Source: an uncultured Rhodocyclaceae bacterium (lineage in GTDB: Bacteria > Pseudomonadota > Gammaproteobacteria > Burkholderiales > Rhodocyclaceae). From it: DNA of 64,000 nucleotides. Shown here piece after piece: positions 1 to 64,000 of this stretch. Each line of letters starts with the position of its first letter. Within the stretch, counting starts at the first letter, position 1. Position numbers and translations under genes: made by a program. Under the pieces are notes generated by a model. That model had not been told where the DNA came from and made no database searches. It saw only the letters and a program-made list of their open reading frames with translations. Location: the NCBI GenBank assembly GCA_907163225.1, contig OU015322.1:1054001-1118000 (forward strand). The letters run 5' to 3'.

Positions 1-387
1 GTAGACCAGCGCTGGCGGCAACAAGCCCTCGGCGAGCAAGGTCTGATCACCGTAGAGATCGGCCAGCATGGCGTTGAGCACGGTGGCGCGCTGGGCGACG
101 GCAGCCGACACTTCAGCCCATTCGTCGGGCGGGATGATCAGCGGCAGCGGGTCAAGCGCCCACGGCCGGTCGGCACCGTTGGGGTCAGCGTAAACATTGT
201 AGGTGACGCCGTTTTCCTGAATCCGCTGCTCGGCAAAATCGAGACGGCGGCGCATTTCCTCTGGCGCCAGCCCATCGAGATGATTGAGAAACGGCTCCCA
301 GTGCGGGCGTACGTCCCCTTTGGCCGTCAGCATTTCATCGTAGCGGCGGGGACTGTTGGGGTAAATCGTCAGGAGCGTGCGAGCCAT
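1..387 (-). CDS. Circularly permuted type 2 ATP-grasp protein (partial, N-terminus only)
   Basis: The reading frame starts at the ATG complementary to 385-387 and runs off the left edge, so about 129 residues are visible. The visible part contains the family signature NVYADPNGADRPWALDPLPL and then LIIPPDEWAEV, which are typical of the N-terminus of the DUF404/DUF407 circularly permuted ATP-grasp family. These enzymes are predicted ATP-dependent carboxylate-amine ligases acting on peptides. It lies 66 bp downstream of a transglutaminase/DUF2126 gene on the same strand, the usual partner. Whether this copy is fused to an alpha-E domain cannot be seen. A stem-loop lies between the two genes, so read-through may be partial. 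Family call is confident, substrate unknown. Confidence 0.85.
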   Translation of the reverse strand, partial: MARTLLTIYPNSPRRYDEMLTAKGDVRPHWEPFLNHLDGLAPEEMRRRLDFAEQRIQENGVTYNVYADPNGADRPWALDPLPLIIPPDEWAEVSAAVAQRATVLNAMLADLYGDQTLLAEGLLPPALVY

Positions 388-406
388 TTATAGTTTTTAC
401 CAGCTA

Positions 407-430
407 AAACAGGCCGTTTCCGGCCTGTTT
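407..430 (-). terminator. Stem-loop between transglutaminase and ATP-grasp genes
   Basis: A perfect 10-bp stem (AAACAGGCCG / CGGCCTGTTT) with a TTTC loop. It ends in T-rich sequence in both directions and could act as an attenuator between the two left-pointing genes. Confidence 0.55.
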
Positions 431-460
431 CTGCGGTCAACCCGAATTTTTGATTAAAAC
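431..460 (-). repeat. GGTTGACC dispersed motif, copy 1
   Basis: Reads AATTCGGGTTGACCGCAGAA on the minus strand, preceded by a T/A-rich stretch. It starts 3 bp after the stop codon of the transglutaminase gene. Weaker than most copies in the CCGG part. Confidence 0.6.
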
Positions 461-3400
461 CGCCGCAAGTCTAGCGTAAACGGGTGCTCGGCGCTGATCT
501 CCGGCGCCCTGACCTGCATCTTGCCCGGCGTGTGGCCAAAGCGGAAGAAGCGGGCGAGACGACGACTTTCAGCCTCGAAGGCATTGACCGGGAAGGTATC
601 GAAACTGCGCCCGCCCGGATGCGCGACATGGTACTGGCAACCGCCCAGCGAACGCTGCATCCAGGTATCGACGATGTCGAAAACCAGCGGCGCATGGACG
701 CCAATGGTCGGATGCAGGCAGGATGCCGGTTGCCAGGCGCGGTAGCGCACGCCGGCGACGAATTCGCCGTTGGTACCGGTGTTCTGCAGCGGCACCGGAA
801 CGCCATTGCAGGTCAGCACGTAACGGTCGGGCGCCATGCCCTTGATGCGGACCTGGACGCGCTCGACCGAGGAGTCGACGTAGCGCACCGTGCCGCCACC
901 GCCGCCCTCCTCACCCATGACGTGCCAGGGCTCGAGTGCATGGCGCAGTTCGAACTCCATGCCCTTGACGGCGAAATCGCCATATTTCGGGAAACGGAAT
1001 TCGAAGTGCGGGGCGAACCATTCGGCCTTGAAGGCGAAGCCGGCTTCGGCCATTTCCTGCATGACGTCCTTGAAATCCTGCTCGGCGTAGAACGGCAGCA
1101 TGAAGCGGTCGTGCAGCTCGGTGCCCCAGCGCGCCAGGCGGGCCGGCTCGTAAGGCTGCTCCCAGAAACGGGCGATCATGGCGCGCAACAGCAATTGCTG
1201 GGCGAGCGACATGCGGGCATGCGGCGGCATTTCGAAGGCGCGCAACTCAAGCAGGCCAAGGCGACCGGTCGGGCCGTCCGGTGAGTAGAGCTTGTCGATG
1301 CAGAACTCGGAACGGTGAGTGTTGCCGGTGACGTCGGTGAGCAGGTTGCGCAGGATGCGGTCGATCAGCCATGGCTGAACAACGCCGCCCGGCTGCGGAA
1401 TCTGCTTGAAGGCGATTTCGAGCTCGTAGAGGCTGTCGTTGCGTGCCTCATCGACGCGCGGCGCCTGACTGGTCGGGCCGATGAACAGGCCGGAGAACAG
1501 GTAGGACAGGCTCGGATGATTGTGCCAGTAGGCGATCAGGCTCTTGAGCAGATCGGGGCGACGGAGGAAAGGCGAATCGTTGGGCGTGGCGCCGCCGAGG
1601 ACGAAGTGGTTGCCGCCGCCGGTGCCGGTGTGGCGCCCGTCGACCATGAACTTTTCAGTAGTCAGGCGCGAGTAGTGGGCCGCCTCGTAGAGGTGGGTGG
1701 TCTGGTCGACCAGCTGGTCCCAGCTACGTGCCGGATGGACATTGACCTCGATGACGCCGGGGTCGGGCGTGACGCTGAAATGCGTCAGGCGCGGGTCGGA
1801 CGGTGGCGTATAGCCTTCCATAATGACCGGCATCTTCATCTCTTCGGCCGTTGCTTCAACGGCGGCAACGATTTCCAGATAATCGTCGAGCTTTTCGGTT
1901 GGCGGCATGAAGACGTAGAGCCGGCCGTTGCGCGGCTCGGCGCACATGGCCATGCGAGTGATCCAGCCGGCCGATTCCTTGAAGCGCGGCATGGTGTCGG
2001 TCGGCTTTTCCCAGGCGCGAAGCTTGCCGTCGCCAGACTCGCCGCCGGCGGCGCCGAGGCTACCCAAATGGCGGCGCTGCATCTGCGGCTCGCGGGCACC
2101 GACCTCGCCGCTCACGCGGGCACGCAGGGCGGCCCAGCTGGCCAGCGGATCGGTAGCGGTTTCGGCATCGGGCGGATTGAGGTAGGGGTAGTCGCTGGTC
2201 GCCGTCCATGGCTGTGAATCGTAGGGCAAACGGTAGCCCATGGCCGAATCGCCGGGGAACAGATAGCAACGCTCGGAACGCAGGAACCACGGGCCGGTCT
2301 GCCACTGGTTCCAGACGTTCTTCATAATCGGCAGCACCGAGCCAACGGTGTAGGTCATGCCCTGGGTGAACACCTTCATCAGGCGCTCGCGCTCCAGCGC
2401 ATCATCGACACGCGAATCGAATGGATCGACGTTGCCCGGCAGGCGGCGCTCGCGCCACATGTAGTAGTAAACGTCCTCGAAGGCCGGGAAGACGTAGTCG
2501 GAGGTCATGCCGAGGCGTTCGGCGACACGCTTGAGGAAACGCTGGGCGTGTTCGGCCGTGGCACCGTAATCGATGCTTTCGTTGGCATACAGCTCGGGCG
2601 CATTCCAGATCGGCTCGCCGTCCTTGCGCCAGAAGCAGTTCAGCGACCAGCGCGGGAGTTGTTCGCCGGGATACCACTTGCCCTGCCCGAAGTGCATGAG
2701 GCCGTTCGGGGCGTATTTGCTGCGCAGGCGATGGAAGATATCGGCGGCGAAAATGCGCTTCGTGGGGCCGAGCGCGGCGGTATTCCATTCGGCGCCATCC
2801 GGGTCGTCGACGGCAACGAAGGTCGGCTCGCCGCCTTGTGTCAGGCGCACGTCGAGCTTGCCGAGGGTGCCGTCGATCTGGTGGCCGAGGTTTTCGATCT
2901 CGCTCCACTGTTCATCGGTGTAGGGCTTGGTGACGCGCGGCGCTTCCCAGATGCGGGTGACCTGCATGTGGTGCTCGAACTCGGTTTCGCACTCGTCGAG
3001 GCCGCCGGTGACCGGCGCGGCGGAACCCGGTTCCGGCGTGCAGGCGAGCGGGATGTGGCCTTCGCCGGCGAACAGGCCGGAGGTCGGGTCGAGACCAATC
3101 CAGCCGGCGCCCGGCAGATAGACTTCAGCCCAGGCGTGCAGGTCGGTGAAGTCGGCTTCGGGGCCGGACGGGCCATCCAGAGATTTCACGTCTGCGGTCA
3201 ACTGGATTAAATAGCCAGAAACGAAACGAGCCGCCAGGCCGAGGTGGCGCAGCACCTGCACCAGCAGCCAGGCCGAGTCGCGGCAGGAGCCGGAACGCTT
3301 GGTCAGCGTCTCTTCCGGCGTCTGGACGCCCGGTTCCATGCGGATGGTGTAGCGGATGGCCTTTTGCAGGTCGGCGTTGAGGGCGACGAGGAAATCGACG

Positions 3401-3822
3401 CTGCGTACCGGCTTGCGTGAAATGCCGGCCATGTATTTCTTGAGTTCCGGCGTTTCCGGCAGCTTGTGCAGGTAGGGCGTCAGTTCGTGGCGTTCCCATG
3501 CCTCGTAGGCGAAGGGAATCTTCTCGGCGTGCGGCTCGAGGAAAAAGTCAAAGGGGTTGATGACCGACATTTCGGCCACCATGTCGACCTCGATGCTGAA
3601 TTCGCGGGTCTTTTCCGGGAAGACCAGGCGGGCCAGGTAGTTACCCTGCGGGTCCTGCTGCCAGTTCACGAAATGCGTTTCCGGCCCGATCTTGAGCGAG
3701 TAGGAAAGAATGCGCGTTCGCGAATGCGGGCAGGGGCGCAAGCGAATGACCTGCGGCCCGAGATTGATCAGGCGATCGTAGTTGTAACGGGTAACGTGAT
3801 TCAGCGCGACATGGATCGACAC
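454..3822 (-). CDS. Transglutaminase-like protein with C-terminal DUF2126 domain
   Basis: A 1122-residue protein. Residues 1-100 match the bacterial transglutaminase N-terminal region. The transglutaminase-like core follows with the catalytic triad visible as Cys180 (RSGSCRDSAW), His229 (DLHAW) and Asp245 (GLDPTSG). Residues from about 300 to the end form the long DUF2126 region. The family is predicted to act as a peptidase or amidase, or transglutaminase, and is usually found with circularly permuted ATP-grasp and alpha-E proteins, as here. The start is a GTG at 3822 with GGAG nine bases upstream. Upstream there is a sigma-54 promoter and an NtrC-like site. No signal peptide is visible, so it is probably cytoplasmic. 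The actual substrate is unknown. Confidence 0.9.
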   Translation of the reverse strand: MSIHVALNHVTRYNYDRLINLGPQVIRLRPCPHSRTRILSYSLKIGPETHFVNWQQDPQGNYLARLVFPEKTREFSIEVDMVAEMSVINPFDFFLEPHAEKIPFAYEAWERHELTPYLHKLPETPELKKYMAGISRKPVRSVDFLVALNADLQKAIRYTIRMEPGVQTPEETLTKRSGSCRDSAWLLVQVLRHLGLAARFVSGYLIQLTADVKSLDGPSGPEADFTDLHAWAEVYLPGAGWIGLDPTSGLFAGEGHIPLACTPEPGSAAPVTGGLDECETEFEHHMQVTRIWEAPRVTKPYTDEQWSEIENLGHQIDGTLGKLDVRLTQGGEPTFVAVDDPDGAEWNTAALGPTKRIFAADIFHRLRSKYAPNGLMHFGQGKWYPGEQLPRWSLNCFWRKDGEPIWNAPELYANESIDYGATAEHAQRFLKRVAERLGMTSDYVFPAFEDVYYYMWRERRLPGNVDPFDSRVDDALERERLMKVFTQGMTYTVGSVLPIMKNVWNQWQTGPWFLRSERCYLFPGDSAMGYRLPYDSQPWTATSDYPYLNPPDAETATDPLASWAALRARVSGEVGAREPQMQRRHLGSLGAAGGESGDGKLRAWEKPTDTMPRFKESAGWITRMAMCAEPRNGRLYVFMPPTEKLDDYLEIVAAVEATAEEMKMPVIMEGYTPPSDPRLTHFSVTPDPGVIEVNVHPARSWDQLVDQTTHLYEAAHYSRLTTEKFMVDGRHTGTGGGNHFVLGGATPNDSPFLRRPDLLKSLIAYWHNHPSLSYLFSGLFIGPTSQAPRVDEARNDSLYELEIAFKQIPQPGGVVQPWLIDRILRNLLTDVTGNTHRSEFCIDKLYSPDGPTGRLGLLELRAFEMPPHARMSLAQQLLLRAMIARFWEQPYEPARLARWGTELHDRFMLPFYAEQDFKDVMQEMAEAGFAFKAEWFAPHFEFRFPKYGDFAVKGMEFELRHALEPWHVMGEEGGGGGTVRYVDSSVERVQVRIKGMAPDRYVLTCNGVPVPLQNTGTNGEFVAGVRYRAWQPASCLHPTIGVHAPLVFDIVDTWMQRSLGGCQYHVAHPGGRSFDTFPVNAFEAESRRLARFFRFGHTPGKMQVRAPEISAEHPFTLDLRRF
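3190..3222 (-). repeat. GGTTGACC dispersed motif, copy 2 (inside transglutaminase gene)
   Basis: On the minus strand it reads TTTCTGGCTATTTAATCCAG followed by TTGACCGCAGA. It is in the sense strand of the host gene and encodes GYLIQLTAD, a stretch that is normally conserved in the family. Confidence 0.65.
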
Positions 3823-3857
3823 GAGCTTGCTCCAGGCAGAATGATTGCAAGCTTAAA

Positions 3858-3874
3858 AGCAAGACGCGAACCAG
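3858..3874 (-). promoter_or_regulatory. Sigma-54 (RpoN) promoter of the transglutaminase operon
   Basis: The minus strand reads CTGGTTCGCGTCTTGCT, with the GG and GC dinucleotides exactly ten bases apart, the invariant feature of -24/-12 promoters, and TTGCT at the -12 side. The expected start site is about 3847, some 25 bp before the GTG start codon. Confidence 0.65.
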
Positions 3875-3945
3875 CTTGCAAGTCGTTGTTTTTCAATAAA
3901 CCGGATGTTCTCACGCACCCAATGAAAGTCAGATGACAGCGTGTG

Positions 3946-3962
3946 CGCGCCAAGTTGGTGCA
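3946..3962 (-). promoter_or_regulatory. NtrC-like enhancer site
   Basis: The minus strand reads TGCACCAACTTGGCGCG. This matches the NtrC consensus TGCACCA-N3-TGGTGCA in 12 of 14 defined positions. It is centred about 107 bp upstream of the predicted start site, a usual distance for NtrC. The 12-mer TGCACCAACTTG is shared with the ATP-grasp promoter at 23 kb. Confidence 0.5.
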
Positions 3963-3990
3963 GCAGGGATCACCCTGGGGCAGACGCGGA

Positions 3991-4413
3991 TCAAGACAGT
4001 TTGACGAAACCGTCGGCATCGAGCGCGACAAAAGGATTGAAACAAACTTCCCACAGGAAGCCGTCCGGATCGGCAAAGTAGCCGCGAAAGCCGCCCCAGA
4101 ATACCTTGTCAGCCGCTCGCACAAGGGTAGCACCCGCCGAAACGGCCTCTTCCAGCGTGGCAAGCACTGCCGACTCGGATGGTACGTTGTGCGCCAGCGT
4201 GAAACCACTGAATCCGCTCCCGCTGGACGCTACTGAAGCATCCTCGGCCAGCGCCTCGCGCTGAAACAGCGCAAAGGCCACCGAGCCGGCCTGATAAAAG
4301 GCGATGGCCTCCTGACTGGCAGAAGATTCACGCCAGCCCAGCGCCTTGTAAAAGGCCCGGCTACGGGCCAGATCAGTCACGCCGAGGGTAATGAAACTGA
4401 TGGTTTGGTTCAT
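3991..4413 (-). CDS. VOC (glyoxalase/bleomycin-resistance-like) family protein
   Basis: A 140-residue single VOC-fold protein. It starts with MNQTISFITLGVTDLARSR, the first beta strand and helix, and ends with YFADPDGFLWEVCFNP, the last strand carrying the usual metal-ligand Glu. The first metal position, often His, appears to be non-His here (FITLG), so metal binding is doubtful. The start ATG has GGAG upstream. It stands alone between two left-pointing genes. The substrate cannot be told from sequence. Confidence 0.85.
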   Translation of the reverse strand: MNQTISFITLGVTDLARSRAFYKALGWRESSASQEAIAFYQAGSVAFALFQREALAEDASVASSGSGFSGFTLAHNVPSESAVLATLEEAVSAGATLVRAADKVFWGGFRGYFADPDGFLWEVCFNPFVALDADGFVKLS

Positions 4414-4498
4414 GACATCAAAGTCTCCAGGTCAATTTTTCGCCCTGCTCCGTTGGCGCCGCACGGCGGGAGACGCCACCTTGAATCCGATCGCCAGC

Positions 4499-5329
4499 TT
4501 AGCAACTTCGCCCCCCGGTCGCACGGCTAAAACCAAACCCGCCCTGCCCGGAACTGCCGGGCAGGATGCAGATTTTCATGGCCAGCGTACGAGCCGATTT
4601 GTTGATATCGGCCGGGAACGGTGCAAACGGAATGGATTTTTCAACGATGGACTTGATGAACGCGATTTCCTCGGTCTGATCGCCGGCATTGATCACCGAG
4701 AACGACTTCAGCGTGCCATCGGGATTGAGCCTGAACTGTACCGAGGCCGGGCGTATTCCCCTGCTCCGGGGGTCGTTCTTGACGAAGCCGGCGCTGCGAT
4801 TCAGGCGTTTGACCAAGCCATCGACGTACATTTCCAGGCTGAACGGATCGGGCGGCGCTTCGTTGGGGCGAAGCTCCAGCGTGGCATCGCCCGACTCATC
4901 CTGACGGGCCATCTGCCGCGCCTGATCGCGCGCCATCGCCATCGAGCGCTGGGCCAGCGTCGGCTTGGGCGCAGCCTTGGCTTCCTGATCGATTTCCTCC
5001 AGAAACCGGTTCATGTCGGCCTTTTCAGCGGCGGACCATTTTGGCTCGACGGGCACCGACATTCTGGACGGCCCACGCGTCGTCATGATGCGTGGACGAA
5101 CCGGGTTTGAGGCTCTGGCCGCAGCCTTCGGCGGCTGGTTTGGCATCGTCGCGGTCACCTGCTTTTCAAGCGGCTGCGCCAGGCGCGCCTGCAAGCGCGG
5201 CGGGGCCTTCTCGCTGGCGGGATCCTGCCGGGGCACCATCAGGATCACTGCATGGATCAACGCGGAAACAACAATCGCCCACGGCAACGGGCTTTCGGAT
5301 GGGTAACTCTGAAAATACATGGCGCCCAT
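4499..5329 (-). CDS. TonB-like protein with C-terminal TonB domain
   Basis: The protein has a short N-terminal tail and one membrane segment (about residues 15-30, LPWAIVVSALIHAVILMVP). A proline- and lysine-rich periplasmic linker follows. The C-terminal TonB-like domain carries the VQFRLNPDGTLKSFSVI strand and a KSIPFAPFP stretch. This is the layout of energy transducers that couple the inner-membrane proton gradient to outer-membrane receptors, though no ExbB/ExbD gene is adjacent. I chose the ATG at 5329; the ATG at 5320 is equally possible. A longer open frame to 5440 exists but runs through the intergenic motif and has no ribosome binding site. About 276 residues. Confidence 0.75.
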   Translation of the reverse strand: MGAMYFQSYPSESPLPWAIVVSALIHAVILMVPRQDPASEKAPPRLQARLAQPLEKQVTATMPNQPPKAAARASNPVRPRIMTTRGPSRMSVPVEPKWSAAEKADMNRFLEEIDQEAKAAPKPTLAQRSMAMARDQARQMARQDESGDATLELRPNEAPPDPFSLEMYVDGLVKRLNRSAGFVKNDPRSRGIRPASVQFRLNPDGTLKSFSVINAGDQTEEIAFIKSIVEKSIPFAPFPADINKSARTLAMKICILPGSSGQGGFGFSRATGGRSC

Positions 5330-5340
5330 TTTAAATGGGC
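5324..5340. promoter_or_regulatory. Perfect inverted repeat over the TonB-like start codon
   Basis: GCCCATTT-T-AAATGGGC, eight-base arms around one base. It overlaps the start codon chosen for the TonB-like gene and could be an operator or an mRNA hairpin hiding the start. Confidence 0.35.
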
Positions 5341-5386
5341 AAGCCGACGAGATTCTGGCGAAGCGGGCATCTGAACGACTATTTAC

Positions 5387-5420
5387 AAATTTGGCCCGAT
5401 TTTCCGGTTGACCGCAGCAA
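5387..5420 (+). repeat. GGTTGACC dispersed motif, copy 3
   Basis: Reads ATTTGGCCCGATTTTCCGG then TTGACCGCAGCAA. It lies in the divergent region between the TonB-like gene and the cytochrome c' gene. Confidence 0.8.
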
Positions 5421-5489
5421 GCTGCCACCCCTTCCCGCACCCCGTATAATTCGCCCTCTCGGGCCCCGCCCAGTCATTGATCGCCAGCC

Positions 5490-5972
5490 ATGCGCCAGTT
5501 TTTGAAATTTCGCCGTTTTTTACTGTTGACCGTAGGGCCAGCCGTTGCCGCTATCGTCGTAGCAACGTTTGCCGGCTGCGGCGAAGTTGAAGACACGCGC
5601 CCGGGGCAGCCGGTGAAGCAGCGGCAAATGGCGTTCAAGGAGATGGTCAAGGCGTTCGAGCCAATGGGCGTGATACTGCGCAAGGGTAGCTACAACGCCG
5701 ACAAATTCCTGCCGCTGGCCGAAGCACTCGTCGCCAAGCGCGATGGGCCGTGGCCGCATTTCGGGCCGGACACCAACTACCCGCCAACCAAGGCCACCGC
5801 CGAAGTCTGGAAGCAGCCGGAAGCCTTCACGAAGGACAAGCAGACCTTCATCGCCGCCACCGACGCCCTGCTCGCCGCCGCGCAGAGCAAGGACAAGGCC
5901 GCCGTGGAGAAGACCTACGACGCCGTCCATGAAGCCTGCAAGACCTGCCACAAGCAGTTCAAGGAACGCTGA
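5490..5972 (+). CDS. Cytochrome c' (class II cytochrome c) lipoprotein
   Basis: A 160-residue protein with a basic N-terminus, a hydrophobic segment and a probable lipobox (TFAGC, Cys30), so it is likely anchored in the periplasm. The body is mostly alpha-helical and the haem c site CKTCH is near the C-terminus (Cys150, Cys153, His154), where class II cytochromes carry it. It probably binds NO or transfers electrons; the exact role is not shown. It is followed 18 bp later by an FAD-dependent oxidoreductase on the same strand. Copy 4 of the dispersed motif lies inside the signal-sequence coding region. Confidence 0.88.
   Translation: MRQFLKFRRFLLLTVGPAVAAIVVATFAGCGEVEDTRPGQPVKQRQMAFKEMVKAFEPMGVILRKGSYNADKFLPLAEALVAKRDGPWPHFGPDTNYPPTKATAEVWKQPEAFTKDKQTFIAATDALLAAAQSKDKAAVEKTYDAVHEACKTCHKQFKER
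5507..5537 (+). repeat. GGTTGACC dispersed motif, copy 4 (inside cytochrome c' gene)
   Basis: Reads ATTTCGCCGTTTTTTACTG then TTGACCGTAGGG. It is in the sense strand and encodes part of the hydrophobic signal segment (RRFLLLTVG). Confidence 0.65.
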
Positions 5973-5990
5973 GAACACCGGAAGATTCGC

Positions 5991-7607
5991 ATGTTGAGAC
6001 TGACCGAACTGAAGCTGCCGCTCGACCACGCCAAGGACGCGCTGCGCCCCGCCATCTGCCAGCGCCTGGGCATTGCCGATGCCGACCTGCTCGATTTCAC
6101 GATCTTCAAGCGCAGCTACGATGCGCGCAAGAAATCGGCCATCACGCTGATCTATACGGTGGATTTCACCGTCGCCAACGAAGCCGCGCTGCTCGCCAAA
6201 CTGGCCGATGACCGCCACGTTGGCCCGAGGCCCGACACCCAGTACAAATACGTCGCCCAGGCCCCGGCCGAACTGAAGACCCGCCCGGTCGTCATCGGAA
6301 CCGGCCCCTGCGGCCTGCTCGCCGGGCTGATCCTGGCCCAGATGGGCTTCAAGCCGATCATCCTCGAACGCGGCAAGGCCGTGCGCGAGCGCACGAAAGA
6401 CACCTGGGGCCTGTGGCGCAACAACAAGCTCAACCCGGAATCGAACGTCCAGTTCGGCGAAGGCGGCGCCGGCACCTTCTCGGACGGCAAGCTCTACAGC
6501 CAGATCAAGGACCCGCAGCATCACGGCCGCAAAGTGCTCGAAGAATTCGTCAAGGCCGGCGCGCCGGAAGAGATTATGTACGTCAGCAAGCCGCACATCG
6601 GCACCTTCCGGCTGGTCAAGATGGTCGAGAACATCCGCACCACGATCACTGAACTGGGCGGCGAAATCCGCTTCGGCAGCAAGGTCGAGCGGCTGGTCAT
6701 CGAAGACCATCAAGTGCGCGGCGTGGTCATGGCTGATGGCGAAACCATCGCCACCGACCATGTCGTCCTCGCCGTCGGCCACAGCGCCCGCGACACCTTC
6801 CAGGCGCTCTACGAGCAAGGCGTCTACATCGAAGCCAAGCCCTTCTCCATCGGCTTCCGCGTCGAACACCCGCAGGCGATGATCGACAAGGCCCGTTTCG
6901 GCCCCAATGCCGGCAACGAAATCCTCGGCGCCGCAGACTACAAACTCGTCCACCACTGCAAGAACGGCCGCGCCGCCTACAGCTTCTGCATGTGCCCAGG
7001 CGGCCAGGTCGTCGCCGCCACCTCGGAAGAAGGCCGCGTCGTCACCAACGGCATGAGCCAGTACTCGCGCGCCGAACGCAACGCCAACGCGGCGCTCGTC
7101 GTCGAAGTCAAACCCGAAGACTTCCCCGGCGACTACCGGACCAACCCGCTCGCCGGCATCGACTTCCAGCGCCAGTGGGAATCCGCCGCCTTCGTCGCCG
7201 GCGGCAGCACCTACGCTGCCCCCGCCCAGCGCGTCGGCGACTTTTTGGCCGGCCGTCCGTCGACCGCCCTCGGCGAAGTCGATCCCTCCTACCAGCCCGG
7301 CGTGCACATGACCGATCTGGCGAGCTGCGTCCCGCCCTACGTCATCGAAGCCCTGCGCGAAGCCATCCCGGCCTTCGACAAGCAGATCAAGGGCTTCGCC
7401 ATGGCGGACGCCATCCTGACCGGCGTCGAAACCCGCACCTCATCCCCCATCCGCATCAAACGCGGCCCCGACTACCAAAGCATCAACACCCGCGGTCTCT
7501 ACCCGGCCGGCGAAGGCGCCGGCTATGCGGGCGGAATTCTGTCGGCTGGGGTTGATGGGATCAAGGTGGCGGAGGCAGTGGCGATGTCGATGGCAGGCAT
7601 TGACTAA
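5991..7607 (+). CDS. FAD-dependent oxidoreductase (COG2509 family)
   Basis: A 538-residue protein with an N-terminal alpha/beta domain of about 95 residues. The dinucleotide-binding motif VIGTGPCG follows at 101-108, with the glycine-rich stretch FGEGGAGTFSDGKL near 155 and the C-terminal GEGAGYAGGILSAGVDG, all typical of the COG2509 family of uncharacterised FAD-dependent dehydrogenases. The long N-terminal domain before the FAD fold separates it from HI0933-type proteins. The start has GGAAG upstream. It may be cotranscribed with the cytochrome c' gene. The substrate is unknown. Confidence 0.88.
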   Translation: MLRLTELKLPLDHAKDALRPAICQRLGIADADLLDFTIFKRSYDARKKSAITLIYTVDFTVANEAALLAKLADDRHVGPRPDTQYKYVAQAPAELKTRPVVIGTGPCGLLAGLILAQMGFKPIILERGKAVRERTKDTWGLWRNNKLNPESNVQFGEGGAGTFSDGKLYSQIKDPQHHGRKVLEEFVKAGAPEEIMYVSKPHIGTFRLVKMVENIRTTITELGGEIRFGSKVERLVIEDHQVRGVVMADGETIATDHVVLAVGHSARDTFQALYEQGVYIEAKPFSIGFRVEHPQAMIDKARFGPNAGNEILGAADYKLVHHCKNGRAAYSFCMCPGGQVVAATSEEGRVVTNGMSQYSRAERNANAALVVEVKPEDFPGDYRTNPLAGIDFQRQWESAAFVAGGSTYAAPAQRVGDFLAGRPSTALGEVDPSYQPGVHMTDLASCVPPYVIEALREAIPAFDKQIKGFAMADAILTGVETRTSSPIRIKRGPDYQSINTRGLYPAGEGAGYAGGILSAGVDGIKVAEAVAMSMAGID

Positions 7608-7717
7608 TTTTCGGCTTTCAATTCGGCGGAAATACCGTCCAAAAGCACACCGTCTGCGAACTTCGTGAAAAAGCCACTGCCGAACGATGCAATCCTTCGG
7701 CAACGTGCAGATACAAC

Positions 7718-7927
7718 ATGGAAACCTTGAATTTAAAGATCACCGGTTTAACCGATGAAACCAGCGTCCGATCGTTGGCAAACGCCATTCAGGACTTGCC
7801 AAATATTGGCCACATCGAGATATCCCCGGAAACGGGAGAGACCACCATCGAACATGGTCGATTCATCAGTCCGGATGACATCCTGCAGGCGATTGTCGAT
7901 GCCGGCTTTGAAGCAGAGTTCAGCTAG
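7718..7927 (+). CDS. Small HMA-fold-like protein lacking the metal-binding cysteines
   Basis: A 69-residue protein whose pattern resembles CopZ-type heavy-metal-associated domains: a first strand LNLKITGLTD, a helix SVRSLANAIQDLPNI, a strand HIEISPETGETTIEHG and a final IVDAGFEAEFS, which closely matches the usual AI.DAGF.A end. The expected GMTCxxC loop is replaced by GLTDETS, and there is no cysteine in the whole protein, so it cannot bind copper in the normal way. The ribosome binding site is weak. No partner gene is adjacent. It may be a regulatory or degenerate relative. Confidence 0.65.
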   Translation: METLNLKITGLTDETSVRSLANAIQDLPNIGHIEISPETGETTIEHGRFISPDDILQAIVDAGFEAEFS

Positions 7928-8048
7928 CGGTCTGCTTCGCAGATCACCAACCACAAGGCTTGCCTTTGTACCTGAAGCGCTGTTCCTCAATCTCGCGATA
8001 GCGAAAGCCGTTGCTCGTTGAATACGTGCCCCATCAATTCCCTGATCT

Positions 8049-9263
8049 TCAGGAAAATTGCCCGGCCACCCAGCCCGACGACCAGGCCCACTGGAAGTTG
8101 TAGCCGCCCAGCCAGCCTGTCACGTCGACGACTTCGCCGATGAAGTAGAGGCCGGGCGCCGCCTTGGCTTCCATGGTTTTTGACGAGAGCGCGTCGGTCG
8201 ATACGCCACCAAGCGTGACTTCGGCTTTGGCGAAGCCGAGGGTGCCGGACGGCATGAGGGGCCAGGCGTTGAGTTGGCTGGCGATCAGGTCGAGGTCGCG
8301 TCGGCCGAGTTCGCTGATCGGGCGGGTCACGAACTTTTCGCCGCCAAGCAGCGCGCACCATTCGTGGGCGAAGCGCCGGGGCAGGCGTTCGGCGAGCAGG
8401 TTGGGCAGGTGTACGCGGCCTTGCCGGTGCGCTTCGAGCCATGTTCCTGCATCGGTACCCGGCAGCAGGTCGAGGGCGACGGGTTGCTTTTTGCCGCTGC
8501 GGTATTCCTGCATCTGCCAGTAGCTGGAGATTTGCAGGATGGCCGGGCCAGAGAGGCCGCGGTGGGTGATCAGCACGTTTTCGCGGAACTGAGCATCGTC
8601 AAACTGAGCGACGGCGTCGAGCGTTGATCCGGCCAGTGGCTTGATCGGTTCGAGCACATCGGGCGCCAGGGCGAGCGGAACGAGGGCCGGCCGGGGCGGG
8701 ACGACGGAAATGCCGAACTGCTCGGCCAGTCGGTAGCCGAACGGGCTGGCGCCGATTTTCGGGATGGCCAGGCCGCCGGTGGCGACGACCAGGGACTGGC
8801 ATGAAAATTGGCCTTTTTCCGTGTTGACCGCAAAACGCCTGTCGGCTTCGCCCGGCTGGCGTTCGATGTGCCGCACGGCACAAGGAAAAGCCCACTGGAC
8901 GCCAACTTCCTCGCAGGCATCGCGGAGCATGTCGATGATGTCCTGGGCTGATTCGTCGCAGAAGAGCTGGCCGTGCTCGCGCTCGTGGTAAGGAATACGC
9001 CGCTTGTCCATCATCGCAATGAAATCGAACTGCGTGAAGCGGGCGAGAGCCGATCGGCAGAAGTGCGGGTTCTGCGAGAGGAAGTTGTCGGCGCTGACGG
9101 TGCGATTGGTGAAGTTGCAGCGCCCGCCACCCGAGACGCGGATGCGTTCGCCGAGCGTTTCGGCGTGATCGACGAGCAGCACGCGCCGGCCACGCGCCCC
9201 GGCCTGGGCCGCACACATCATGCCGGCCGCGCCGGCGCCGATGACGATGGTGTCGAAATGCAT
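8049..9263 (-). CDS. BaiN/HI0933-family NAD(P)/FAD-dependent oxidoreductase
   Basis: A 404-residue flavoprotein. The FAD motif IVIGAGAAGMMCA lies at residues 6-18 and the family hallmark RVSGGGRCNFTN at 42-53. The C-terminal GLYFIGEVVDVTGWLGGYNFQWAWSS segment (split here by description only) is the second family signature. The length is normal. The family includes flavoproteins of unknown physiological substrate. It is monocistronic, with convergent or unrelated neighbours. Copy 5 of the dispersed motif is inside the gene. Confidence 0.9.
   Translation of the reverse strand: MHFDTIVIGAGAAGMMCAAQAGARGRRVLLVDHAETLGERIRVSGGGRCNFTNRTVSADNFLSQNPHFCRSALARFTQFDFIAMMDKRRIPYHEREHGQLFCDESAQDIIDMLRDACEEVGVQWAFPCAVRHIERQPGEADRRFAVNTEKGQFSCQSLVVATGGLAIPKIGASPFGYRLAEQFGISVVPPRPALVPLALAPDVLEPIKPLAGSTLDAVAQFDDAQFRENVLITHRGLSGPAILQISSYWQMQEYRSGKKQPVALDLLPGTDAGTWLEAHRQGRVHLPNLLAERLPRRFAHEWCALLGGEKFVTRPISELGRRDLDLIASQLNAWPLMPSGTLGFAKAEVTLGGVSTDALSSKTMEAKAAPGLYFIGEVVDVTGWLGGYNFQWAWSSGWVAGQFS
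8804..8835 (+). repeat. GGTTGACC dispersed motif, copy 5 (inside BaiN-family gene)
   Basis: Reads AAAATTGGCCTTTTTCCG then TGTTGACCGCAAAA. It is antisense to the host gene, where it encodes FAVNTEKGQF. Confidence 0.75.
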
Positions 9264-9699
9264 GGGGTCCGATCAGGGAAAAGGCTTGCGCCGAAACTGG
9301 GCGAATTTTATCACCGGGGGGGGGTCGTTGCCGTGCCAGCCTGAGTTCAGGCCGAATCACTGCCTGGAGATTGGGATGCGTTGTCAAAAATGCAACACCG
9401 ACAAAGTCGGCGCTTCGTCAGCAGGACGATCAAAAATTTGGGAAAACTCTTTCCCGAAATACTGTTGCAAGAAAGCCGGGAAATGATGGCAGCTGAACCA
9501 TTTCCGGCATTTTTCCGGCAAAAGTTGCCCGCTCGAAACCTGATTTTTTCGCAACAAATTTTAAACGTTTGTTTTTATCAAATTAACTAAGCACTTGATC
9601 TTGATCAACAAAATTTATTGCTGCGGCGCAACAATTTGCAATAATTATTGATACAATGATGCCGTTGTAAATACAAATTTCTCACTTAAGGAGCCACCG
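9264..9699 (+). promoter_or_regulatory. 435-bp intergenic region upstream of the phasin gene
   Basis: No gene was found here. The region becomes AT-rich towards the phasin gene and holds a perfect FNR-type box. A possible -10 (AACAAT, 9630-9635) lies where a class II FNR promoter would need it, giving a start near 9643. The ribosome binding site is AAGGAG just before the ATG at 9700. Confidence 0.6.
9595..9608. promoter_or_regulatory. FNR/Anr box upstream of the phasin gene
   Basis: TTGATCTTGATCAA, a perfect match to the TTGAT-N4-ATCAA consensus and a perfect dyad. It lies 92 bp before the phasin start codon. Confidence 0.75.
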
Positions 9700-10239
9700 A
9701 TGTCTATCAATACCGAACAATTCGCCGCCGCCAACAAAGCCGCCGTTGATTCCCTTCTGTCTGTCGCCAACACCGCCCTGGCTTCTGCTGAGCGCATCGC
9801 CAGCCTGAACCTGGAAACCGCCCGTTCCGTTCTGGAAGATTCCGTCTCCAACGCCAAGGCACTGATGGGCGCCAAGGATCCGCAGGAAGCCCTGAGCATC
9901 CAGGCTTCGCTGGCCCAGCCGAGCGTTGACAAGGCCGTCGCTTACTCCAAGTCGGTCTACGAAATCTCCGCTGAAACCCAAGAGCAACTGTCCAAGATGG
10001 TCGAAGCCCAGTTCGGCGACTTCCAGAAGAACATTGCCGCCATGCTCGAAAAGGCCGCCAAGTCTGCCCCGGCTGGTTCCGACGTTGCCGTTGCTGCCGT
10101 TCAGAGCGCCATCGCTGCTGCCAACTCTGCTTTCGACAACATGCGCAAGACCGCCAAGCAAGTGACCGAAATGGCCCAGTCCAACATGGCTGCCGCTACC
10201 AGCGCCACGACCAAGGCTGCCAAGAAGGCCACCAAGTAA
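9700..10239 (+). CDS. Phasin family protein
   Basis: A 179-residue, mostly helical and alanine-rich protein with the phasin pattern MSINTEQFAAANKAAVDSLL at the start and long amphipathic helices after it. The C-terminal tail (TSATTKAAKKATK) is lysine- and alanine-rich. Phasins coat polyhydroxyalkanoate granules and control their size. The gene has a strong ribosome binding site, an FNR box upstream and a clear terminator downstream, so it is a monocistronic and probably oxygen-controlled unit. A beta-ketothiolase gene of the same pathway lies near 23-24 kb. Confidence 0.93.
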   Translation: MSINTEQFAAANKAAVDSLLSVANTALASAERIASLNLETARSVLEDSVSNAKALMGAKDPQEALSIQASLAQPSVDKAVAYSKSVYEISAETQEQLSKMVEAQFGDFQKNIAAMLEKAAKSAPAGSDVAVAAVQSAIAAANSAFDNMRKTAKQVTEMAQSNMAAATSATTKAAKKATK

Positions 10240-10261
10240 TTTTCAGCCTTCGCTGAACCCG

Positions 10262-10288
10262 AAAGGCCCGCATCGCTGCGGGCCTTTT
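10262..10288 (+). terminator. Rho-independent terminator after the phasin gene
   Basis: Ten-bp GC-rich stem AAAGGCCCGC / GCGGGCCTTT with an ATCGCT loop, followed by TTTT. It could also stop the convergent NTF2-like gene. Confidence 0.85.
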
Positions 10289-10308
10289 CGTTGGGTCGGG
10301 CCTGACAC

Positions 10309-10731
10309 TCAGGCGGCCAGCATGCGGCGCAGACCGCGCATCAATGTACCGATGGCCGGCAGTTTCATGTAGAGCTCTTCGGCCGCATCCCAGTAGTCGC
10401 GGTGGTAATTGACCTTGCCATCGGCATCGAATTTCAGATGCGAGACGCCGCGCATGAACTGCGCTTCGCCTTTCCCCCACAGCTTCACGCGGTAGTGGAA
10501 TTCCCAGACCAGCATGGCACCGTTTTCATCGGCCACTCTTTCGGTGACGACGAAGCGCGGCTCGGCGACCTGCCCGAACATGTGGTTGAAGATGCGCTGG
10601 ATGGCCGGCAGGCCGCGCACTTCGTTGAACGGGTCCTTGAAATAGGCGTTGTCGCTGTAAAACTCGGGAAAGCGGGCGACGCTGGCCGGGGCGAATTCGT
10701 TGTAGAAGACGATCAATTCGTCGAGGGTCAC
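10309..10731 (-). CDS. NTF2-like (SnoaL-type) protein of the light-response operon
   Basis: A 140-residue protein starting at GTG 10731 with GGAGG at ideal distance. The GTG lies one base after the TGA of the SDR gene, so translation is coupled. The fold pattern (LDELIVFYNEF, YFKDPFNEV, FHYRVKLWGKG, HLKFDADGKVNYHRDYWD) is that of the nuclear-transport-factor-2-like superfamily. It is the last gene of the operon running down from the LitR-type regulator. Members of this family keep company with cfa-like, DUF1365 and SDR genes in many proteobacteria. The molecular role is unknown. Confidence 0.85.
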   Translation of the reverse strand: MTLDELIVFYNEFAPASVARFPEFYSDNAYFKDPFNEVRGLPAIQRIFNHMFGQVAEPRFVVTERVADENGAMLVWEFHYRVKLWGKGEAQFMRGVSHLKFDADGKVNYHRDYWDAAEELYMKLPAIGTLMRGLRRMLAA

Positions 10732-10732
10732 G

Positions 10733-11488
10733 TCAGCCTCCGGTGGAGCGGCTAATGAGCGGGAAATACCAGCGGTAGGGAAGCAGCGCAAAAAACTTCA
10801 TGAGGCGGGTAAAGCGCTTGGGGAAATGGATTTCGAAATTGGCCGACTTGAAGCCGTCGACCGTGGCAATCGCCGCTTGTTCCGGCGTCTGCAGTGCTGG
10901 CATTTCGAAATCGTTTTTGGCGGTCAGTTGGGTCGAGACGAAACCCGGGTTGATGACCCAGACGCCAATACCTTTCGGCACCAGATCAATGTGCAGCACT
11001 TCGGCGAAGTGGATGAGCGCCGCTTTGCCCGGCCCGTAGGCCAGCGCCTTGGGCAAGCCGCGATAACCGGCAACGCTGGCAACGAAGGCGATGCCGCCTC
11101 CCGGTTTGAGATCGCCGAGGACAGTGGCGGTCAAGCGCATGGCGGCGTTGAAATTGACGGTGACAACCTTTTCGGCCACGGCCAGATCGAAGTTCTCGGC
11201 GCGCATCGGGACGTAGTCGCCGGCCAGGTAAATGACCAGATCGACGCCACCCCAGGTGGCCAGCAATTTTTCGCGGGCGGCGCCCAGGCTGGAAACGTCG
11301 GTCGCATCGCAGGGTATTAGCAGCGCATCGGTGATGCTCAGCGCAGCGAGTTTGTCGGCGCTACGGGCCGACAGTGCCACGCGAGCACCGCGTCCGGCCA
11401 ATTCACGGGCGACAGCCGCACCGATGCCGCTGGAGGCGCCGACCAGCCAGACGCGCTTGCCGTTCCAGTCGGAGATTTTAGGGTTCAT
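10733..11488 (-). CDS. Short-chain dehydrogenase/reductase
   Basis: A 251-residue SDR. It has the nucleotide motif GASSGIG at 17-23, NAG-like LAG at 88-90, Ser138 and the catalytic pair Tyr151/Lys155 (YGPGK). The start ATG at 11488 overlaps the TGA of the DUF3833 gene (ATGA), which indicates translational coupling. The next gene follows after one base. Within this conserved cluster the SDR is presumed to act on a lipid-derived substrate, but the sequence does not identify it. Confidence 0.9.
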   Translation of the reverse strand: MNPKISDWNGKRVWLVGASSGIGAAVARELAGRGARVALSARSADKLAALSITDALLIPCDATDVSSLGAAREKLLATWGGVDLVIYLAGDYVPMRAENFDLAVAEKVVTVNFNAAMRLTATVLGDLKPGGGIAFVASVAGYRGLPKALAYGPGKAALIHFAEVLHIDLVPKGIGVWVINPGFVSTQLTAKNDFEMPALQTPEQAAIATVDGFKSANFEIHFPKRFTRLMKFFALLPYRWYFPLISRSTGG

Positions 11489-12006
11489 CGCTTCACGAAG
11501 GTCAGCGACACTTCGCCCAGGTTGAAGCCCCATTTCGACATGGTGGCGCGGTTCATCATCACTTTGTCGTCCATCAGGAACATCCAGTCGTCGAAATTGA
11601 CGTTGTACACCTTGCCGTCGACCGGCAGGGCCAGCACGTAGCGCCAGCGCAGGGCGTTGCCGGCCACTTCGCCGATGGCCTCGCCGACCACGTCGTCAGC
11701 CCGGCCACGGAAGGTGCCGTCGGGCTGTTTGGTCAGCGTCCACACGCGGCGCGAGGTGGTGCCGTCCGACCACTTGAAATTCTCGTCGAGCACGCCGGTA
11801 TCGCCGGTCCATTTGGCGTCTATGACGACGTGGAAGCGTTTTTGCACCTCGCCGGAACGCCCCTGGAAAATCCCCCAGGCGTCGAGCGTGCCGTTCAAAT
11901 AGGTTTTCAGGTCGAGCGTCGGCTGCTCGGCCCGGTATTGTTCAACGCCGGTTGCGGCGCAGCCTGCCAGGCCCAGCGTGAAAGCGGCAGCGAGCAAGAG
12001 TTTCAT
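11485..12006 (-). CDS. DUF3833 lipoprotein
   Basis: A 173-residue protein with a lipoprotein signal peptide (LAGCAATG, Cys16). The body matches DUF3833: LDLKTYLNGTLDAWGIFQGRSG, the tryptophan-rich WTGDTGVLDENFKWSDGT and the C-terminal FMDDWMFLMDD-like block. Probably it is attached to the outer membrane facing the periplasm, with a lipocalin-like fold. It lies 2 bp after the MFS gene and overlaps the SDR gene by 4 bp. It is a regular member of LitR- or sigmaE/ChrR-linked lipid clusters. Function unknown. Confidence 0.88.
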   Translation of the reverse strand: MKLLLAAAFTLGLAGCAATGVEQYRAEQPTLDLKTYLNGTLDAWGIFQGRSGEVQKRFHVVIDAKWTGDTGVLDENFKWSDGTTSRRVWTLTKQPDGTFRGRADDVVGEAIGEVAGNALRWRYVLALPVDGKVYNVNFDDWMFLMDDKVMMNRATMSKWGFNLGEVSLTFVKR

Positions 12007-12008
12007 GG

Positions 12009-13244
12009 TCAGATCTCCAGAGAATGGCGCCAGCGCCAGAGCAAGGCCGCCGCCAGCGCCTTGAAGGCGAGCGGCAACAGGGCGTAGGCGAAAGTCAGCG
12101 CAGGCAGCCCGGCGCTACCGCCCGGCACATAGCCGAGCGCACCAAGCAGAGGTAGTGAAAGCCCGGCGGCGAGCGCCAGGTTGAGTTTGGCCACGAAATT
12201 CCAGACGCCAAAACAGGCCCCCGCCTGCCCCTGGCGCTCGCCGAGATCGGCGGCGATGGCTGCCGGTAGCGCGAGGTCGGCGCCAAGCGCCAGCCCGGAG
12301 GCGATGCAGATGGCCGCAAAGGCCCAGACATCGCCCGCGCCGAGCAGGCTGGCACCGGCAAAGGCAACGATGGAAACGGCCATCGCCACCAGCCACGCAA
12401 AGACCCGCCCGCGCCGCGCGGAGAGCGCCACCCACAGCGGAAGCGAGGCGGCGCCGGCGACGAAATACAGCGCCAGCAACGGGCCGCTGGCCGATTCAGC
12501 CTGCAACACGTCGGCGACGAAAAAGAGAAACAGCGTGGCCGGCAGTGCTGCGGCGATGCCGTTGGCGACAAAGACCATGAGCAGCCGGCGGAAAGCGGTG
12601 TCGGCGAAGACGCGGCGCAGGCTGGGCAGGAGCGGCTGGCTGGCGGCGAGCACCGGCTGGCCGACGCCAACGCGGCTGAAAGTGGTGACGGCAGCGATCA
12701 ACAACAGCGGCGGCAGGATCCAGCTCAGGCGGGCGATGCCGTCGTTCAGGCTGGCTGCCAGCACGGCGGGCAGCGCCGCAGCGAGAACGACGCCGAGCAG
12801 GCCGAAGCCTTCGCGGGCGGCGGTCAGTCGGGTTCTGACCGCAGAATCCGGCCCGACATCCGCCCCCCATGCCTGATAGGCCACGCTGGCGGCGGAGAAT
12901 CCGAGGTAGGTCAGCGCCAAAGAACCAAGCAGCCACAGAGCAGCGTGTTCGGTGGGCGGGTTGAGCAGCGCCACGAAGCCGATGGCGAACGGCAGCAAGG
13001 CGATCGCCACCATGCGCGGCCGGGAAACGCGGTCGGCCAGCCAGCCTAGCCAAGGGTCGATGCCGGCGTCGAGCAGGCGGGCGCCGAGGAGGATGAAGCC
13101 GAGCAAGGCCAGCTCCATGCCGGCGGTCTCGGCGTAGAAACGCGGGACGTGGACGTAGATCGGGAGGGCGGCGAAGGCCAGGGGGAGGCCTAGCAGGCCG
13201 TAGCTCAGGATGCGGGGGGTGGTCATGGCGTTGGGACTCGTCAT
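12009..13244 (-). CDS. MFS transporter of the GPH (sugar:cation symporter)-like type
   Basis: A protein of about 411 residues with 11-12 hydrophobic segments. The loop GIDPWLGWLADRVSRPRM after segment 2 is characteristic of the GPH/MFS_2 branch (D-P-x-x-G-x-x-x-D-R). The ATG at 13244 or 13226 are both possible; neither has a strong ribosome binding site. An open frame continues upstream, but that part lies in an inverted-repeat element and is not part of the gene. It begins the sub-operon MFS-DUF3833-SDR-NTF2. The substrate is not known; in this context it may move a lipid or headgroup. Confidence 0.83.
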   Translation of the reverse strand: MTSPNAMTTPRILSYGLLGLPLAFAALPIYVHVPRFYAETAGMELALLGFILLGARLLDAGIDPWLGWLADRVSRPRMVAIALLPFAIGFVALLNPPTEHAALWLLGSLALTYLGFSAASVAYQAWGADVGPDSAVRTRLTAAREGFGLLGVVLAAALPAVLAASLNDGIARLSWILPPLLLIAAVTTFSRVGVGQPVLAASQPLLPSLRRVFADTAFRRLLMVFVANGIAAALPATLFLFFVADVLQAESASGPLLALYFVAGAASLPLWVALSARRGRVFAWLVAMAVSIVAFAGASLLGAGDVWAFAAICIASGLALGADLALPAAIAADLGERQGQAGACFGVWNFVAKLNLALAAGLSLPLLGALGYVPGGSAGLPALTFAYALLPLAFKALAAALLWRWRHSLEI

Positions 13245-13289
13245 GCTTGCGGGGGTGCGCGATTCAAGCGCCGGTCGCGGTGGAGGCTT

Positions 13290-13833
13290 GGGGTTCCGCC
13301 TTGCGGGCGGGCGTACTTTCTTTTGCTTCGCCAAAAGAAAGTAGCCAAAGAAAAGGCGACCCCTGGATCGGTGCCGGCTACGCCGGTTCCCTGTGCTACT
13401 CGGTGCTGGCGGGGGCTGCGGAACTCGGGCTTCGCCCTCAGACAGTCCTCGCCCTTTTTCCGCCAGCCCCTGCGTTGCTCGGCACCTCTCAAGGGGCCCG
13501 GTGAAACGACCCGGAGTTGAGCTTGGTTGCCTGAATGACACGTTTTATTTTTGGTTGTTTTTCCCGGTTGACCGTGGAAATCCGTTTTTGATGGATTGCT
13601 GCTCGAGCCCGGACGCTTTTGGGGCCCCCGTGGAAGGCGCTGAGCAACGCAGGAAGGCCGGGGGCTTTCGGCTTGCCTTGTCTGAGCCGCAGGCGAGTTT
13701 TGGCAAGCCGCCCGGCCTGCCGAGTAGCGCAAGGAACCGGCAACGCCGGCGCCGCCCTCGGGGTCGCCTTTTCTTTGGCTACTTTCTTTTGGCGAAGCAA
13801 AAGAAAGTACGCCCGCCCGCAAGGCGGAACCCC
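13290..13833. repeat. Large inverted-repeat element A (about 544 bp)
   Basis: The outer 72 bases at each end are perfect inverted copies: the left arm begins GGGTTCCGCCTTGCGGGCGG and the right arm ends with its complement. Each arm contains its own 11-bp hairpin (ACTTTCTTTTG / CAAAAGAAAGT). Inner parts are also inverted but diverged. The GGTTGACC motif sits at the exact centre. It fills the 637-bp gap between the MFS and chalcone-isomerase-like genes. Open frames through it (peptides such as RQKKVAKEKATP) are non-coding by-products. Element B at 62 kb is the second copy. Similar arm sequences are, to my knowledge, common in proteobacterial genomes. Confidence 0.9.
13547..13580 (+). repeat. 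GGTTGACC dispersed motif, copy 6 (centre of element A)
   Basis: Reads ATTTTTGGTTGTTTTTCCCG then GTTGACCGTGGAAA. Its midpoint is within 3 bp of the midpoint of element A. Confidence 0.85.
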
Positions 13834-13881
13834 CTGCCTGGCAACGGGAAAACGTCAGCAGCAAGCGGGCAGCAGAAAGCA

Positions 13882-14481
13882 TCACAAACGCCTCAAAAGC
13901 GCCGCCCGCAGCCCCGGCGCACTGGTCTTCGCATCCAGCCAAATGCCAAAAAACCATTTTGCGAAATCGCCATCGGCAACCTCTCCGACCAAACGGCCGT
14001 TGAAATAAAACCGCGCCACCCCGGGCTCGTACTGGCCGATGATGAAATCGCCCTCCTTCACGTTCGGGAAGATCCGCGTCATCTGCTCGCCCCAGCGTTT
14101 CAGAGCCGCCTCGTCCGCCCCCAGCGCCCGCATTTCCTTGACGCTGGCGTCGGCAATGGCGGCGCCAGCGAGCGTCCGCTTGTAATCGAGGCGCAGGGCG
14201 AGCGGTGGGCGTTGCGGATCGTCTCCTGCCCACAGTGTGGCTTCATAAACGAGAAAACCATAACGGCGAAACTCGCCATTGCCCCAGCGTTTGAGGCCAG
14301 CCGTCGGGTCGGTGTTGGCGAAGGCAGCGAACGGGGCCGCGGCCAACGCCAACACGAGCCGACGGCGACCACCGGAGGCCGGTTCGTTTTTGGCTGTTTT
14401 TTCCGGTTGACCGTGGAACTCGCTGTCGCGAACGCCAGGCGCCACCAGATCAACGATGCGTGAGTTCAAATTGGACGACAT
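13882..14481 (-). CDS. Chalcone-isomerase-like protein with probable Tat-type signal
   Basis: The mature part resembles the bacterial chalcone isomerase-like family: GFLVYEATLWAGDD, LRLDYKRTLAGAAIADASV, GDFIIGQYEPG and FYFNGRLVGEV. A signal sequence GGRRRLVLALAAAPFAAFA with twin arginines precedes it. The ATG at 14481 overlaps the end of the cfa-like gene by 32 bp and would give a long leader of about 33 residues before the signal. Copy 7 of the dispersed motif lies inside that leader. A GTG closer to the signal is another possible start. These proteins bind fatty acids rather than flavonoids in most bacteria. It is a member of the light-response lipid operon. Confidence 0.75.
   Translation of the reverse strand: MSSNLNSRIVDLVAPGVRDSEFHGQPEKTAKNEPASGGRRRLVLALAAAPFAAFANTDPTAGLKRWGNGEFRRYGFLVYEATLWAGDDPQRPPLALRLDYKRTLAGAAIADASVKEMRALGADEAALKRWGEQMTRIFPNVKEGDFIIGQYEPGVARFYFNGRLVGEVADGDFAKWFFGIWLDAKTSAPGLRAALLRRL
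14386..14418 (+). repeat. GGTTGACC dispersed motif, copy 7 (leader of chalcone-isomerase-like gene)
   Basis: Reads GTTTTTGGCTGTTTTTTCCG then GTTGACCGTGGAA. This is one of the closest matches to the full consensus. It is antisense to the gene and encodes EFHGQPEKTAKN just before the signal peptide. Confidence 0.9.
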
Positions 14482-15631
14482 CGATATTCCCGGCCAAAAA
14501 GCCGGCCTCGCAGTAGCAAAGGTACATGCGCCAGAGTCGGCGGAAAGGCTCGTCGAAACCGAGCTTCTGGATTTCGGGCCAGTTGGCTTCGAAGGCATGG
14601 CGCCATTCGGCAAGGGTTTTGGCGTAGTCGAGGCCGAAGGCGTATTCGTTGCGGACGATCAGCCCCTGTTTGGCGGCGGCCGCGCGGAAGACGGCGCGCG
14701 AAGGCAGCATGCCGCCGGGGAAGATGTATTGCTGGATGAAATCGGTGCTCCGCCGGTATTCCGGGAAGATGTCGTCGCGGATGGTGATGCTCTGGACGAC
14801 CGCCCTGCCCTCGCGCTTGAGCGCTTTGGCGAGCGTCTTGAAGTAGGTCGGCCACCAGCGTTCGCCGACGGCTTCAAACATTTCGATGGAAACGACGTGG
14901 TCGAATTGCTCGTTCAGATCGCGGTAGTCCTGCAGGCGCAGGTCGGCCGCGGGTACGCGTTTTTGCGCCCATTCAAGTTGTGCCGGCGACAGGGTCAGGC
15001 CGGTGGTGCGCAAGCCATCCTGCACGGCCATCTCGGCAAAGCCGCCCCAGCCGCAGCCGATTTCCAGCACGTTCTGGCCGGGTGCCGCGTTCAGGCAATT
15101 CAGGATACGGCGGTATTTGGCGTGCTGCGCCGCTTCGAGCGAGCCGTCGTCGGCGTCGCGATAGACGGCCGACGAGTAGCTCATGCTCGGGTCGAGCCAG
15201 AGCTTGTAGAAATCGTTGCCCAGGTCGTAGTGGGCCATGATGTTGCGCTTGCTGCCACTGCGGCTGTTGGCGTTGAGCCAGTGGCGGACGCGGGCAGCGA
15301 TCAGGCTGCGCCAGGAGCCATAGACGGCGCGCTTCAGCTGTTCGCGATTGGCCGCCAGCAGTGTCATCAGGCCGGTGATGTCCGGCGAGTCCCAGTGCCC
15401 GTCCAGGTAGGCTTCAGTCAGGCCGATGTCGCCCTTGGCCAGCACCTGCCCGAACATGGCTTCGTCGTGCACCTGCAGCGTCACGCCGTGATCGCCTTGG
15501 CCAAACAGGTGACTATCGCCGCCTGGCAGGCGGATTTCCAAAAGTCCGCCCTGCAACTTTTCAAGCAACTTGAAAACCAGTCGCGTGTCGCGGGCAAGAT
15601 TTCGGGTAGCACACAGCGTCATTGTGTTCAT
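14450..15631 (-). CDS. Cyclopropane-fatty-acyl-phospholipid synthase family methyltransferase
   Basis: A 393-residue protein. It has an N-terminal domain, then AHYDLGNDFYKLWLD at 133-147 and the SAM-binding motif VLEIGCGWGG at 188-197, both hallmarks of the CFA synthase family. The start ATG at 15631 overlaps the TGA of the DUF1365 gene (ATGA). The family methylates or modifies unsaturated acyl chains of phospholipids; relatives in similar clusters take part in furan fatty acid formation in Rhodobacter. Here the neighbourhood (flavoprotein, DUF1365, SDR) favours a lipid-modification role under light or singlet-oxygen stress. The exact product cannot be told. Confidence 0.9.
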   Translation of the reverse strand: MNTMTLCATRNLARDTRLVFKLLEKLQGGLLEIRLPGGDSHLFGQGDHGVTLQVHDEAMFGQVLAKGDIGLTEAYLDGHWDSPDITGLMTLLAANREQLKRAVYGSWRSLIAARVRHWLNANSRSGSKRNIMAHYDLGNDFYKLWLDPSMSYSSAVYRDADDGSLEAAQHAKYRRILNCLNAAPGQNVLEIGCGWGGFAEMAVQDGLRTTGLTLSPAQLEWAQKRVPAADLRLQDYRDLNEQFDHVVSIEMFEAVGERWWPTYFKTLAKALKREGRAVVQSITIRDDIFPEYRRSTDFIQQYIFPGGMLPSRAVFRAAAAKQGLIVRNEYAFGLDYAKTLAEWRHAFEANWPEIQKLGFDEPFRRLWRMYLCYCEAGFLAGNIDVVQFELTHR

Positions 15632-16389
15632 TTGGTTGATTCCCGGAGGGGTTGAGAGACGTGGGCGCCCCGGAAGGGCACCCCTTTCAGCCAGAGTTTC
15701 AAGGCTTGCCAATGGATGCGGAACATCACACCGGCGGTAAGGAAAGGCATTTTCATGAAGGCACCAAGCAGCGCAGCGGTCGACCAGGCGCGCGGTTTGC
15801 CTGAGATGGACGTGAGCAGCAGTTCGCCCTCGGCATCGTCGTAGTCGATACGGGCCAGCGGTACCGGGCGATCCAGATGGAAGCGGAAGCGGTAACCTCC
15901 GTCAATTTCGTTGAACGGTGAGACGTGGAATTCCTTGACCGCGCGCAGCTCTTCAGCGTTTTGCAAAGGCGTGCCATCGGCGTGGTGCAGCAAGTAACTG
16001 TGCCGACCGCCAAAGGTGTTATTGACCTCAGCGAGCACGGCAATCAGTGCGCCATCGGTGTTGTGGCAGAACCAGAAGCTGACAGGATTGAAGACAAAGC
16101 CCATCACGCGCGGAAAACACTGCAGGGTAATCTCGCCATCGTCTGCCAGGCCATGCTGGCGCAACTGCGCCTGTATCCACGGCAACAAGGGGCTGCCGTC
16201 GCGGGCGCCGTGGTCCTTGGTGCGGAAACTGAGCAGGTTGCTGCGGTCAACCGAAAAAATAAGGCAATTTGCCAAGGCCGGATTGTGCACCGGCAACTGA
16301 ATGTAAAAAACCGGATAGACGAAAGCATTGACCACTGGCCGAAGCCTGCGATGCATCACGTTGCCGAGGAAAATGCGGGGCTGGTTCAT
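15628..16389 (-). CDS. DUF1365 family protein
   Basis: A 253-residue protein starting MNQPRIFLGNVMHRRLRP, the classic DUF1365 N-terminus, followed by the FSVDRSNLLSF...DHG block and GFVFNPVSFWFCHN and VNNTFGGRHSYLL motifs. It lies 7 bp after the flavoprotein gene and overlaps the cfa-like gene by 4 bp. DUF1365 proteins almost always occur with an amine-oxidase-like flavoprotein and a cfa-like gene. The biochemical role is unknown. Copy 8 of the dispersed motif overlaps the conserved FSVDRSNLL codons. Confidence 0.92.
   Translation of the reverse strand: MNQPRIFLGNVMHRRLRPVVNAFVYPVFYIQLPVHNPALANCLIFSVDRSNLLSFRTKDHGARDGSPLLPWIQAQLRQHGLADDGEITLQCFPRVMGFVFNPVSFWFCHNTDGALIAVLAEVNNTFGGRHSYLLHHADGTPLQNAEELRAVKEFHVSPFNEIDGGYRFRFHLDRPVPLARIDYDDAEGELLLTSISGKPRAWSTAALLGAFMKMPFLTAGVMFRIHWQALKLWLKGVPFRGAHVSQPLRESTK
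16238..16270 (-). repeat. GGTTGACC dispersed motif, copy 8 (inside DUF1365 gene)
   Basis: On the minus strand it reads AAATTGCCTTATTTTTTCGG then TTGACCGCAGCAA. It is in the sense strand and coincides with a conserved protein block. Confidence 0.75.
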
Positions 16390-16396
16390 GGCCGTC

Positions 16397-17719
16397 TCAG
16401 GCGGTTTCCATCGACCGAAGGGCAACAACGACTTCGTCCTGCCAAGGCGCCTTGATACCCATGCCATTCACCACGCGCAACGCCGATTTCAAGCCGTCCT
16501 CATGAAAGCCGTAGCTGCCCCAGGCGCCGGCGAACCAGAGGCCATTTTCGCCCTGCACCGAAGCAAGGCGCTGTTGGGCCGCAATGGCCGGGCCGTCGAA
16601 AATGGGGTGGGCGTAGTCGAATTCGGCAATGACTTTGGCCGGATCAGGCTCGCGCGCCGGATTCAGCGTGACGACAACCGGCGTCTTGAAGGGCAGCGGC
16701 TGCAGCTTGTTGATCAGATAGGAAACACCGACCGGATGCTCATTGGCCTTCGTTCCCGGCTCGCCGCTACCGGCAAAATAGTTCCACGCCGACCACAGTT
16801 TTTCATCCCGTGGCAGCAAGGCGCGGTCGGTGTGCAACACGGCGCGATTAGGCTGATAGCGGATGGCGGATAACACCTCGTGCTGGGCGGTGCTGGCGGT
16901 AAAGCCAAGAATGGCCTTAGTCTGATCGCTGTGACATGCCATGACCACCCGATCAAAATGGTCGCTGCCGCGGGCATGGGTGACGCACAAGCCGGTAGCG
17001 TCGCGCGTTACGGCGGTGACCGGGCAAGCCAGGCGGATGTCGTCGAGCCGCGCGGCAATTTTCTGGACATACTGGCGCCCGCCGCCCTTCACGGTTCGCC
17101 ACAACGGCCGGTCGAAAACCTGCAACAAGCCGTGGTTTTGACAGAAGCGAATGAAGGTGGCGAGCGGCATGTCGAGCATCTGACTGGTCGGGCACGACCA
17201 GATGGCGGCAGCCATTGGCAACAGGTACCAGTCGGCAAAGGCGCTGGAATAGCGGCCCTCGGTCAGAAAATCGCGCAGGCTGCGCTTGTTGTCCGGGTGC
17301 GTCGCCAACCAGGCCATGCTTTCCCGGTTAAAACGCAAAATATCGGAGAGCATGGTCCAGAATTGCCGACGAATCAGGTTTCGCTTCTGGCCAAACACCG
17401 TCGCCAGGCTGCTGCCAGCCCATTCGATATCAGGATTTTCCAGGCTGACAGCGAATGACATCTCCGTTTCGACGCTCTCCACGCCAAGCAATTCGAACAT
17501 CGCAATCAAATTCGGGTACGTCTTTTCGTTAAAGACCAGAAAACCCGTGTCAACCGGATGCGTCTTGCCCTCAAGTGTCACATCAACCGTATTCGTGTGG
17601 CCGCCCAGATAGGCGCCCGCTTCGTACAGCGTGACATCGTGATCGCGACTCAAGAGCCAGGCACTGGCCAGCCCGGAAATACCGGCGCCGACGACGGCGA
17701 TGCGTTGCTTCATAAGCAT
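16397..17719 (-). CDS. NAD(P)/FAD-dependent amine-oxidase-like flavoprotein
   Basis: About 440 residues. The FAD motif VVGAGISGLASAW lies at 9-21 and the following LYEAGAYLGGHTNTVDV is the second conserved block of the cyclopropane-cluster flavoproteins (COG2907 type). The start is at the first ATG (17719) or the ATG two codons later; both follow the peroxidase gene by about 10-15 bp. It is an expected partner of DUF1365 and cfa-like proteins, probably oxidising a lipid. It lies directly downstream of the gene broken by IS630. Confidence 0.9.
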   Translation of the reverse strand: MLMKQRIAVVGAGISGLASAWLLSRDHDVTLYEAGAYLGGHTNTVDVTLEGKTHPVDTGFLVFNEKTYPNLIAMFELLGVESVETEMSFAVSLENPDIEWAGSSLATVFGQKRNLIRRQFWTMLSDILRFNRESMAWLATHPDNKRSLRDFLTEGRYSSAFADWYLLPMAAAIWSCPTSQMLDMPLATFIRFCQNHGLLQVFDRPLWRTVKGGGRQYVQKIAARLDDIRLACPVTAVTRDATGLCVTHARGSDHFDRVVMACHSDQTKAILGFTASTAQHEVLSAIRYQPNRAVLHTDRALLPRDEKLWSAWNYFAGSGEPGTKANEHPVGVSYLINKLQPLPFKTPVVVTLNPAREPDPAKVIAEFDYAHPIFDGPAIAAQQRLASVQGENGLWFAGAWGSYGFHEDGLKSALRVVNGMGIKAPWQDEVVVALRSMETA

Positions 17720-18249
17720 GGTGCGCTCCTATTTACCGATGAATTCGTCGATTTTGGCGAGCAATTCCTTGTCATCCGGCTTGGTAAAGCTGCCGAAGGC
17801 CAACACTTTTTTGCCGTCACGACTGATCAGGTATTTGTGAAAATTCCACTTCGGGCGGCTGTCGGTGATCTCGGCCAGCTTGAGGTAGAACGAGTTGGCG
17901 CTCTTGCCCTTGACCACGGTTTTGCTGACCATGGGGAACTCCACGCCGTAAGTCAGGCGACAGAAGTCCGCAATTTCCTTGTCGCTACCCGGCTCCTGCT
18001 CGCCAAAATCGTTGGACGGGAAGCCAATGACAACCAGCCCCTTGTCCTTCAAACCGGCATAAATCTTCTCCAGCCCGTCGTACTGGGAGGTAAAGCCGCA
18101 ATAACTGGCCGTATTCACCACGAGCAGCACCTTGCCCGCGTACTGGCAGAGCGGCATAGGCTTGCCATCCTGCAGCCGGGTGAATTCGTGATTCAGCAAT
18201 GCCGGACAGTCAGCTGCATGGGCAGCCACTGGCAATGTACCGGCGACTA

Positions 18250-19369
18250 TTGATCCGGCCAGCTGAAGTTTGAATTTTCAAGCGGCATATTTGACACGCG
18301 GATCTTGGAAGAAGCTCTTGACCCGCTCGGGTGATTGTTCGAGTTTGACCATGTGTTCGGTAGCAGCGAGTTTCAGTTTTGCCTTGGTGCGCACCGGCAC
18401 CTTGGTGCCGATAGCATGCTTCAGGTCGGCATTGAGGCGTTCTTCTGGATTTAGCTCTGGGCTATAGCTGGGCAGATAGAACAGTTCGATCTTGTCCTGA
18501 CGTTCAGCGGCCCATGCCTTGACCGGTTTGCTGTGATGGACCCGCAAATTGTCGAGAATCAAGAACACCTTCTTGCCGGCATCCTTGATCAGCGCGTCAA
18601 GGAATTCGATCAGCTTGTCGGAGTTGAACGCCTCGTCAATGATCATCCAGCGTGTCTTGCCCTGATTCGTCACCGTGGCAATCATCGACAACTTCTGCCG
18701 CGTCCCACCTACCGTGTAGGTGACCGGCGTCTTGCCAGCCGGTGCGTAGCAACGACCGCGCACATCGGTATTGACCAAGGCGGTCTCATCGCCCCAGTGA
18801 ATCTCGCCGCCTTCCGCCTTGGCACGCTTCTCAATTTCCGGGTATTGCTCATCGAGCCAGGCTTGCACGGCTTCCGGTCGTTGCTCATAGGCTTTCTTGA
18901 TCGGCTTCTGGGGGGTGAACCCCCAGCGGGATAGATAGTTGCCAACACCGCGTACCGATAGCTTGATGCCGTATTCACGTTCGATCAGTTGCATTACAGC
19001 CGCCCGGTTCCACAGCGCAAATTCCATCTTCAGTTGCTCTGGGCGCTTATCGCAAATGATCTTGCGGATTGCCTGCTCTTGTTCTTCGGTCAATGTCCGC
19101 CCTTGACCGGCACGCTTACCACGCGTGGCTGGTCTGATGGCAGCAAGGCCACCTTCTTCGTAGCGATCAATAGCTGCACGAACTGTCGGATAAGAAAGCC
19201 CGCAGAGCTCAACGATTTGCATCACGCCGTAGCCTTTGCGATGCAACCGCACGACTTGCTTCCGCCGCTCGTGCAGTTGCTCCAGTGTCGAATATCTTGC
19301 GTCGTCTTTTTCCATCTGCTCAACATGGGGACCGATCCAAATATTTCAAGTATATTCGTGCCGGGTCAA
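18250..19369 (-). mobile_element. IS630-family insertion sequence (1120 bp, complete)
   Basis: The ends are inverted: TTGATCCGGC at the left and GCCGGGTCAA at the right, with one mismatch in ten, and weaker similarity further in. TA lies directly outside both ends (18248-18249 and 19370-19371), the target duplication of this family. The restored empty site is CTAG, a known preference of IS630 elements. It carries one transposase gene and is inserted in the same orientation as the host operon. Confidence 0.9.
18278..19315 (-). CDS. IS630 family transposase
   Basis: A 345-residue transposase. An N-terminal helix-turn-helix region (VVRLHRKGYGVMQIVELCGL) is followed by a second winged-helix part. 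The DDE catalytic domain has Asp176 (HWGDETA), Asp255 (LILDNLRVHHS) and Glu291 (PELNPEE), the usual spacing for this family. The frame is intact, so the element may still be mobile. Confidence 0.95.
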   Translation of the reverse strand: MEKDDARYSTLEQLHERRKQVVRLHRKGYGVMQIVELCGLSYPTVRAAIDRYEEGGLAAIRPATRGKRAGQGRTLTEEQEQAIRKIICDKRPEQLKMEFALWNRAAVMQLIEREYGIKLSVRGVGNYLSRWGFTPQKPIKKAYEQRPEAVQAWLDEQYPEIEKRAKAEGGEIHWGDETALVNTDVRGRCYAPAGKTPVTYTVGGTRQKLSMIATVTNQGKTRWMIIDEAFNSDKLIEFLDALIKDAGKKVFLILDNLRVHHSKPVKAWAAERQDKIELFYLPSYSPELNPEERLNADLKHAIGTKVPVRTKAKLKLAATEHMVKLEQSPERVKSFFQDPRVKYAA

Positions 19370-19431
19370 TAGTAACCCGATGATGCTGAAACAGCGCTTG
19401 AGAACCAGGTTCATTTCAAACTCCTCTGTTA

Positions 19432-19446
19432 TTTGTCCTAGACAAA
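19432..19446. promoter_or_regulatory. Operator 1 for the LitR/CarH-type regulator
   Basis: TTTGTC-CTA-GACAAA, a perfect 6-3-6 inverted repeat. It lies between the -10 of the left-pointing operon and its ribosome binding site, a position suited to repression. It agrees with operator 2 in 12 of 15 bases. Confidence 0.65.
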
Positions 19447-19462
19447 ATTGACGCTTATCCGT

Positions 19463-19491
19463 AAGATAGCGATCAAAAGTTCACCTGTCAA
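19463..19491 (-). promoter_or_regulatory. Sigma-70 promoter of the light-response operon
   Basis: On the minus strand TTGACA (19486-19491), a 17-base spacer and TATCTT (19463-19468). It fires leftwards into the peroxidase gene and is flanked by both operators. The IS630 insertion lies about 90 bp downstream of it. Confidence 0.7.
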
Positions 19492-19505
19492 CAGTTTGTC
19501 TAACA

Positions 19506-19520
19506 TTTGTTCAGGACAAA
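19506..19520. promoter_or_regulatory. Operator 2 for the LitR/CarH-type regulator
   Basis: TTTGTTCAGGACAAA, directly before the regulator's ATG, with a further half-site TTTGTC at 19495-19500. It overlaps the regulator's own ribosome binding site (AGGA), consistent with autoregulation. Confidence 0.6.
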
Positions 19521-19522
19521 TC

Positions 19523-20428
19523 ATGAATACTCCGAGTTTCAATATCGCCGCCGTTGAACGGGATACCGGCCTCTCCAAAGACGTCCTTCGCGTCTGGGAA
19601 CGCCGCTACGGCTTCCCCGTCCCTGATCGCGACAACAACGGGGAACGCTGCTACCCAGCCGAGCAGGTTGATCGCCTGCGCCTGATAAAACGCTTGATGG
19701 ATCTGGGCCACCGGCCGGGAAAGCTGATTGCAACGCCCCTCGATGAATTGAGCGAATTGGCGCCACGCCGTTCAAAGGCGCCCGCTTTGGCTGTGCCGGC
19801 CAGTCACGAAGGGTTAGACGAATTGCTCACCCTGATCAAGCAACACGATGCGGCGTCTTACCAGCAAGCCATGCAGCAGCGCCTGGCGCGCCAAGGACTG
19901 CAAGCTTTTGTCCAGGACACGGTCGCGCCATTGACCGGCAAAGTTGGTGAGTACTGGGAGGATGGCCGCTTTGAAGTATTCGAAGAACACCTGTTCACTG
20001 AACTGACCAATCGCCTGCTGCGTCAAGCCATTTCCACACTGCCGGGCGGTACGCGCGGCCCCCGCGTGCTGCTGACCAGCGTTCCCGACGAAGTACACTT
20101 TCTCGGCCTGCTGATGGTGGAATCCCTGTTCACCCTGGAGGGCGCCGAGTGCATTGCGCTTGGCACGCAAATGCCATTGCTGGAAATCGGCCGGGCGGCC
20201 GAGGCGCATCAGGCCGACATCGTCGCCCTCTCCTTCTCCGGCGCCTTCCCGCAACGCCAGATTCCCGGCCTGCTCCAGCATTTACGGCTGGTATTGCCCA
20301 AGGAAGCAGCGCTCTGGGCTGGCGGAAGCGGCGTTGCCCGTATCGCAAAAATAGACGGCGTGGGATTGTTCAATACGCTGGACGATGCCCTTGCCGCGCT
20401 GGCGATGTGGCGTACTCAGCACGACTGA
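19523..20428 (+). CDS. LitR/CarH-type MerR regulator with adenosylcobalamin-binding domain
   Basis: A 301-residue protein starting MNTPSFNIAA. Residues 5-72 are a MerR winged helix (LRVWERRYGFPVPDRD.NGERCY). The C-terminal half has the light-sensor signature W-x9-EH (Trp145, Glu155, His156) and the cobalamin motif E-x-H-x-x-G (Glu190, His192, Gly195). In this family adenosylcobalamin keeps the repressor tetrameric in the dark and light breaks it. Divergent from the lipid/peroxidase operon, with two operators in between, so the target is clear. No photolyase gene, often in such clusters, is present in the window. An upstream in-frame extension to 19448 runs through the operators and is unlikely. 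Confidence 0.9.
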   Translation: MNTPSFNIAAVERDTGLSKDVLRVWERRYGFPVPDRDNNGERCYPAEQVDRLRLIKRLMDLGHRPGKLIATPLDELSELAPRRSKAPALAVPASHEGLDELLTLIKQHDAASYQQAMQQRLARQGLQAFVQDTVAPLTGKVGEYWEDGRFEVFEEHLFTELTNRLLRQAISTLPGGTRGPRVLLTSVPDEVHFLGLLMVESLFTLEGAECIALGTQMPLLEIGRAAEAHQADIVALSFSGAFPQRQIPGLLQHLRLVLPKEAALWAGGSGVARIAKIDGVGLFNTLDDALAALAMWRTQHD

Positions 20429-20447
20429 ACGCAGCGCCCGGAAAGCA

Positions 20448-20478
20448 CTTCGGCGCCAGGGTGATTCAGGCGCCGAAG
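20448..20478. terminator. Stem-loop between convergent regulator and alpha-E genes
   Basis: Ten-bp stem CTTCGGCGCC / GGCGCCGAAG with an 11-base loop. No T run follows, so its terminator role is plausible but not certain. Confidence 0.5.
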
Positions 20479-20521
20479 CATGAAAACGTGGGCGAAACCG
20501 GGAAGACCCGGTGCCGAAAGG

Positions 20522-21469
20522 CTAGGCGGCTTGGTCCATCGGCATGAGGAAATCCTTGCTGATCCCGTTCCCGAGCAGATAAATGCGATCCATGAAGTCG
20601 GTCAGCCACTCGTGCAGGCCGTGCTCCAGAATATCCTCGATACGCCCGTAACGAAGCTGGGCGTTCAACATGCCGCCTTGGCGCTGTGTTTCACCAGAAT
20701 TGCTGTTGGCGATGAGATCCAGAATCTTGGCGACGCTGTTCAGACAAAAATGCAGCGAGCGCGGCATGTCCCGGTTGAAAATCAACAACTCAGCCACCCG
20801 CTCCGGGGTGATTACGTCGCGGTAAACCTTGCGATAAACCTCGAAGGCAGAAACTGAACGGAGCAGCGCACCCCATTCGTAAAAATCGGTTGCGCCTTCG
20901 TCACCGTTCGGACGCAGCACGTGATATTTGACGTCGAGAATACGTGCCGTGTTGTCGGCCCGTTCTAGTAGCGTACCCAGGCGAATGAACTGATAGGCGT
21001 CATCCTGCAGCAAGGTGCCCAGTGTGGTGCCGCGAGTTAACGAGGAGCGCATTTTGACCCACTCGAAATACTCGCCTATGCCCGCATTGAAAAGCTGATC
21101 AAAGCTCTTTTCACGGGCCTCCAGCCAAGTGCAATTCAGCGTTTCCCACATTTCTGTGGTCAGCGTGCCGCGCACGGCGTGGGCATTTTCACGGGCAAGA
21201 CGCAAGCAGCTATGGATTGACGCAAAATTATCCGAGTCACTGACCATGAATTTCAGGACATTTTCCCCGTTGACCGTGGAATACTTGGCCGCAAAGGATT
21301 CTTCCAGACTGTTCAGGGCAATGATGGCGGCCCAGCTCTGATTGATGGCGTCCAGCGATTGTGGCACCAGCGACATTTGCCAAGTGACGTCCAGCAAGCG
21401 GGCAAGGTTCTCGGCACGCTCAATGTAGCGAGACATCCAGAACAGGTGATCGGCAGTTCGACTCAACAT
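20522..21469 (-). CDS. Alpha-E domain protein (DUF403)
   Basis: A 315-residue, all-helical protein. It begins MLSRTADHLFWMSRYIERAE, the alpha-E family signature, and carries DNTARILDVKYH and DMPRSLHFCL later. The start is 3 bp after the stop of the ATP-grasp gene, so they form one operon. Alpha-E proteins are predicted partners of circularly permuted ATP-grasp ligases, perhaps binding the product or a peptide. No transglutaminase gene follows here, unlike the usual order. Copy 9 of the dispersed motif is inside the gene. Confidence 0.92.
   Translation of the reverse strand: MLSRTADHLFWMSRYIERAENLARLLDVTWQMSLVPQSLDAINQSWAAIIALNSLEESFAAKYSTVNGENVLKFMVSDSDNFASIHSCLRLARENAHAVRGTLTTEMWETLNCTWLEAREKSFDQLFNAGIGEYFEWVKMRSSLTRGTTLGTLLQDDAYQFIRLGTLLERADNTARILDVKYHVLRPNGDEGATDFYEWGALLRSVSAFEVYRKVYRDVITPERVAELLIFNRDMPRSLHFCLNSVAKILDLIANSNSGETQRQGGMLNAQLRYGRIEDILEHGLHEWLTDFMDRIYLLGNGISKDFLMPMDQAA
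21249..21282 (+). repeat. GGTTGACC dispersed motif, copy 9 (inside alpha-E gene)
   Basis: Reads AATTTCAGGACATTTTCCCC then GTTGACCGTGGAAT. It is antisense to the gene, which reads STVNGENVLKF there. Confidence 0.8.
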
Positions 21470-21472
21470 GGC

Positions 21473-22885
21473 TTAATCCTCCAGAACCCAGGTATCTTTG
21501 GTACCGCCGCCCTGCGACGAATTGACGACGAGCGACCCCTTGGTCAGCGCAACACGGGTCAGGCCACCCGGCACCATGTCCACACAATCACCCGATGACA
21601 GCACAAAGGGCCGCAAGTCGAGGTGACGCGGTGCAATGCCTTCCTCGACAAAGGTTGGGCAGTTGGACAAGGCCAGCGTCGGTTGGGCGATGTAGCCATC
21701 GGGTTTGGCGATCAGCAACTGACGGAAATGTTCGATCTGCTCCTTGGTCGAGGCCGGCCCGACCAGCATGCCGTAACCGCCGGCGCCATGGACTTCCTTG
21801 ACGACCAGCTTAGCCAGGTTGTCGAGCACATACTTGAGATCGTCCGGTTTGCGGCACATGTAGGTCGGCACGTTGTTCAGCGTCGGCTCCTCGCCGAGGT
21901 AGAAACGGATCATGTCCGGCACGTAGGGGTAGATCGACTTGTCGTCGGCAACACCGGTGCCGATGGCGTTGGACAGCGTGACATTGCCTGCCTGATAGGC
22001 CTTGAGGATGCCTGGTACGCCGAGCGACGAATCGGCGCGAAAAGCCAGAGGATCCATGTAGTCGTCATCGAGGCGGCGATAAATGACATCGACACGGCGC
22101 GGCCCCTGCGTCGTACGCATGTAGACCACTTCGTCCTTGACGAAGAGATCACGCCCTTCGACCAGTTCAACGCCCATCTGCTGGGCGAGGAAGGTATGTT
22201 CGAAATAAGCGCTGTTGTAAGCCCCAGGGGTCAGCACCACCACGGTCGGATCCGAAACACCCTTGGGCGCCACCGCCCGCAACTTTTCCAGCAGCATGTC
22301 CGGGTAATGCTGAACCGGCGCCACCTTGTGCCGGGCAAACAACTCCGGAAACAGCCGCATCATCATCTTGCGGTCTTCCAGCATGTACGACACGCCGGAC
22401 GGTACCCGCAGATTGTCTTCGAGCACATAGAACTCACCCTCACCAGCGCGGACGATATCGACGCCGGCAATGTGCGCATAGACCTGCCCCGGCAGATCCA
22501 CCCCCATCATCTCGGGTCGGAACTGGGCATTGTTGATTATCTGCTCAGCCGGAATCTTGCCAGCCTTGAGGATTTCCTGGTCGTGATAGACGTCATGCAA
22601 AAACATGTTCAGTGCCTTCACGCGCTGCCGCAGGCCTGAGCGCAGCGATTTCCACTCGGTCGATGGAATGATCCGCGGGATGACATCGAATGGAATCAGG
22701 CGCTCCTTGCCAGCCTCCTCACCGTACACCGCGAAGGTGATGCCAACCCGGTGAAAAGCCAGATCGGCCTCGGCCCGCTTGCGGGCAATACGCTCGTGTG
22801 GAGTTTCCTTGAGCCAGTTTTCGTAACCCTTGTAATGCGCACGAACGCCGCCATTGGCGTCAAACATCTCGTTATAGAAGTCCAT
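21473..22885 (-). CDS. Circularly permuted type 2 ATP-grasp protein
   Basis: A 470-residue protein of the DUF404/DUF407 class. It starts MDFYNEMFDANGGVRAHYKG and carries FDVIPRIIPSTEWKSL, VYAHIAGVDIVRAGEGEFYV and VKEVHGAGGYGMLVGP, the ATP-grasp nucleotide-binding blocks in permuted order. These proteins are predicted to ligate amino groups to carboxylates, but no natural substrate is established to my knowledge. The gene is the first of a two-gene operon with alpha-E and has a good sigma-54 promoter and NtrC-like sites upstream. It is a stand-alone form, unlike many fused versions. Confidence 0.92.
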   Translation of the reverse strand: MDFYNEMFDANGGVRAHYKGYENWLKETPHERIARKRAEADLAFHRVGITFAVYGEEAGKERLIPFDVIPRIIPSTEWKSLRSGLRQRVKALNMFLHDVYHDQEILKAGKIPAEQIINNAQFRPEMMGVDLPGQVYAHIAGVDIVRAGEGEFYVLEDNLRVPSGVSYMLEDRKMMMRLFPELFARHKVAPVQHYPDMLLEKLRAVAPKGVSDPTVVVLTPGAYNSAYFEHTFLAQQMGVELVEGRDLFVKDEVVYMRTTQGPRRVDVIYRRLDDDYMDPLAFRADSSLGVPGILKAYQAGNVTLSNAIGTGVADDKSIYPYVPDMIRFYLGEEPTLNNVPTYMCRKPDDLKYVLDNLAKLVVKEVHGAGGYGMLVGPASTKEQIEHFRQLLIAKPDGYIAQPTLALSNCPTFVEEGIAPRHLDLRPFVLSSGDCVDMVPGGLTRVALTKGSLVVNSSQGGGTKDTWVLED

Positions 22886-22924
22886 TTTTCCACTCGTCGC
22901 TATTTATGCTCTCGTACAGGTTTC

Positions 22925-22941
22925 AGCAGATTCCATGCCAA
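22925..22941 (-). promoter_or_regulatory. Sigma-54 promoter of the ATP-grasp/alpha-E operon
   Basis: The minus strand reads TTGGCATGGAATCTGCT: TTGGCA at -24, GC at -12 and exactly ten bases between GG and GC. The predicted start is near 22914, about 29 bp before the ATG. Confidence 0.7.
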
Positions 22942-22992
22942 CCGCAAACCAGCCTTAAATCATGCGCCTGAGCACAGTTTCAAGCAATTGAC

Positions 22993-23007
22993 GCACCGCA
23001 AAGGTGC
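22993..23007. promoter_or_regulatory. NtrC-like enhancer site (dyad)
   Basis: GCACC-GCAAA-GGTGC, a perfect 5-5-5 dyad matching the core of the NtrC consensus. It is centred about 86 bp upstream of the predicted start. A second half-site TTGCACCAAC lies at 23021-23030, about 112 bp upstream. Confidence 0.6.
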
Positions 23008-23035
23008 AGCAAATTTTCAAGTTGGTGCAAATAAA

Positions 23036-23065
23036 AAAGCCCGCCGGATCGCTCCGGCGGGCTTT
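23036..23065 (-). terminator. Rho-independent terminator of the thiolase operon
   Basis: Thirteen-bp stem AAAGCCCGCCGGA / TCCGGCGGGCTTT, loop of four, then TTTATT on the minus strand. Confidence 0.88.
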
Positions 23066-23087
23066 CAATACCAGCAGTTCGAATTGT

Positions 23088-24269
23088 TTAGGCGCGTTCG
23101 AACACAACCGCAATACCCTGGCCGCCACCGATACACATGGTGACCAGCGCGTACTTGCCACCGGTGCGCTCCAGCTCATACAGCGCCTTGGTAGCGATAA
23201 AGGCACCGGAACAACCGACCGGGTGGCCGAGGGCGATAGCGCCGCCGTTCGGGTTGGTCTTGGCCGGATCGAGACCAAGCACCTTGGAAACAGTCAGCGC
23301 CTGGGCGGCGAAAGCTTCGTTGGATTCGATAACATCCATCTGATCCAGCGTCAGGCCAGCCTTCTTCAGGGCCAGCTTGGATGCCGGGATCGGGCCTTCG
23401 CCCATGACATCATTCGGCACGCCGGCAACGGCGTAACCGGCGATACGGGCCATGGCCTTATGACCGGCCTTGGCAGCGACATCAGCGGCAGCCAGCACGA
23501 AGAAGGCTGCGCCGTCGTTGATGCCGGAGGCGTTACCGGCGGTGACGGTACCGTCCTTCTTGAAGGCCGGCTTCATCTTGGCCAGGGATTCCAGCGTCGT
23601 GTTGGACTTGACGTGCTCGTCGGTGTCGAACACGACTTCGCCCTTGCGGGTTTGCTTGACGATCGGAACGATCTGCGACTTGAAGTAACCGGCAGCAATG
23701 GCGGCCGTGGCACGACGCTGTGATTCGACAGCAAATGCATCCTGCTGCTCACGGGTAAAGCCATGCTTGGCGGCCAGGTTTTCTGCCGTGATGCCCATGT
23801 GGCCAACGCCAAACGGGTCGGTCAGTACCGCAACCATGCTGTCGATTGCCTTGGTGTCGCCCATACGTGCGCCGGAACGCAGCGCCGGCAGCATGTAGGT
23901 GCCCTTGGACATCACTTCAACGCCACCGCCGATACCGTAATCGGCATCGCTCAGCATAATATTCTGGGCGGTGGTGACGATAGCCTGGAGACCGGAGGAG
24001 CACAGACGGCTGACCTGCATGGCGATCGACTCCATCGGCAGACCAGCCTGGATGGAGGCAACGCGCGAGACGTAGGCATAACGGGCATCAGTCGGAATGC
24101 AGTTACCGACCGTGACGTAGTTGATTGCCTGCGGATCAACACCAGAGCGGGCAATTGATTCCTTCATGACGATACCTGCCAACTCGCTGGCTTCAAAATC
24201 AGCCAGGGAACCACCGAAAGCACCAATACCGGAACGAACTGCGCTTAGAACGACGACATCTCTGCTCAT
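23088..24269 (-). CDS. Acetyl-CoA C-acyltransferase / beta-ketothiolase
   Basis: A 393-residue thiolase. The catalytic residues are visible: Cys90 (SRLCSSGLQA), His349 (LGHPVGCSGA) and Cys379 (CIGGGQG). The length and motifs fit the biosynthetic or BktB-like group that condenses acyl-CoA with acetyl-CoA, feeding PHA synthesis or working in beta-oxidation. The sequence does not separate PhaA from BktB, so no symbol is given. It lies 22 bp after the CbiB-like gene and closes that operon. No phaB or phaC gene is adjacent. Confidence 0.92.
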   Translation of the reverse strand: MSRDVVVLSAVRSGIGAFGGSLADFEASELAGIVMKESIARSGVDPQAINYVTVGNCIPTDARYAYVSRVASIQAGLPMESIAMQVSRLCSSGLQAIVTTAQNIMLSDADYGIGGGVEVMSKGTYMLPALRSGARMGDTKAIDSMVAVLTDPFGVGHMGITAENLAAKHGFTREQQDAFAVESQRRATAAIAAGYFKSQIVPIVKQTRKGEVVFDTDEHVKSNTTLESLAKMKPAFKKDGTVTAGNASGINDGAAFFVLAAADVAAKAGHKAMARIAGYAVAGVPNDVMGEGPIPASKLALKKAGLTLDQMDVIESNEAFAAQALTVSKVLGLDPAKTNPNGGAIALGHPVGCSGAFIATKALYELERTGGKYALVTMCIGGGQGIAVVFERA

Positions 24270-24291
24270 GTAAATCTCCTGTATGAATTAT

Positions 24292-25215
24292 TCAGCCCGC
24301 CAACGTGGCAAGACCTAGCAAAAACAGCAACAACATCCACAACACAGTAGCTCGCCAAACAAGACCGACGGCACTCTGCATGAAATCAATATCGGCGGGA
24401 TCACCCAGGCCCAATTCTGCCCGATCCGCCACTTCGACACCATCAACTACGGGCCGCCCCAGCTGCACGCCCAAGGCACCGGCACCGGCAGCCAGAACAA
24501 TCCCGAGGTCTCGATCGGGCCATTGGGCCGGCTGGGTTCGCCAGCAATAGACCGCGTCTTCAAAATCACCAACGATGGCGAAGGCCGCCGCGGTTGCACG
24601 TGATGGCAACCAATCGATAATACCGAAAACAAGCCGTGAGAATGTAGAAAAATCAGTCTGCCGAACCGCACTTTCCGCATTCCAGCGCGCGCGCACAATG
24701 GCCGAAAGTCGATACAGCAAAGCGCCGCAAGGGCCGGGTAGCAGGACGAACCAAAGCACGACGGCAAAGACATGGCGATGCGAAGCCGCCAGCGCACCTT
24801 CGATGGAAAGCCGGGCGATATCTTCAGAACTCAGGCCGTAGGTTGAAATGCCTTGCCATTCGCCGAGCAGCTGGCGCGCCCGCTCCAGATCGCCCATGCG
24901 CAAGGCGAGTTGAATTTCGGTGTAATGATGGCTGAACTGGCGGAAGCCCATGGTCAGGTACAGCACGCCCACGTTGAGCAACCAGCCAAAAAGCGGGTTC
25001 AGGGAATAGAGCAGGCCGTAGGCAATGGCGACGGCCAGTACAGGAAGCAGGACGGCGATGCACCAGGCCAGTACGCCGTGCCGATAGGCCCCAGCATTGA
25101 AGCGGGACTCGATCATATCCGCCCACGCACCCAGTGGTTCGGCGACGATGCGACGGTAATCCAGTGGTTGCAGTTGCTCGAGGAGGAAAACTGCGATGAG
25201 CGAAAGAAGACTCAT
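24292..25215 (-). CDS. CobD/CbiB family membrane protein
   Basis: A 307-residue protein with several membrane segments (residues about 1-13, 48-68, 78-95, 148-170 and the C-terminus). Motifs such as GDLERARQLL, FAIVGDFEDAVYCWR and GAGALGVQLG resemble the CobD/CbiB family, which makes adenosylcobinamide phosphate in cobalamin synthesis. Many betaproteobacteria carry such a CobD-like gene away from cob genes, so its role in B12 synthesis is not proven here. It lies between a Nudix gene and a thiolase gene. Confidence 0.8.
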   Translation of the reverse strand: MSLLSLIAVFLLEQLQPLDYRRIVAEPLGAWADMIESRFNAGAYRHGVLAWCIAVLLPVLAVAIAYGLLYSLNPLFGWLLNVGVLYLTMGFRQFSHHYTEIQLALRMGDLERARQLLGEWQGISTYGLSSEDIARLSIEGALAASHRHVFAVVLWFVLLPGPCGALLYRLSAIVRARWNAESAVRQTDFSTFSRLVFGIIDWLPSRATAAAFAIVGDFEDAVYCWRTQPAQWPDRDLGIVLAAGAGALGVQLGRPVVDGVEVADRAELGLGDPADIDFMQSAVGLVWRATVLWMLLLFLLGLATLAG

Positions 25216-25279
25216 GGGGGGCCGATGGTTGCCGTATTCGGCTTATTTTCGTGTATCAAAACGCCACCATACCACAAGC

Positions 25280-25876
25280 TCAAGCGCCTTGGAGCAGCCC
25301 GAGACGCTCAGTCAGCGAACGAATCATGCCGGCCGTGGCGCCCCAGATAAAATATTCGCCGTAGGGCATGGCGAAGTAGTTGCGAAGCGCGCCACGGTAA
25401 TGCATCGAATGGCGTTGATGATTGGCCGGATCAAGCAAAAATGAGAGTGGGACTTCAAACACCTCAGCTACTTCAAAAGGATCTGCCTGCAGTTCGAACG
25501 GCGGCCGTACCAGGGCCACTACCGGGGTAACGCGAAAACCGGTTCCGGTTCGGTATTCGGGCAGGTATCCAATTATTTCAATTCGCTCGCGAAGCAGCCC
25601 GATCTCTTCTTCAGTTTCCCGCAGGGCGGTGTGCGAGGGAGAAATGTCTTCCACTTCAACTCGCCCACCGGGAAAACTGATCTGCCCGGCATGGTCACGC
25701 AGATGTGCGGTACGCTGGGTCAGCAAGACCGTCTGACTGCCATCGCGAAGCACAATGGGAAATAGCACGGCCGCTGGGGTCAGCGGCAGTTCAGCCCCCC
25801 CCTCTTCCTGAACAAAATGCTCCGACTGCGGCTCAGGCAAGAGGCTGGCCCGCAGACGCTCCAGATCAAAGCTCAT
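25280..25876 (-). CDS. CoA pyrophosphatase, Nudix family
   Basis: A 198-residue Nudix hydrolase. The Nudix box is GRVEVEDISPSHTALRETEE followed by EIGL, and the preceding HLRDHAGQISFPGG is the CoA-pyrophosphatase (NudL/YeaB) signature. It cleaves CoA or its derivatives into 3',5'-ADP and phosphopantetheine. The start overlaps the stop of the upstream gene (ATGA). The operon continues into cobD-like and thiolase genes. Confidence 0.9.
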   Translation of the reverse strand: MSFDLERLRASLLPEPQSEHFVQEEGGAELPLTPAAVLFPIVLRDGSQTVLLTQRTAHLRDHAGQISFPGGRVEVEDISPSHTALRETEEEIGLLRERIEIIGYLPEYRTGTGFRVTPVVALVRPPFELQADPFEVAEVFEVPLSFLLDPANHQRHSMHYRGALRNYFAMPYGEYFIWGATAGMIRSLTERLGLLQGA

Positions 25877-26130
25877 GCTGCGGCTGAGTCTTCCTCGATT
25901 TCGGCGTTGACCGCAGCCAGCGCGTCCTGGAGCGTTTCTTCGGGCAAGTCATTGATGGTTGTAGCCACCAGATCGGCCGATTCGATCGCGCCGACAGGGA
26001 GGCGCTTGCTATCCATATTCGCAATCAGCACAGCTGAAGCACCCGCCACGCGCAACAGCGCCTGACGCTCGCCCATCAACATTTCCAACTCTTCACGCAA
26101 CAGCGCAATTTCTTGATCTTTTTGTGGCAT
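25873..26130 (-). CDS. Small conserved protein with N-terminal coiled coil
   Basis: An 85-residue acidic protein. Residues 5-30 (DQEIALLREELEMLMGERQA) look like a coiled coil, followed by VAGASAVLIANMDSKRLP and an acidic tail. I do not recognise a named family. The gene is 9 bp after the retropepsin-like gene and overlaps the Nudix start by 4 bp, which supports that it is real. Confidence 0.7.
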   Translation of the reverse strand: MPQKDQEIALLREELEMLMGERQALLRVAGASAVLIANMDSKRLPVGAIESADLVATTINDLPEETLQDALAAVNAEIEEDSAAA

Positions 26131-26139
26131 CTCTCTCTC

Positions 26140-26817
26140 CTAGAATCTTTTTTTCAATGTCATGGTACTGCCATCACGTTGCATTTCCATGCGGTTCAGA
26201 AAACTCATGCCGAGCAGCGCAATAGGCATTTCATTCTGGTGTATCAGCGCATCAATATTGTGCAGCGTTACGTCGCCGATCCGCACGGTATCTACTTGCA
26301 CCTTGCTGACCACGACCTGGCCATTGGCCGTATTGCTCAGAGCCTTCTGTCCGCGGTTGAAATCGAGACCGATCCGCCGGGCGTCGGTCGCCCCCAGCGA
26401 AATCATCGTCGCCCCGGTATCAACCAGGAAACGTACCGACGTTCCATTGATCGTGCCCGTCGTATAAAAATGTCCCTGCACATCGGCAGTCATCGTGATT
26501 TTGCCTGAGCCGTCGCCGCTGCCTGCACCAACGGCATGTTGCCCGACACGCAAGGGGCGCTTCTTGCCACCAATTTCAATGGTCACCAGCTCGCCTTGAA
26601 TGGCCAGCACCTTGACGCCATCGAGCGCCTGTCCGATCGGCACCGCCTGCGGCTCGCCGCCATTGATCATCAACATGGCCTTACTGCCCATGACACCCGC
26701 CAACCCGACATCCTGCGCCAAAACTGTCAGCGGGACGAAAAGCAACAACGCTCCCAGCCAAGTACAATGACGGTTCAATTTCCTGGATAACTTTAACGCC
26801 ATGCAACCGGTCGCCAT
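26140..26817 (-). CDS. Retropepsin-like aspartic protease (TIGR02281 type)
   Basis: About 225 residues with an N-terminal signal or anchor (LGALLLFVPLTVLAQ). A small beta domain follows, then a retropepsin-like domain with the active-site motif FLVDTGATMISL and the later LLGMSFLNRMEM flap region. The family is periplasmic and single-domain, presumably dimeric. I chose the ATG at 26817 because GGGGAG lies nine bases upstream; the ATG at 26802 is possible. With either start the gene overlaps the beginning of the divergent GATase gene. Confidence 0.83.
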   Translation of the reverse strand: MATGCMALKLSRKLNRHCTWLGALLLFVPLTVLAQDVGLAGVMGSKAMLMINGGEPQAVPIGQALDGVKVLAIQGELVTIEIGGKKRPLRVGQHAVGAGSGDGSGKITMTADVQGHFYTTGTINGTSVRFLVDTGATMISLGATDARRIGLDFNRGQKALSNTANGQVVVSKVQVDTVRIGDVTLHNIDALIHQNEMPIALLGMSFLNRMEMQRDGSTMTLKKRF

Positions 26818-27514
26818 TTTTCGCCACTCCCCCACTGAAGGCCCAGGCTATTTTGCCATATTCCTTGAGCAGCAAGGCATTCCATGGGAATTGATTGCCA
26901 TTGACGAGGGCGCTGCCGTTCCTGCGACAGTAGACGGTTATTCCGGGCTCTGCTTCATGGGCGGGCCAATGAGCGTCAATGACCCACTACCCTGGATAGA
27001 ATCCGTCTGCACCCTGATTCGCGATGCTGTCGCCAAGAATGTGCCGGTCATCGGCCATTGCCTTGGCGGCCAGCTCATGAGCAAGGCGCTTGGCGGGCAA
27101 ATCACCAAAAATCCGGTCAAGGAAATTGGCTGGGGAGAAGCTGCTGGCGAAGACAACGCGGTCGCCCGCAGTTGGCTAGGCGCCTATTCCGGTCAGGCGG
27201 GCACCGTTTTCCAGTGGCATGGCGAGACTTTCAGCACACCACCTGGCGCCACACGGCTATTTGCCAATGACTATTGCGCCAACCAGATGTTCGCGCTTGG
27301 CCCACATCTTGGCATGCAATGCCACGTCGAAATGACACCGGAAATGATCGCGACCTGGTGCGGCCAGTGGGCCGATGAAGCCATTGCGGTGGCCGCTCAC
27401 CCCTGCGTGCAAATGCCCGAGCAAATGCTGGCGGACATTGCCGGAAAACTTCCGGTCATGCGCCAACTATCCGAACAACTTTACTCGGTCTGGATCAAGG
27501 GACTGACACGCTGA
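26801..27514 (+). CDS. Class I glutamine amidotransferase (GMP synthase-like)
   Basis: A 237-residue stand-alone GATase-1 domain. The nucleophile is Cys87 (GHCLGGQL), with His175 and Glu177 (CHVEMT) completing the triad. It has no synthetase domain. Such proteins are often called GMP synthase-like and may hydrolyse gamma-glutamyl compounds, but no partner is adjacent. The gene is divergent from the retropepsin-like gene and their start codons overlap. A strong bidirectional terminator follows. Confidence 0.87.
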   Translation: MQPVAIFRHSPTEGPGYFAIFLEQQGIPWELIAIDEGAAVPATVDGYSGLCFMGGPMSVNDPLPWIESVCTLIRDAVAKNVPVIGHCLGGQLMSKALGGQITKNPVKEIGWGEAAGEDNAVARSWLGAYSGQAGTVFQWHGETFSTPPGATRLFANDYCANQMFALGPHLGMQCHVEMTPEMIATWCGQWADEAIAVAAHPCVQMPEQMLADIAGKLPVMRQLSEQLYSVWIKGLTR

Positions 27515-27525
27515 GACGCGCACTC

Positions 27526-27565
27526 AAATGAAAAACGGGCTGTCTTCACAGCCCGTTTTTCATTT
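27526..27565. terminator. Bidirectional terminator
   Basis: A perfect 17-bp stem AAATGAAAAACGGGCTG / CAGCCCGTTTTTCATTT with a six-base loop. It serves the GATase gene (+) and the yajQ operon (-). Confidence 0.92.
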
Positions 27566-27595
27566 CTATCCGATTTTTCCGGTTGACCGTGGGAA
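27561..27595 (+). repeat. GGTTGACC dispersed motif, copy 10
   Basis: Reads CATTTCTATCCGATTTTTCC then GGTTGACCGTGGGAA. It lies between the bidirectional terminator and the stop codon of the yajQ gene. Confidence 0.88.
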
Positions 27596-27600
27596 GTCGA

Positions 27601-28095
27601 TCAATCCCGGAAATTGCCGTACTTGATCGGAAAATCAGTGACCGACTTGGTGATCAGCGCAATGCACGCCTGCAGGTCATCCCGCTTGGCGCCTGTGATG
27701 CGCACGGTTTCGCCCTGAATCGCAGCCTGCACCTTGAGCTTGCCATCCTTGACCAGCTTGACGATCTTCTTCGCGAGATCGCTGTCTATCCCGTCCTTGA
27801 TCTTCATTTCCTGCTTTACCTTATTGCCGGAAACGCTAACGATCTTCTGGTGATCCAGACGCTTGACGCTCTCCTTCTCCTTCTTTTCCATGGCCGGGAA
27901 AAGCAGGTCCTTGATCTGATCAAGCTGGAAGTCGGAGTCACCCCACATCGTGATGACCTTGTCCTTCTCGTTCAGCTCGACCTTGGCAGTTGTGCCCTTG
28001 AAATCGTAGCGATTGTCGATCTGGCGTGAGGTGACATCGATGGCGTTCTTCAACGCCACCATGTCCGCTTCGGAGGTGAAGTCAAAGCTCGGCAT
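27601..28095 (-). CDS. yajQ: YajQ family nucleotide-binding protein
   Basis: A 164-residue protein starting MPSFDFTSEADMVALKNAID. It has the two-lobed ferredoxin-like pattern, NRYDFKGTTAKVEL, and ends FPIKYGNFRD, all typical of YajQ. Members bind nucleotides or cyclic di-GMP (in Xanthomonas). The ATG at 28095 was preferred over an upstream extension to 28116. It is the last gene of the argDFG-DUF2788-ppnP-yajQ run. Confidence 0.93.
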   Translation of the reverse strand: MPSFDFTSEADMVALKNAIDVTSRQIDNRYDFKGTTAKVELNEKDKVITMWGDSDFQLDQIKDLLFPAMEKKEKESVKRLDHQKIVSVSGNKVKQEMKIKDGIDSDLAKKIVKLVKDGKLKVQAAIQGETVRITGAKRDDLQACIALITKSVTDFPIKYGNFRD

Positions 28096-28100
28096 GGTGA

Positions 28101-28418
28101 TTACCCAAAGTGACAAACGTAGTGATACGACTCGCCATCAGCGACTGAAATCTCGAAGCTGGAATCGCCCGGCACGTTGAATGACTGACCTTCGCCCCAG
28201 GTCGTCCATTGAGTTTCGCCCTTGAGCTTGACGCGGCACGAACCGCCAACGCCTTCCATGATTTCCGGCGCGCCGGTATTGAAAGTCAGACTGGAAGGCA
28301 GGATCACGCCAACCGTCTTCTTCGTGCCATCAGCCAGCACCACGGTGTGGCTGACGCACTTGCCGTCAAAATAAACATTGGCCTTCTTGACCACGGAAAC
28401 ATTGTCGTATTGCGACAT
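28101..28418 (-). CDS. ppnP: Pyrimidine/purine nucleoside phosphorylase
   Basis: A 105-residue cupin-fold protein of the YaiE/DUF1255 family, with [38 protein letters not shown] and [13 protein letters not shown]. PpnP phosphorolyses several nucleosides. It sits 5 bp upstream of yajQ and directly after the DUF2788 gene. Confidence 0.92.
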
Positions 28419-28640
28419 TTACATACCCCAGAATTTTTGAATGACCGATTTGGCGATAAATCCGACCATGCCGAAAGCCAGCACGAAGAAAAGCACAAAG
28501 GTACCTGTCTTGCCTGCCTTGGACTTCCAGGCGATTTCGCCAATGATAAACAGCATGAAAAGAATGAAGGCACCGACACCCCAAGTCGAGAAGAAATCTG
28601 CGATCTGTTCTTCGTTGAGTCCGAATACGGTGCCCTCCAT
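28419..28640 (-). CDS. DUF2788 membrane protein
   Basis: A 73-residue protein with two membrane segments (about 22-38 and 45-64) separated by a KSKAGKTGT loop. The N-terminus FGLNEEQIADF and the loop match DUF2788. It directly follows argG and directly precedes ppnP. Function unknown. Confidence 0.85.
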   Translation of the reverse strand: MEGTVFGLNEEQIADFFSTWGVGAFILFMLFIIGEIAWKSKAGKTGTFVLFFVLAFGMVGFIAKSVIQKFWGM

Positions 28641-28643
28641 CGC

Positions 28644-30131
28644 TTAGCCCTTCTTCTTGGCCGCCGGCTTTTTGCCCGGCGCTTTGACGACCTTGGCTAC
28701 AACGGCCTTCGCAGCAACCGGCTTAACCAACTGTTTTGTGGCAGCCTTGACCACTGGCTTGGCTACTGCCTTCTTGGCAACCGGTTTCGCAACCGGTTTG
28801 ACGGCAACTTTAGCTGCCGGCTTAGCAACAGCCTTCGCGACAACCTTGGCAACAGGCTTTGCCACACCAACCTTCTTGGCCGCCGCCCTTTTCACCGGCT
28901 TGGCATCCTTCTTCGCCGCAAGGTTGGCTGCAATGCGCATGCGCAAGGCGTTGAGTTTGATGAATCCGCCCGCATCACGCTGGTCGTAGGCACCGGCATC
29001 GTCCTCGAAGGTTGCAATAGTCGAGTCGAACAGCGAATCGGTCTTGGAATCGCGGCCGACAACAATCACGTTACCCTTGTAGAGTTTGAGGCGAACAGTG
29101 CCGTTGACCGTGCCTTGCGTATGGTCGATCAAGACCTGCAGCGCCTTGCGCTCCGGGCTCCACCAGTAGCCGTTGTACACCAGGCTGGCGTAGCGCGGCA
29201 TGAGGTCGTCCTTGAGGTGGGCGACTTCGCGGTCGAGCGTGACTGACTCTATGGCGCGGTGGGCACGCAGCAGGATCGTTCCGCCCGGGGTTTCATAGCA
29301 GCCGCGCGACTTCATGCCGACGTAACGGTTTTCGACCAGATCCAGACGGCCGATGCCGTGCTTGCCGCCGATTTCATTCAGTGTGCCGAGCACTTCATGG
29401 GCTTTCATCTTCTTGCCGTTGATGGCGACCACATCGCCCTTGGCAAATTCGAGGTCGAGGTACTCGGCCTTGTTCGGCGCCTTTTCCGGCGAAACCGTCC
29501 ACCGCCACATCGACTCCTCGGCTTCCGCTGCGGGATCTTCGAGGTGACGACCTTCGTAGGAAATGTGCAGCAGGTTGGCGTCCATCGAATACGGGGAACC
29601 ACCCTTCTTGTGCTTCATGTCGATCTCGATGCCATGCGTCTCGGCATAGGCCATCAGCTTCTCGCGCGACATCAGATCCCACTCGCGCCACGGGGCGATG
29701 ACCTTGATGCCCGGCTTCAGCGCGTAAGCACCCAGCTCGAAACGCACCTGGTCGTTGCCCTTGCCAGTTGCACCGTGACAGATGGCGTCGGCACCGGTTT
29801 CATTGACGATCTCGATCAGGCGCTTGGCGATCAGCGGACGGGCGATGGACGTACCGAGCAGGTACTCGCCTTCATAAACGGTATTGGCGCGGAACATCGG
29901 GAAGACGAAGTCACGGACAAACTCCTCGCGCACGTCGTCGATGTAAATGTTTTTCGGCTTGATGCCGGCCTTCAGCGCCTTGGCACGTGCCGGCTCAAGC
30001 TCCTCACCCTGACCAAGGTCGGCCGTAAAGGTGACAACTTCGCACTTGTAAACATCCTGCAGCCACTTGAGGATGACCGAGGTATCCAGACCGCCCGAAT
30101 AGGCCAGCACAACCTTCTTGATGTCGCTCAT
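28644..30131 (-). CDS. argG: Argininosuccinate synthase with histone-H1-like C-terminal tail
   Basis: A 495-residue protein. Residues 1-407 are a complete type 1 ArgG, with the ATP pyrophosphatase loop AYSGGLDTS (10-18), the [13 protein letters not shown] block (120-132) and the normal C-terminal [17 protein letters not shown]. It joins citrulline and aspartate in arginine synthesis. Residues 408-495 are an added tail made almost only of Lys, Ala, Val and Pro in AKPVAK-like repeats, as in histone-H1-like or AlgP-like proteins. The start at 30131 follows good conservation; upstream frame to 30362 overlaps argF and is not real. The tail may bind nucleic acid or be a slippage-born extension. Confidence 0.93.
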
Positions 30132-30163
30132 TTCCGTTCCCTTGTTTCGTTTAACCGTGTCAC

Positions 30164-31084
30164 TCAGCCTTGAAGTCGGCCCAGCAGCAAATATTCCATC
30201 AACGCTTTCTGGACGTGTAACCGATTCTCGGCCTCTTCCCAGACCACCGATTGCGGCCCGTCGATTACTTCGGCCGTCACTTCCTCGCCGCGATGCGCCG
30301 GCAGGCAGTGCATAAACAAGGCCTGCGCATCCGCTACGCGCATCATGTCGCCATCGACACACCAGTCGGCAAAAGCCTTGATCCGCTCCTCGTTCTCAGC
30401 CTCGAAGCCCATTGATGTCCACACGTCAGTGGTCACCAGGTCTGCACCACGGCAGGCATCCATAGGATCAGCAAAGACCTTGAACCGAGCGGGATCAATC
30501 TTGCCGACCAGCGCCGTCTGAATCTCGTATCCAGGCGGGGTCGAGACGTGAACTTTGAAATCGAGAACCTCGGCCGCTTGCAACCAGGTGTTGCACATAT
30601 TATTGGCATCACCGACCCAGGCGACGGTTTTGCCCTGAATGCAGCCACGGTGCTCGATATAGGTGTAAATATCCGCGAGAATCTGGCACGGGTGATATTC
30701 GTTGGTCAGTCCATTGATCACCGGCACCCGCGAATTGGCAGCAAAACGCTCGATGATTTCCTGCTCAAAAGTGCGAATCATCACGATGTCGCTCATCCGG
30801 GAAATCACCTGTGCCGCATCCTCGACTGGCTCACCGCGTCCCAGTTGGGAATCACGGGTATTCAAGTAAATTGCCGAACCGCCCAACTGCTGCATGCCCG
30901 CCTCGAAAGACAGGCGCGTCCGCGTGCTGGCCTTTTCGAAAATCATCACCAGCGTGCGGTCAGACAACGGCCAGTACTTCTGATAGGACTTGAACTGGTT
31001 CTTGATCCAGCCGGTACGCGCGAAAACATATTCCAGCTCTTCGCGGGTGAAATCCTTGAACTGCAAAAAATGTTTGATTGCCAT
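30164..31084 (-). CDS. argF: Ornithine carbamoyltransferase
   Basis: A 306-residue enzyme. It has the carbamoyl-phosphate motif STRTRLSFE, the HPCQ motif ([11 protein letters not shown]) and the ornithine-binding [13 protein letters not shown]. It converts ornithine and carbamoyl phosphate to citrulline. It starts 3 bp after argD and is followed by argG, so the three steps from acetylornithine to argininosuccinate are one operon. Confidence 0.97.
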
Positions 31085-31087
31085 GAT

Positions 31088-32260
31088 TTAGGCCGCCAGA
31101 AAATCCTTGATTAGCGGAATGCTGCGGTCAACCAGCTCTTTTGCCTCATTTTCACTGAAGGTCAGCGGCGGCAACAAGCGGATAACCTTGTCGGCAGTCA
31201 CATTAATCAGCAAACCGGCAGCCAGTGCCTTGCCTACCAACTCACCGCACGGGCGATCCAGTTCGATACCGATCATCAGCCCATGGCCGCGAATTTCCAG
31301 CACACCCTTCACGCCAGCCAGCGACTCCGCATAAAGTTTGCGGATCAGCGCACCGACCTTCTCGGCGTTAGCCATCAGGCCGTCCTCCTCAATCGTAGCG
31401 ATCGTCGTCAAAGCGGCCGTGCACGCCAGCGGATTCCCACCAAAAGTGGAGCCGTGATTCCCCGGCCCGAAAAGCCCAGCCGCCTTGCCGGTAACCATAC
31501 AGGCACCAATAGGCACGCCAGAACCCAAGCCCTTGGCCAGGGTGGCGACATCCGGTTGAATCTCTGCATGCTGATAGCCGAACCACTTGCCGGTCCGCGC
31601 CATGCCACATTGCACCTCATCGCAAATCAGCAGCCAGCCATTTTCATCGCACAACTGACGGACGCCCTTCTGGAAAGCCAGAGAAGCGAGGTGAATGCCG
31701 CCCTCACCCTGAACAATTTCCAGCATGACTGCCACGATATTCTTATTGTGCTCAGCAACCGCCTTGATCGCCTCAAGGTCGTCATAAGGAACCCGCACAA
31801 AGCCAGAAACCAACGGCTCAAAACCAGCCTGGGCCTTGCGGTTACCTGTCGCCGAGAGCGTGGCCATTGTCCGGCCATGAAAAGCCTTTTCCATCACGAT
31901 GATGGTCGGCGTCTCAATTCCCTTTTTGTGGCCGTAAAAACGGGCCAGTTTGATTGCTGCTTCGTTAGCCTCGCAACCGGAGTTGCAAAAAAAGATTTCC
32001 TGCATCCCCGAAAGGGCAGCCAATTTATCGGAAAGCAGATCCTGCCCGGGGATTCCGTAGAGATTGGAGGTATGCAACACACGTCCAGCCTGTGCCGCAA
32101 TTGCAGCTACCAGCTTGGGATGGGCATGACCGAGCGTGGAAACGGCGATCCCGGACAGCGCATCCAGGTATTCCTTACCCTCGGTATCAGTAATCCGGCT
32201 ACCTTGACCATGGCTGAACGCCACCGGCAACCGGGCATAGGTATTCATGACATGCGACAT
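31088..32260 (-). CDS. argD: Acetylornithine aminotransferase
   Basis: A 390-residue class III PLP aminotransferase. The PLP-lysine lies in ATLAKGLGSGVPIGA, with FFCNSGCEANEAAIKLARFY and LICDEVQCGMARTGKW before it. It transfers the amino group to N-acetylglutamate semialdehyde in arginine synthesis and may also act in lysine synthesis. The ATG at 32260 (MSHVMNTYARLP) is preferred over upstream ones. First gene of the arg operon. Confidence 0.95.
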   Translation of the reverse strand: MSHVMNTYARLPVAFSHGQGSRITDTEGKEYLDALSGIAVSTLGHAHPKLVAAIAAQAGRVLHTSNLYGIPGQDLLSDKLAALSGMQEIFFCNSGCEANEAAIKLARFYGHKKGIETPTIIVMEKAFHGRTMATLSATGNRKAQAGFEPLVSGFVRVPYDDLEAIKAVAEHNKNIVAVMLEIVQGEGGIHLASLAFQKGVRQLCDENGWLLICDEVQCGMARTGKWFGYQHAEIQPDVATLAKGLGSGVPIGACMVTGKAAGLFGPGNHGSTFGGNPLACTAALTTIATIEEDGLMANAEKVGALIRKLYAESLAGVKGVLEIRGHGLMIGIELDRPCGELVGKALAAGLLINVTADKVIRLLPPLTFSENEAKELVDRSIPLIKDFLAA

Positions 32261-32509
32261 GAGGCAACCCCAAAAAACGAAAACGGCGACCATTGCCGCC
32301 GGAAAAGTCGCCGCACCCAAGAGCCGAAAAGCCCCGAAAGCGCAGCAGAGGTTCTGATTTTAGGTGAAAAGCAAAGCATTGTATAGAACAGCAAAGCTTG
32401 GCAATTCAGTAGACTCTTGCGTCACAAGCCAGCGCTATGGAAAGGCTTCTGGCTTCTGCTAGAATGCGCCAACGCAAGGTCGTACCGTCCGCAAACGCAG
32501 AGTAGAACA

Positions 32510-32809
32510 ATGACAACTACAGAATCGACCACATTCATCATTGTTGGCCTCACCACACAAGGCAAAAAATTTCGCCCCAGCGACTGGGCGGAGCGACTGT
32601 GTGGTGTCATGTCAGCCTTTGGTGCCGAACGCAAGATGAAATACTCCCCCTACGTAGGCCCCGGCGACTACAACGGCGAAAAAGCCGTCTTCGTTGATGG
32701 CCGCCTCGGCGAAATCGAACCGATGGCCTACCGCTTCATGCTCAACTTTGCTCAAGACAACGACCTTCAAATCATCGACGGCGTTTGCTCCCTCGAAAAC
32801 AAGAAGTAA
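32510..32809 (+). CDS. DUF3579 family protein
   Basis: A 99-residue protein starting MTTTESTTFIIVGLTTQGKK, with FRPSDWAERLCGVMSAFG and YSPYVGPGDYNGEKAVFVDG, the DUF3579 pattern found almost only in betaproteobacteria. The frame extends upstream to 32417 but conservation begins at 32510. Divergent from argD. Function unknown. Confidence 0.88.
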   Translation: MTTTESTTFIIVGLTTQGKKFRPSDWAERLCGVMSAFGAERKMKYSPYVGPGDYNGEKAVFVDGRLGEIEPMAYRFMLNFAQDNDLQIIDGVCSLENKK

Positions 32810-32851
32810 CCAACGAGCAACACCGGAGCAACACCGACAATTCAAGTCAAT

Positions 32852-32880
32852 AAAAAAGGCGCCCAAAGGCGCCATTTTTT
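32852..32880. terminator. Bidirectional terminator between DUF3579 gene and rpsT
   Basis: AAAAAA, stem GGCGCC with loop CAAA, then GGCGCC and a T run. It can serve both convergent genes. Confidence 0.82.
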
Positions 32881-32899
32881 ATTTGAGCATCCAGCTCAA

Positions 32900-33169
32900 T
32901 CAGGCAGCAGCAAGCGCCTTGATCTGAGCCGACAGACGGCTCTTGGTACGGGAAGCCTTGTTCTTGTGAACAATCTTCTTGTCAGCAATGCGGTCAAGCA
33001 CTGCGACGGACTGCTGGAAGACGCCCTGAGCGGCGGCTTTATCGCCAGCTTCGATCGCCTGACGCACACGCTTGATCGCGGTACGCAGGGTCGAACGCAG
33101 GCTGGCGTTATGGGAACGCTGCCCGTCAGCTTGACGGGCGCGCTTGCGGGCTTGTGCGCTATTGGCCAT
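32900..33169 (-). CDS. rpsT: 30S ribosomal protein S20
   Basis: An 89-residue, Lys/Arg/Ala-rich helical protein starting [20 protein letters not shown] and ending [10 protein letters not shown], with the KASRTKSRL block typical of S20. It binds 16S rRNA early in 30S assembly. Monocistronic with its own terminator. Confidence 0.97.
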
Positions 33170-33336
33170 GAAAAAATCCGTAAGAAATTAAGCCAGTCAT
33201 TGTACTAGCTTTCGCGAAAATAGGGAAGCCCCGTATCAGCACACGCAAGACAACCAGTCAAACCCGAATAATGACCTTTCGTCAGACCGTACGGCAGCCA
33301 ATCAAACAGTGAGCTAGCATAACCATGCAACAACAC

Positions 33337-33415
33337 CTTCTGAAGAAGCTTCACAGCCGGTAGGCAATCCCTGGCCCTCTTCTGAAGACTCCATATTCGG
33401 TAGGCGAATTGCTGC
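33337..33415 (+). repeat. Two imperfect direct repeats upstream of pilE
   Basis: CTTCTGAAGA followed about 20 bases later by CGGTAGGC occurs twice (33337-33365 and 33379-33405), about 42 bp apart. CTTCTGAAG is itself a dyad. They end just before the pilE start and may be regulatory sites. Nothing else is seen in the 265-bp gap between rpsT and pilE. Confidence 0.45.
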
Positions 33416-33434
33416 CCCACTCGGAACACATGCA

Positions 33435-33875
33435 ATGAAAAAGATCACACGCGGATTCACACTGATTGAGGTCATGATCGTAGTCGCCATCATTGCCATT
33501 TTGGCCTCTGTCGCGCTGCCCAGCTATCAAGAATACATTCTCCGTGCTCGACTGGTCGAAGGCACCAACGAATTGTCTGCATTGCGCGCCCGAATGGAAC
33601 AGTACTTCCAGGATAACCGTACATATGCAGCCGTTGGCGCATTCACCCCTCCTTGCCCACCCCCTGCCACCCCTCAAAAAGCTGGCACATTTTCCGTAAG
33701 TTGTGGCGCCGGCGATATCACAGCAACGACTTACTTGATCACCGCCACAGGCAGCAGCTCTACAGCCGCATTTGCCTTCACGGTTAACGAACAAGGCATC
33801 CGAGCCACCACTGGCTCAAGTTGGGGACATACATCAACGACCTGCTGGCTGATGACAAAGGGCGATTCATGTTAG
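33435..33875 (+). CDS. pilE: Type IV pilus minor pilin (PilE-type)
   Basis: A 146-residue prepilin. The processing site is [21 protein letters not shown], with Glu5 of the mature protein present, followed by the pilin helix. Two cysteines near the C-terminus ([10 protein letters not shown]) probably make the D-region disulphide. It heads the minor-pilin operon. In Pseudomonas pilE comes last in this operon, here it comes first. Confidence 0.9.
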
Positions 33876-34531
33876 GTCGGCGAATATCAGGCTTCTCGCT
33901 GATCGAACTGGTGGTCGTTTTGACCATCTTTTCCATCATGATCGCGATGGGAGCCCCCCTCCTTGCGGAGTGGCAGGCCAACGGAAAAGTTCGCTCGGTG
34001 GCGGAAGCATTGCAAAATGACCTTCGCCGGACTCAAGCCGAAGCAGTGCGGCGCAACCGACAGGTCGCGTTCTTGCTTACCAACGATTCTCCTACGAAAG
34101 ACAACCCTGCTTTCACCCCCGCAGTAAGTGCTCTCAATTGGGCGATCGTTGCACTGCCTCTAGCGCTGAGTGGAGAAACAGCCAATCAACAACCGAAAGA
34201 CGCAGGTGGAAACGACATTCCGGGAGATCCGCTTACCGGCGTTATTTTGAACCATACCCAAAACGCAAATTCAACAACGATGGTCACTGCCGACGCAAAT
34301 GTTCTCGCTATTTGCTTCAATTCGGTCGGCCGATTAGTTGCCTCCGCCGCGCCCATTGAAAATGCCGGAGGAATTAACTGTGCGGCACTACCCGCCGGTA
34401 CAACACAACGTGACTTTCAGATACAACGAGCTGGTGCAAACCGTCCGCTTCGGGTTCAGGTACGCCTTGGCGGGCAAATTCGCATGTGCGACCCCGGCAG
34501 GTCAATTGCAACTCAACCGGACGGATGTTAA
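33869..34531 (+). CDS. FimT/FimU/GspH-type pseudopilin
   Basis: A 220-residue prepilin starting [19 protein letters not shown], with mature Glu5. The C-terminal part has the GspH-like [21 protein letters not shown] and [12 protein letters not shown]. The ATG overlaps the end of pilE by 7 bp. These pseudopilins prime pilus assembly, and FimT can bind DNA in some competent bacteria. Confidence 0.88.
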
Positions 34532-34533
34532 CA

Positions 34534-34986
34534 ATGCACCCGAATTTACGATCTCCGCACCCATCAACCCGGAATCAATCGGCATACCTACTATCAGGAA
34601 GAAAAGGGCAGGCTGGCGTACTGTTGCTGGAGGTATTAATTTCGATTCTGATTTTCTCGTTTGCCTTTCTGGGCTTGGTGGCACTTCAAGCCAGGGCAGT
34701 CCAGTTCTCAGTTGACGCAGAAGATCGAAATCGCGCCGCCCTGCTCGCAAACGAATTGGTTTCCACGATGTGGGGGCAAAAATCAACTGACAAAGGGGTG
34801 CTAGCTTTCGAAATTGCTACCTGGACGACCAGGGTTCAAAAAGTTGAAGAATCCGGCCTACCCAATGCCAGCACCACTGTCAGCAATGCCGACGCCAATG
34901 GCGTGGTAACCATTACGATCAACTGGACACCTGTCGGTGCCTCATCAACACCTCACTCATACCTGACTCAGGTCGTCATGCCATGA
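34534..34986 (+). CDS. pilV: Type IV pilus modification/minor pilin PilV
   Basis: A 150-residue minor pilin with GQAGVLLLEVLISILIFSFA, a slightly unusual prepilin site (Val instead of Phe as first mature residue), then LVALQARAVQFSVDAEDRNRA and the typical ANELVSTMW block. The ATG at 34534 lies 3 bp after the fimT-like stop and has GGACGGA upstream. It overlaps pilW by 4 bp. Confidence 0.87.
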   Translation: MHPNLRSPHPSTRNQSAYLLSGRKGQAGVLLLEVLISILIFSFAFLGLVALQARAVQFSVDAEDRNRAALLANELVSTMWGQKSTDKGVLAFEIATWTTRVQKVEESGLPNASTTVSNADANGVVTITINWTPVGASSTPHSYLTQVVMP

Positions 34987-36254
34987 AAAACCGTGCCGCC
35001 GCTCACATAACTCCAGGCCGCCAATCGGGTTTTAGTCTGATTGAATTGTTGGTCGCCATGGTGATTGGCCTGATCATGTCACTTGCCATTTTCTCGGTAC
35101 TGCAGAATCTCGAAGGTAGAAAGCGAACCAGCACCTCCATCAACGACATTGATCAGGCGGGCAACTATGCCGCCTACGCTTTGGACAAGCTGGTGCGTAG
35201 CGCCGGTTCGGGAATTTCACAGAGCGACGGCGCGATGTTCGGCTGCTCGCTCACCGCCATGAAAGACAACGCACAAATTCTCCCGCGCACGGCTGCTCTT
35301 CCAGCTCCTTTCGCAGCGGTTAATACCGGTACGGCAAACGTTTTCAAATTAATTCCCGCGTTGATAGCACCAGGGCAAACAACACCCGGTGTCAGCAACA
35401 AACCATCAGATGTGCTTGTGCTCATGTCGGGAAATGGCGGATTCGGGGAGGTGGCCACCCAATTCACAGGCACTCCGGTTGTAGCACAACTCACCTTGGC
35501 AAATACGATCGGATTTCGTGGTGACGATCTGGTTCTGATAAATGATCTCTCTGCCGGGCCAACCGGAACTCCATGCATGATTGAGCAGGTCTCAGCGGGG
35601 TTCGCCGGTGGAGCGACAACCGCACTCACGCTCAGAGCGGCGGGAGCAGGAAGCTATTCCGGCGCCACCATTAACGGTAAAGCGTTGACGAGCTACAACG
35701 ACACCAACAACACGATGGCTCTTAACCTTGGCAACGTCAGCACGGGCAACCCGCCAACGTTTATCGTGGTTGGCGTAGGCAACAACAACACGCTTTTCGG
35801 TTTTGACCTGCTGCAAAACCAAAACCCAACCATCGGCGGCGCACAAGCCTCTTATCCGATTGCCGACAATATTTTCGAATTACATGCTTTATACGGCATC
35901 GACGCCAACAACGACGACAAGATTGATACTTGGAATGCCGCCACCGGCAATTATTCACCAGCCAACCTTACCAATGGCACGGTCGACGCCTTTAAACGCC
36001 TGAAAACAATAAAAGCTATTCGAATTGGCCTGATCACGAGGACGTCGCTTCTTGAGAAAGTACCCGATTCACCCACCCCTATTTCACCTGCTTCGCTGGT
36101 TTTGTTTGAGGATATTGCTGCGCCTGTGGCTGGTGCAATACCTAAAGTGACCAGAACCCTGAATGCGGATATCACCTCCGAAGAAAGAAGATATCGCTAC
36201 AAAACCATCGAAACGACCATTCCCTTGCGCAACCAGATCATGATCAGCCCATAA
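34983..36254 (+). CDS. pilW: Type IV pilus assembly protein PilW
   Basis: A 423-residue large minor pilin. The prepilin site is [19 protein letters not shown]. The middle part has YAAYALDKLVRSAGSG, the PilW signature, and the acidic loop DANNDDKID near residue 315 could bind calcium. It is translationally coupled to pilV and followed by pilX. Confidence 0.9.
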   Translation: MKNRAAAHITPGRQSGFSLIELLVAMVIGLIMSLAIFSVLQNLEGRKRTSTSINDIDQAGNYAAYALDKLVRSAGSGISQSDGAMFGCSLTAMKDNAQILPRTAALPAPFAAVNTGTANVFKLIPALIAPGQTTPGVSNKPSDVLVLMSGNGGFGEVATQFTGTPVVAQLTLANTIGFRGDDLVLINDLSAGPTGTPCMIEQVSAGFAGGATTALTLRAAGAGSYSGATINGKALTSYNDTNNTMALNLGNVSTGNPPTFIVVGVGNNNTLFGFDLLQNQNPTIGGAQASYPIADNIFELHALYGIDANNDDKIDTWNAATGNYSPANLTNGTVDAFKRLKTIKAIRIGLITRTSLLEKVPDSPTPISPASLVLFEDIAAPVAGAIPKVTRTLNADITSEERRYRYKTIETTIPLRNQIMISP

Positions 36255-36263
36255 GGAATGGAG

Positions 36264-36875
36264 ATGCCCAACATTATGAACAGATCCATATTTCCCAAGC
36301 AACAGCAAGGCGCCATCATGATCATCACGCTCATTGCGCTGTCATTGCTGATGCTTTCAGCCCTCGCTCTAATTCGCTCGTTCGACACCTCTCTGTCCAT
36401 GGCCGGCAACCTTGCCTTCAAGCGAGACTTGGTCAATCAGGGAGAGCGCGGCATGGCCAAGGCGATTGCGCTTTTCAACACCGGCCCATTGGTAACCGAA
36501 GGAGCCCGGAATGGCAACTCGCTCACCAATAATTACTCCGCAACCACGCTGAACTCCGACTCACACGGCATTCCGCTGGTGCTAATCAACAATGCCGCTT
36601 TCCTTGCTGCCGGCATGAGTTCAGGTGCAGATGTAAGTGACGCCTCAACCGGCATCACCGTTCGCTTCGTTGTCGACCGCCTTTGCACCACAGCTGGCGT
36701 AGCCTTTTCAAGCGACAAGTGCATTGGATTCAAGCAAACCTCATCGCAGGGCGGGACTAGCCGCGATGCAGAGAAAAAGGTCGGTCAGGAGTTCCAGCCG
36801 GTATATCGCATCAGCGTCCGGGCCACAGGACCAAGAAATACTCAAGCCTATCTCCAGACAACGATCACGCGTTAA
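36264..36875 (+). CDS. pilX: Type IV pilus assembly protein PilX
   Basis: About 203 residues. The N-terminal QQGAIMIITLIALSLLMLSA is the PilX signature, a pilin-like helix without a canonical Glu5. The C-terminus has the usual YRISVRATGPRNTQAYLQT. The ATG at 36264 is preferred because AAGGA lies seven bases upstream. PilX works with PilY1 and PilW at the pilus tip. Confidence 0.87.
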   Translation: MPNIMNRSIFPKQQQGAIMIITLIALSLLMLSALALIRSFDTSLSMAGNLAFKRDLVNQGERGMAKAIALFNTGPLVTEGARNGNSLTNNYSATTLNSDSHGIPLVLINNAAFLAAGMSSGADVSDASTGITVRFVVDRLCTTAGVAFSSDKCIGFKQTSSQGGTSRDAEKKVGQEFQPVYRISVRATGPRNTQAYLQTTITR

Positions 36876-36911
36876 TCAATACGCCCACTCAGCCGACTCG
36901 CGGAGCACGAT

Positions 36912-39900
36912 ATGAAACCCAAGACACAACGCCCGGTAAATCTTGCTTGCAAAACTTTGTGCGCAGGCATTCTGGCCGTTTCTCCCTTGCTCGCAAGTGC
37001 TGTTGACCTTGCTGACGCACCACTATTTTCTACGGTGGTAGTACCCGGGAATCTCGTTCTGGCGCTTTCTGTCGAATGGCCTACCGCCACCACGCCAGCC
37101 TACCTAAGCACCACAACCTATTCATCCAACAACACTTACCTTGGCTATTTTGACCCGGGTAAATGCTACAAATATTCGTACAACGCAGGCACACCAAGCA
37201 GCAGTTATTTTTATCCGGCAAGCCTGACCGCCACTCGAACCTGTGCCGGCAGTGCAACAAACGTTCTCTGGTCAGGAAACTATCTGAACTGGTCAGCGAT
37301 GCAAACCCTGGACAGTTTCCGCTGGGTACTTACCGGCGGCTACCGCAGTACCGATACCGTCACCAATACGATCCTCACCAAGACTTATGCTTGGATGGAC
37401 TCGGAAAACCCGAACAAGACGGTTTCAGTTGCCGGTAGCATTTCTGGCGCAACACCACTTAGCTGGGCATCGCTTGTCACTAGAGTCCAGGCACGGGGCA
37501 CCGCCATGTATTTCACCAGAACCGGTGCAATTGATGGAGCCGCTGCGACTAACTACGACAATCACAACAATTACGCCGGAAGTACGAATGTTGCTGATCC
37601 TGCAACAGTCTACCGCCTGTACATTAACGTAAAGGTTTGCGATCCAGTCATCGGCGTTGAGTCAAATTGCGTTGCTTATGGTGCCAACTACAAACCGGAG
37701 GGCCTGCTCCAGAAATACTCGCAAAAACTACGCTATTCAGCATTTGGCTATTACAACGATAGCTCATCAGGACCTCAACGTGACGGTAGCGTGATGCGGG
37801 CCCGTATGAAGTACATTGCGCCAACCCAACCAGTTCCAGGATCAACCCCTATCGTAAATCCGAATGCGGAGTGGAGCTCTACCACTGGCGTCATGCAAAC
37901 CAACCCTGACCCAGCTGATTCGGCCGCCACTGTCGCCTTTGCCGGTACCTCTGGGTGGGCTGTTGCGGTCCCGAATAGCGGGGTAATGAATTACCTCAAT
38001 AAATTCGGCTACTCGGCACAATCCTACAAATCTTACGACCCTGTCGGAGAACTCTATTACTCGGCCCTGCGCTACCTGAAAAACCTTGGCAATGTCAGCT
38101 CGTATAGCAGTCTGGCTGGCGCAGGAAGCGCAGCAACAGCTTCCAGTTGGCTTGACGGCTTCCCGGCAATCACGAACTGGGATGATCCAGTCCTTTTCTC
38201 ATGCCAGTCGAATTTCATTCTGGGAATCGGCGACGTTTATGCACACCGTGATGCAAACCTTCCAGGCACTAGTTTGAACTCCGGAAATGAGCCAGCACTC
38301 CCGACTGCTGTTACAGCAGACACCACCGTTAATGTCACCGATGCAACCAACATGGTGGGGCTACTTGAAGGATACGCGAACCTAGGTACCACATGGGTCT
38401 CTGATGCGACAGGCCGTGGAAATACCTTCTACATAGCCGGCCTGGCCTACGATGCGCACACCAATGACATTCGATCCGACCTGAGTGGGAAGCAAACGGT
38501 CAATACCTACTGGATGGATGTTCTCGAAGGTCAGAAATACCGACACAAAAACCAGTATTGGCTCGCTGCCAAATATGGCGGATTCAAAGTAGATGACGCC
38601 TTTGCGCCGTATGCCGCAACGAATGGAACCGGGACAATTGCCCAGAACGATTGGTACACAACCGCCGACACGCTATCTATAGGCCAAGCGTCGCTGGATT
38701 TCAGCACCGATGATTCGGCAACAACGGATCGTCGGCCGGACAATTACTTTCCTGGCAACTCACCAGAAACCATGAAAACCGGGTTGACAACCGCCTTCGA
38801 CAAAATTGTGTCTGAAGCATCGGTTGCCACATCAACGGGAATATCAACACCTACGCCACGACAAACAGCGGATGGCAATGCCAACTTCAGCGTGACATAT
38901 GATCCGACGAATTGGACATCAATACTGAGTGGGCAACTGATCAGTTTTGACGCAGACGGCACTCCAACGTTATCGACCGAATGGAATGCAGGAAGCTTGC
39001 TGGACACCAGAACCGCAGGAAACCGACTGATCGTGACGTGCTGCACAAATACCGGTATCGGCCTGCCATTCACCTATGCAAGCCTGACTGGATCAACACT
39101 TCTTAGCCGAACCAACATCGCTTCGTTCAATCCAATAACCGGCGTTACATCTGCGTCGCAATCTATTGAAAAGTACGTCAATTATTTGCGTGGGGAGCGA
39201 ACGAACGAGCTTTCTGGCGCTACAGGCTTCTATAGGAAACGCACCCACTTACTCGGTGACGTTGTCAACGCCAGGCTAGCTGCGGTCGGCGCTCCTAGTT
39301 TCCCGTTCTTTGACATCTACAACCCTGGCTACAGCGCTTTCAAAGCCACCTACGCAAACAGGCCAACTGTAGTCTACGCCGGCGCAAACGATGGCATGTT
39401 GCACGCATTTGATGGAAAGCTGCCAGCGACGGCAGGTGGCGCATGCACGTCAACACTGGTTACCCCAAACACAGCTTGCGGCAAGGAGTTGTTTGCATAT
39501 ATTCCAAGCTTTGTTTATGGAGACACGACCACTGGCTCAACTCAGGGGCTGGCCTCGCTTGGAAATCCAAGCAGTTTTACTCACCACTTTATGGTTGATG
39601 CAACCCCGGTTACCAGTGATGTCGATTTTTTCAAGACACCATCACCGACCGCGCTAACCTACGATTGGCGCACCATACTGGTTGGCGGGCTGGGTAAGGG
39701 GGGCAAGGGTTATTACGCAATAGACATCACCAACCCGGCCAGTTGGACCAGTGAAGCCAACGTGGCCAACAAGGTGCTATGGGAGTTTACCGATTCGCAC
39801 ATGGGCTACAGTTATGGTGATGCTGTCATCGTCAGAACACCAGAGTTTGGTTGGACTGTCATCGTCGGATCCGGATACAACAACGATGACGGCAAGGGCT

Positions 39901-40904
39901 ATATCTACTTCATCAACCCCCGCACCGGCGCCCTGCTCAAAACCCTGGTAACCCCCGAGGGCGACAACGGTACGCCGATCAATCTGGCGCAAATTACCGC
40001 CTATACCGAAACCTATCGGGAACAACTGGCCGACTCCCTGTACGCAGGAGACCTGCAAGGAAACATCTGGCGTGTCGACCTGACTCCGTCAAGCCATGCG
40101 ACGACCGTGGCAGGCGTAACTACGAGCACTACAAGTTACGATTACACCTTGGTAAAGATTGGCACGCTTAAAGACAGCAGCGGTGTTGCCCAACCGATTA
40201 CCACAAAGCCGTTGGTGGAAATCGAGCCCAGCTCCGGCAAACGCTTTGTGATGGTCGGCACTGGCCAGCTACTGTCCGATAATGACATCAGCAGCACCCA
40301 GCGACAAGCGTTCTACGCGATCAACGACGGCTTAAAAGCAAGTGGAAAGTTTTATTCCACATTGCTGACATCCACAGTGGGCGAAATAACAACCACCTAC
40401 TCCGGCGTTGCAACGCCGAACTGGGGCGATCCTCTTACTCCAATCTCCTTCCCTGTCACGCGCTCGCATCTGGTGGACAACACTGACTTGACTGTTGGCA
40501 TTAGCAGTTCTGCCGAAAAACCAATGGGCTGGTTCTACGATCTGGCCACGGACAGCGGCAGCGGTATCGCTGAGCGGGTTAACATTCAACCGACTGCAAC
40601 CAGTGATGGCATCGTAGGTTTTGCTGCCAATTTACCGAATGGCAATGCGTGTTCTCCAGCAGGCACTTCGCGAATCTTTGCGGTCAGCTTCGCGACCGGA
40701 CTAAGCGCCATTCAGAATGCAGCAGGAGTAATTCAGCCTTTTACGAACTTTAATTCAAATGTTACGGATGTTTCGTTCTTCAATGTTCAAGGTAAAACTC
40801 GGCTATATGTTGGTGCGGGCGGCATCAGTAAAGTAGGCGAGCCATTCCCGGGGAAGACCACCTACAGGCGCCTGAACTGGCGAGAAGTCCCTAGCTCTGA
40901 CTGA
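36912..40904 (+). CDS. pilY1: Type IV pilus tip/adhesin protein PilY1
   Basis: A 1330-residue protein with a signal peptide (ILAVSPLLASAVDLADAP). The N-terminal half is variable and rich in Ser, Thr, Asn and Tyr. The C-terminal half is the PilY1 beta-propeller, with VVYAGANDGMLHAFDGK, ELFAYIPSFVYG, TILVGGLGKGGKGYYAIDIT and IVGSGYNNDDGKGYIYFINP. PilY1 helps pilus extension and surface sensing. No von Willebrand A domain was recognised in the N-terminal half. Lower GC and different codon use from neighbours suggest a variable or transferred segment. Confidence 0.92.
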   Translation: MKPKTQRPVNLACKTLCAGILAVSPLLASAVDLADAPLFSTVVVPGNLVLALSVEWPTATTPAYLSTTTYSSNNTYLGYFDPGKCYKYSYNAGTPSSSYFYPASLTATRTCAGSATNVLWSGNYLNWSAMQTLDSFRWVLTGGYRSTDTVTNTILTKTYAWMDSENPNKTVSVAGSISGATPLSWASLVTRVQARGTAMYFTRTGAIDGAAATNYDNHNNYAGSTNVADPATVYRLYINVKVCDPVIGVESNCVAYGANYKPEGLLQKYSQKLRYSAFGYYNDSSSGPQRDGSVMRARMKYIAPTQPVPGSTPIVNPNAEWSSTTGVMQTNPDPADSAATVAFAGTSGWAVAVPNSGVMNYLNKFGYSAQSYKSYDPVGELYYSALRYLKNLGNVSSYSSLAGAGSAATASSWLDGFPAITNWDDPVLFSCQSNFILGIGDVYAHRDANLPGTSLNSGNEPALPTAVTADTTVNVTDATNMVGLLEGYANLGTTWVSDATGRGNTFYIAGLAYDAHTNDIRSDLSGKQTVNTYWMDVLEGQKYRHKNQYWLAAKYGGFKVDDAFAPYAATNGTGTIAQNDWYTTADTLSIGQASLDFSTDDSATTDRRPDNYFPGNSPETMKTGLTTAFDKIVSEASVATSTGISTPTPRQTADGNANFSVTYDPTNWTSILSGQLISFDADGTPTLSTEWNAGSLLDTRTAGNRLIVTCCTNTGIGLPFTYASLTGSTLLSRTNIASFNPITGVTSASQSIEKYVNYLRGERTNELSGATGFYRKRTHLLGDVVNARLAAVGAPSFPFFDIYNPGYSAFKATYANRPTVVYAGANDGMLHAFDGKLPATAGGACTSTLVTPNTACGKELFAYIPSFVYGDTTTGSTQGLASLGNPSSFTHHFMVDATPVTSDVDFFKTPSPTALTYDWRTILVGGLGKGGKGYYAIDITNPASWTSEANVANKVLWEFTDSHMGYSYGDAVIVRTPEFGWTVIVGSGYNNDDGKGYIYFINPRTGALLKTLVTPEGDNGTPINLAQITAYTETYREQLADSLYAGDLQGNIWRVDLTPSSHATTVAGVTTSTTSYDYTLVKIGTLKDSSGVAQPITTKPLVEIEPSSGKRFVMVGTGQLLSDNDISSTQRQAFYAINDGLKASGKFYSTLLTSTVGEITTTYSGVATPNWGDPLTPISFPVTRSHLVDNTDLTVGISSSAEKPMGWFYDLATDSGSGIAERVNIQPTATSDGIVGFAANLPNGNACSPAGTSRIFAVSFATGLSAIQNAAGVIQPFTNFNSNVTDVSFFNVQGKTRLYVGAGGISKVGEPFPGKTTYRRLNWREVPSSD

Positions 40905-40962
40905 CAAGGCGTGGCGCTTGTCCAGATATCCCCGAAGAGGAGAGGCTATTCGCATTGCAAGT

Positions 40963-41604
40963 ATGGTGTCCTTACTGGTACATGCCACCATACTTGCTCT
41001 GCCAAACTACCATGCCGGGCTACTTCAAAGTCACGTTGGCGAGAAGTCCCTGCGCGCGACGCTAACTCGGATTTCGCGTGATGCAACGAAGCCACAGGAT
41101 TTTGAGCCAGCTCCCATACTCCATACAGATGAGTCTGAAAAAGCCAAATCAGACAAGAAGCTACCGGAGCCTATCGGGCAACCAGACACTAGCGCAGAAA
41201 AGCGGCCCGCTTTGCCCGCGCAGTCATCAAAGCAGGTAACAGACTTACCTGCGGCACCGACGGATTCCAGCGAAATATCGGGAGACAAAAGTGACGATAC
41301 CTTGCGCTACGTCCCCAGCAGGCTGCTGGATCGCCCACCGGTACCCTACTCCGCCCCCACTCCCCGCAAATATCTGACGGGAACGTCGATTCCTGTGCTG
41401 CCGATTTACTTGCGTCTGTACATCGACAAATCCGGCAAGGTCGTTCGAATCGATGCAAAGACAATTGAATATCTTGATGAATCACTACTTGCACCGGTCA
41501 AGGAGATGTTTTTTGCCACAGCATTTATTCCCGGAAATATCAAAGGCGTAGATGTCCCGAGTTATATCGACATTGAACTGCAGCTGTCCGAATATATTCT
41601 CTAG
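40963..41604 (+). CDS. TonB-like C-terminal domain protein at the end of the pilus operon
   Basis: About 213 residues. An N-terminal membrane segment (SMVSLLVHATILALP) is followed by a long acidic and proline-rich linker, then a TonB-like C-terminal domain (LPIYLRLYIDKSGKVVRIDA, FFATAFIPGNIKGVDV). The start is uncertain: GAGGAGAGG lies further upstream and an alternative TTG start exists at 40918. It is separated from pilY1 by about 60 bp. It is not a usual member of this operon. Confidence 0.72.
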   Translation: MVSLLVHATILALPNYHAGLLQSHVGEKSLRATLTRISRDATKPQDFEPAPILHTDESEKAKSDKKLPEPIGQPDTSAEKRPALPAQSSKQVTDLPAAPTDSSEISGDKSDDTLRYVPSRLLDRPPVPYSAPTPRKYLTGTSIPVLPIYLRLYIDKSGKVVRIDAKTIEYLDESLLAPVKEMFFATAFIPGNIKGVDVPSYIDIELQLSEYIL

Positions 41605-41619
41605 CCAACAGCCCAGCGG

Positions 41620-42549
41620 CTATTTGCCTATGGCAAGCTCTTTGGGAAGCGGGAACAAAACGCCCTCTTCGACACCTTTGGCCTGGATGACCGACGCACC
41701 CGACAAGGACACTATGCGTTGGACTACCCGTTGAACCAATATTTCCGGCGCGGAAGCACCGGCTGAAACACCAATTCGCTTCTTGTCCTTCATCCACGAT
41801 TCCTGAATCTCATCCGGGCCGTCGATAAGGTAACCGTCCACCCCTCGACTAACGGCCACTTCCTTCAACCGCCTCGAATTCGAACTGTTCGGGCTGCCCA
41901 CGACAATCACCAGATCGCATTGTTCTGTCAACGCCTTGACCGCATCCTGACGGTTTTGCGTGGCGTAGCAGATGTCGTCTTTTTTTGGCCCCTGGATGTC
42001 CGGGAAACGTTGCTTCAGGGCATCGATGACAATGGTGGCGTCATCGACTGAAAGCGTGGTTTGCGTAACGAAGGAGAGACTTTCTGGGTGGCTGACTTGC
42101 AGACTGGCAACTTCGTCCGCAGTCTCCACCAGATACATCCCTCCGTCGCTCTGCCCCATCGTTCCTTCGACTTCCGGATGCCCCTTGTGGCCGATCATGA
42201 CGACTTCGCGGGTTTGGTTGCGCATCTTGCCAACTTCGACGTGCACCTTGGTAACCAGCGGACATGTGGCGTCGAACACCTTCAGGCCGCGCGCTTCGGC
42301 TTCGATCCGTACGGCTTTAGAGACGCCGTGGGCACTGAAGATGACGGTGCTGCCAGCGGGAACCTCGCTCAATTCCTCGATGAACACCGCACCCTTGGCC
42401 CGCAGGTCGTCGCAGACAAATTTGTTGTGCACGACTTCGTGGCGGACGTAGATCGGTGCGCCGAACTTTTCAAGGGCGCGCTCGACGATGGCGATGGCGC
42501 GTTCGACGCCGGCGCAGAAGCCGCGGGGATTGGCGAGGATGACTTGCAT
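41620..42549 (-). CDS. ispH: 4-hydroxy-3-methylbut-2-enyl diphosphate reductase
   Basis: A 309-residue iron-sulphur enzyme. The three cluster cysteines are in [21 protein letters not shown] and ICYATQNRQ. It makes IPP and DMAPP at the last step of the MEP pathway. It is the last gene of the ribF-ileS-lspA-fkpB-ispH operon, and starts right after the FKBP stop. Confidence 0.96.
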
Positions 42550-42981
42550 TTACATGATTCCGATGATTTCCACCTCGAAGCGGATCGTTTTTCCGGCCAT
42601 CGGGTGGTTGAAGTCGAACAGGGCGTGCGTGGCATCAAGCTCGCGCAGGAAGCCGGCGAAGGTGCCGCCGTTTGGGGCGGTGAATTCGACGACGGAATTC
42701 TCCTTGAGTTCCATTTCAGCCGGCAGGCCAGCCCGGGCGATGCGTTCGACGAGGCGTTCGTTGTGCATGCCGAAGCCTTGTGCCGGCTCCAACTCGAAGA
42801 CAAACCGTTCGTGTGCCGGCAGGCCGATCAGCACGGACTCGAGATTTTCAGCCAGTTGGCCGCTGCCCATTTGCAGGGTGGCCGGGCTCATGTCGAAGGT
42901 GGAGAGAAACTCTTCGCCATCCAGCGCGTTGATTCGGTAGTGCAGGGTCAGAAAGCTGTCGGAGCGAACGGTGGCGGTCAT
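42550..42981 (-). CDS. fkpB: FKBP-type peptidyl-prolyl isomerase (SlpA/FkpB)
   Basis: A 143-residue protein of the SlyD/FkpB group. It starts VRSDSFLTLHYRINALDGEE in part and has the inserted IF domain (VLIGLPAHERFVFELEPAQG) and DFNHPMAGKTIRFEVEI. It is cytoplasmic and overlaps the lspA stop by 4 bp. Confidence 0.92.
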   Translation of the reverse strand: MTATVRSDSFLTLHYRINALDGEEFLSTFDMSPATLQMGSGQLAENLESVLIGLPAHERFVFELEPAQGFGMHNERLVERIARAGLPAEMELKENSVVEFTAPNGGTFAGFLRELDATHALFDFNHPMAGKTIRFEVEIIGIM

Positions 42982-43460
42982 CGTGAAATCTCTTTTTTGT
43001 TGGCTACGGTCAACTGCTCAATGACGAGCAAAACGGCGCCTATGGTGATGGCGGAATCGGCGACGTTAAAGGCCGGCCAGTAGAAGCCGGCAGCGTGCCA
43101 CTGGATGAAGTCGACCACGGCGCCGAAGCGAACCCGGTCGATGACATTGCCCAGCGCACCGCCCATGACCAGCGTCAGGGCGAGCGACAGCAGTTTCTGT
43201 TCCGGGTGTTGGCGGAGCATGAAGGCGATCCAGCCGGACACGCCGAGCGCCAGCGCGGAAAACAGCCAGCGCTGCCAGCCCGGCTGATCAGCCAGAAAGC
43301 TGAAGGCGGCGCCGGGATTGAAGGTCAGCACCCAGTTCCAGAACGGCGCAACATAGATCGTTTCGCCGAAGCCGATGTTTTGGAGGACAACCCACTTGCT
43401 GAGCTGGTCGAGGACGACGACCAGCCCGGCCAGCGCGTACCAGCGCCCGGCACTAGGCAT
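42978..43460 (-). CDS. lspA: Lipoprotein signal peptidase
   Basis: A 160-residue, four-segment inner-membrane aspartic protease. The catalytic Asp residues are in [15 protein letters not shown] and NVADSAI. It cleaves prolipoproteins before the lipidated Cys. The ATG at 43460 overlaps the end of ileS by 8 bp; the longer frame upstream is inside ileS. Confidence 0.95.
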
Positions 43461-46251
43461 GCGCTCGCGCCTCGCCTGCGCCGTGCAGGTTACTGACGCA
43501 ACGGCCGCACAGGCCCGGATGCTCGGCATGGGCGCCAACATCGTCGCGCACGTGCCAGCAGCGTTCGCATTTGGCGTGTTCGAGCGGCGTGGCGATGACT
43601 TGTTCGGCGTCGTCGCGGATTGCTACGGTCGACGAGCAAATCAGCACAAATTTCAAATCATCGCCGAGCGAGGCCAGGGCATCGAATTTCTCGCCAGCAC
43701 AGTGAATTTCAACCGCCGCCTGCAGGGCCGAGCCGATCTTGCCGGCTTCGCGCTGGGCTTCGAGGGCCTTGGTGACGTCGGCGCGGGCCGTACGGATCAG
43801 CGCCCACTTGGCGAGCAGATCGCCCTCACCGGCCTGCGCCGGCAACTCATGCCATTGCTGGAACATGACGGAATCGTCAGCCTTGCCGGTCAGCACCTGC
43901 CAGACTTCTTCGGCCGTGAAGGCGGTGATTGGCGCCAGCAGGCGAACGAAGGCCTGCGTGATGTGCCACAGCGCCGACTGGGCGGAACGACGGGCCACGG
44001 ACTTCGGTGCCGTCGTGTACAAGCGGTCCTTCAGGATATCGAGGTAGAAACCGCCGAGGTCTTCCGAACAGAAAGTTTGCAGCGCCTGAACGACGCGGTG
44101 GAATTCGTACTTGTCGTAGTCGGCGCGGCTGCCATTCTGCAGTTCGCGCGTAAAAGCCAGCGCGTAGCGGTCGATTTCCAGCCATTGCTCAACCGGCAGC
44201 ATGTCGGCGTTGGCGTCGAAATCGGAGACGTTGGCCAACAGGAAGCGTAGCGTGTTGCGGATGCGGCGATAACCTTCGACGACGCGCTTGAGGATTTCGT
44301 CGGAAATCGTCAGCTCACCGGAGTAGTCGGTCGAAGCAGTCCACAAGCGCAGGATGTCGGCGCCCATCTTGTCTGACACCTGCTGCGGCGCGATGACATT
44401 TCCCTTGGATTTCGACATCTTGTGGCCCTTGCCGTCGACCACGAAGCCGTGCGTCAGTAGGGCCTTGTAGGGTGCGCGGCCGTCGATGGCGCAACCGGAA
44501 AGGAGCGAGGACTGGAACCAGCCGCGATGCTGGTCGGAGCCTTCAAGATAGAGGTCCGCAGGATAGGTGTGTTCTGCGGCGTGCGAACCGCGCATGACGT
44601 GCCAGTGCGTCGTCCCGGAGTCAAACCAGACGTCCAGGGTGTCCTTCATCTTGATGTACTGGTCGGCCTCCGCGCCGAGCAACTCGGCAGCGTCAAGGCT
44701 GAACCAGGCTTCGATGCCGGCTTTCTCGACGCGCTGGGCAACCTGTTCGATCAGCTCCGCAGTACGAGGATGCGGCTTGCCGGTTTCCTTGTGCAGGAAG
44801 AACGGAATCGGCACGCCCCAGTTACGCTGGCGCGACACGCACCAGTCCGGCCGGGTCTTCATCATGCCTTCCAGGCGGGCACGGCCCCAGGCCGGGAAGA
44901 ACTGTGTTTCATCAACGGCACGTTCGGCGATCCAGCGCAGGGTCGAGGCATCTTCGCTGGTCTTGTGATCCATGCCGATGAACCATTGCGTCGTGGCGCG
45001 GAAAATGATCGGCGTCTTGTGGCGCCAGCAGTGCGGGTAGCTGTGTTTGATTTTCTCGTTTTTTAACAGTCGACCGTGGGATTCGAGTTCCTGCAGCACC
45101 AGCGGGTTGGCCTCCCACACCGTCTTGCCGGCCAGTTCGCCGACCGACAGCGCCGGCGTCGTGCTGATGAAACGGCCGTCGTTGCCGACCGGGTTGTTGA
45201 CCGGCAGGCCGTATTTCTTGCCGATGTTGTAGTCGTCCACGCCATGTGCCGGCGCCGTGTGCACCAGGCCGGTGCCGGCCTCGGTTGTAACATGCGTGCC
45301 GCAGATGATCGCCACGTCACGCTGCTGAAACGGATGCTTGAGCAAGATCTGGTCGAGCTTTTCGCCTTTGCAGGAAGCGACGATTTCGGCCTCCAGACCG
45401 TAACGTTGCAGGCTGGCCTCAGCCAGTTCATGGACGAGGATCAGCGAGCCCTTGGCCGTTTCGTACAGATCGTATTGCAACTCCGGATGCACGCTGACCG
45501 CCTCGTTAGCCGGCAGCGTCCATGGCGTCGTCGTCCAGATCACAGCGAAGGCCGGGCCGTTCAGGTGCGTCAGGCCGAAAGCGTTGGCCAATTTCTCGGC
45601 ATGGTTTTCATGCACTTCGAAAGCCACGTCGATGGCCGGTGAGTTCTTGTCTTCGTACTCGACTTCGGCCTCAGCCAGGGCCGAACCGCAATCGAGACAC
45701 CAATTGACCGGCTTCAGGCCCTGATAAAGATAGCCCTGCTCCAGAATCTTGCCCAGCGCACGGATTTCGCCGGCCTCGGCCGCGAAATTCATGGTCAGGT
45801 AAGGATTGCCCCAATCGCCCAGCACGCCAAGTCGGATGAAGTCCTTCTTCTGGCGCTCGACCTGCTCGGCCGCGTAGGCACGGGACAACTCACGCACCTT
45901 GTCGGCCGGAATGGCCTTGCCGTGCAGCTTTTCAATCTGGTGTTCGATGGGCAAACCGTGGCAGTCCCAGCCCGGCACGTAGGGCGCATCGAAGCCTGAC
46001 AGGGTTTTCGAGCGAACAATAATGTCCTTCAAAACCTTGTTGACCGCATGACCAATGTGAATGTCGCCGTTGGCGTAGGGCGGGCCATCGTGCAGCACGA
46101 AACGCGGGCGGCCGGCGCTGATCTCGCGAATGCGCTGGTAGAGCTGCTTTTCCTGCCACTGGGCGACCCATTGCGGCTCGCGCTTGGGCAGATCGCCGCG
46201 CATCGGGAAGGCCGTATCCGGCAGGTTCAGGGTGTCTTTGTAATCAGCCAT
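43453..46251 (-). CDS. ileS: Isoleucyl-tRNA synthetase
   Basis: A 932-residue class I aaRS. It has the HIGH motif ([11 protein letters not shown]), the KMSKS motif ([10 protein letters not shown]), the large editing domain and a C-terminal zinc site ([10 protein letters not shown] and LCGRCVSN). Upstream ribF and downstream lspA form the standard operon. Copy 11 of the dispersed motif is inside the gene. Confidence 0.97.
45046..45082 (+). repeat. GGTTGACC dispersed motif, copy 11 (inside ileS)
   Basis: Reads TTTGATTTTCTCGTTTTTTA then ACAGTCGACCGTGGGAT. It is antisense and encodes [12 protein letters not shown], a conserved region before the HYPH motif. One base differs in the core (TCGACC). 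Confidence 0.6.
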
Positions 46252-46260
46252 TTTGCGTGC

Positions 46261-47181
46261 TCACAGCTCGAAGAATGCCCGGGCAGCCACGGCATCGGCC
46301 GCGATCTGCGCCTTGAGGGCGTCAATATTGGGAAAACGTTGTTCGTCGCGCAATTTATGAACGAAACGCACCGAGATGTGCGCGCCGTAAATATCGCGAT
46401 CGAAATCGAAAAGATGCACTTCCAGCAAGGGCCGCGTGCCGCCCACCGTCGGCCGGACGCCGAGATTGGCCACGCCGGGAAGCGGCGTGTCGCCCAGGCC
46501 GCTGACTTCAACCGCGAAAACGCCGGTCATCGGCAGCGGATTGTGCTTGATGCGCAGATTCGCCGTGGCAAAGCCGATCTGACGACCGAGCTTCTGACCG
46601 TGCGAGACCTGGCCGTCGATGATGTAGGGGCGCCCGAGCAGACGCGCCGCGTGTTCCATGTTCCCGGCCACCAAGGCCTGGCGAACTGCGGAACTGGACA
46701 CCCGTTCGCCGTCCAGCATGACACTTCCCATCGCCTCGACGGTGAAGCCGAAGCGCTTGCCGGCTTCTTCCAGAAAGGCAAAATCACCGGTACGCCCACG
46801 ACCGAAGCGAAAGTCGTCACCGATGATCAGATGTCGAACCTGGCAACCGCGAACCAGCACCTGCTCGACGAAAGCGTCGGCTGACAGCGCAGCGAACGCG
46901 GCGTTGAACGGACAGATCATGGCCTGACGGGCGCCACACTCGCCGAGCAATTCGAGTTTTTCACGCAAGGTCGTCAGGCGGGCCGGCGCCGAGTCCGGGG
47001 CAAAAAACTCGCGCGGATGCGGCTCGAAGGTCAGCACCATCGGCGCCAACTGGCGGGCCTCGGCCACCTGCGCCAGTCGCTTTACCAGCGCCGCATGCCC
47101 AAGGTGAACGCCATCGAAATTGCCAATGGCGAGCACAACCGGAGCGGGAACGGGACGCGAATAACCGCGGAATACGCGCAT
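46261..47181 (-). CDS. ribF: Bifunctional riboflavin kinase / FAD synthetase
   Basis: A 306-residue protein. The nucleotidyltransferase domain has IGNFDGVHLGHAAL and FRFGRGRTGD. The C-terminal riboflavin kinase domain has YIIDGQVSHGQKLGRQIGFATANL and HLFDFDRDIYGAHISVRFV. It makes FMN and FAD. First gene of the operon with ileS. Confidence 0.96.
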   Translation of the reverse strand: MRVFRGYSRPVPAPVVLAIGNFDGVHLGHAALVKRLAQVAEARQLAPMVLTFEPHPREFFAPDSAPARLTTLREKLELLGECGARQAMICPFNAAFAALSADAFVEQVLVRGCQVRHLIIGDDFRFGRGRTGDFAFLEEAGKRFGFTVEAMGSVMLDGERVSSSAVRQALVAGNMEHAARLLGRPYIIDGQVSHGQKLGRQIGFATANLRIKHNPLPMTGVFAVEVSGLGDTPLPGVANLGVRPTVGGTRPLLEVHLFDFDRDIYGAHISVRFVHKLRDEQRFPNIDALKAQIAADAVAARAFFEL

Positions 47182-47415
47182 AAGAAAATTGGCGGGAAAA
47201 ACGTTGAATTATAACGATTTAAGGCACCCTGCGGCTATGGGCTGATTGGCTGCCCGCGCTATCCCCGCACGCCGGCGCTGCAAACATCGGCACAAAACTG
47301 TTCGCATGGCCAATCATCCTTGATCGAGAGGAGTGCAGCCAGGGTCAAAGAAATTCAGTATGCTGGATGGCAATTTCAGCCGATACGGCGACACTCATTT
47401 CAACGAAGGTAAAAA

Positions 47416-47826
47416 ATGTTCGACAATCTGCTGGGGTTTTTCATCCAATGGGGCATCACGTCCTTGTGCCTGTGGGTGGCCAGCCTGGTTTTCAAGGACA
47501 TCCGTTTTTCCAGCACATCCGCGCTGATCATCTCGGCGCTGCTGCTTGGCTTTGCCAACGCTGTACTCCGGCCGCTGCTGGTCATCCTGACGCTACCGCT
47601 GACTTTGCTGACCCTCGGTTTTTTCCTGCTGGTGATCAATGCGCTGATGCTCTTGCTGGTGGCCAAAATCGTCAAAGGTTTCGAAATTTCCGGCTTCTGG
47701 ACGGCCTTTTTCGCCAGCCTGTTCATTTCGGTATTAAGCATGGCCCTGGGCACACTGGCACCGAATGCAGAAATGACAATCTACCGCCTGCCTGAGCAAA
47801 CTTCGCCGCACACAATTTCGATGTAA
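47416..47826 (+). CDS. Phage holin family-like (YvlD/DUF360-type) membrane protein
   Basis: A 136-residue protein with four membrane segments. Motifs LGFANAVLRPLLVILTLPLT and LGFFLLVINALMLLLVAKIV are typical of the YvlD group. Despite the family name it is not part of a prophage here. It is divergent from ribF and 18 bp before nudC. GAAGG lies upstream of the ATG. Confidence 0.85.
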   Translation: MFDNLLGFFIQWGITSLCLWVASLVFKDIRFSSTSALIISALLLGFANAVLRPLLVILTLPLTLLTLGFFLLVINALMLLLVAKIVKGFEISGFWTAFFASLFISVLSMALGTLAPNAEMTIYRLPEQTSPHTISM

Positions 47827-47844
47827 GCCGTTTCAGGAAACGCC

Positions 47845-48615
47845 ATGAGCCAAGCCAGTTACTGGATTCTGCGATCCGAGCATCGCCTGCTGACGATCAC
47901 CGGAAATGAAGCGGGGGTGGTTTTTCCGTTCGGGCTGGACGCCGATTTCGGGTATCCGGAAAACGCCCTGCATGTGGGCGAACTGCACGGCCTGCCCTGC
48001 TACGCAGCCGACGTGCCGCAACATCCTGACGTTGCCGGCAGCGAAGCCACGCCGCTGCGCGCCATTTTCCAGCTAGCCGGCCTTGAAACCTTTGCCCTGG
48101 CCGGCCGCGCCACGCAGCTGCTGGATTGGCAGAACAACCATCGTTTCTGCGGCAAGTGCGGCACGCCGACAACGACCAAATCCGGCGAACTGGCCAAGCA
48201 ATGCCCAAACTGCGGCCTGCTGGCCTACCCGCGAATTTCGCCGGCCGTGATGGTGTTGGTGCGCGATGGCGACCGCTTGCTACTGGGTCGCAGCCCGCAT
48301 TTCAAACCCGGCGTCTTCAGCGCCCTGGCCGGCTTTGTCGAACCTGGTGAAACGCTGGAAGCCTGCGCCGCACGCGAGGTCCGCGAAGAGGTCGGCATCG
48401 AGATCACCAACCTGCGCTACTTCCGCAGCCAGCCGTGGCCTTTCCCCAACTCCTTGATGGTCGCTTTTTTTGCCGACTACGCGGGCGGCAGCATCACGCC
48501 AGACCCGAATGAAATCGAAGCAGCCGACTGGTTTCGGCCCGACGCGCTACCCACCCTCCCCGAGCCAATCAGCATTTCGCGCCAACTGATCGATGCGGCG
48601 CTGGCGCTGCCGTAA
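47845..48615 (+). CDS. nudC: NAD(+) diphosphatase, Nudix family
   Basis: A 256-residue protein. It has a zinc ribbon (FCGKCGTPTTTKSGELAKQC followed by PNCG) and the Nudix box (GFVEPGETLEACAAREVREE followed by VG), with the NudC signature SQPWPFPNSLM after it. It hydrolyses NAD(H) and can decap NAD-capped RNA. Confidence 0.95.
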   Translation: MSQASYWILRSEHRLLTITGNEAGVVFPFGLDADFGYPENALHVGELHGLPCYAADVPQHPDVAGSEATPLRAIFQLAGLETFALAGRATQLLDWQNNHRFCGKCGTPTTTKSGELAKQCPNCGLLAYPRISPAVMVLVRDGDRLLLGRSPHFKPGVFSALAGFVEPGETLEACAAREVREEVGIEITNLRYFRSQPWPFPNSLMVAFFADYAGGSITPDPNEIEAADWFRPDALPTLPEPISISRQLIDAALALP

Positions 48616-48646
48616 AAGCCAGCTCGCCACACCGCCGGAGCATTTC

Positions 48647-48679
48647 ATTTTTTGGCCCTATTTTCCGGTTGACCGTGGA
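48647..48679 (+). repeat. GGTTGACC dispersed motif, copy 12
   Basis: Reads ATTTTTTGGCCCTATTTTCC then GGTTGACCGTGGA. It is in the gap between nudC and the bacterioferritin genes. Confidence 0.88.
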
Positions 48680-48822
48680 TGCTGGAACTCACCGCCCGAT
48701 CGGCGGTCACTGCTGCATGGCTGGATGGAAAAGCTTCTTTTCTGCGCCTAAAATGAGCGCTCCGGCAAGCCAGCCGCTTTTTGCCAGCCAGCCCTCGTTT
48801 CCAACCCACTCTGGAGAACGCC

Positions 48823-49308
48823 ATGAAGGGCGACAAGAAAATCATCGACATCCTCAACGACCTGTTGGCCGGCGAACTGACGGCCATTGATCAATACCTG
48901 ATCCACGGTGAAATGTACGCCGACATGGGCTTTCAGCACCTTGCCGACAAGGCCATCCACGAATCCGAGCACGAACGCGTTCATGCCCGCGCCCTGATCC
49001 AGCGCATCCTGTTCCTCGAAGGCAAACCGGATCTCAGCCAGCGCGACGGCCTGAAGATCGGCAAGACCGTGCCGGACATGCTGAAATCCGACCTCAATGT
49101 CGAATACAAGGTCGTCGGCGAGTTGAAGAAAGCCATGGCCGCCTGCGAGAAAGCCCAGGATTACGTCAGCCGCGACATGCTGGCCGTCCAGCTTGAAGAC
49201 ACCGAAATGGATCACGCCTACTACCTCGAAAAGCAGCTAAACCTGATCGAACTGGTCGGCCTGCAAAATTACCAGCAGAGCCAGATAGGCTCTGGCACCC
49301 CGGCTTAA
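48823..49308 (+). CDS. bfr: Bacterioferritin, ferroxidase-type subunit lacking haem-ligand Met
   Basis: A 161-residue ferritin-like four-helix protein. Ferroxidase ligands Glu18, Glu51 and His54 are present, but position 52, the haem-ligand Met of normal bacterioferritin, is Arg. It should therefore oxidise iron but not bind haem by itself. The next gene encodes the complementary subunit. GGAG lies upstream of the ATG at 48823. Two-type bacterioferritins are known in Neisseria and Magnetospirillum. Confidence 0.92.
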   Translation: MKGDKKIIDILNDLLAGELTAIDQYLIHGEMYADMGFQHLADKAIHESEHERVHARALIQRILFLEGKPDLSQRDGLKIGKTVPDMLKSDLNVEYKVVGELKKAMAACEKAQDYVSRDMLAVQLEDTEMDHAYYLEKQLNLIELVGLQNYQQSQIGSGTPA

Positions 49309-49320
49309 GGAGCGAACCCG

Positions 49321-49803
49321 ATGAAAGGCGACAAGAAAGTCATCGAAGCCCTGAACAAGGTTTTGAAAAACGAGCTGACTTCGATCAACCAGTACTTCCT
49401 GCACGCCCGCATGTTCCGCAACTGGGGCCTGGAAAAGCTCAACAACTACCAGTACAAGCAATCGATCCGCGTCATGAAGGAAGCCGACGAAGTGATCGAA
49501 CGAGTGCTTTTCCTCGAAGGCCTGCCCAATCTGCAGAATTTGGGCAAGCTGATGATCGGCGAAAACGTGGTCGAGTGCCTGCAGTGCGATCTCAAATACG
49601 AACGGGAAATCCAGCGTCCGCTGCTGGTCGAATCGATTGCGCTGTGCGAGACGCAGCAGGATTACGTCAGCCGCGATTTGCTTGAGGAACTGCTGGAACA
49701 CTGCGAAGAAGCCATCGACTGGCTGGAAACGCAGCAGACCTTGATCAAGGACGTCACGCTACCGAACTACTTGCAAGCGCACATGGAACCCGGCGAAGGC
49801 TGA
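49321..49803 (+). CDS. bfr: Bacterioferritin, haem-binding subunit lacking ferroxidase ligands
   Basis: A 160-residue bacterioferritin 12 bp after the first. Met52 (haem ligand) is present, but position 51 is Val and position 54 is Glu instead of Glu and His, and Glu47 is Gln. It can bind haem but probably not oxidise iron. Glu18 is kept. The pair probably forms mixed 24-mers. A terminator follows. Confidence 0.92.
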
Positions 49804-49824
49804 CCAGCCTCACACCGCCCCCCC

Positions 49825-49851
49825 AAAAACCGCAGCCAGCCTGCGGTTTTT
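49825..49851 (+). terminator. Rho-independent terminator after the bfr pair
   Basis: Stem AAAAACCGCAG / CTGCGGTTTTT with a five-base loop, followed by T. Confidence 0.85.
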
Positions 49852-49971
49852 TCATTTCAGCCCCGGCTTCGTCGACGCTGACCTACGCTTTGCCCGTCGC
49901 CTGAATCGTGGCCGCCACCTCCCGCAAAAGCGACACCCTCGCTTCCACAACCAGGAAATAGTCGATAGTTG

Positions 49972-50004
49972 TTGACAACAATTCTCAATTACATAAGATG
50001 AGAA
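49972..50004 (+). promoter_or_regulatory. Promoter of bfd with Fur-like site
   Basis: TTGACA (49972-49977), 16 bases and TAAGAT (49994-49999). The inverted pair TTCTCA...TGAGAA (49982-49987 and 49999-50004) overlaps it and could be a degenerate Fur site, as expected for a gene needed in iron starvation. Confidence 0.6.
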
Positions 50005-50038
50005 CCGTTCGCATTAAATAAGCATCAGGAGGCAGTTC

Positions 50039-50242
50039 ATGTACGTCTGCGTCTGCAAGGCAGTCACCGACCGGCAGATTCGCCAAGCCGCCGAAGGTGG
50101 TGCTCGCACCTTGAGTGACCTGCGGCGCGAGCTCGGCGTGACAGCCGATTGCGGCCGCTGCGCCAGTTGCGCACACGAATGCCTGAAAGAAGCCCGTCGC
50201 TGCAAAGCCCATCCAGACGCCTGCCTCCCACTGGCGGCCTAG
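50039..50242 (+). CDS. bfd: Bacterioferritin-associated ferredoxin
   Basis: A 67-residue [2Fe-2S] protein. The cluster ligands are in MYVCVCKAVTD (CxC) and DCGRCASCAHEC. Bfd reduces bacterioferritin haem to release iron. AGGAGG lies six bases before the ATG. It follows the two bfr genes but has its own promoter. Confidence 0.95.
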   Translation: MYVCVCKAVTDRQIRQAAEGGARTLSDLRRELGVTADCGRCASCAHECLKEARRCKAHPDACLPLAA

Positions 50243-50335
50243 GGTCTGCCATTGCTTTCATGGTCGCAGCGCCGCTTGATCAGTGAATACAAGGAAACGG
50301 AAATCGTTTAGCCGCCCGGCAATCAGCTCACCAGT

Positions 50336-51382
50336 CTAGATTACGTCGATGCCCGGCTCGCCTTCGACCACTTCGCCAATCACCGAAACATGTGAAAAAC
50401 CTTGCTGCAGGAAGAGTGAAAGTACTTCCGTGACGGTGTCCGGCGTACAGGAAACGAGCAGGCCGCCGGATGTCTGCGGATCGGAAACGAGCGTTTTTGC
50501 GGCTTTTTCCAGGTTGACCGCAAGATTCACGCTGGCCCCGTAACTGGCCCAGTTGCGGGCGGAAGCACCGGTCATGAAGCCGGCTTCGACGAATTCACGA
50601 GCCCGGGGCAGCAGGGGCAGATCGGCGTATTTCACCGTGGCACGCAAGCCGCTACCCTTGCAAACTTCGAGCAGGTGCCCGGCCAGTCCGAAACCGGTGA
50701 CGTCGGTGACGGCATGCACGCCGTCGAGACAGGCCAGCATAGGCCCCGGCGTATTCAGTTGCGTCGTGGTCTCGACCATCGCTTCGTAGTCGCTGGCAAG
50801 GAGTTGATCTTTTTTCAGCGCGGCGCTGTACACGCCGACGCCAAGCTGCTTGCCGAGGATCAGCTTGTCACCCGGTTTGGCCCCCGAGTTGCGCTTGAGG
50901 TGCGCCGGATTGACGATGCCAATGGCGACCAGCCCGTAAATCGGCTCGACAGAATCGATGGTATGACCGCCGGCAATCGGGATGCAGGCGGCTCGACAAA
51001 CCGACTCGCCGCCCTGCAGGATTTTGCCGATGGTTTCCAGCGGCAGCGTGTTGACCGGCATGCCGACGATGGCCAGCGCGAAGAGCGGCGTGCCGCCCAT
51101 GGCGTAGACATCGGAGATGGCGTTGGTCGCGGCAATGCGGCCAAAGTCATAGGGGTCATCGACGATCGGCATGAAGAAATCCGTCGTCGCGACAATCGCC
51201 TGCTGCGGGTTTATCTGGTAGACCGCAGCATCGTCGCAGGTCTCGGTGCCGACCAGCAATTGCGGCGGAATGATGCCGGACGGCGCGCCGGCGAGAATCT
51301 GTTGGAGGACAGCGGGGGCAATTTTGCAGCCACAGCCGCCGCCATGGGAAAGCTGGGTCAATCTGATTTTTTCTTCGGGCAC
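50336..51382 (-). CDS. selD: Selenide, water dikinase
   Basis: A 348-residue enzyme that makes selenophosphate. Catalytic Cys17 is in SHGGGCGCK (Cys, not Sec), and the C-terminal DPQTSGGLLVSC is typical. It feeds selenoprotein synthesis or selenouridine in tRNA. No selA, selB or selU is in the window. Copy 13 of the dispersed motif lies inside. Confidence 0.96.
   Translation of the reverse strand: MPEEKIRLTQLSHGGGCGCKIAPAVLQQILAGAPSGIIPPQLLVGTETCDDAAVYQINPQQAIVATTDFFMPIVDDPYDFGRIAATNAISDVYAMGGTPLFALAIVGMPVNTLPLETIGKILQGGESVCRAACIPIAGGHTIDSVEPIYGLVAIGIVNPAHLKRNSGAKPGDKLILGKQLGVGVYSAALKKDQLLASDYEAMVETTTQLNTPGPMLACLDGVHAVTDVTGFGLAGHLLEVCKGSGLRATVKYADLPLLPRAREFVEAGFMTGASARNWASYGASVNLAVNLEKAAKTLVSDPQTSGGLLVSCTPDTVTEVLSLFLQQGFSHVSVIGEVVEGEPGIDVI
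50493..50525 (+). repeat. GGTTGACC dispersed motif, copy 13 (inside selD)
   Basis: Reads GTTTTTGCGGCTTTTTCCAG then GTTGACCGCAAGA. It is antisense and encodes LAVNLEKAAKT. Confidence 0.82.
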
Positions 51383-51417
51383 GACTGTTCTCTCGGGGTT
51401 TTATTATTGACGGGCGC

Positions 51418-51624
51418 TTATTCGGCGTCGAAGCCGGCATCCTCGATGGCATTGACCAGCGCGTCGCGGCTCACCAGCGCCGCGTCGAATCCAACCCTGG
51501 CTTCGCCGGCGTCAAGTGAAACCTCGGCACTGCCGACACCCGCCATGGCATTCAGCACGCTGGTGATATTTTTGACGCATCCTTGGCAGCTCATGCCGCC
51601 AATCTTGATCACGGTGTTATTCAT
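51418..51624 (-). CDS. CopZ-like copper chaperone
   Basis: A 68-residue HMA domain with GGMSCQGC (Cys13, Cys16). It ends AIEDAGFDAE. It presumably delivers copper to, or takes it from, the ATPase encoded 155 bp upstream. selD follows in the same direction. Confidence 0.9.
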   Translation of the reverse strand: MNNTVIKIGGMSCQGCVKNITSVLNAMAGVGSAEVSLDAGEARVGFDAALVSRDALVNAIEDAGFDAE

Positions 51625-51778
51625 GGTTTACCTGTTCAGAAAGGGTTGAAGACGCAGCCCTGCGCCCTATCACAGCCCATTTTACGCAATTGCGCCATTT
51701 ATTCGTTCGTTTCCACACCGCCGGCCAATGCGAGCCAAACCCCAGCGGTCATTAAAACCCTTTGCCGCCTGTAACCAC

Positions 51779-54004
51779 TCAGCGGCCAGGACGCCAACGC
51801 TTCAATAACAGTGAGTTCGAGACCACCGAAACCGAACTCATCGCCATGGCCGCCCCCGCCACCACCGGGTTGAGCCAACCCAGTGCCGCCAGCGGGATTC
51901 CCAACACGTTGTAGAAAAACGCGAAGAAAAGGTTCTGCCGGATTTTGCCCAAGGTGACAGCCGACAGGTCGATGGCATCGAAAACGCCGTTCAGGTCACC
52001 CCGAATCAGTGTCACATCCGCCACCTCGACCGCGGCATCCGAACCGACACCGATGGCAAAACTGACATCGGCAGCGGCCAAGGCCGGCGCATCGTTGACG
52101 CCATCACCCACCATCGCCACCAGACCGCCACCCACTTTCAATTCACTGATGGCTGCAGCCTTGTCACCGGGCAAAATGCCAGCGCGGAATTCATCGATAC
52201 CGGCCTCTGCGGCGATTGCCGCGGCCGTTGCCGCATTGTCACCGGTCAGCATGATGACCCGAATGCCGCGCTCACGCAGGCGTTTGACCGCTTCGCGCGA
52301 CGTCGGTCGCAGGGCGTCGGCAATGGCAATGAGGGCTAGCACGGCATTGCCATCGGCCAGCACGACAACCGTCTTCCCGGCCCGCTGCAACTCGCTGACG
52401 GCGGGATCGGCATCCAGCCCGAGCCAGCTTGGCGAACCGAGGCGCAACATCCGTCCGGCGACTTCACCCGCCACACCCTGCCCGGTAAACGATTGGAAAT
52501 TTGTCACTTTTTTCCGGTTGACCGCAGGATCGGTGGTGGCTTCCATGCTCGCGGAACTCGCCGAAACAATGGCCCTGGCCAGTGGATGCTCCGAGTGATC
52601 CTCAAGCGCCGCGGCCAGACTGAGTGCTTCTTCGCGCGAAGTTCCGCGTGCGATCACGTCGGTCACCTGCGGCGCCCCGCAAGTCAGCGTGCCGGTTTTA
52701 TCCAGCGCCAGCACCGCAATCTTCTCGGCTCGCTCAAGCGCTTCGGCATTCTTGACCAGAATGCCGGCCCTGGCCCCCTGCCCGGTACCAACCATGATCG
52801 CGGTCGGCGTCGCCAAGCCCAGGGCGCACGGGCAGGCAATGACCAGCACGGCCACCGCATTCACCAAGGCCACGGCGAACTGTCCCGAATACCACCACCA
52901 GCCGGCAAAGGTAAGGAGCGCAATGACGCAAACCGTCGGCACGAAAATCGCCGAAATCCGGTCAGCCAGCCGTTGCACCGGCGCCTTCGAGCCCTGAGCC
53001 TCACCCACCATGCGAATAATGCCGGCGAGCAACGTGTGCTCGCCAACACCGGTTGCCCGGCAACGCATCGCGCCTTGACCGTTGGCCGTCGCGGCAAACA
53101 CCGGGTCGCCGCTGCGCTTGCCCACCGGCATGCTTTCTCCCGTCAGCATCGCCTCATTGACGCTGGACTCACCATCAAGTACCTCGCCATCCACGGGCAC
53201 GTTTTCACCCGGGCGAACCAGAAAGACATCGCCCGGCATCAGTGCCTCGACCGGCATTTCAATCCATTGGCCATCGCGTTCAACCCGCGCCATCTTCGGC
53301 TGCAAACGAATCAACGACTCAATGGCATCGGATGTCTTGGCCTTGGCTCGTGCTTCCAGCAACTTGCCGAGCAGAACGAGTGTGATCACCGCCGCGCCAC
53401 CTTCGAAATAAACATGCTGATCAAGACCGAACAAGGTCACCGCGGCTGAAAAACCCCAGGCCATGCTGGTGCCCAGCGCCACCAGCACATCCATGTTGGC
53501 ACCGCCGCCCTGCAGCGACTTGTAGGCGCCATCGTAGAAACGCCAGCCGATCCAGAACTGCACCGGCGTCGCCAGCGCCAGTTGTAGCCAGCGCGGCAAT
53601 TCATTCTGGTGACCGTGCTCGCCGAACATGAACAGCATCTGACCAACCAGCGGCAAGGTCAGCACCACCGCAATCCAGAAACGACGGATTTCACGGTGGT
53701 AGACCTGTAATTTCTCGGCCTTTTCACGTGCGCGCGTCTGGCCATCAACCACGGCGGCAGTGAATCCAGCCTTGGCCACAGCCGCCACCACGGCCGCCTC
53801 ATCAGCCTCCGCCGACAAACGAACGCGCGCCCGCTCTGCCGCCAGATTGACATTGGCCTGCATGCCGGCCTGCCGATTCAGCACTTTTTCAAGCCGAGCC
53901 GAACAGGCGGCACAGGTCATGCCGCCAATGGCAAATTCGACCACCCGGCTGCTAGCAGCCTCGCTCATCTCAGCCTCAACATGATTTTCAGGCGTACTTT
54001 CCAA
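51779..54004 (-). CDS. Copper-translocating P1B-type ATPase
   Basis: A 741-residue ATPase. It has one N-terminal HMA domain (Cys31, Cys34), the CPC transport motif (391-393), the phosphorylation site DKTGT (435-439), SEHPLARAI (471-479) and [15 protein letters not shown]. The N-terminal cysteine motif of FixI/CcoI-type pumps is absent, so CopA-like export is favoured, but the neighbours (TauE/SafE-like, hemN, fnr) resemble those around cbb3-oxidase assembly genes. Copy 14 of the motif inserts AVNRKK between conserved blocks. Confidence 0.92.
52498..52529 (+). repeat. GGTTGACC dispersed motif, copy 14 (inside copper ATPase)
   Basis: Reads AATTTGTCACTTTTTTCCGG then TTGACCGCAGGA. It is antisense and encodes [11 protein letters not shown] at residues 493-503, a poorly conserved loop. 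Confidence 0.88.
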
Positions 54005-54005
54005 G

Positions 54006-54677
54006 TTAGATCAGGCCAGTCAGGCGCAGCAGGCCGACGAATCCATAGAGCCCAAAGCCGAGCACCAACAACCCGGACAACGTGCGTACGACCGGGCGAC
54101 GAACGAATTCGTTCAGCCGCGCCAGGACGATGCCCGCCAGCAACAGATTCGGCAGCGTACCGAGGCCGAAGGCCAGCATCATCAGCCCACCGCGCCCGGC
54201 GGAACCGGCCGTCAAGGAACTGGCCAGGGCGCTATAGACCAGGCCGCAAGGCAGCCAGCCCCACAGCAAGCCCAAGGGAAAGGCCTGGGCAATGCTGCGC
54301 GCCGGCAGGAAACGCCGGGTAAGGGGTTGCAGGTGACGCCAGAGTGCTTGCCCGGCACGCTCGGTAAACGCCAGCGCCCGGGTCACGCCCAACAGGTAAA
54401 GGCCAAGCGCCACCAGCATCAGGTTGGCGACAAAATAGAGAATGAGGCGGGCAGGCACCTGCCCCTCCAGCCCCATGCTCGCCGCCCCCAGCGCACCGGC
54501 AATCGCGCCAGCGGCCGAATATGAAAGAATTCGTCCACCGTTGTAGGCAAGATGCATGGACCAGCGCGCCGGTGCGCCCATCGACAGGGCGCCGACAATG
54601 CCGCCGCACATGCCGACGCAGTGCGTACCGCCAAGCAAGCCAACAAGGAATAGTGCGAGATAGCCGGAATCAGGCAT
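54006..54677 (-). CDS. Sulfite exporter TauE/SafE-like membrane protein (COG2836)
   Basis: A 223-residue protein with about six membrane segments. It starts with [19 protein letters not shown], a Cys/His/Met-rich segment typical of this group and suited to copper handling, and has [15 protein letters not shown]. It starts 1 bp after the ATPase would need; the two genes are nearly contiguous. Neighbours suggest a role in copper or cytochrome oxidase assembly. Confidence 0.85.
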
Positions 54678-54699
54678 CGTGCCAACCAGTAGTCACCGA

Positions 54700-54723
54700 A
54701 GTGGGCAGTTTACTCCGCCCACT
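54700..54723 (-). terminator. Short stem-loop between hemN and the TauE/SafE-like gene
   Basis: AGTGGGC / GCCCACT with a ten-base loop in the 64-bp gap. No T run; it may slow or process the transcript. Confidence 0.4.
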
Positions 54724-54741
54724 CGGCACTACGCACGCGGA

Positions 54742-56145
54742 TCAGATGACTTTGGAGTACGTTGCGCGTTGGCGTCCGGCCCGCAGATAGCGGTCGAAAA
54801 CCATGGAAATGATGCGAACCAGCAAACGGCCCGGCGGCAGAACGGTGATCCACTCGCGATCAATCTTGAGCAAACCGGCCCGCTCCATTTCCTTCATATC
54901 GTCCAGCTCCGCCGCGAAATACTTGCGGAAGTCGATCAAATGGGCGCTTTCGATACTTTCGATCGAAAGTTCGAAATGGCACATCAGCGCCTGAATAATG
55001 GAACGACGCAGGATGTCGTCGGCCGTCAGTTCGATGCCACGGAACACCGGCAGCGAGCCGGTATCAAGCGCATCGTAATACTCGTCAGCCGTCTTGACGT
55101 TCTGGCTGTAGGTCGGCCCGACTTTGCTGATCGACGAAATGCCGAAAGACAACATGTCGCAGTCGGCGTAGGTCGAGTAACCCTGGAAATTGCGGTGCAG
55201 GCGGCCTTGACGCTGGGCCACGGCCAACTCGTCATCGGGCTTGGCAAAATGATCCATGCCGATGAAGACATAGCCAGCATCAGTCAGTTTCTTGATGGCC
55301 AAGGCCAGAATCTGCAGCTTGGTATCGGCCGACGGCAGATCGGCATCATTGATCCGGCGCTGCGGCTTGAACATGCTCGGCATGTGCGCGTAGTTGTAGA
55401 TCGACAGACGATCCGGATCCATCGCCAGGACGCGCTCGATCGTGCGATTGAAGCCCATGACAGTCTGGTGCGGCAAGCCGTAGATCAGGTCGACGGAAAC
55501 CGACTTGAAACCGTTGGCCCGTGCATCCTTGATAACGCTGTACGTTTCTTCCTCGCTCTGCACGCGGTTGACCGCAACCTGAACGCGCTCGTCGAAATCC
55601 TGCACACCAACGCTCATGCGGTTGAAGCCAAGTTCGCCAAGCAGCGCGACAGTGGCCGTATCGACCTTGCGTGGATCGACTTCGATGGAGTATTCACCGC
55701 CATCCAGCAACTTGAAATGCTTGCGCGTTTCGCCCATCAGCTGACGCATTTCAGCGTGCGACAGGAAGGTCGGCGTGCCGCCACCCCAATGCAGCTGAAT
55801 GACCTCATGCTCGCCGTCGCGACCCTCCAGGGCTGCTGCCTGAATATCCAGTTCCTTGGCCAGATATTTCAGGTACTTGGCGCTGCGCCCGTGATCTTTG
55901 GTGATGATCTTGTTGCAGGCGCAGTAATAGCAAATAGTGTTGCAGAAAGGTATGTGGAAGTATAATGAAAGCGGTCGACTTATACCGCCTATGTTCCGCT
56001 TGCCAAGCCAGAGTTTGGCCGCCTCGGAGTCGAAAGCCTCGACAAAGCGATCCGCAGTCGGATAGGACGTGTAGCGAGGGCCGTTCACATCGAAACGGCG
56101 AATGATCTGGGGATCGAAGACGAGGTTTTCAGTTGCGAAATTCAT
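54742..56145 (-). CDS. hemN: Oxygen-independent coproporphyrinogen III oxidase
   Basis: A 467-residue radical SAM enzyme with CX3CX2CxC at Cys68, Cys72, Cys75, Cys77 (FCNTICYYCAC). It makes protoporphyrinogen IX without oxygen. The FNR box and -10 (CATAAT, 56172-56177) upstream give a class II FNR-activated promoter with the box centred near -41.5. Confidence 0.96.
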   Translation of the reverse strand: MNFATENLVFDPQIIRRFDVNGPRYTSYPTADRFVEAFDSEAAKLWLGKRNIGGISRPLSLYFHIPFCNTICYYCACNKIITKDHGRSAKYLKYLAKELDIQAAALEGRDGEHEVIQLHWGGGTPTFLSHAEMRQLMGETRKHFKLLDGGEYSIEVDPRKVDTATVALLGELGFNRMSVGVQDFDERVQVAVNRVQSEEETYSVIKDARANGFKSVSVDLIYGLPHQTVMGFNRTIERVLAMDPDRLSIYNYAHMPSMFKPQRRINDADLPSADTKLQILALAIKKLTDAGYVFIGMDHFAKPDDELAVAQRQGRLHRNFQGYSTYADCDMLSFGISSISKVGPTYSQNVKTADEYYDALDTGSLPVFRGIELTADDILRRSIIQALMCHFELSIESIESAHLIDFRKYFAAELDDMKEMERAGLLKIDREWITVLPPGRLLVRIISMVFDRYLRAGRQRATYSKVI

Positions 56146-56199
56146 TGGATATGACTGTAAAAAGTGAATTGATTATGTTCGGATGGCACCGTTTTACGG

Positions 56200-56213
56200 T
56201 TGACATGGATCAA
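56200..56213. promoter_or_regulatory. FNR box between hemN and fnr
   Basis: TTGACATGGATCAA, one mismatch from TTGAT-N4-ATCAA. It is placed to activate hemN and lies 17 bp before the fnr start codon, suitable for negative autoregulation. A degenerate GGTTGAC motif (GTTTTACGGTTGACATGGA, 56191-56209) overlaps it. Confidence 0.75.
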
Positions 56214-56230
56214 GCCAACGCAGGTTCCCA

Positions 56231-56974
56231 ATGCCTCAAACAAACCCGGTAAGCCAGGAGATTTCGCTGTCGGTCATCAAGACAGCCTGCTCCAATTGTA
56301 ATCTGCGCGAATTGTGCCTGCCATTTGGCCTCAGCGATGAAGAACTTTCAAGGCTCGACGATCTGGTTTCTAGTCGCCGCCGCATCAAGCGAGGTGATCA
56401 CCTGTACCGCGCAGGCGAAACATTCGATGCGATTTACGCCATTCGCAGCGGCTTTTTTAAAACCGACGTCTTGCTTGAAGACGGACGTGACCAGGTAACC
56501 GGCTTCCAGATGGCCGGCGAACTGCTCGGTCTCGACGGCATCAGTACCGAACACCACACCTGCAACGCAATTGCCCTCGAAGACAGCGAAATCTGCGCTA
56601 TCCCGTTCTCGCGCCTCGAAGGGCTGTCGCGGGAAATCCACACCCTGCAACATCACTTCCACAAGGTGATGAGCCGTGAAATCGTCCGTGACCACGGCGT
56701 CATGATGCTGCTAGGCACCATGCGTGCCGAAGAGCGACTGGCTGCTTTCCTGCTCAACCTGTCGCAACGTTTCACGGCTCGCGGCTTTTCGCACGCCGAG
56801 TTCTACCTGCGCATGACGCGCGAGGAAATCGGCAGCTACCTGGGTCTGAAACTGGAAACGGTTTCCCGCGCCTTCTCCCGCTTCCAGGAAGAAGGGCACA
56901 TTGCTGTCCAGCAAAAACACATTCGGATATTAAACGTCAGCGGACTGAAAGCCCTGCTGACTCACCGTAGCTGA
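56231..56974 (+). CDS. fnr: Fnr-type oxygen-sensing transcription regulator
   Basis: A 247-residue CRP/FNR protein. The [4Fe-4S] ligands are Cys20, Cys23, Cys29 (ACSNCNLRELC) and Cys111 (HTCNAI). The DNA-recognition helix is in EEIGSYLGLKLETVSRAFSR, with the ETVSR motif of true FNR that reads TTGAT. It probably controls hemN, itself and perhaps the phasin gene, all with FNR boxes in this window. Confidence 0.95.
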   Translation: MPQTNPVSQEISLSVIKTACSNCNLRELCLPFGLSDEELSRLDDLVSSRRRIKRGDHLYRAGETFDAIYAIRSGFFKTDVLLEDGRDQVTGFQMAGELLGLDGISTEHHTCNAIALEDSEICAIPFSRLEGLSREIHTLQHHFHKVMSREIVRDHGVMMLLGTMRAEERLAAFLLNLSQRFTARGFSHAEFYLRMTREEIGSYLGLKLETVSRAFSRFQEEGHIAVQQKHIRILNVSGLKALLTHRS

Positions 56975-56984
56975 GGTGTATGCC

Positions 56985-57482
56985 TCACCACGTCAGCCGC
57001 GCCAACTCGGCCGCTCGTTGAACGATACGCTGCAGCAGCGAACCGGCGCGCTGGCGACCTGCCGTAGAGCTGCCCGGTGAGCGATAGGCCAGCCGGATTT
57101 CCGACGGTTCTCCTGCCAAGGTATAGAGGGCAATCGACATCGGGCAAAGTGTGAGTTGCTCAGGCGCTTCGCGAACCAGTTCGGCAGCCAGAGCGCCACT
57201 GCAGAACTGGACAATCTCCGCTTCGCCGTAAGGAATCGTCTCGGCACCAACGGCGGTGCGGGCCAGCATGTCACGAAACGGGAGGACGCTGCCCACAACC
57301 AGCCCCTCGCTTTCGATGGCCTCGATGAGGCCGTCATGGGCTGCCCGGAAATCAGCCTTGGAAAGCCTGACTACGACTGCATCCTGAGCTGGACAGATAG
57401 CGGAAAAACAGAGCAGGCACAGGAAAACCAGAAAAAAATGGGGCGCCCCGCAAGGCGCCCCTAACAGACGCAAGGAACACAT
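56985..57482 (-). CDS. DUF302 family protein
   Basis: A protein of about 165 residues. An N-terminal hydrophobic signal (FFLVFLCLLCFSAICPAQ) is followed by a DUF302 core with HDGLIEAIESEGLVVGSVLP and IVQFCSGALAAELVREAP. The start is uncertain: ATG at 57482, 57524 or 57563 are in frame and none has an ideal ribosome binding site. Function unknown; it converges with fnr. Confidence 0.75.
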   Translation of the reverse strand: MCSLRLLGAPCGAPHFFLVFLCLLCFSAICPAQDAVVVRLSKADFRAAHDGLIEAIESEGLVVGSVLPFRDMLARTAVGAETIPYGEAEIVQFCSGALAAELVREAPEQLTLCPMSIALYTLAGEPSEIRLAYRSPGSSTAGRQRAGSLLQRIVQRAAELARLTW

Positions 57483-57628
57483 CTGACGCAAGAGACCTTT
57501 GCCCTGACATTCAAGGCTGTTCATTCCGGCTAGCACGTCGCTCCTCATTGGTCGTTCACTCATTCGACCATGCTAAACCATGCATTCCACGACCTGTCTG
57601 AAATTCAATTCCTGGCGTATTGAAGTAA

Positions 57629-57646
57629 CGGGCACCGAAGTGCCCG
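57629..57646 (-). terminator. Stem-loop after the porin gene
   Basis: CGGGCAC / GTGCCCG with a CGAA tetraloop, 36 bp after the porin stop codon on the minus strand. No T run follows. Confidence 0.5.
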
Positions 57647-57681
57647 CTGCTCGTGATGAATCGGATTGCTCCGAAGCGTTT

Positions 57682-58785
57682 TTAGAACGAGTGCTTGACG
57701 CCCATCGCCAGGCCATTGACACCGATGCTGGTGCCGATGTTGTTGCCAATGCTGTATTTCCCGTTGGTGTCGTTCTTGATATGCGCGTAGTCGGCATACA
57801 GTTCGGTGCGCTTGGACAGGGCGTAGCGTGCGCCGACACCCAACTTCCAGGCATCAGCATCGGACAGGGTCTTGTCCTTGACCTGGCCGAACATGCCCAT
57901 CACCGAGAACTTGCCGAGCGGCACGGAGGCGCCGACAAACCAGTTGCGGCGATCGTATTTCTGACCGGCAGCCAGGCCAAAGGCGGGACCAGCGACGTTG
58001 CCGCCGATCAGGGCGTTCGCATTGCCCTTGATGACGTCGTACAGGCCGCTGACCTTGACCATGCCGAAGTCGTAGGAGGCGCCAGCAGTGGCGACATACT
58101 CACGATCATTGTCATAGCCGACGGCGCGCGTCGTTTCGTAGTCGAGATCGATGCTCAGCGGGCCCTTCGCATAGATCAGGTTAACCGACAGCAGGCGGTC
58201 ATCGCCGGTGTTGCCACCGTCAGGCTTGCGGGTGGCCAGGGAATGGGCGCTGTTCAGGCTACCTTCGGCGCCCTGCGTGTTGGTGGCGGTAGCCAGGATC
58301 ACGGTGAAGCCGGAAAAGGACGGCGAAATGTAGGCAATCGCGTTGGCAGCGCGGTCGTACTGGGTGGTCATCGAGGTCAGGCTGGCAATCGAGTTGTTGC
58401 CGAACGGGCCGTACTTGCCGTAGATGCCGTAACGAATGCCGTCCAGGTAGCCTGCGACGACCGTGCCGAAGCCGCCGGTCAGGCCGACGTACTGGTGACC
58501 GGCAGTCGCCAGACCGGTGTTGGTGTCCGGGCTGATGCGATATTGCAGATCGAACAGTGCCTTCAGGCCGTTGCCCAGATCCTCGACGCCCTTGAAGCCG
58601 ATGTGGCTCTGCGAAGCACCGCTCTGTACGTCGTACTGTGAGCGGTCGTTGCCGAGCGCGCCGTTGTTCCCTTGACGGAACATGACACCCATATCGACGT
58701 TACCGTAGATGGTGACGTTGGTTTGTGCAAATGCTGCACCGGAGGTAACTGCTGCAACAGCCAGCGCGATTAGTTTTTTCTGCAT
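57682..58785 (-). CDS. Gram-negative porin (betaproteobacterial type)
   Basis: A 367-residue outer-membrane beta-barrel. A signal peptide (MQKKLIALAVAAVTSGAAFA) is followed by QTNVTIYGNVDMGVMF, the betaproteobacterial porin start, and it ends in Phe (GVKHSF), as outer-membrane barrels do. GAGGAG lies upstream. A general diffusion porin; selectivity cannot be told. Confidence 0.95.
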   Translation of the reverse strand: MQKKLIALAVAAVTSGAAFAQTNVTIYGNVDMGVMFRQGNNGALGNDRSQYDVQSGASQSHIGFKGVEDLGNGLKALFDLQYRISPDTNTGLATAGHQYVGLTGGFGTVVAGYLDGIRYGIYGKYGPFGNNSIASLTSMTTQYDRAANAIAYISPSFSGFTVILATATNTQGAEGSLNSAHSLATRKPDGGNTGDDRLLSVNLIYAKGPLSIDLDYETTRAVGYDNDREYVATAGASYDFGMVKVSGLYDVIKGNANALIGGNVAGPAFGLAAGQKYDRRNWFVGASVPLGKFSVMGMFGQVKDKTLSDADAWKLGVGARYALSKRTELYADYAHIKNDTNGKYSIGNNIGTSIGVNGLAMGVKHSF

Positions 58786-58956
58786 TGAATTGCTCCTCGA
58801 TCATCTTTTGTGTGAATGAACCCCGAAGCGTGTCCCGCTTCGTACGAATCTCCCCTCTCACATCCCTGAGGGCAGCGTTCAGGCAAAACAATTGCGAAGC
58901 GCGTGCCAGCCTCACAAAATCCGCCGAAAAATTCCCGCGAGGCCTCTTGCCTCGTT

Positions 58957-58990
58957 GATTTCAGGGATTTTTTCCAGTTGACCGCAGCAA
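58957..58990 (+). repeat. GGTTGACC dispersed motif, copy 15
   Basis: Reads GATTTCAGGGATTTTTTCCA then GTTGACCGCAGCAA. It is about 170 bp upstream of the porin start. Confidence 0.82.
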
Positions 58991-59079
58991 TCACCTGAAC
59001 GCCTCGACACGTTCATTTTCTGGACAATTGCTACGTCGCTGAGCCAAAACGAAACAGTGTTCAGCGTTTCAGCAGGCGC

Positions 59080-59105
59080 AAAAAAGCCCGACCGGAGCCG
59101 GGCTT
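59080..59105 (-). terminator. Rho-independent terminator of the TonB receptor gene
   Basis: On the minus strand AAGCCCG / CGGGCTT stem with an eight-base loop, then TTTTTT. Confidence 0.85.
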
Positions 59106-59124
59106 GAGCGGGGAATGGAGGTGC

Positions 59125-61248
59125 TCAGAAACTGTAGCGGGCGCTGACGCCGGCCAGCCAGGTGCGGCCGGGAGCGGCTTCGTAGTAGCGGCTGTTGCCG
59201 TCGCCGACGATGACCGAGCCGACGTACTGGCGGTCGAAAATGTTGTCGAGGCGCAGGAAGGTACGCAGGTTCAGCCCGCCATATTTGCGCTCGACACCGA
59301 CGCGCAGGTTGGCGATGGCGTAGGCCGGTGCAGCCTGATCCTTGTTGGTGTCCTCAACGTAAACCTTGCTCCGGGCAATGCCCTCGACGGCGGCATGGAA
59401 GCCGCTGGCCGGATGTCGCCAGGCCAGCTCGCCAAACAGGGTTTGTGCGGCAACGCCGGGGAGACGGTTGCCGACACTGACTGACTTCGGCCCCGAGGTG
59501 GTCGAGTACGAGAAAGCTTCATCGTAGCGAGCATCAAGGAAAGTGTAGGCGAGTCGGCTGGTCACCTGCTTTCCCCACTGACTGTCGAGCGCCAGCTCAA
59601 GGCCCTGACGTGATGTCGGCCCGGCGTTCTGATAGGCCGTACGCCCGCCCAGGCTGGACAGCACGACCAGTTCGTTATCGGTCTTGATGTGGAACAGCGC
59701 CAGATCGAGGCGGCTGTGATTGCCGATCATTGCCTTCAGGCCGGTTTCATAGTGCGTGCTGGCCGATGGCTTCAAGGCAAAGTTGAACGAACCGCCCCCG
59801 CTGGAATAGAACATCTCGTTGAAGGTCGGCGCCTCGAAGCCGCGCGCGGCGCTGGCGTAGAGATTGACCGTCGGCGTCAGGCGGAACATGGCAGCGACAG
59901 TCGGCGTCGTTTTCTCGTAGCTGACACGACCGCTGTCATCCGGATTGGGAACCGTAAATGGCGTGTAGTTGTCATCCACCTGAAAATCGAGGCGGCTGTG
60001 GCGCAGACCGCCGCTGAACGTCCAGCGCTCGCCCTGCCACTCGGCCTGCACATACTGGTCGAAGCTGGTGACGCGGTCCTCCTCCTTGCGGCGCAGGTTG
60101 CCTTTGACGCCCAGCGTGGTACCGATAAAGTTTTCATGGCCGCGCCGGTCATCGGTCGATTGCTCGTACTCGACGCCAGCGGTGGTGGTCAGCTTGCCGC
60201 CAGCCAGTTGAAAGCGGCCAACCCAGCGGGCCGATGCACCGGCAAATTCGCGATCAAAATCGATGACGCCGCCCGGACTTCTTGCGTTATTTGCTGGCGG
60301 AACAATCTGGTTCGCACGAGGAATCGACTGGTACTGAATCGTCGAACGCTGCCCGGCGTAGGCCGAGGCCAGCACCGAATGGTCGCCAAAACGGTGCTCG
60401 TAAGTCAGCCCGCCCTGCTTGTGATCGATGCTCTTGCGCGTGTTGTAGTCGAGCGGCGCCCGGGCAACGCTGCGCGGGTTGGCCTGGTAGCCGCTCCACG
60501 ACTGGCCCTGTGGATCGTCAGCGTCCTGCTTGAACGTGTTGGCAACGAAGGTCAGTTTGCCGTCCGCCGTTGGCCGGTAGGTCAGCTTGACCATGCTCTG
60601 GTCCCGTTCCGCCTTGCTGTGATCGCGATAGCCGTCGGTCGCAAAGCGCGATGCATCGATGACGTAACCGAGGCCGCCGACTTCACCCTGCGCACTGATG
60701 TCGGCCTTCCACGTATTGTTGCTGCCCGCGACAAAGCCGCCTTCGACGCTCGGCGCGCCCTTGCCATCCGGCGTAAACATCTGGATGACGCCGCCGGCAT
60801 GGTTGCCATAGACCACAGCCATCGGCCCGCGCAGCACTTCGATACGCTCGGCGCAATCGAGATTAAAAGTCGCTGCCTGCCCCTGACCGTCCGGCATCGA
60901 GGCAGGGATGCCATCCGAAATCAGGCGAATGCCGCGCACGCCAAAAGCGGAACGGGCGCCGAAGCCGCGTGACGAAATCTGCAGATCCTGCGCGTAGTTC
61001 TGACGGTTCTGCACCGTGATACCGGGAACCGCGGCCAGCGCTTCGGATGCATTGACCCGCGCCTGATCGGCACCGATGCGGGCAGCGTCGACCACATCGA
61101 CGGCGGCCGGCAGGTCAAACGTGTTGTGCTCGACCCGGCTGCCGCTGACAACGACCGAATCAAGCATCAGCGCCGTTTCAGCGGCAATGCCGAAGCAGGG
61201 AAAGGTGGCAGCCAGAACAACAGCAAGGCGCTTCGGATTTTGTCTCAT
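59125..61248 (-). CDS. TonB-dependent outer-membrane receptor
   Basis: A 707-residue receptor. A signal peptide is followed by a TonB-box-like start (LDSVVVSGSRVE), the plug domain (VQNRQNYAQDLQISSRGFGA, RIEVLRGPMAVVYGNHAGGV) and a barrel ending in Phe (ARYSF). It resembles the iron-siderophore or metal-chelate group (PupA/FecA-like region of COG4772 or COG1629). A Fur-like box lies 130 bp upstream. The ligand is not known. Confidence 0.92.
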   Translation of the reverse strand: MRQNPKRLAVVLAATFPCFGIAAETALMLDSVVVSGSRVEHNTFDLPAAVDVVDAARIGADQARVNASEALAAVPGITVQNRQNYAQDLQISSRGFGARSAFGVRGIRLISDGIPASMPDGQGQAATFNLDCAERIEVLRGPMAVVYGNHAGGVIQMFTPDGKGAPSVEGGFVAGSNNTWKADISAQGEVGGLGYVIDASRFATDGYRDHSKAERDQSMVKLTYRPTADGKLTFVANTFKQDADDPQGQSWSGYQANPRSVARAPLDYNTRKSIDHKQGGLTYEHRFGDHSVLASAYAGQRSTIQYQSIPRANQIVPPANNARSPGGVIDFDREFAGASARWVGRFQLAGGKLTTTAGVEYEQSTDDRRGHENFIGTTLGVKGNLRRKEEDRVTSFDQYVQAEWQGERWTFSGGLRHSRLDFQVDDNYTPFTVPNPDDSGRVSYEKTTPTVAAMFRLTPTVNLYASAARGFEAPTFNEMFYSSGGGSFNFALKPSASTHYETGLKAMIGNHSRLDLALFHIKTDNELVVLSSLGGRTAYQNAGPTSRQGLELALDSQWGKQVTSRLAYTFLDARYDEAFSYSTTSGPKSVSVGNRLPGVAAQTLFGELAWRHPASGFHAAVEGIARSKVYVEDTNKDQAAPAYAIANLRVGVERKYGGLNLRTFLRLDNIFDRQYVGSVIVGDGNSRYYEAAPGRTWLAGVSARYSF

Positions 61249-61282
61249 GTTTTTTGTCTTATTCAGGTTGATACGAAATTTC

Positions 61283-61315
61283 GTTTTTGGCCGAATTTAC
61301 CGGTTGACCGCGGAA
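61283..61315 (+). repeat. GGTTGACC dispersed motif, copy 16
   Basis: Reads GTTTTTGGCCGAATTTACCG then GTTGACCGCGGAA. It is 35 bp before the TonB receptor start codon. Confidence 0.88.
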
Positions 61316-61377
61316 GGCGACTTCCACCTGATTATCGCCAAATGAAAAAATGGTGCGACAAGGCAATCACCAATTGA

Positions 61378-61398
61378 GTCTCATGAAAATCATGAGAC
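61378..61398. promoter_or_regulatory. Fur-like inverted repeat upstream of the TonB receptor
   Basis: GTCTCATGA-AAA-TCATGAGAC, a perfect 9-3-9 dyad. The inner ATGAAAATCAT matches the Fur core ATGATAATCAT in ten of eleven bases. It lies between the receptor and the FKBP gene. Confidence 0.6.
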
Positions 61399-61405
61399 GA
61401 CAGCC

Positions 61406-61439
61406 TATTTTGATCGCTTTTTCCGGTTGACCGTGGGAA
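61406..61439 (+). repeat. GGTTGACC dispersed motif, copy 17
   Basis: Reads TATTTTGATCGCTTTTTCCG then GTTGACCGTGGGAA. It follows copy 16 by 90 bp, the closest pair of intergenic copies. Confidence 0.88.
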
Positions 61440-61538
61440 TGCGAGGACACCCGCTACACCGCCGAATTGCCAGTTTCGCAACTTCCCGCTAACGTGCGCC
61501 CTGAACATTTTTCCAACTCCGCAACGAAGGCTCCCAAC

Positions 61539-61946
61539 ATGCAAAAACGCTTCATCGCCAGCGCCGCCCTCCTCCTCGCCCTATCCTTCCAGGCCACCGC
61601 TGCCGAACCGAAGGAAGAAATGACTGCCTCCGGCATCGGCATCACGATGCTCAAGGAAGGCAGCGGCGCCAGCCCGAAAGCCAGCGACACGGTCAAGGTG
61701 CACTATCGCGGCACATTGACCGACGGCAAGGAATTCGACAGCTCGTACAAGCGTAACGAGCCGGCCACTTTTCCGCTCAACCGCGTGATTCCGTGCTGGA
61801 CGGAAGGCGTGCAGAAGATCAAGGTCGGCGGCAAGGCCAAGCTGGTCTGCCCGTCCAACCTGGCTTACGGCGCCCGTGGTGTGCCGGGCATTCCGCCCAA
61901 TTCGACGCTGATTTTCGAAGTCGAATTGCTCGATATCGCCAAGTAA
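61539..61946 (+). CDS. FKBP-type peptidyl-prolyl isomerase, periplasmic
   Basis: A 135-residue protein with a signal peptide (MQKRFIASAALLLALSFQAT, then AAEP). One FKBP domain follows, with VKVHYRGTLTDGKEFDSSYK and YGARGVPGIPPNSTLIFEVELL. It catalyses proline isomerisation in the periplasm. The ATG at 61539 begins the signal; the upstream frame is not used. Confidence 0.93.
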   Translation: MQKRFIASAALLLALSFQATAAEPKEEMTASGIGITMLKEGSGASPKASDTVKVHYRGTLTDGKEFDSSYKRNEPATFPLNRVIPCWTEGVQKIKVGGKAKLVCPSNLAYGARGVPGIPPNSTLIFEVELLDIAK

Positions 61947-61989
61947 GACGGCGGCCGGCTCCAACCGGAATGCAGGCTTGATTGAGCTT

Positions 61990-62519
61990 GGGGTTCCGCC
62001 TTGCTGGCGGGCGTACTTTCTTTTGCTTCGCCAAAAGAAAGTAGCCAAAGAAAAGGCGACCCCGGGGGCGGCGCCGGCTATGCCGGTTCCTTGCGCTACT
62101 CGGAACGCCGGGCGGCTGGCTAAACTCGCCTGCGGCTCAAACAACGCCAGCCGACTGCCCCCGGCCTTCCTGCGTTGCTCAGCGCCTTCCACGGGGACCC
62201 GAAAGGCGTCCCGACTCAGCCATCGTGCCAAAGAAAACGGGTTCCACGGTCAACCGGGAAAAAGGCCAAAAAATGAAACCCCAAGCTTGCCCACGGACGT
62301 TTTTCCGGGCCCCTTGCGAGGTGCCGAGCAACGCAGGAAGGCCGGGGGCCTTCGGCGAGGACTGTCTGAGGGGCGTAGCCCCGAGTTCCGCAGCCGCCCG
62401 GCGTTCCGAGTAGCGCAGGGAACCGGCGTAGCCGGCACCGAACCAGGGTCGCCTTCTTTTTGCTTACTTTTTCTTGGCGAAGCAAGAAAAAGTGAGACGC
62501 CCTGCAAGGGCGGAACCCC
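61990..62519. repeat. Large inverted-repeat element B (about 530 bp)
   Basis: Second copy of the element at 13.3 kb. The left arm (GGGTTCCGCCTTGCTGGCGG onwards) is nearly identical to that of A. The right arm has diverged (ACTTTTTCTTGGCGAAGCAA), with compensating changes that keep its own hairpin. The centre holds copy 18 of the motif in the opposite orientation to A. No real gene is seen in the 657 bp between the FKBP and FrnE-like genes. Confidence 0.88.
62242..62274 (-). repeat. GGTTGACC dispersed motif, copy 18 (centre of element B)
   Basis: On the minus strand it reads ATTTTTTGGCCTTTTTCCCG then GTTGACCGTGGAA. Its midpoint is about 4 bp from the midpoint of element B. Confidence 0.88.
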
Positions 62520-62603
62520 AAGCCAAACCAAGCACCTCGGCCAAAAAAACCTGCACGCATCAGAAGATGCAATCAGAAGATGCAGCCCGACAACAGCCGA
62601 TTT

Positions 62604-63254
62604 TTACGCTTGGCCGGCAGCCAGCGCCCGACGAATCGCCGCCGCGAGGATGGCCGGATCTTCGGCGCCTACCACTATCTCCCGACCGCCGACGATGAAG
62701 GTCGGCACCATCGAAATACCCATCGCCCGGTAGCTGCGCTCCATGGCGCGTACTTCGTCGGTGTCGGTGCCGGACGCCAGATAGCGCTCGACGTCGTCAC
62801 CGGGATAGCCACATTCGACCGCCACCTGTTTGAGCAGGGCCAAATCGCCGATCCGCTCGCCGCGCTGGAACTGGGCGACGAATAGCCGCTCTACGAGCTT
62901 GGCCGCATCGCCCCGCTGCTGCGCCCAGTGGATCAGCCGGTGCGCCTGCAGCGTATTGGCACGGACCTCGATTTTCTCGAAGGCGTAGTCAACGCCCCAC
63001 GGGCGGCCGGCGGCGCGGACGCGCTCGAACAAGGCTGCGACCGGCGCTGGGCCACCAAATTTCTTTTCGAGAAACGGCAGGTAGGGTTCGCCTTCCGGCG
63101 GCGTATCGGGATTCAGGAAAAACGGGCGCCAGCGCTTTTCGCAGCTGAAGTCGGGCAACTCGCGGCGCATCTCGGCGATGGCGGCATCAAGGCGGCGCAG
63201 GCCGATAAAGCACCATGGGCAGACGAGGTCGGAGACGATTTCGATGGTAGTCAT
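62604..63254 (-). CDS. DsbA family oxidoreductase (FrnE-like)
   Basis: A 216-residue thioredoxin-fold protein. The CPWC active site is at Cys12-Cys15 (SDLVCPWCFIG), and the cis-Pro loop is in GISMVPTFIVGG. It has no signal peptide, which fits cytoplasmic FrnE-type proteins. It follows element B and lies next to a proline iminopeptidase gene. Confidence 0.9.
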   Translation of the reverse strand: MTTIEIVSDLVCPWCFIGLRRLDAAIAEMRRELPDFSCEKRWRPFFLNPDTPPEGEPYLPFLEKKFGGPAPVAALFERVRAAGRPWGVDYAFEKIEVRANTLQAHRLIHWAQQRGDAAKLVERLFVAQFQRGERIGDLALLKQVAVECGYPGDDVERYLASGTDTDEVRAMERSYRAMGISMVPTFIVGGREIVVGAEDPAILAAAIRRALAAGQA

Positions 63255-63288
63255 GGCGCGATCATACCGGCTAAATTCGCTCCGTAAA

Positions 63289-64000
63289 TCAGTCGATACT
63301 CTCCACGCACTCCACGACCCAGCCCAGCGCCTTGACGCAGGCACGGGCCATGGCCGGCGACAGCGCATCGTGGCCGGCGCTGGCCACCGGCACCCAGGTC
63401 GCTTCAGGCCAGGCGCGGTGCAACGCTTCGGCGGCCGGGGGCGGGCAGACCGGATCGGCCATGCCCTGAACGATGATGGCCGGCAGGTGGCGAATGCGGT
63501 CGATGCCTGCCAGCAGCTGGCCTGGCATCAAAAAACAATCGCGCGTCAGGTAGTGCATCTGGATGCGCGCCCTGGCCTGCTGCATGCCATTGGGTGGCGC
63601 ATCGAGCGGCTCTTTGCCGATCAGGTTGCGCTGATAGTCGAGCCAGACCCGTGCCGCCTGAGTTGCCCGTTCGGCGTGCTCGTGCAGAATGATCCGGGCG
63701 AAGACCGCCAGCGGATCGCCGCGCTCCTGGCGTGGCAGCAGCTTACCCAAGTCACGCGAATAGGCGACGATCTCTTCGCGGGAGCCCAGGAAAATGCCGT
63801 GCATGACCAGCCCAAGGACGTTTTCCGGATAAATCTGGGCATAGGCCAGGGCCAGCAGGCTGCCCCATGAGCCGCCAAAAACGATCCAGGCATGAATGCC
63901 CAGCGCCTCGCGCACGTAATCAAGATCGGCGACCAGATCGAGCGTCGTGTTCGCGCCCAGTTCGCCACTCGGCAGGCTGCGCCCGGCGCCCCGCTGATCG
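63289..64000 (-). CDS. pip: Proline iminopeptidase (partial, N-terminus beyond the window)
   Basis: Alpha/beta hydrolase reading in from the right edge with DQRGAGRSLPSGELGANTTL, the typical oxyanion-side motif. The nucleophile elbow is FGGSWGSLLAL and the catalytic His is in SAGHDALSP, with Asp in QGMADPVCPP. It removes N-terminal proline from peptides. About 60-90 N-terminal residues lie outside the window. Confidence 0.9.
   Translation of the reverse strand, partial: DQRGAGRSLPSGELGANTTLDLVADLDYVREALGIHAWIVFGGSWGSLLALAYAQIYPENVLGLVMHGIFLGSREEIVAYSRDLGKLLPRQERGDPLAVFARIILHEHAERATQAARVWLDYQRNLIGKEPLDAPPNGMQQARARIQMHYLTRDCFLMPGQLLAGIDRIRHLPAIIVQGMADPVCPPPAAEALHRAWPEATWVPVASAGHDALSPAMARACVKALGWVVECVESID

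What the first reader, a model, noticed from the sequence alone, without database searches (positions are those of the whole stretch)
431..62274. Dispersed 32-bp motif with GGTTGACC core, 18 copies in 64 kb
A motif of roughly TTTTTGGCYG, then TTTTTCCGGTTGACCGTGGA, recurs at 431, 3190, 5387, 5507, 8804, 13547, 14386, 16238, 21249, 27561, 45046, 48647, 50493, 52498, 58957, 61283, 61406 and 62242. The right half is a near-dyad (CGGT-TG-ACCG), the left half is T-rich. It does not match any terminator, REP or promoter I know. Density is about one per 3.5 kb. It could be a chromosome-architecture or DNA-uptake type signal, or a binding site for a nucleoid protein.
Basis: seen in the sequence. Interest (0 to 1): 0.78.

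Follow-up and report, generated by a model that had tools for sequence, protein, structure and literature searches.

The report
Putative DNA-uptake tags in Azonexus genomes
A 38-letter DNA tag repeated about a thousand times along this bacterium's chromosome looks like the "take up my own kind's DNA" labels known so far from two other bacterial families, but uptake itself has not been tested.

Summary
All 18 listed sites are real; a matrix trained without the window finds 23 there (control 0.04). The motif is genome-wide: 592 near-exact 16-mers in 3.46 Mb against 3 for the reversed pattern, and 280 matrix sites in an evenly sampled 864 kb (about 1,100 per genome). It is about 38 bp: an oriented GTYGACCG core with A/T-rich blocks one and two helical turns away on one side.

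It behaves unlike a mobile repeat, promoter, terminator or replication-polar signal. 174 of 280 sites lie in genes, strands are balanced, spacing is more regular than chance, and sites arise and decay by substitution in place. Related species carry dialects or lack the motif; sampled genomes of other families lack it.

Best explanation: DNA-uptake signal sequences, like the Pasteurellaceae USS. The reverse complement, TGCGGTCRAC plus two A/T blocks about 11 bp apart, shares GCGGT with it. A 2025 paper names only Pasteurellaceae and Neisseriaceae as having such signals.

Against: uptake is untested, and this genome has no recognisable comEA, although comEC, dprA and a minor-pilin operon are present. 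Main rival: a chromosome-wide nucleoid-protein site.

The parts
428..466 (-). motif copy (28.6 bits), intergenic
   Evidence: held-out matrix
3189..3227 (-). motif copy (33.3 bits), inside gene 454-3822
   Evidence: genic class
5382..5420 (+). motif copy (47.9 bits), intergenic
   Evidence: class
5500..5538 (+). motif copy (40.7 bits), intergenic
   Evidence: class
8798..8836 (+). motif copy (24.7 bits), inside gene 8049-9263
   Evidence: class
13542..13580 (+). motif copy (43.5 bits), intergenic, centre of a 555-bp palindromic element
14381..14419 (+). motif copy (44.4 bits), inside a gene call 13882-14481
   Evidence: class
16238..16276 (-). motif copy (37.7 bits), inside gene 15628-16335
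   Evidence: class
21244..21282 (+). motif copy (35.7 bits), inside gene 20522-21436; identical in G002
27557..27595 (+). motif copy (42.6 bits), between convergent genes
   Evidence: class
   Evidence: class
45044..45082 (+). motif copy (27.0 bits), inside the same synthetase gene
48643..48681 (+). motif copy (40.2 bits), intergenic
   Evidence: class
50488..50526 (+). motif copy (33.6 bits), inside gene 50336-51382
   Evidence: class
52492..52530 (+). motif copy (44.9 bits), inside the P-type ATPase gene
58952..58990 (+). motif copy (38.2 bits), intergenic
   Evidence: class
61278..61316 (+). motif copy (44.7 bits), intergenic
   Evidence: class
61401..61439 (+). motif copy (34.6 bits), intergenic
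   Evidence: class
62241..62279 (-). motif copy (45.9 bits), intergenic, centre of the second palindromic element
33435..33875 (+). type IV minor pilin matching Pfam ComP_DUS (E 1.5e-13); only a candidate for the receptor, not shown to be part of the system
33821..41604 (+). rest of the pilus-tip gene cluster: GspH/FimT-type pilin, PilW, PilY1 and three proteins without Pfam match; context only

Best explanation
The motif is most likely a DNA-uptake signal sequence (a self-DNA tag). Read as 5'-TGCGGTCRAC-cgg-[A/T block]-n5-[AAATTT]-3', it would be bound in one orientation by a surface receptor, probably a minor type IV pilin. The two A/T blocks, one and two helical turns from the core, would help the duplex bend or kink as the retracting pilus draws it in. 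Tagged fragments would then be taken up preferentially and recombined through ComEC and DprA. Because uptake favours tagged alleles, tags accumulate by point mutation plus biased recombination, giving about 1,100 copies at fairly even spacing, and each lineage drifts to its own dialect together with its receptor. Shown here: copy number, anatomy, distribution, in-place evolution, motif-preserving change since divergence, dialects, restriction to the genus among the genomes searched, and presence of comEC, dprA and minor pilins. Inferred: receptor binding, uptake bias, and recombination as the driving process.
For: (1) 592 copies against 3 in the control. (2) 280 sites in 864 kb: 174 genic and 106 intergenic, with 17.6% of the DNA intergenic by my own gene calls; 141/139 by strand. 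(3) Spacing is more regular than random: CV 0.764 against 0.959 +/- 0.054, and 15 pairs under 500 bp against 41.2 +/- 5.4; 0 of 2,000 simulations reach either value. (4) Genic sites are oriented (62 same strand, 112 opposite, p=2e-4) and frame-biased (131 of 174 in one phase); the commonest class (91 of 174) encodes [A/T]V[N/D] in 87. PMC2346458 (abstract seen) reports an orientation bias in reading frames for all uptake sequences it studied. (5) Not insertions: of 69 site-genome pairs with an alignment in the relatives' samples, 50 are gap-free and 2 have gaps of 10 or more in the relative; the two synthetase-gene sites align without gaps in 30 of 30 genomes. (6) Substitutions since the split from three near relatives preserve motif score: mean -3.6 bits against -17.9 for random substitutions of equal number, 17 gap-free homologues at 11 window sites, combined p 2e-16 over the 16 with a mismatch (rows not fully independent). 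(7) Dialects with one shared plan, core plus A/T block two turns away, in 9 of 9 sampled genomes with at least 10 core hits (7 others had fewer). (8) Core counts from background to 1,630 in 76 genomes of the genus; never above 2 in the 198 genomes of the order outside the genus, with a pattern of this dialect. (9) GCGG is the inner core of Pasteurellaceae USS, which also has two A/T-rich segments 3' of the core about 12 bp apart (PMC12616744 introduction, PMC1626085 passages). (10) comEC, dprA and a ComP_DUS-type minor pilin are present in G000.
Against: No uptake or transformation experiment for this genus was seen in the listings searched. G000 has no recognisable ComEA: TIGR00426 finds only an HHH domain below its cut-off in an 834-aa frame, PF12836 at E up to 0.5 finds no separate ComEA-like protein, and neither of two places that hold comEA in a relative has it in G000. 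G003 (76% complete) and G015 (complete, motif-rich) also show none; all 13 other motif-rich genomes, and all 6 lower-count ones (G045, G018, G016, G022, G043, G051), have a separate strong match (for G081 and G024 in long open frames, so gene identity is less sure). So competence genes do not separate motif-rich from motif-poor genomes. Raw identity inside sites is not higher than in flanks (0.826 against 0.817, p=0.48, n=31; the 4 JAAXVL rows are the same genome as G002); only the motif-preserving nature of the changes is. Tags rarely form close pairs as USS and DUS do (2 gaps under 100 bp of 239). Genic sites are not concentrated at gene ends (17 and 13 within 100 bp of the 5' and 3' ends, 18 expected at each), unlike Pasteurellaceae. 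Perfect cores do not outnumber singly mismatched ones in total.
Confidence: 0.66

Rival explanations
1. The motif is the binding site of an abundant sequence-specific nucleoid or chromosome-organising protein, whose specificity drifts between species. Even spacing would serve chromosome packing.
For: Near-palindromic core (GGTTGACC, CGGTCGACCG) and a CA/TG step next to it suggest protein-DNA contact. Even spacing. Missing ComEA in G000 removes an expected uptake component.
Against: Patchy within one genus: core counts from background to 1,630, unlike what is expected of a structural chromosome protein. Strongly asymmetric one-sided A/T blocks. Sites inside genes whose substitutions change codons (inferred from the alignments). 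Close match to USS anatomy. No gene for such a protein was looked for genome-wide or identified.
Confidence: 0.17
2. The tags are relics: an uptake signal that worked in ancestors of this lineage, where competence was lost with comEA, and that is now decaying.
For: No comEA in G000 or its sister G003 (G003 is only 76% complete). PMC1626085 (passages) describes Pasteurellaceae that lost competence genes recently yet keep USS.
Against: Substitutions between G000 and near relatives still preserve the motif. comEC and dprA frames are open.
Confidence: 0.12
3. The motif is an operator of a global transcription factor or a promoter element.
For: TTGACC resembles a -35 hexamer, and T-rich upstream DNA resembles an UP element (recalled).
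Against: 174 of 280 sites lie inside genes with no 5' excess (17 within 100 bp of the start, 18 expected); intergenic sites favour convergent over divergent gaps (32 against 14 for about equal lengths). No -10-like element in the downstream matrix columns.
Confidence: 0.03
4. The motif is a mobile repeat (MITE/REP-like) spread by copying.
For: High copy number. Two copies sit in the centre of a 555-bp palindromic element.
Against: Aligned orthologous places are mostly gap-free (50 of 69; 2 with gaps of 10 or more). Similarity ends at the motif edges.
Confidence: 0.02

Closest known systems
Uptake Signal Sequence (USS) of Pasteurellaceae (Hin type AAGTGCGGT, Apl type ACAAGCGGT)
   Same: GCGGT core (the Apl 10-mer ACAAGCGGTC even shares GCGGTC), two A/T-rich segments 3' of the core about one helical turn apart, both orientations, genic and intergenic, regular spacing, point-mutation origin, clade-specific types (PMC1626085 and PMC7811141 passages, PMC12616744 introduction).
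   Different: Betaproteobacterial genus; core continues as GCGGTCRAC and lacks AAGT/ACAA; A/T blocks about 5 bp further from GCGGT (about +10 and +21 against about +4.5 and +16, my reading of the positions given in PMC1626085); lower density (one per 3.1 kb against about one per kb); few close pairs; uptake not demonstrated.
DNA Uptake Sequence (DUS) of Neisseriaceae
   Same: Thousands of copies, dialects that follow phylogeny, some genomes of the family without any (PMC3630211 passages); a ComP_DUS-family minor pilin is present here.
   Different: DUS is a continuous motif of up to about 13 bases with inner core CTG (PMC12616744 introduction) and no flanking motifs (PMC1626085 passages); no sequence resemblance.
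KOPS, Chi, matS, parS and nucleoid-occlusion sites (recalled)
   Same: Short chromosomal motifs repeated many times.
   Different: No strand polarity by GC skew and no evident single cluster in 40 evenly spaced stretches (1 to 11 sites each; clustering not formally tested against ori or ter); long bipartite motif.

Membership tests
USS/DUS-type DNA-uptake signal | experimentally shown preferential uptake of DNA carrying the motif | not testable with these tools
   needs competent cells; no report seen
USS/DUS-type DNA-uptake signal | hundreds to thousands of near-identical copies, far above chance | tested here: met
   592 against 3 control; 280 in 864 kb
USS/DUS-type DNA-uptake signal | no overall orientation bias; spacing more regular than random | tested here: met
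   141/139; CV 0.764 against 0.959
USS/DUS-type DNA-uptake signal | enriched between genes but many copies inside genes, with orientation bias in reading frames | tested here: met
   106 of 280 intergenic with 17.6% intergenic DNA; 62/112
USS/DUS-type DNA-uptake signal | arises by point mutation, not insertion | tested here: met
USS/DUS-type DNA-uptake signal | dialects congruent with phylogeny | tested here: inconclusive
   TTGACC/T5 dialect in one clade on a 30-genome gene tree, but that clade also holds low-count G045 and high/low motif load (my cut-offs) needs at least 8 changes
USS/DUS-type DNA-uptake signal | perfect core copies outnumber singly mismatched ones | tested here: not met
   G000 9-mers in the 800-kb sample: 112 and 106 perfect against 358 and 497 singly mismatched in total, of which 106 and 112 are the other allowed letter; the perfect 9-mer is 12-14 times the median variant
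Pasteurellaceae USS | inner core GCGG plus two downstream A/T segments | tested here: met
   TGCGGTCRAC-type core plus A/T blocks in 9 genomes; in G000 and G002 the first G is often A (RCGGT)
Pasteurellaceae USS | nine-base core AAGTGCGGT or ACAAGCGGT in a Pasteurellaceae genome | tested here: not met
   core here is TGCGGTCRAC, in an Azonexaceae genus (inferred); therefore not filed as a Pasteurellaceae USS
competence machinery | ComEC, DprA, type IV pilus minor pilins | tested here: met
competence machinery | ComEA periplasmic DNA receptor | tested here: not met
   not found in G000; a separate strong match in all 13 motif-rich genomes other than G000, G003 and G015

The most novel reading that the evidence does not exclude
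A third family of bacteria with DNA-uptake signals: Azonexus/Dechloromonas evolved a 38-bp oriented tag that, independently or by shared ancestry of the receptor, uses the same GCGGT core and helically phased A/T blocks as the Pasteurellaceae USS. The genus spans species with 1,600 tags, several dialects and species with none, so birth, dialect change and death of an uptake specificity can be followed within one genus, including a lineage that keeps the tag without ComEA.
Probability: 0.58. Interest if true: 0.9.

Novelty: new variant of a known kind. Interest (0 to 1): 0.8.

Why it matters
[quoted passage not shown] A third system in environmental bacteria, with dialects and natural losses inside one genus, would make it testable how uptake specificity starts, why GCGG plus A/T blocks recurs, which pilin reads the tag, and whether the tag persists without ComEA. 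Azonexus (formerly Dechloromonas) includes polyphosphate-accumulating wastewater bacteria (PMC12455942, start of the abstract in the listing), so gene flow in treatment plants could be channelled by these tags (inference).

Tried and rejected
Promoter or operator: rejected on gene-internal placement and no 5' excess. Terminator: the window has no Rfam match at gathering score, and the motif seldom occurs in close pairs (2 gaps under 100 bp of 239). Replication-polar signal: rejected, 77/75 and 64/64 by sign of GC skew (summed by hand). Mobile repeat: disfavoured by gap-free orthologues. A perfectly palindromic variant suspected in G008 (TTTTTGCGGTCGACCGCAAAAA) is not the general form: TGCGGTCGACCGCA occurs 0 times in the G008 sample and 2 times in all samples together. 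Iterated-matrix motif discovery did not converge on a motif in G024, G015, G002 and G031; for G024, G015 and G002 the consensus was instead read from core-anchored alignments. G022, G018, G039, G028 and G016 had fewer than 8 core hits, and G005 9. A first tree used wrong-strand frames for some rows and was rebuilt. First alignments mixed strands and were redone. In the ATPase alignment most rows are not aligned right of GGTTGACC, so only the part up to there is read. Identity inside sites against flanks showed no excess. A receptor that tracks the dialects was not found: ComP_DUS-type pilins occur in 37 of 41 genomes, with and without the motif. Genes were called by my own hexamer script, so genic and intergenic counts are approximate; one search dropped weaker hits within 15 bp of a stronger one. 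One search's 280 sites (22 in the window) come from a matrix trained on all stretches; one search's 23 window sites from one trained without the window. One search counts only site-genome pairs whose alignment reaches 25 bp beyond the site; one search dropped homologues with gaps. Patterns used outside the genus were of this dialect, so a different dialect in another family would have been missed. The literature search that asked for 4 of 5 terms returned nothing and says little.


Full report
Observation. The 16-mer TTTTTCCGGTTGACCG with up to two mismatches has 592 places in the 3,463,890-bp single-contig genome, 3 for the reversed pattern. In 864 kb (window plus 40 evenly spaced 20-kb stretches) a 39-column matrix gives 280 sites above 14 bits, controls 0.33 (Markov) and 1 (reversed matrix), which extrapolates to about 1,100 per genome.

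Anatomy. Columns right of the core carry no matching A/T block, so the near-palindrome GGTTGACC does not make the whole site symmetric.

Distribution. 174 of 280 sites are in genes and 106 between genes, while 17.6% of the DNA is intergenic by my own gene calls; between genes, 32 lie in convergent and 14 in divergent gaps of about equal total length. Strands are balanced, 141/139, also within stretches of negative (77/75) and positive (64/64) GC skew (summed). Spacing is more regular than random (CV 0.764 against 0.959 +/- 0.054; 15 pairs under 500 bp against 41.2 expected; 0 of 2,000 simulations for both). Genic copies lie more often on the antisense strand (112 against 62, p=2e-4) and 131 of 174 share one phase; the largest class (91) encodes [A/T]V[N/D] in 87. 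They are not concentrated at gene ends. Site density by codon typicality shows no clear trend (19.7, 24.5, 32.3 and 21.8 per 100 kb from the least to the most typical quartile).

Evolution. Alignments of the synthetase gene (30 genomes) show both window sites turning into related or unrelated sequence by substitution, without gaps; the site in the P-type ATPase gene (30 genomes) does the same as far as GGTTGACC, beyond which that alignment is not usable. In blastn alignments of relatives' samples, 50 of 69 site-genome pairs are gap-free and 2 have gaps of 10 or more in the relative. Against three near relatives (G002, G003, G012; 17 gap-free homologues at 11 window sites), motif score fell by 3.6 bits on average against 17.9 for random changes of the same number (combined p 2e-16 over the 16 with a mismatch; the rows are not fully independent). 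Plain identity inside sites was not above that of flanks (0.826 against 0.817, p=0.48, n=31, of which the 4 JAAXVL rows belong to the same genome as G002). So sites change freely but towards letters that the motif allows.

Dialects and range. In 80-kb samples of relatives, core-anchored alignments give tGTTGCGGTCGAC...AATTT (G020), T.TTGCGGTCGAC...AATt (G008, G010), gCTGCGGTCGAC...AAaA (G014), CGCGGTCGAC...aATTtc (G015, G019), gcCACGGTCAAC...AAAA...AAATtt (G002) and TGCGGTCGAC...AAtT (G024); G005, G016, G018, G022 and three genomes of other families had under 10 core hits. GTYGACCGCA counts in 76 genomes of the genus run from background (26 in G073) to 1,630 (G081). Of 200 genomes of the order searched with AATTN{16,17}GTYGACCGYRG, G000 and G060 (both of this genus) have 86 and 28 matches, 13 others have 1 or 2 and 185 none. 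With the 16-mer, 16 genomes of other families range from 0 to 12. The G000 matrix finds 0 sites in 80-kb samples of G016, G018, G022, G028, G031 and G039. A scan of named genomes gave 65 stretches, in records titled Azonexus, Dechloromonas, Azonexaceae, Rhodocyclaceae or unplaced Beta-, Gamma- or Proteobacteria. On a 30-genome synthetase tree the TTGACC-T5 dialect (G000, G003, G012, G002) sits in one clade, but that clade also holds low-count G045 (66 of the 16-mer, control 5), and high/low load (my cut-offs) needs at least 8 changes.

Function. These are traits listed for uptake sequences in PMC1626085 (passages read): no significant orientation bias, regular spacing, preference for non-coding DNA with many genic copies, origin by mutation, flanking A/T segments, clade-specific types. 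GCGG is the inner core of the Pasteurellaceae USS (PMC12616744 introduction), crucial for uptake in H. influenzae (PMC7811141 passages). I therefore propose an uptake signal read by a surface pilin. G000 has comEC (188407-189201, 858-aa open frame), dprA, and in the window itself a pilus-tip gene cluster whose first pilin matches ComP_DUS (E 1.5e-13); but that family occurs in 37 of 41 genomes, motif-rich or not, and phmmer shows only general type IV pilin relatives.

Difficulties. G000 lacks a recognisable comEA by two family models and at two places where relatives have it; its sister G003 (76% complete) and motif-rich G015 also show none. All 13 other motif-rich genomes and all 6 lower-count genomes have a match separate from the large 680-960-aa frame that carries the best HHH match in 21 of 22 genomes (some in long open frames, so not all are proven comEA). 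Either competence has just been lost, or another protein serves, or the motif has another role; hence confidence 0.66 and a nucleoid-protein rival at 0.17. I also could not show the excess of perfect over mismatched cores that is typical of USS.

Novelty. Searches for uptake sequences with Rhodocyclales, Rhodocyclaceae, Azonexus, Azonexaceae or Dechloromonas, and for the core letters, showed no report in the rows listed (open-access library only). PMC12616744 (2025; abstract and introduction read) names two families only. If confirmed, this is a third, with its own motif: a new variant of a known kind.

Noticed in passing
window 13285-13839 and 61990-62524; L028 13761-14484: A 555-bp imperfect palindromic element with strongly paired arms, two copies in the window (82% identical in inverted orientation) and a partial relative in L028; both window copies carry an uptake-like motif near the centre.
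   Followed up: partly
window 33435-41604: Type IV pilus-tip cluster (ComP_DUS-like pilin, GspH/FimT, PilW, PilY1) that my hexamer gene finder scored as atypical for this genome, with only one weak motif copy; in G002, G003 and G012 the ComP-like pilin lies about 2 kb from the ileS-like gene against about 10 kb here.
   Followed up: partly
G000:C1:1893000-1906000 (L328) and 1632000-1646000 (L327): Places where relatives (G010, G051) carry comEA; not found here. comEA has different neighbours in those two species.
   Followed up: partly
G019 sample (L159-L162) and 80 kb of the G000 sample: Frequent short tandem units CCCGAA (G019) and CGCCAA (G000) in k-mer counts; origin not looked at.
   Followed up: no
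G081, G008, G010, G086: Genomes with 1,113 to 1,630 copies of GTYGACCGCA, more of this core than the window's genome (623); good organisms for a functional test.
   Followed up: no
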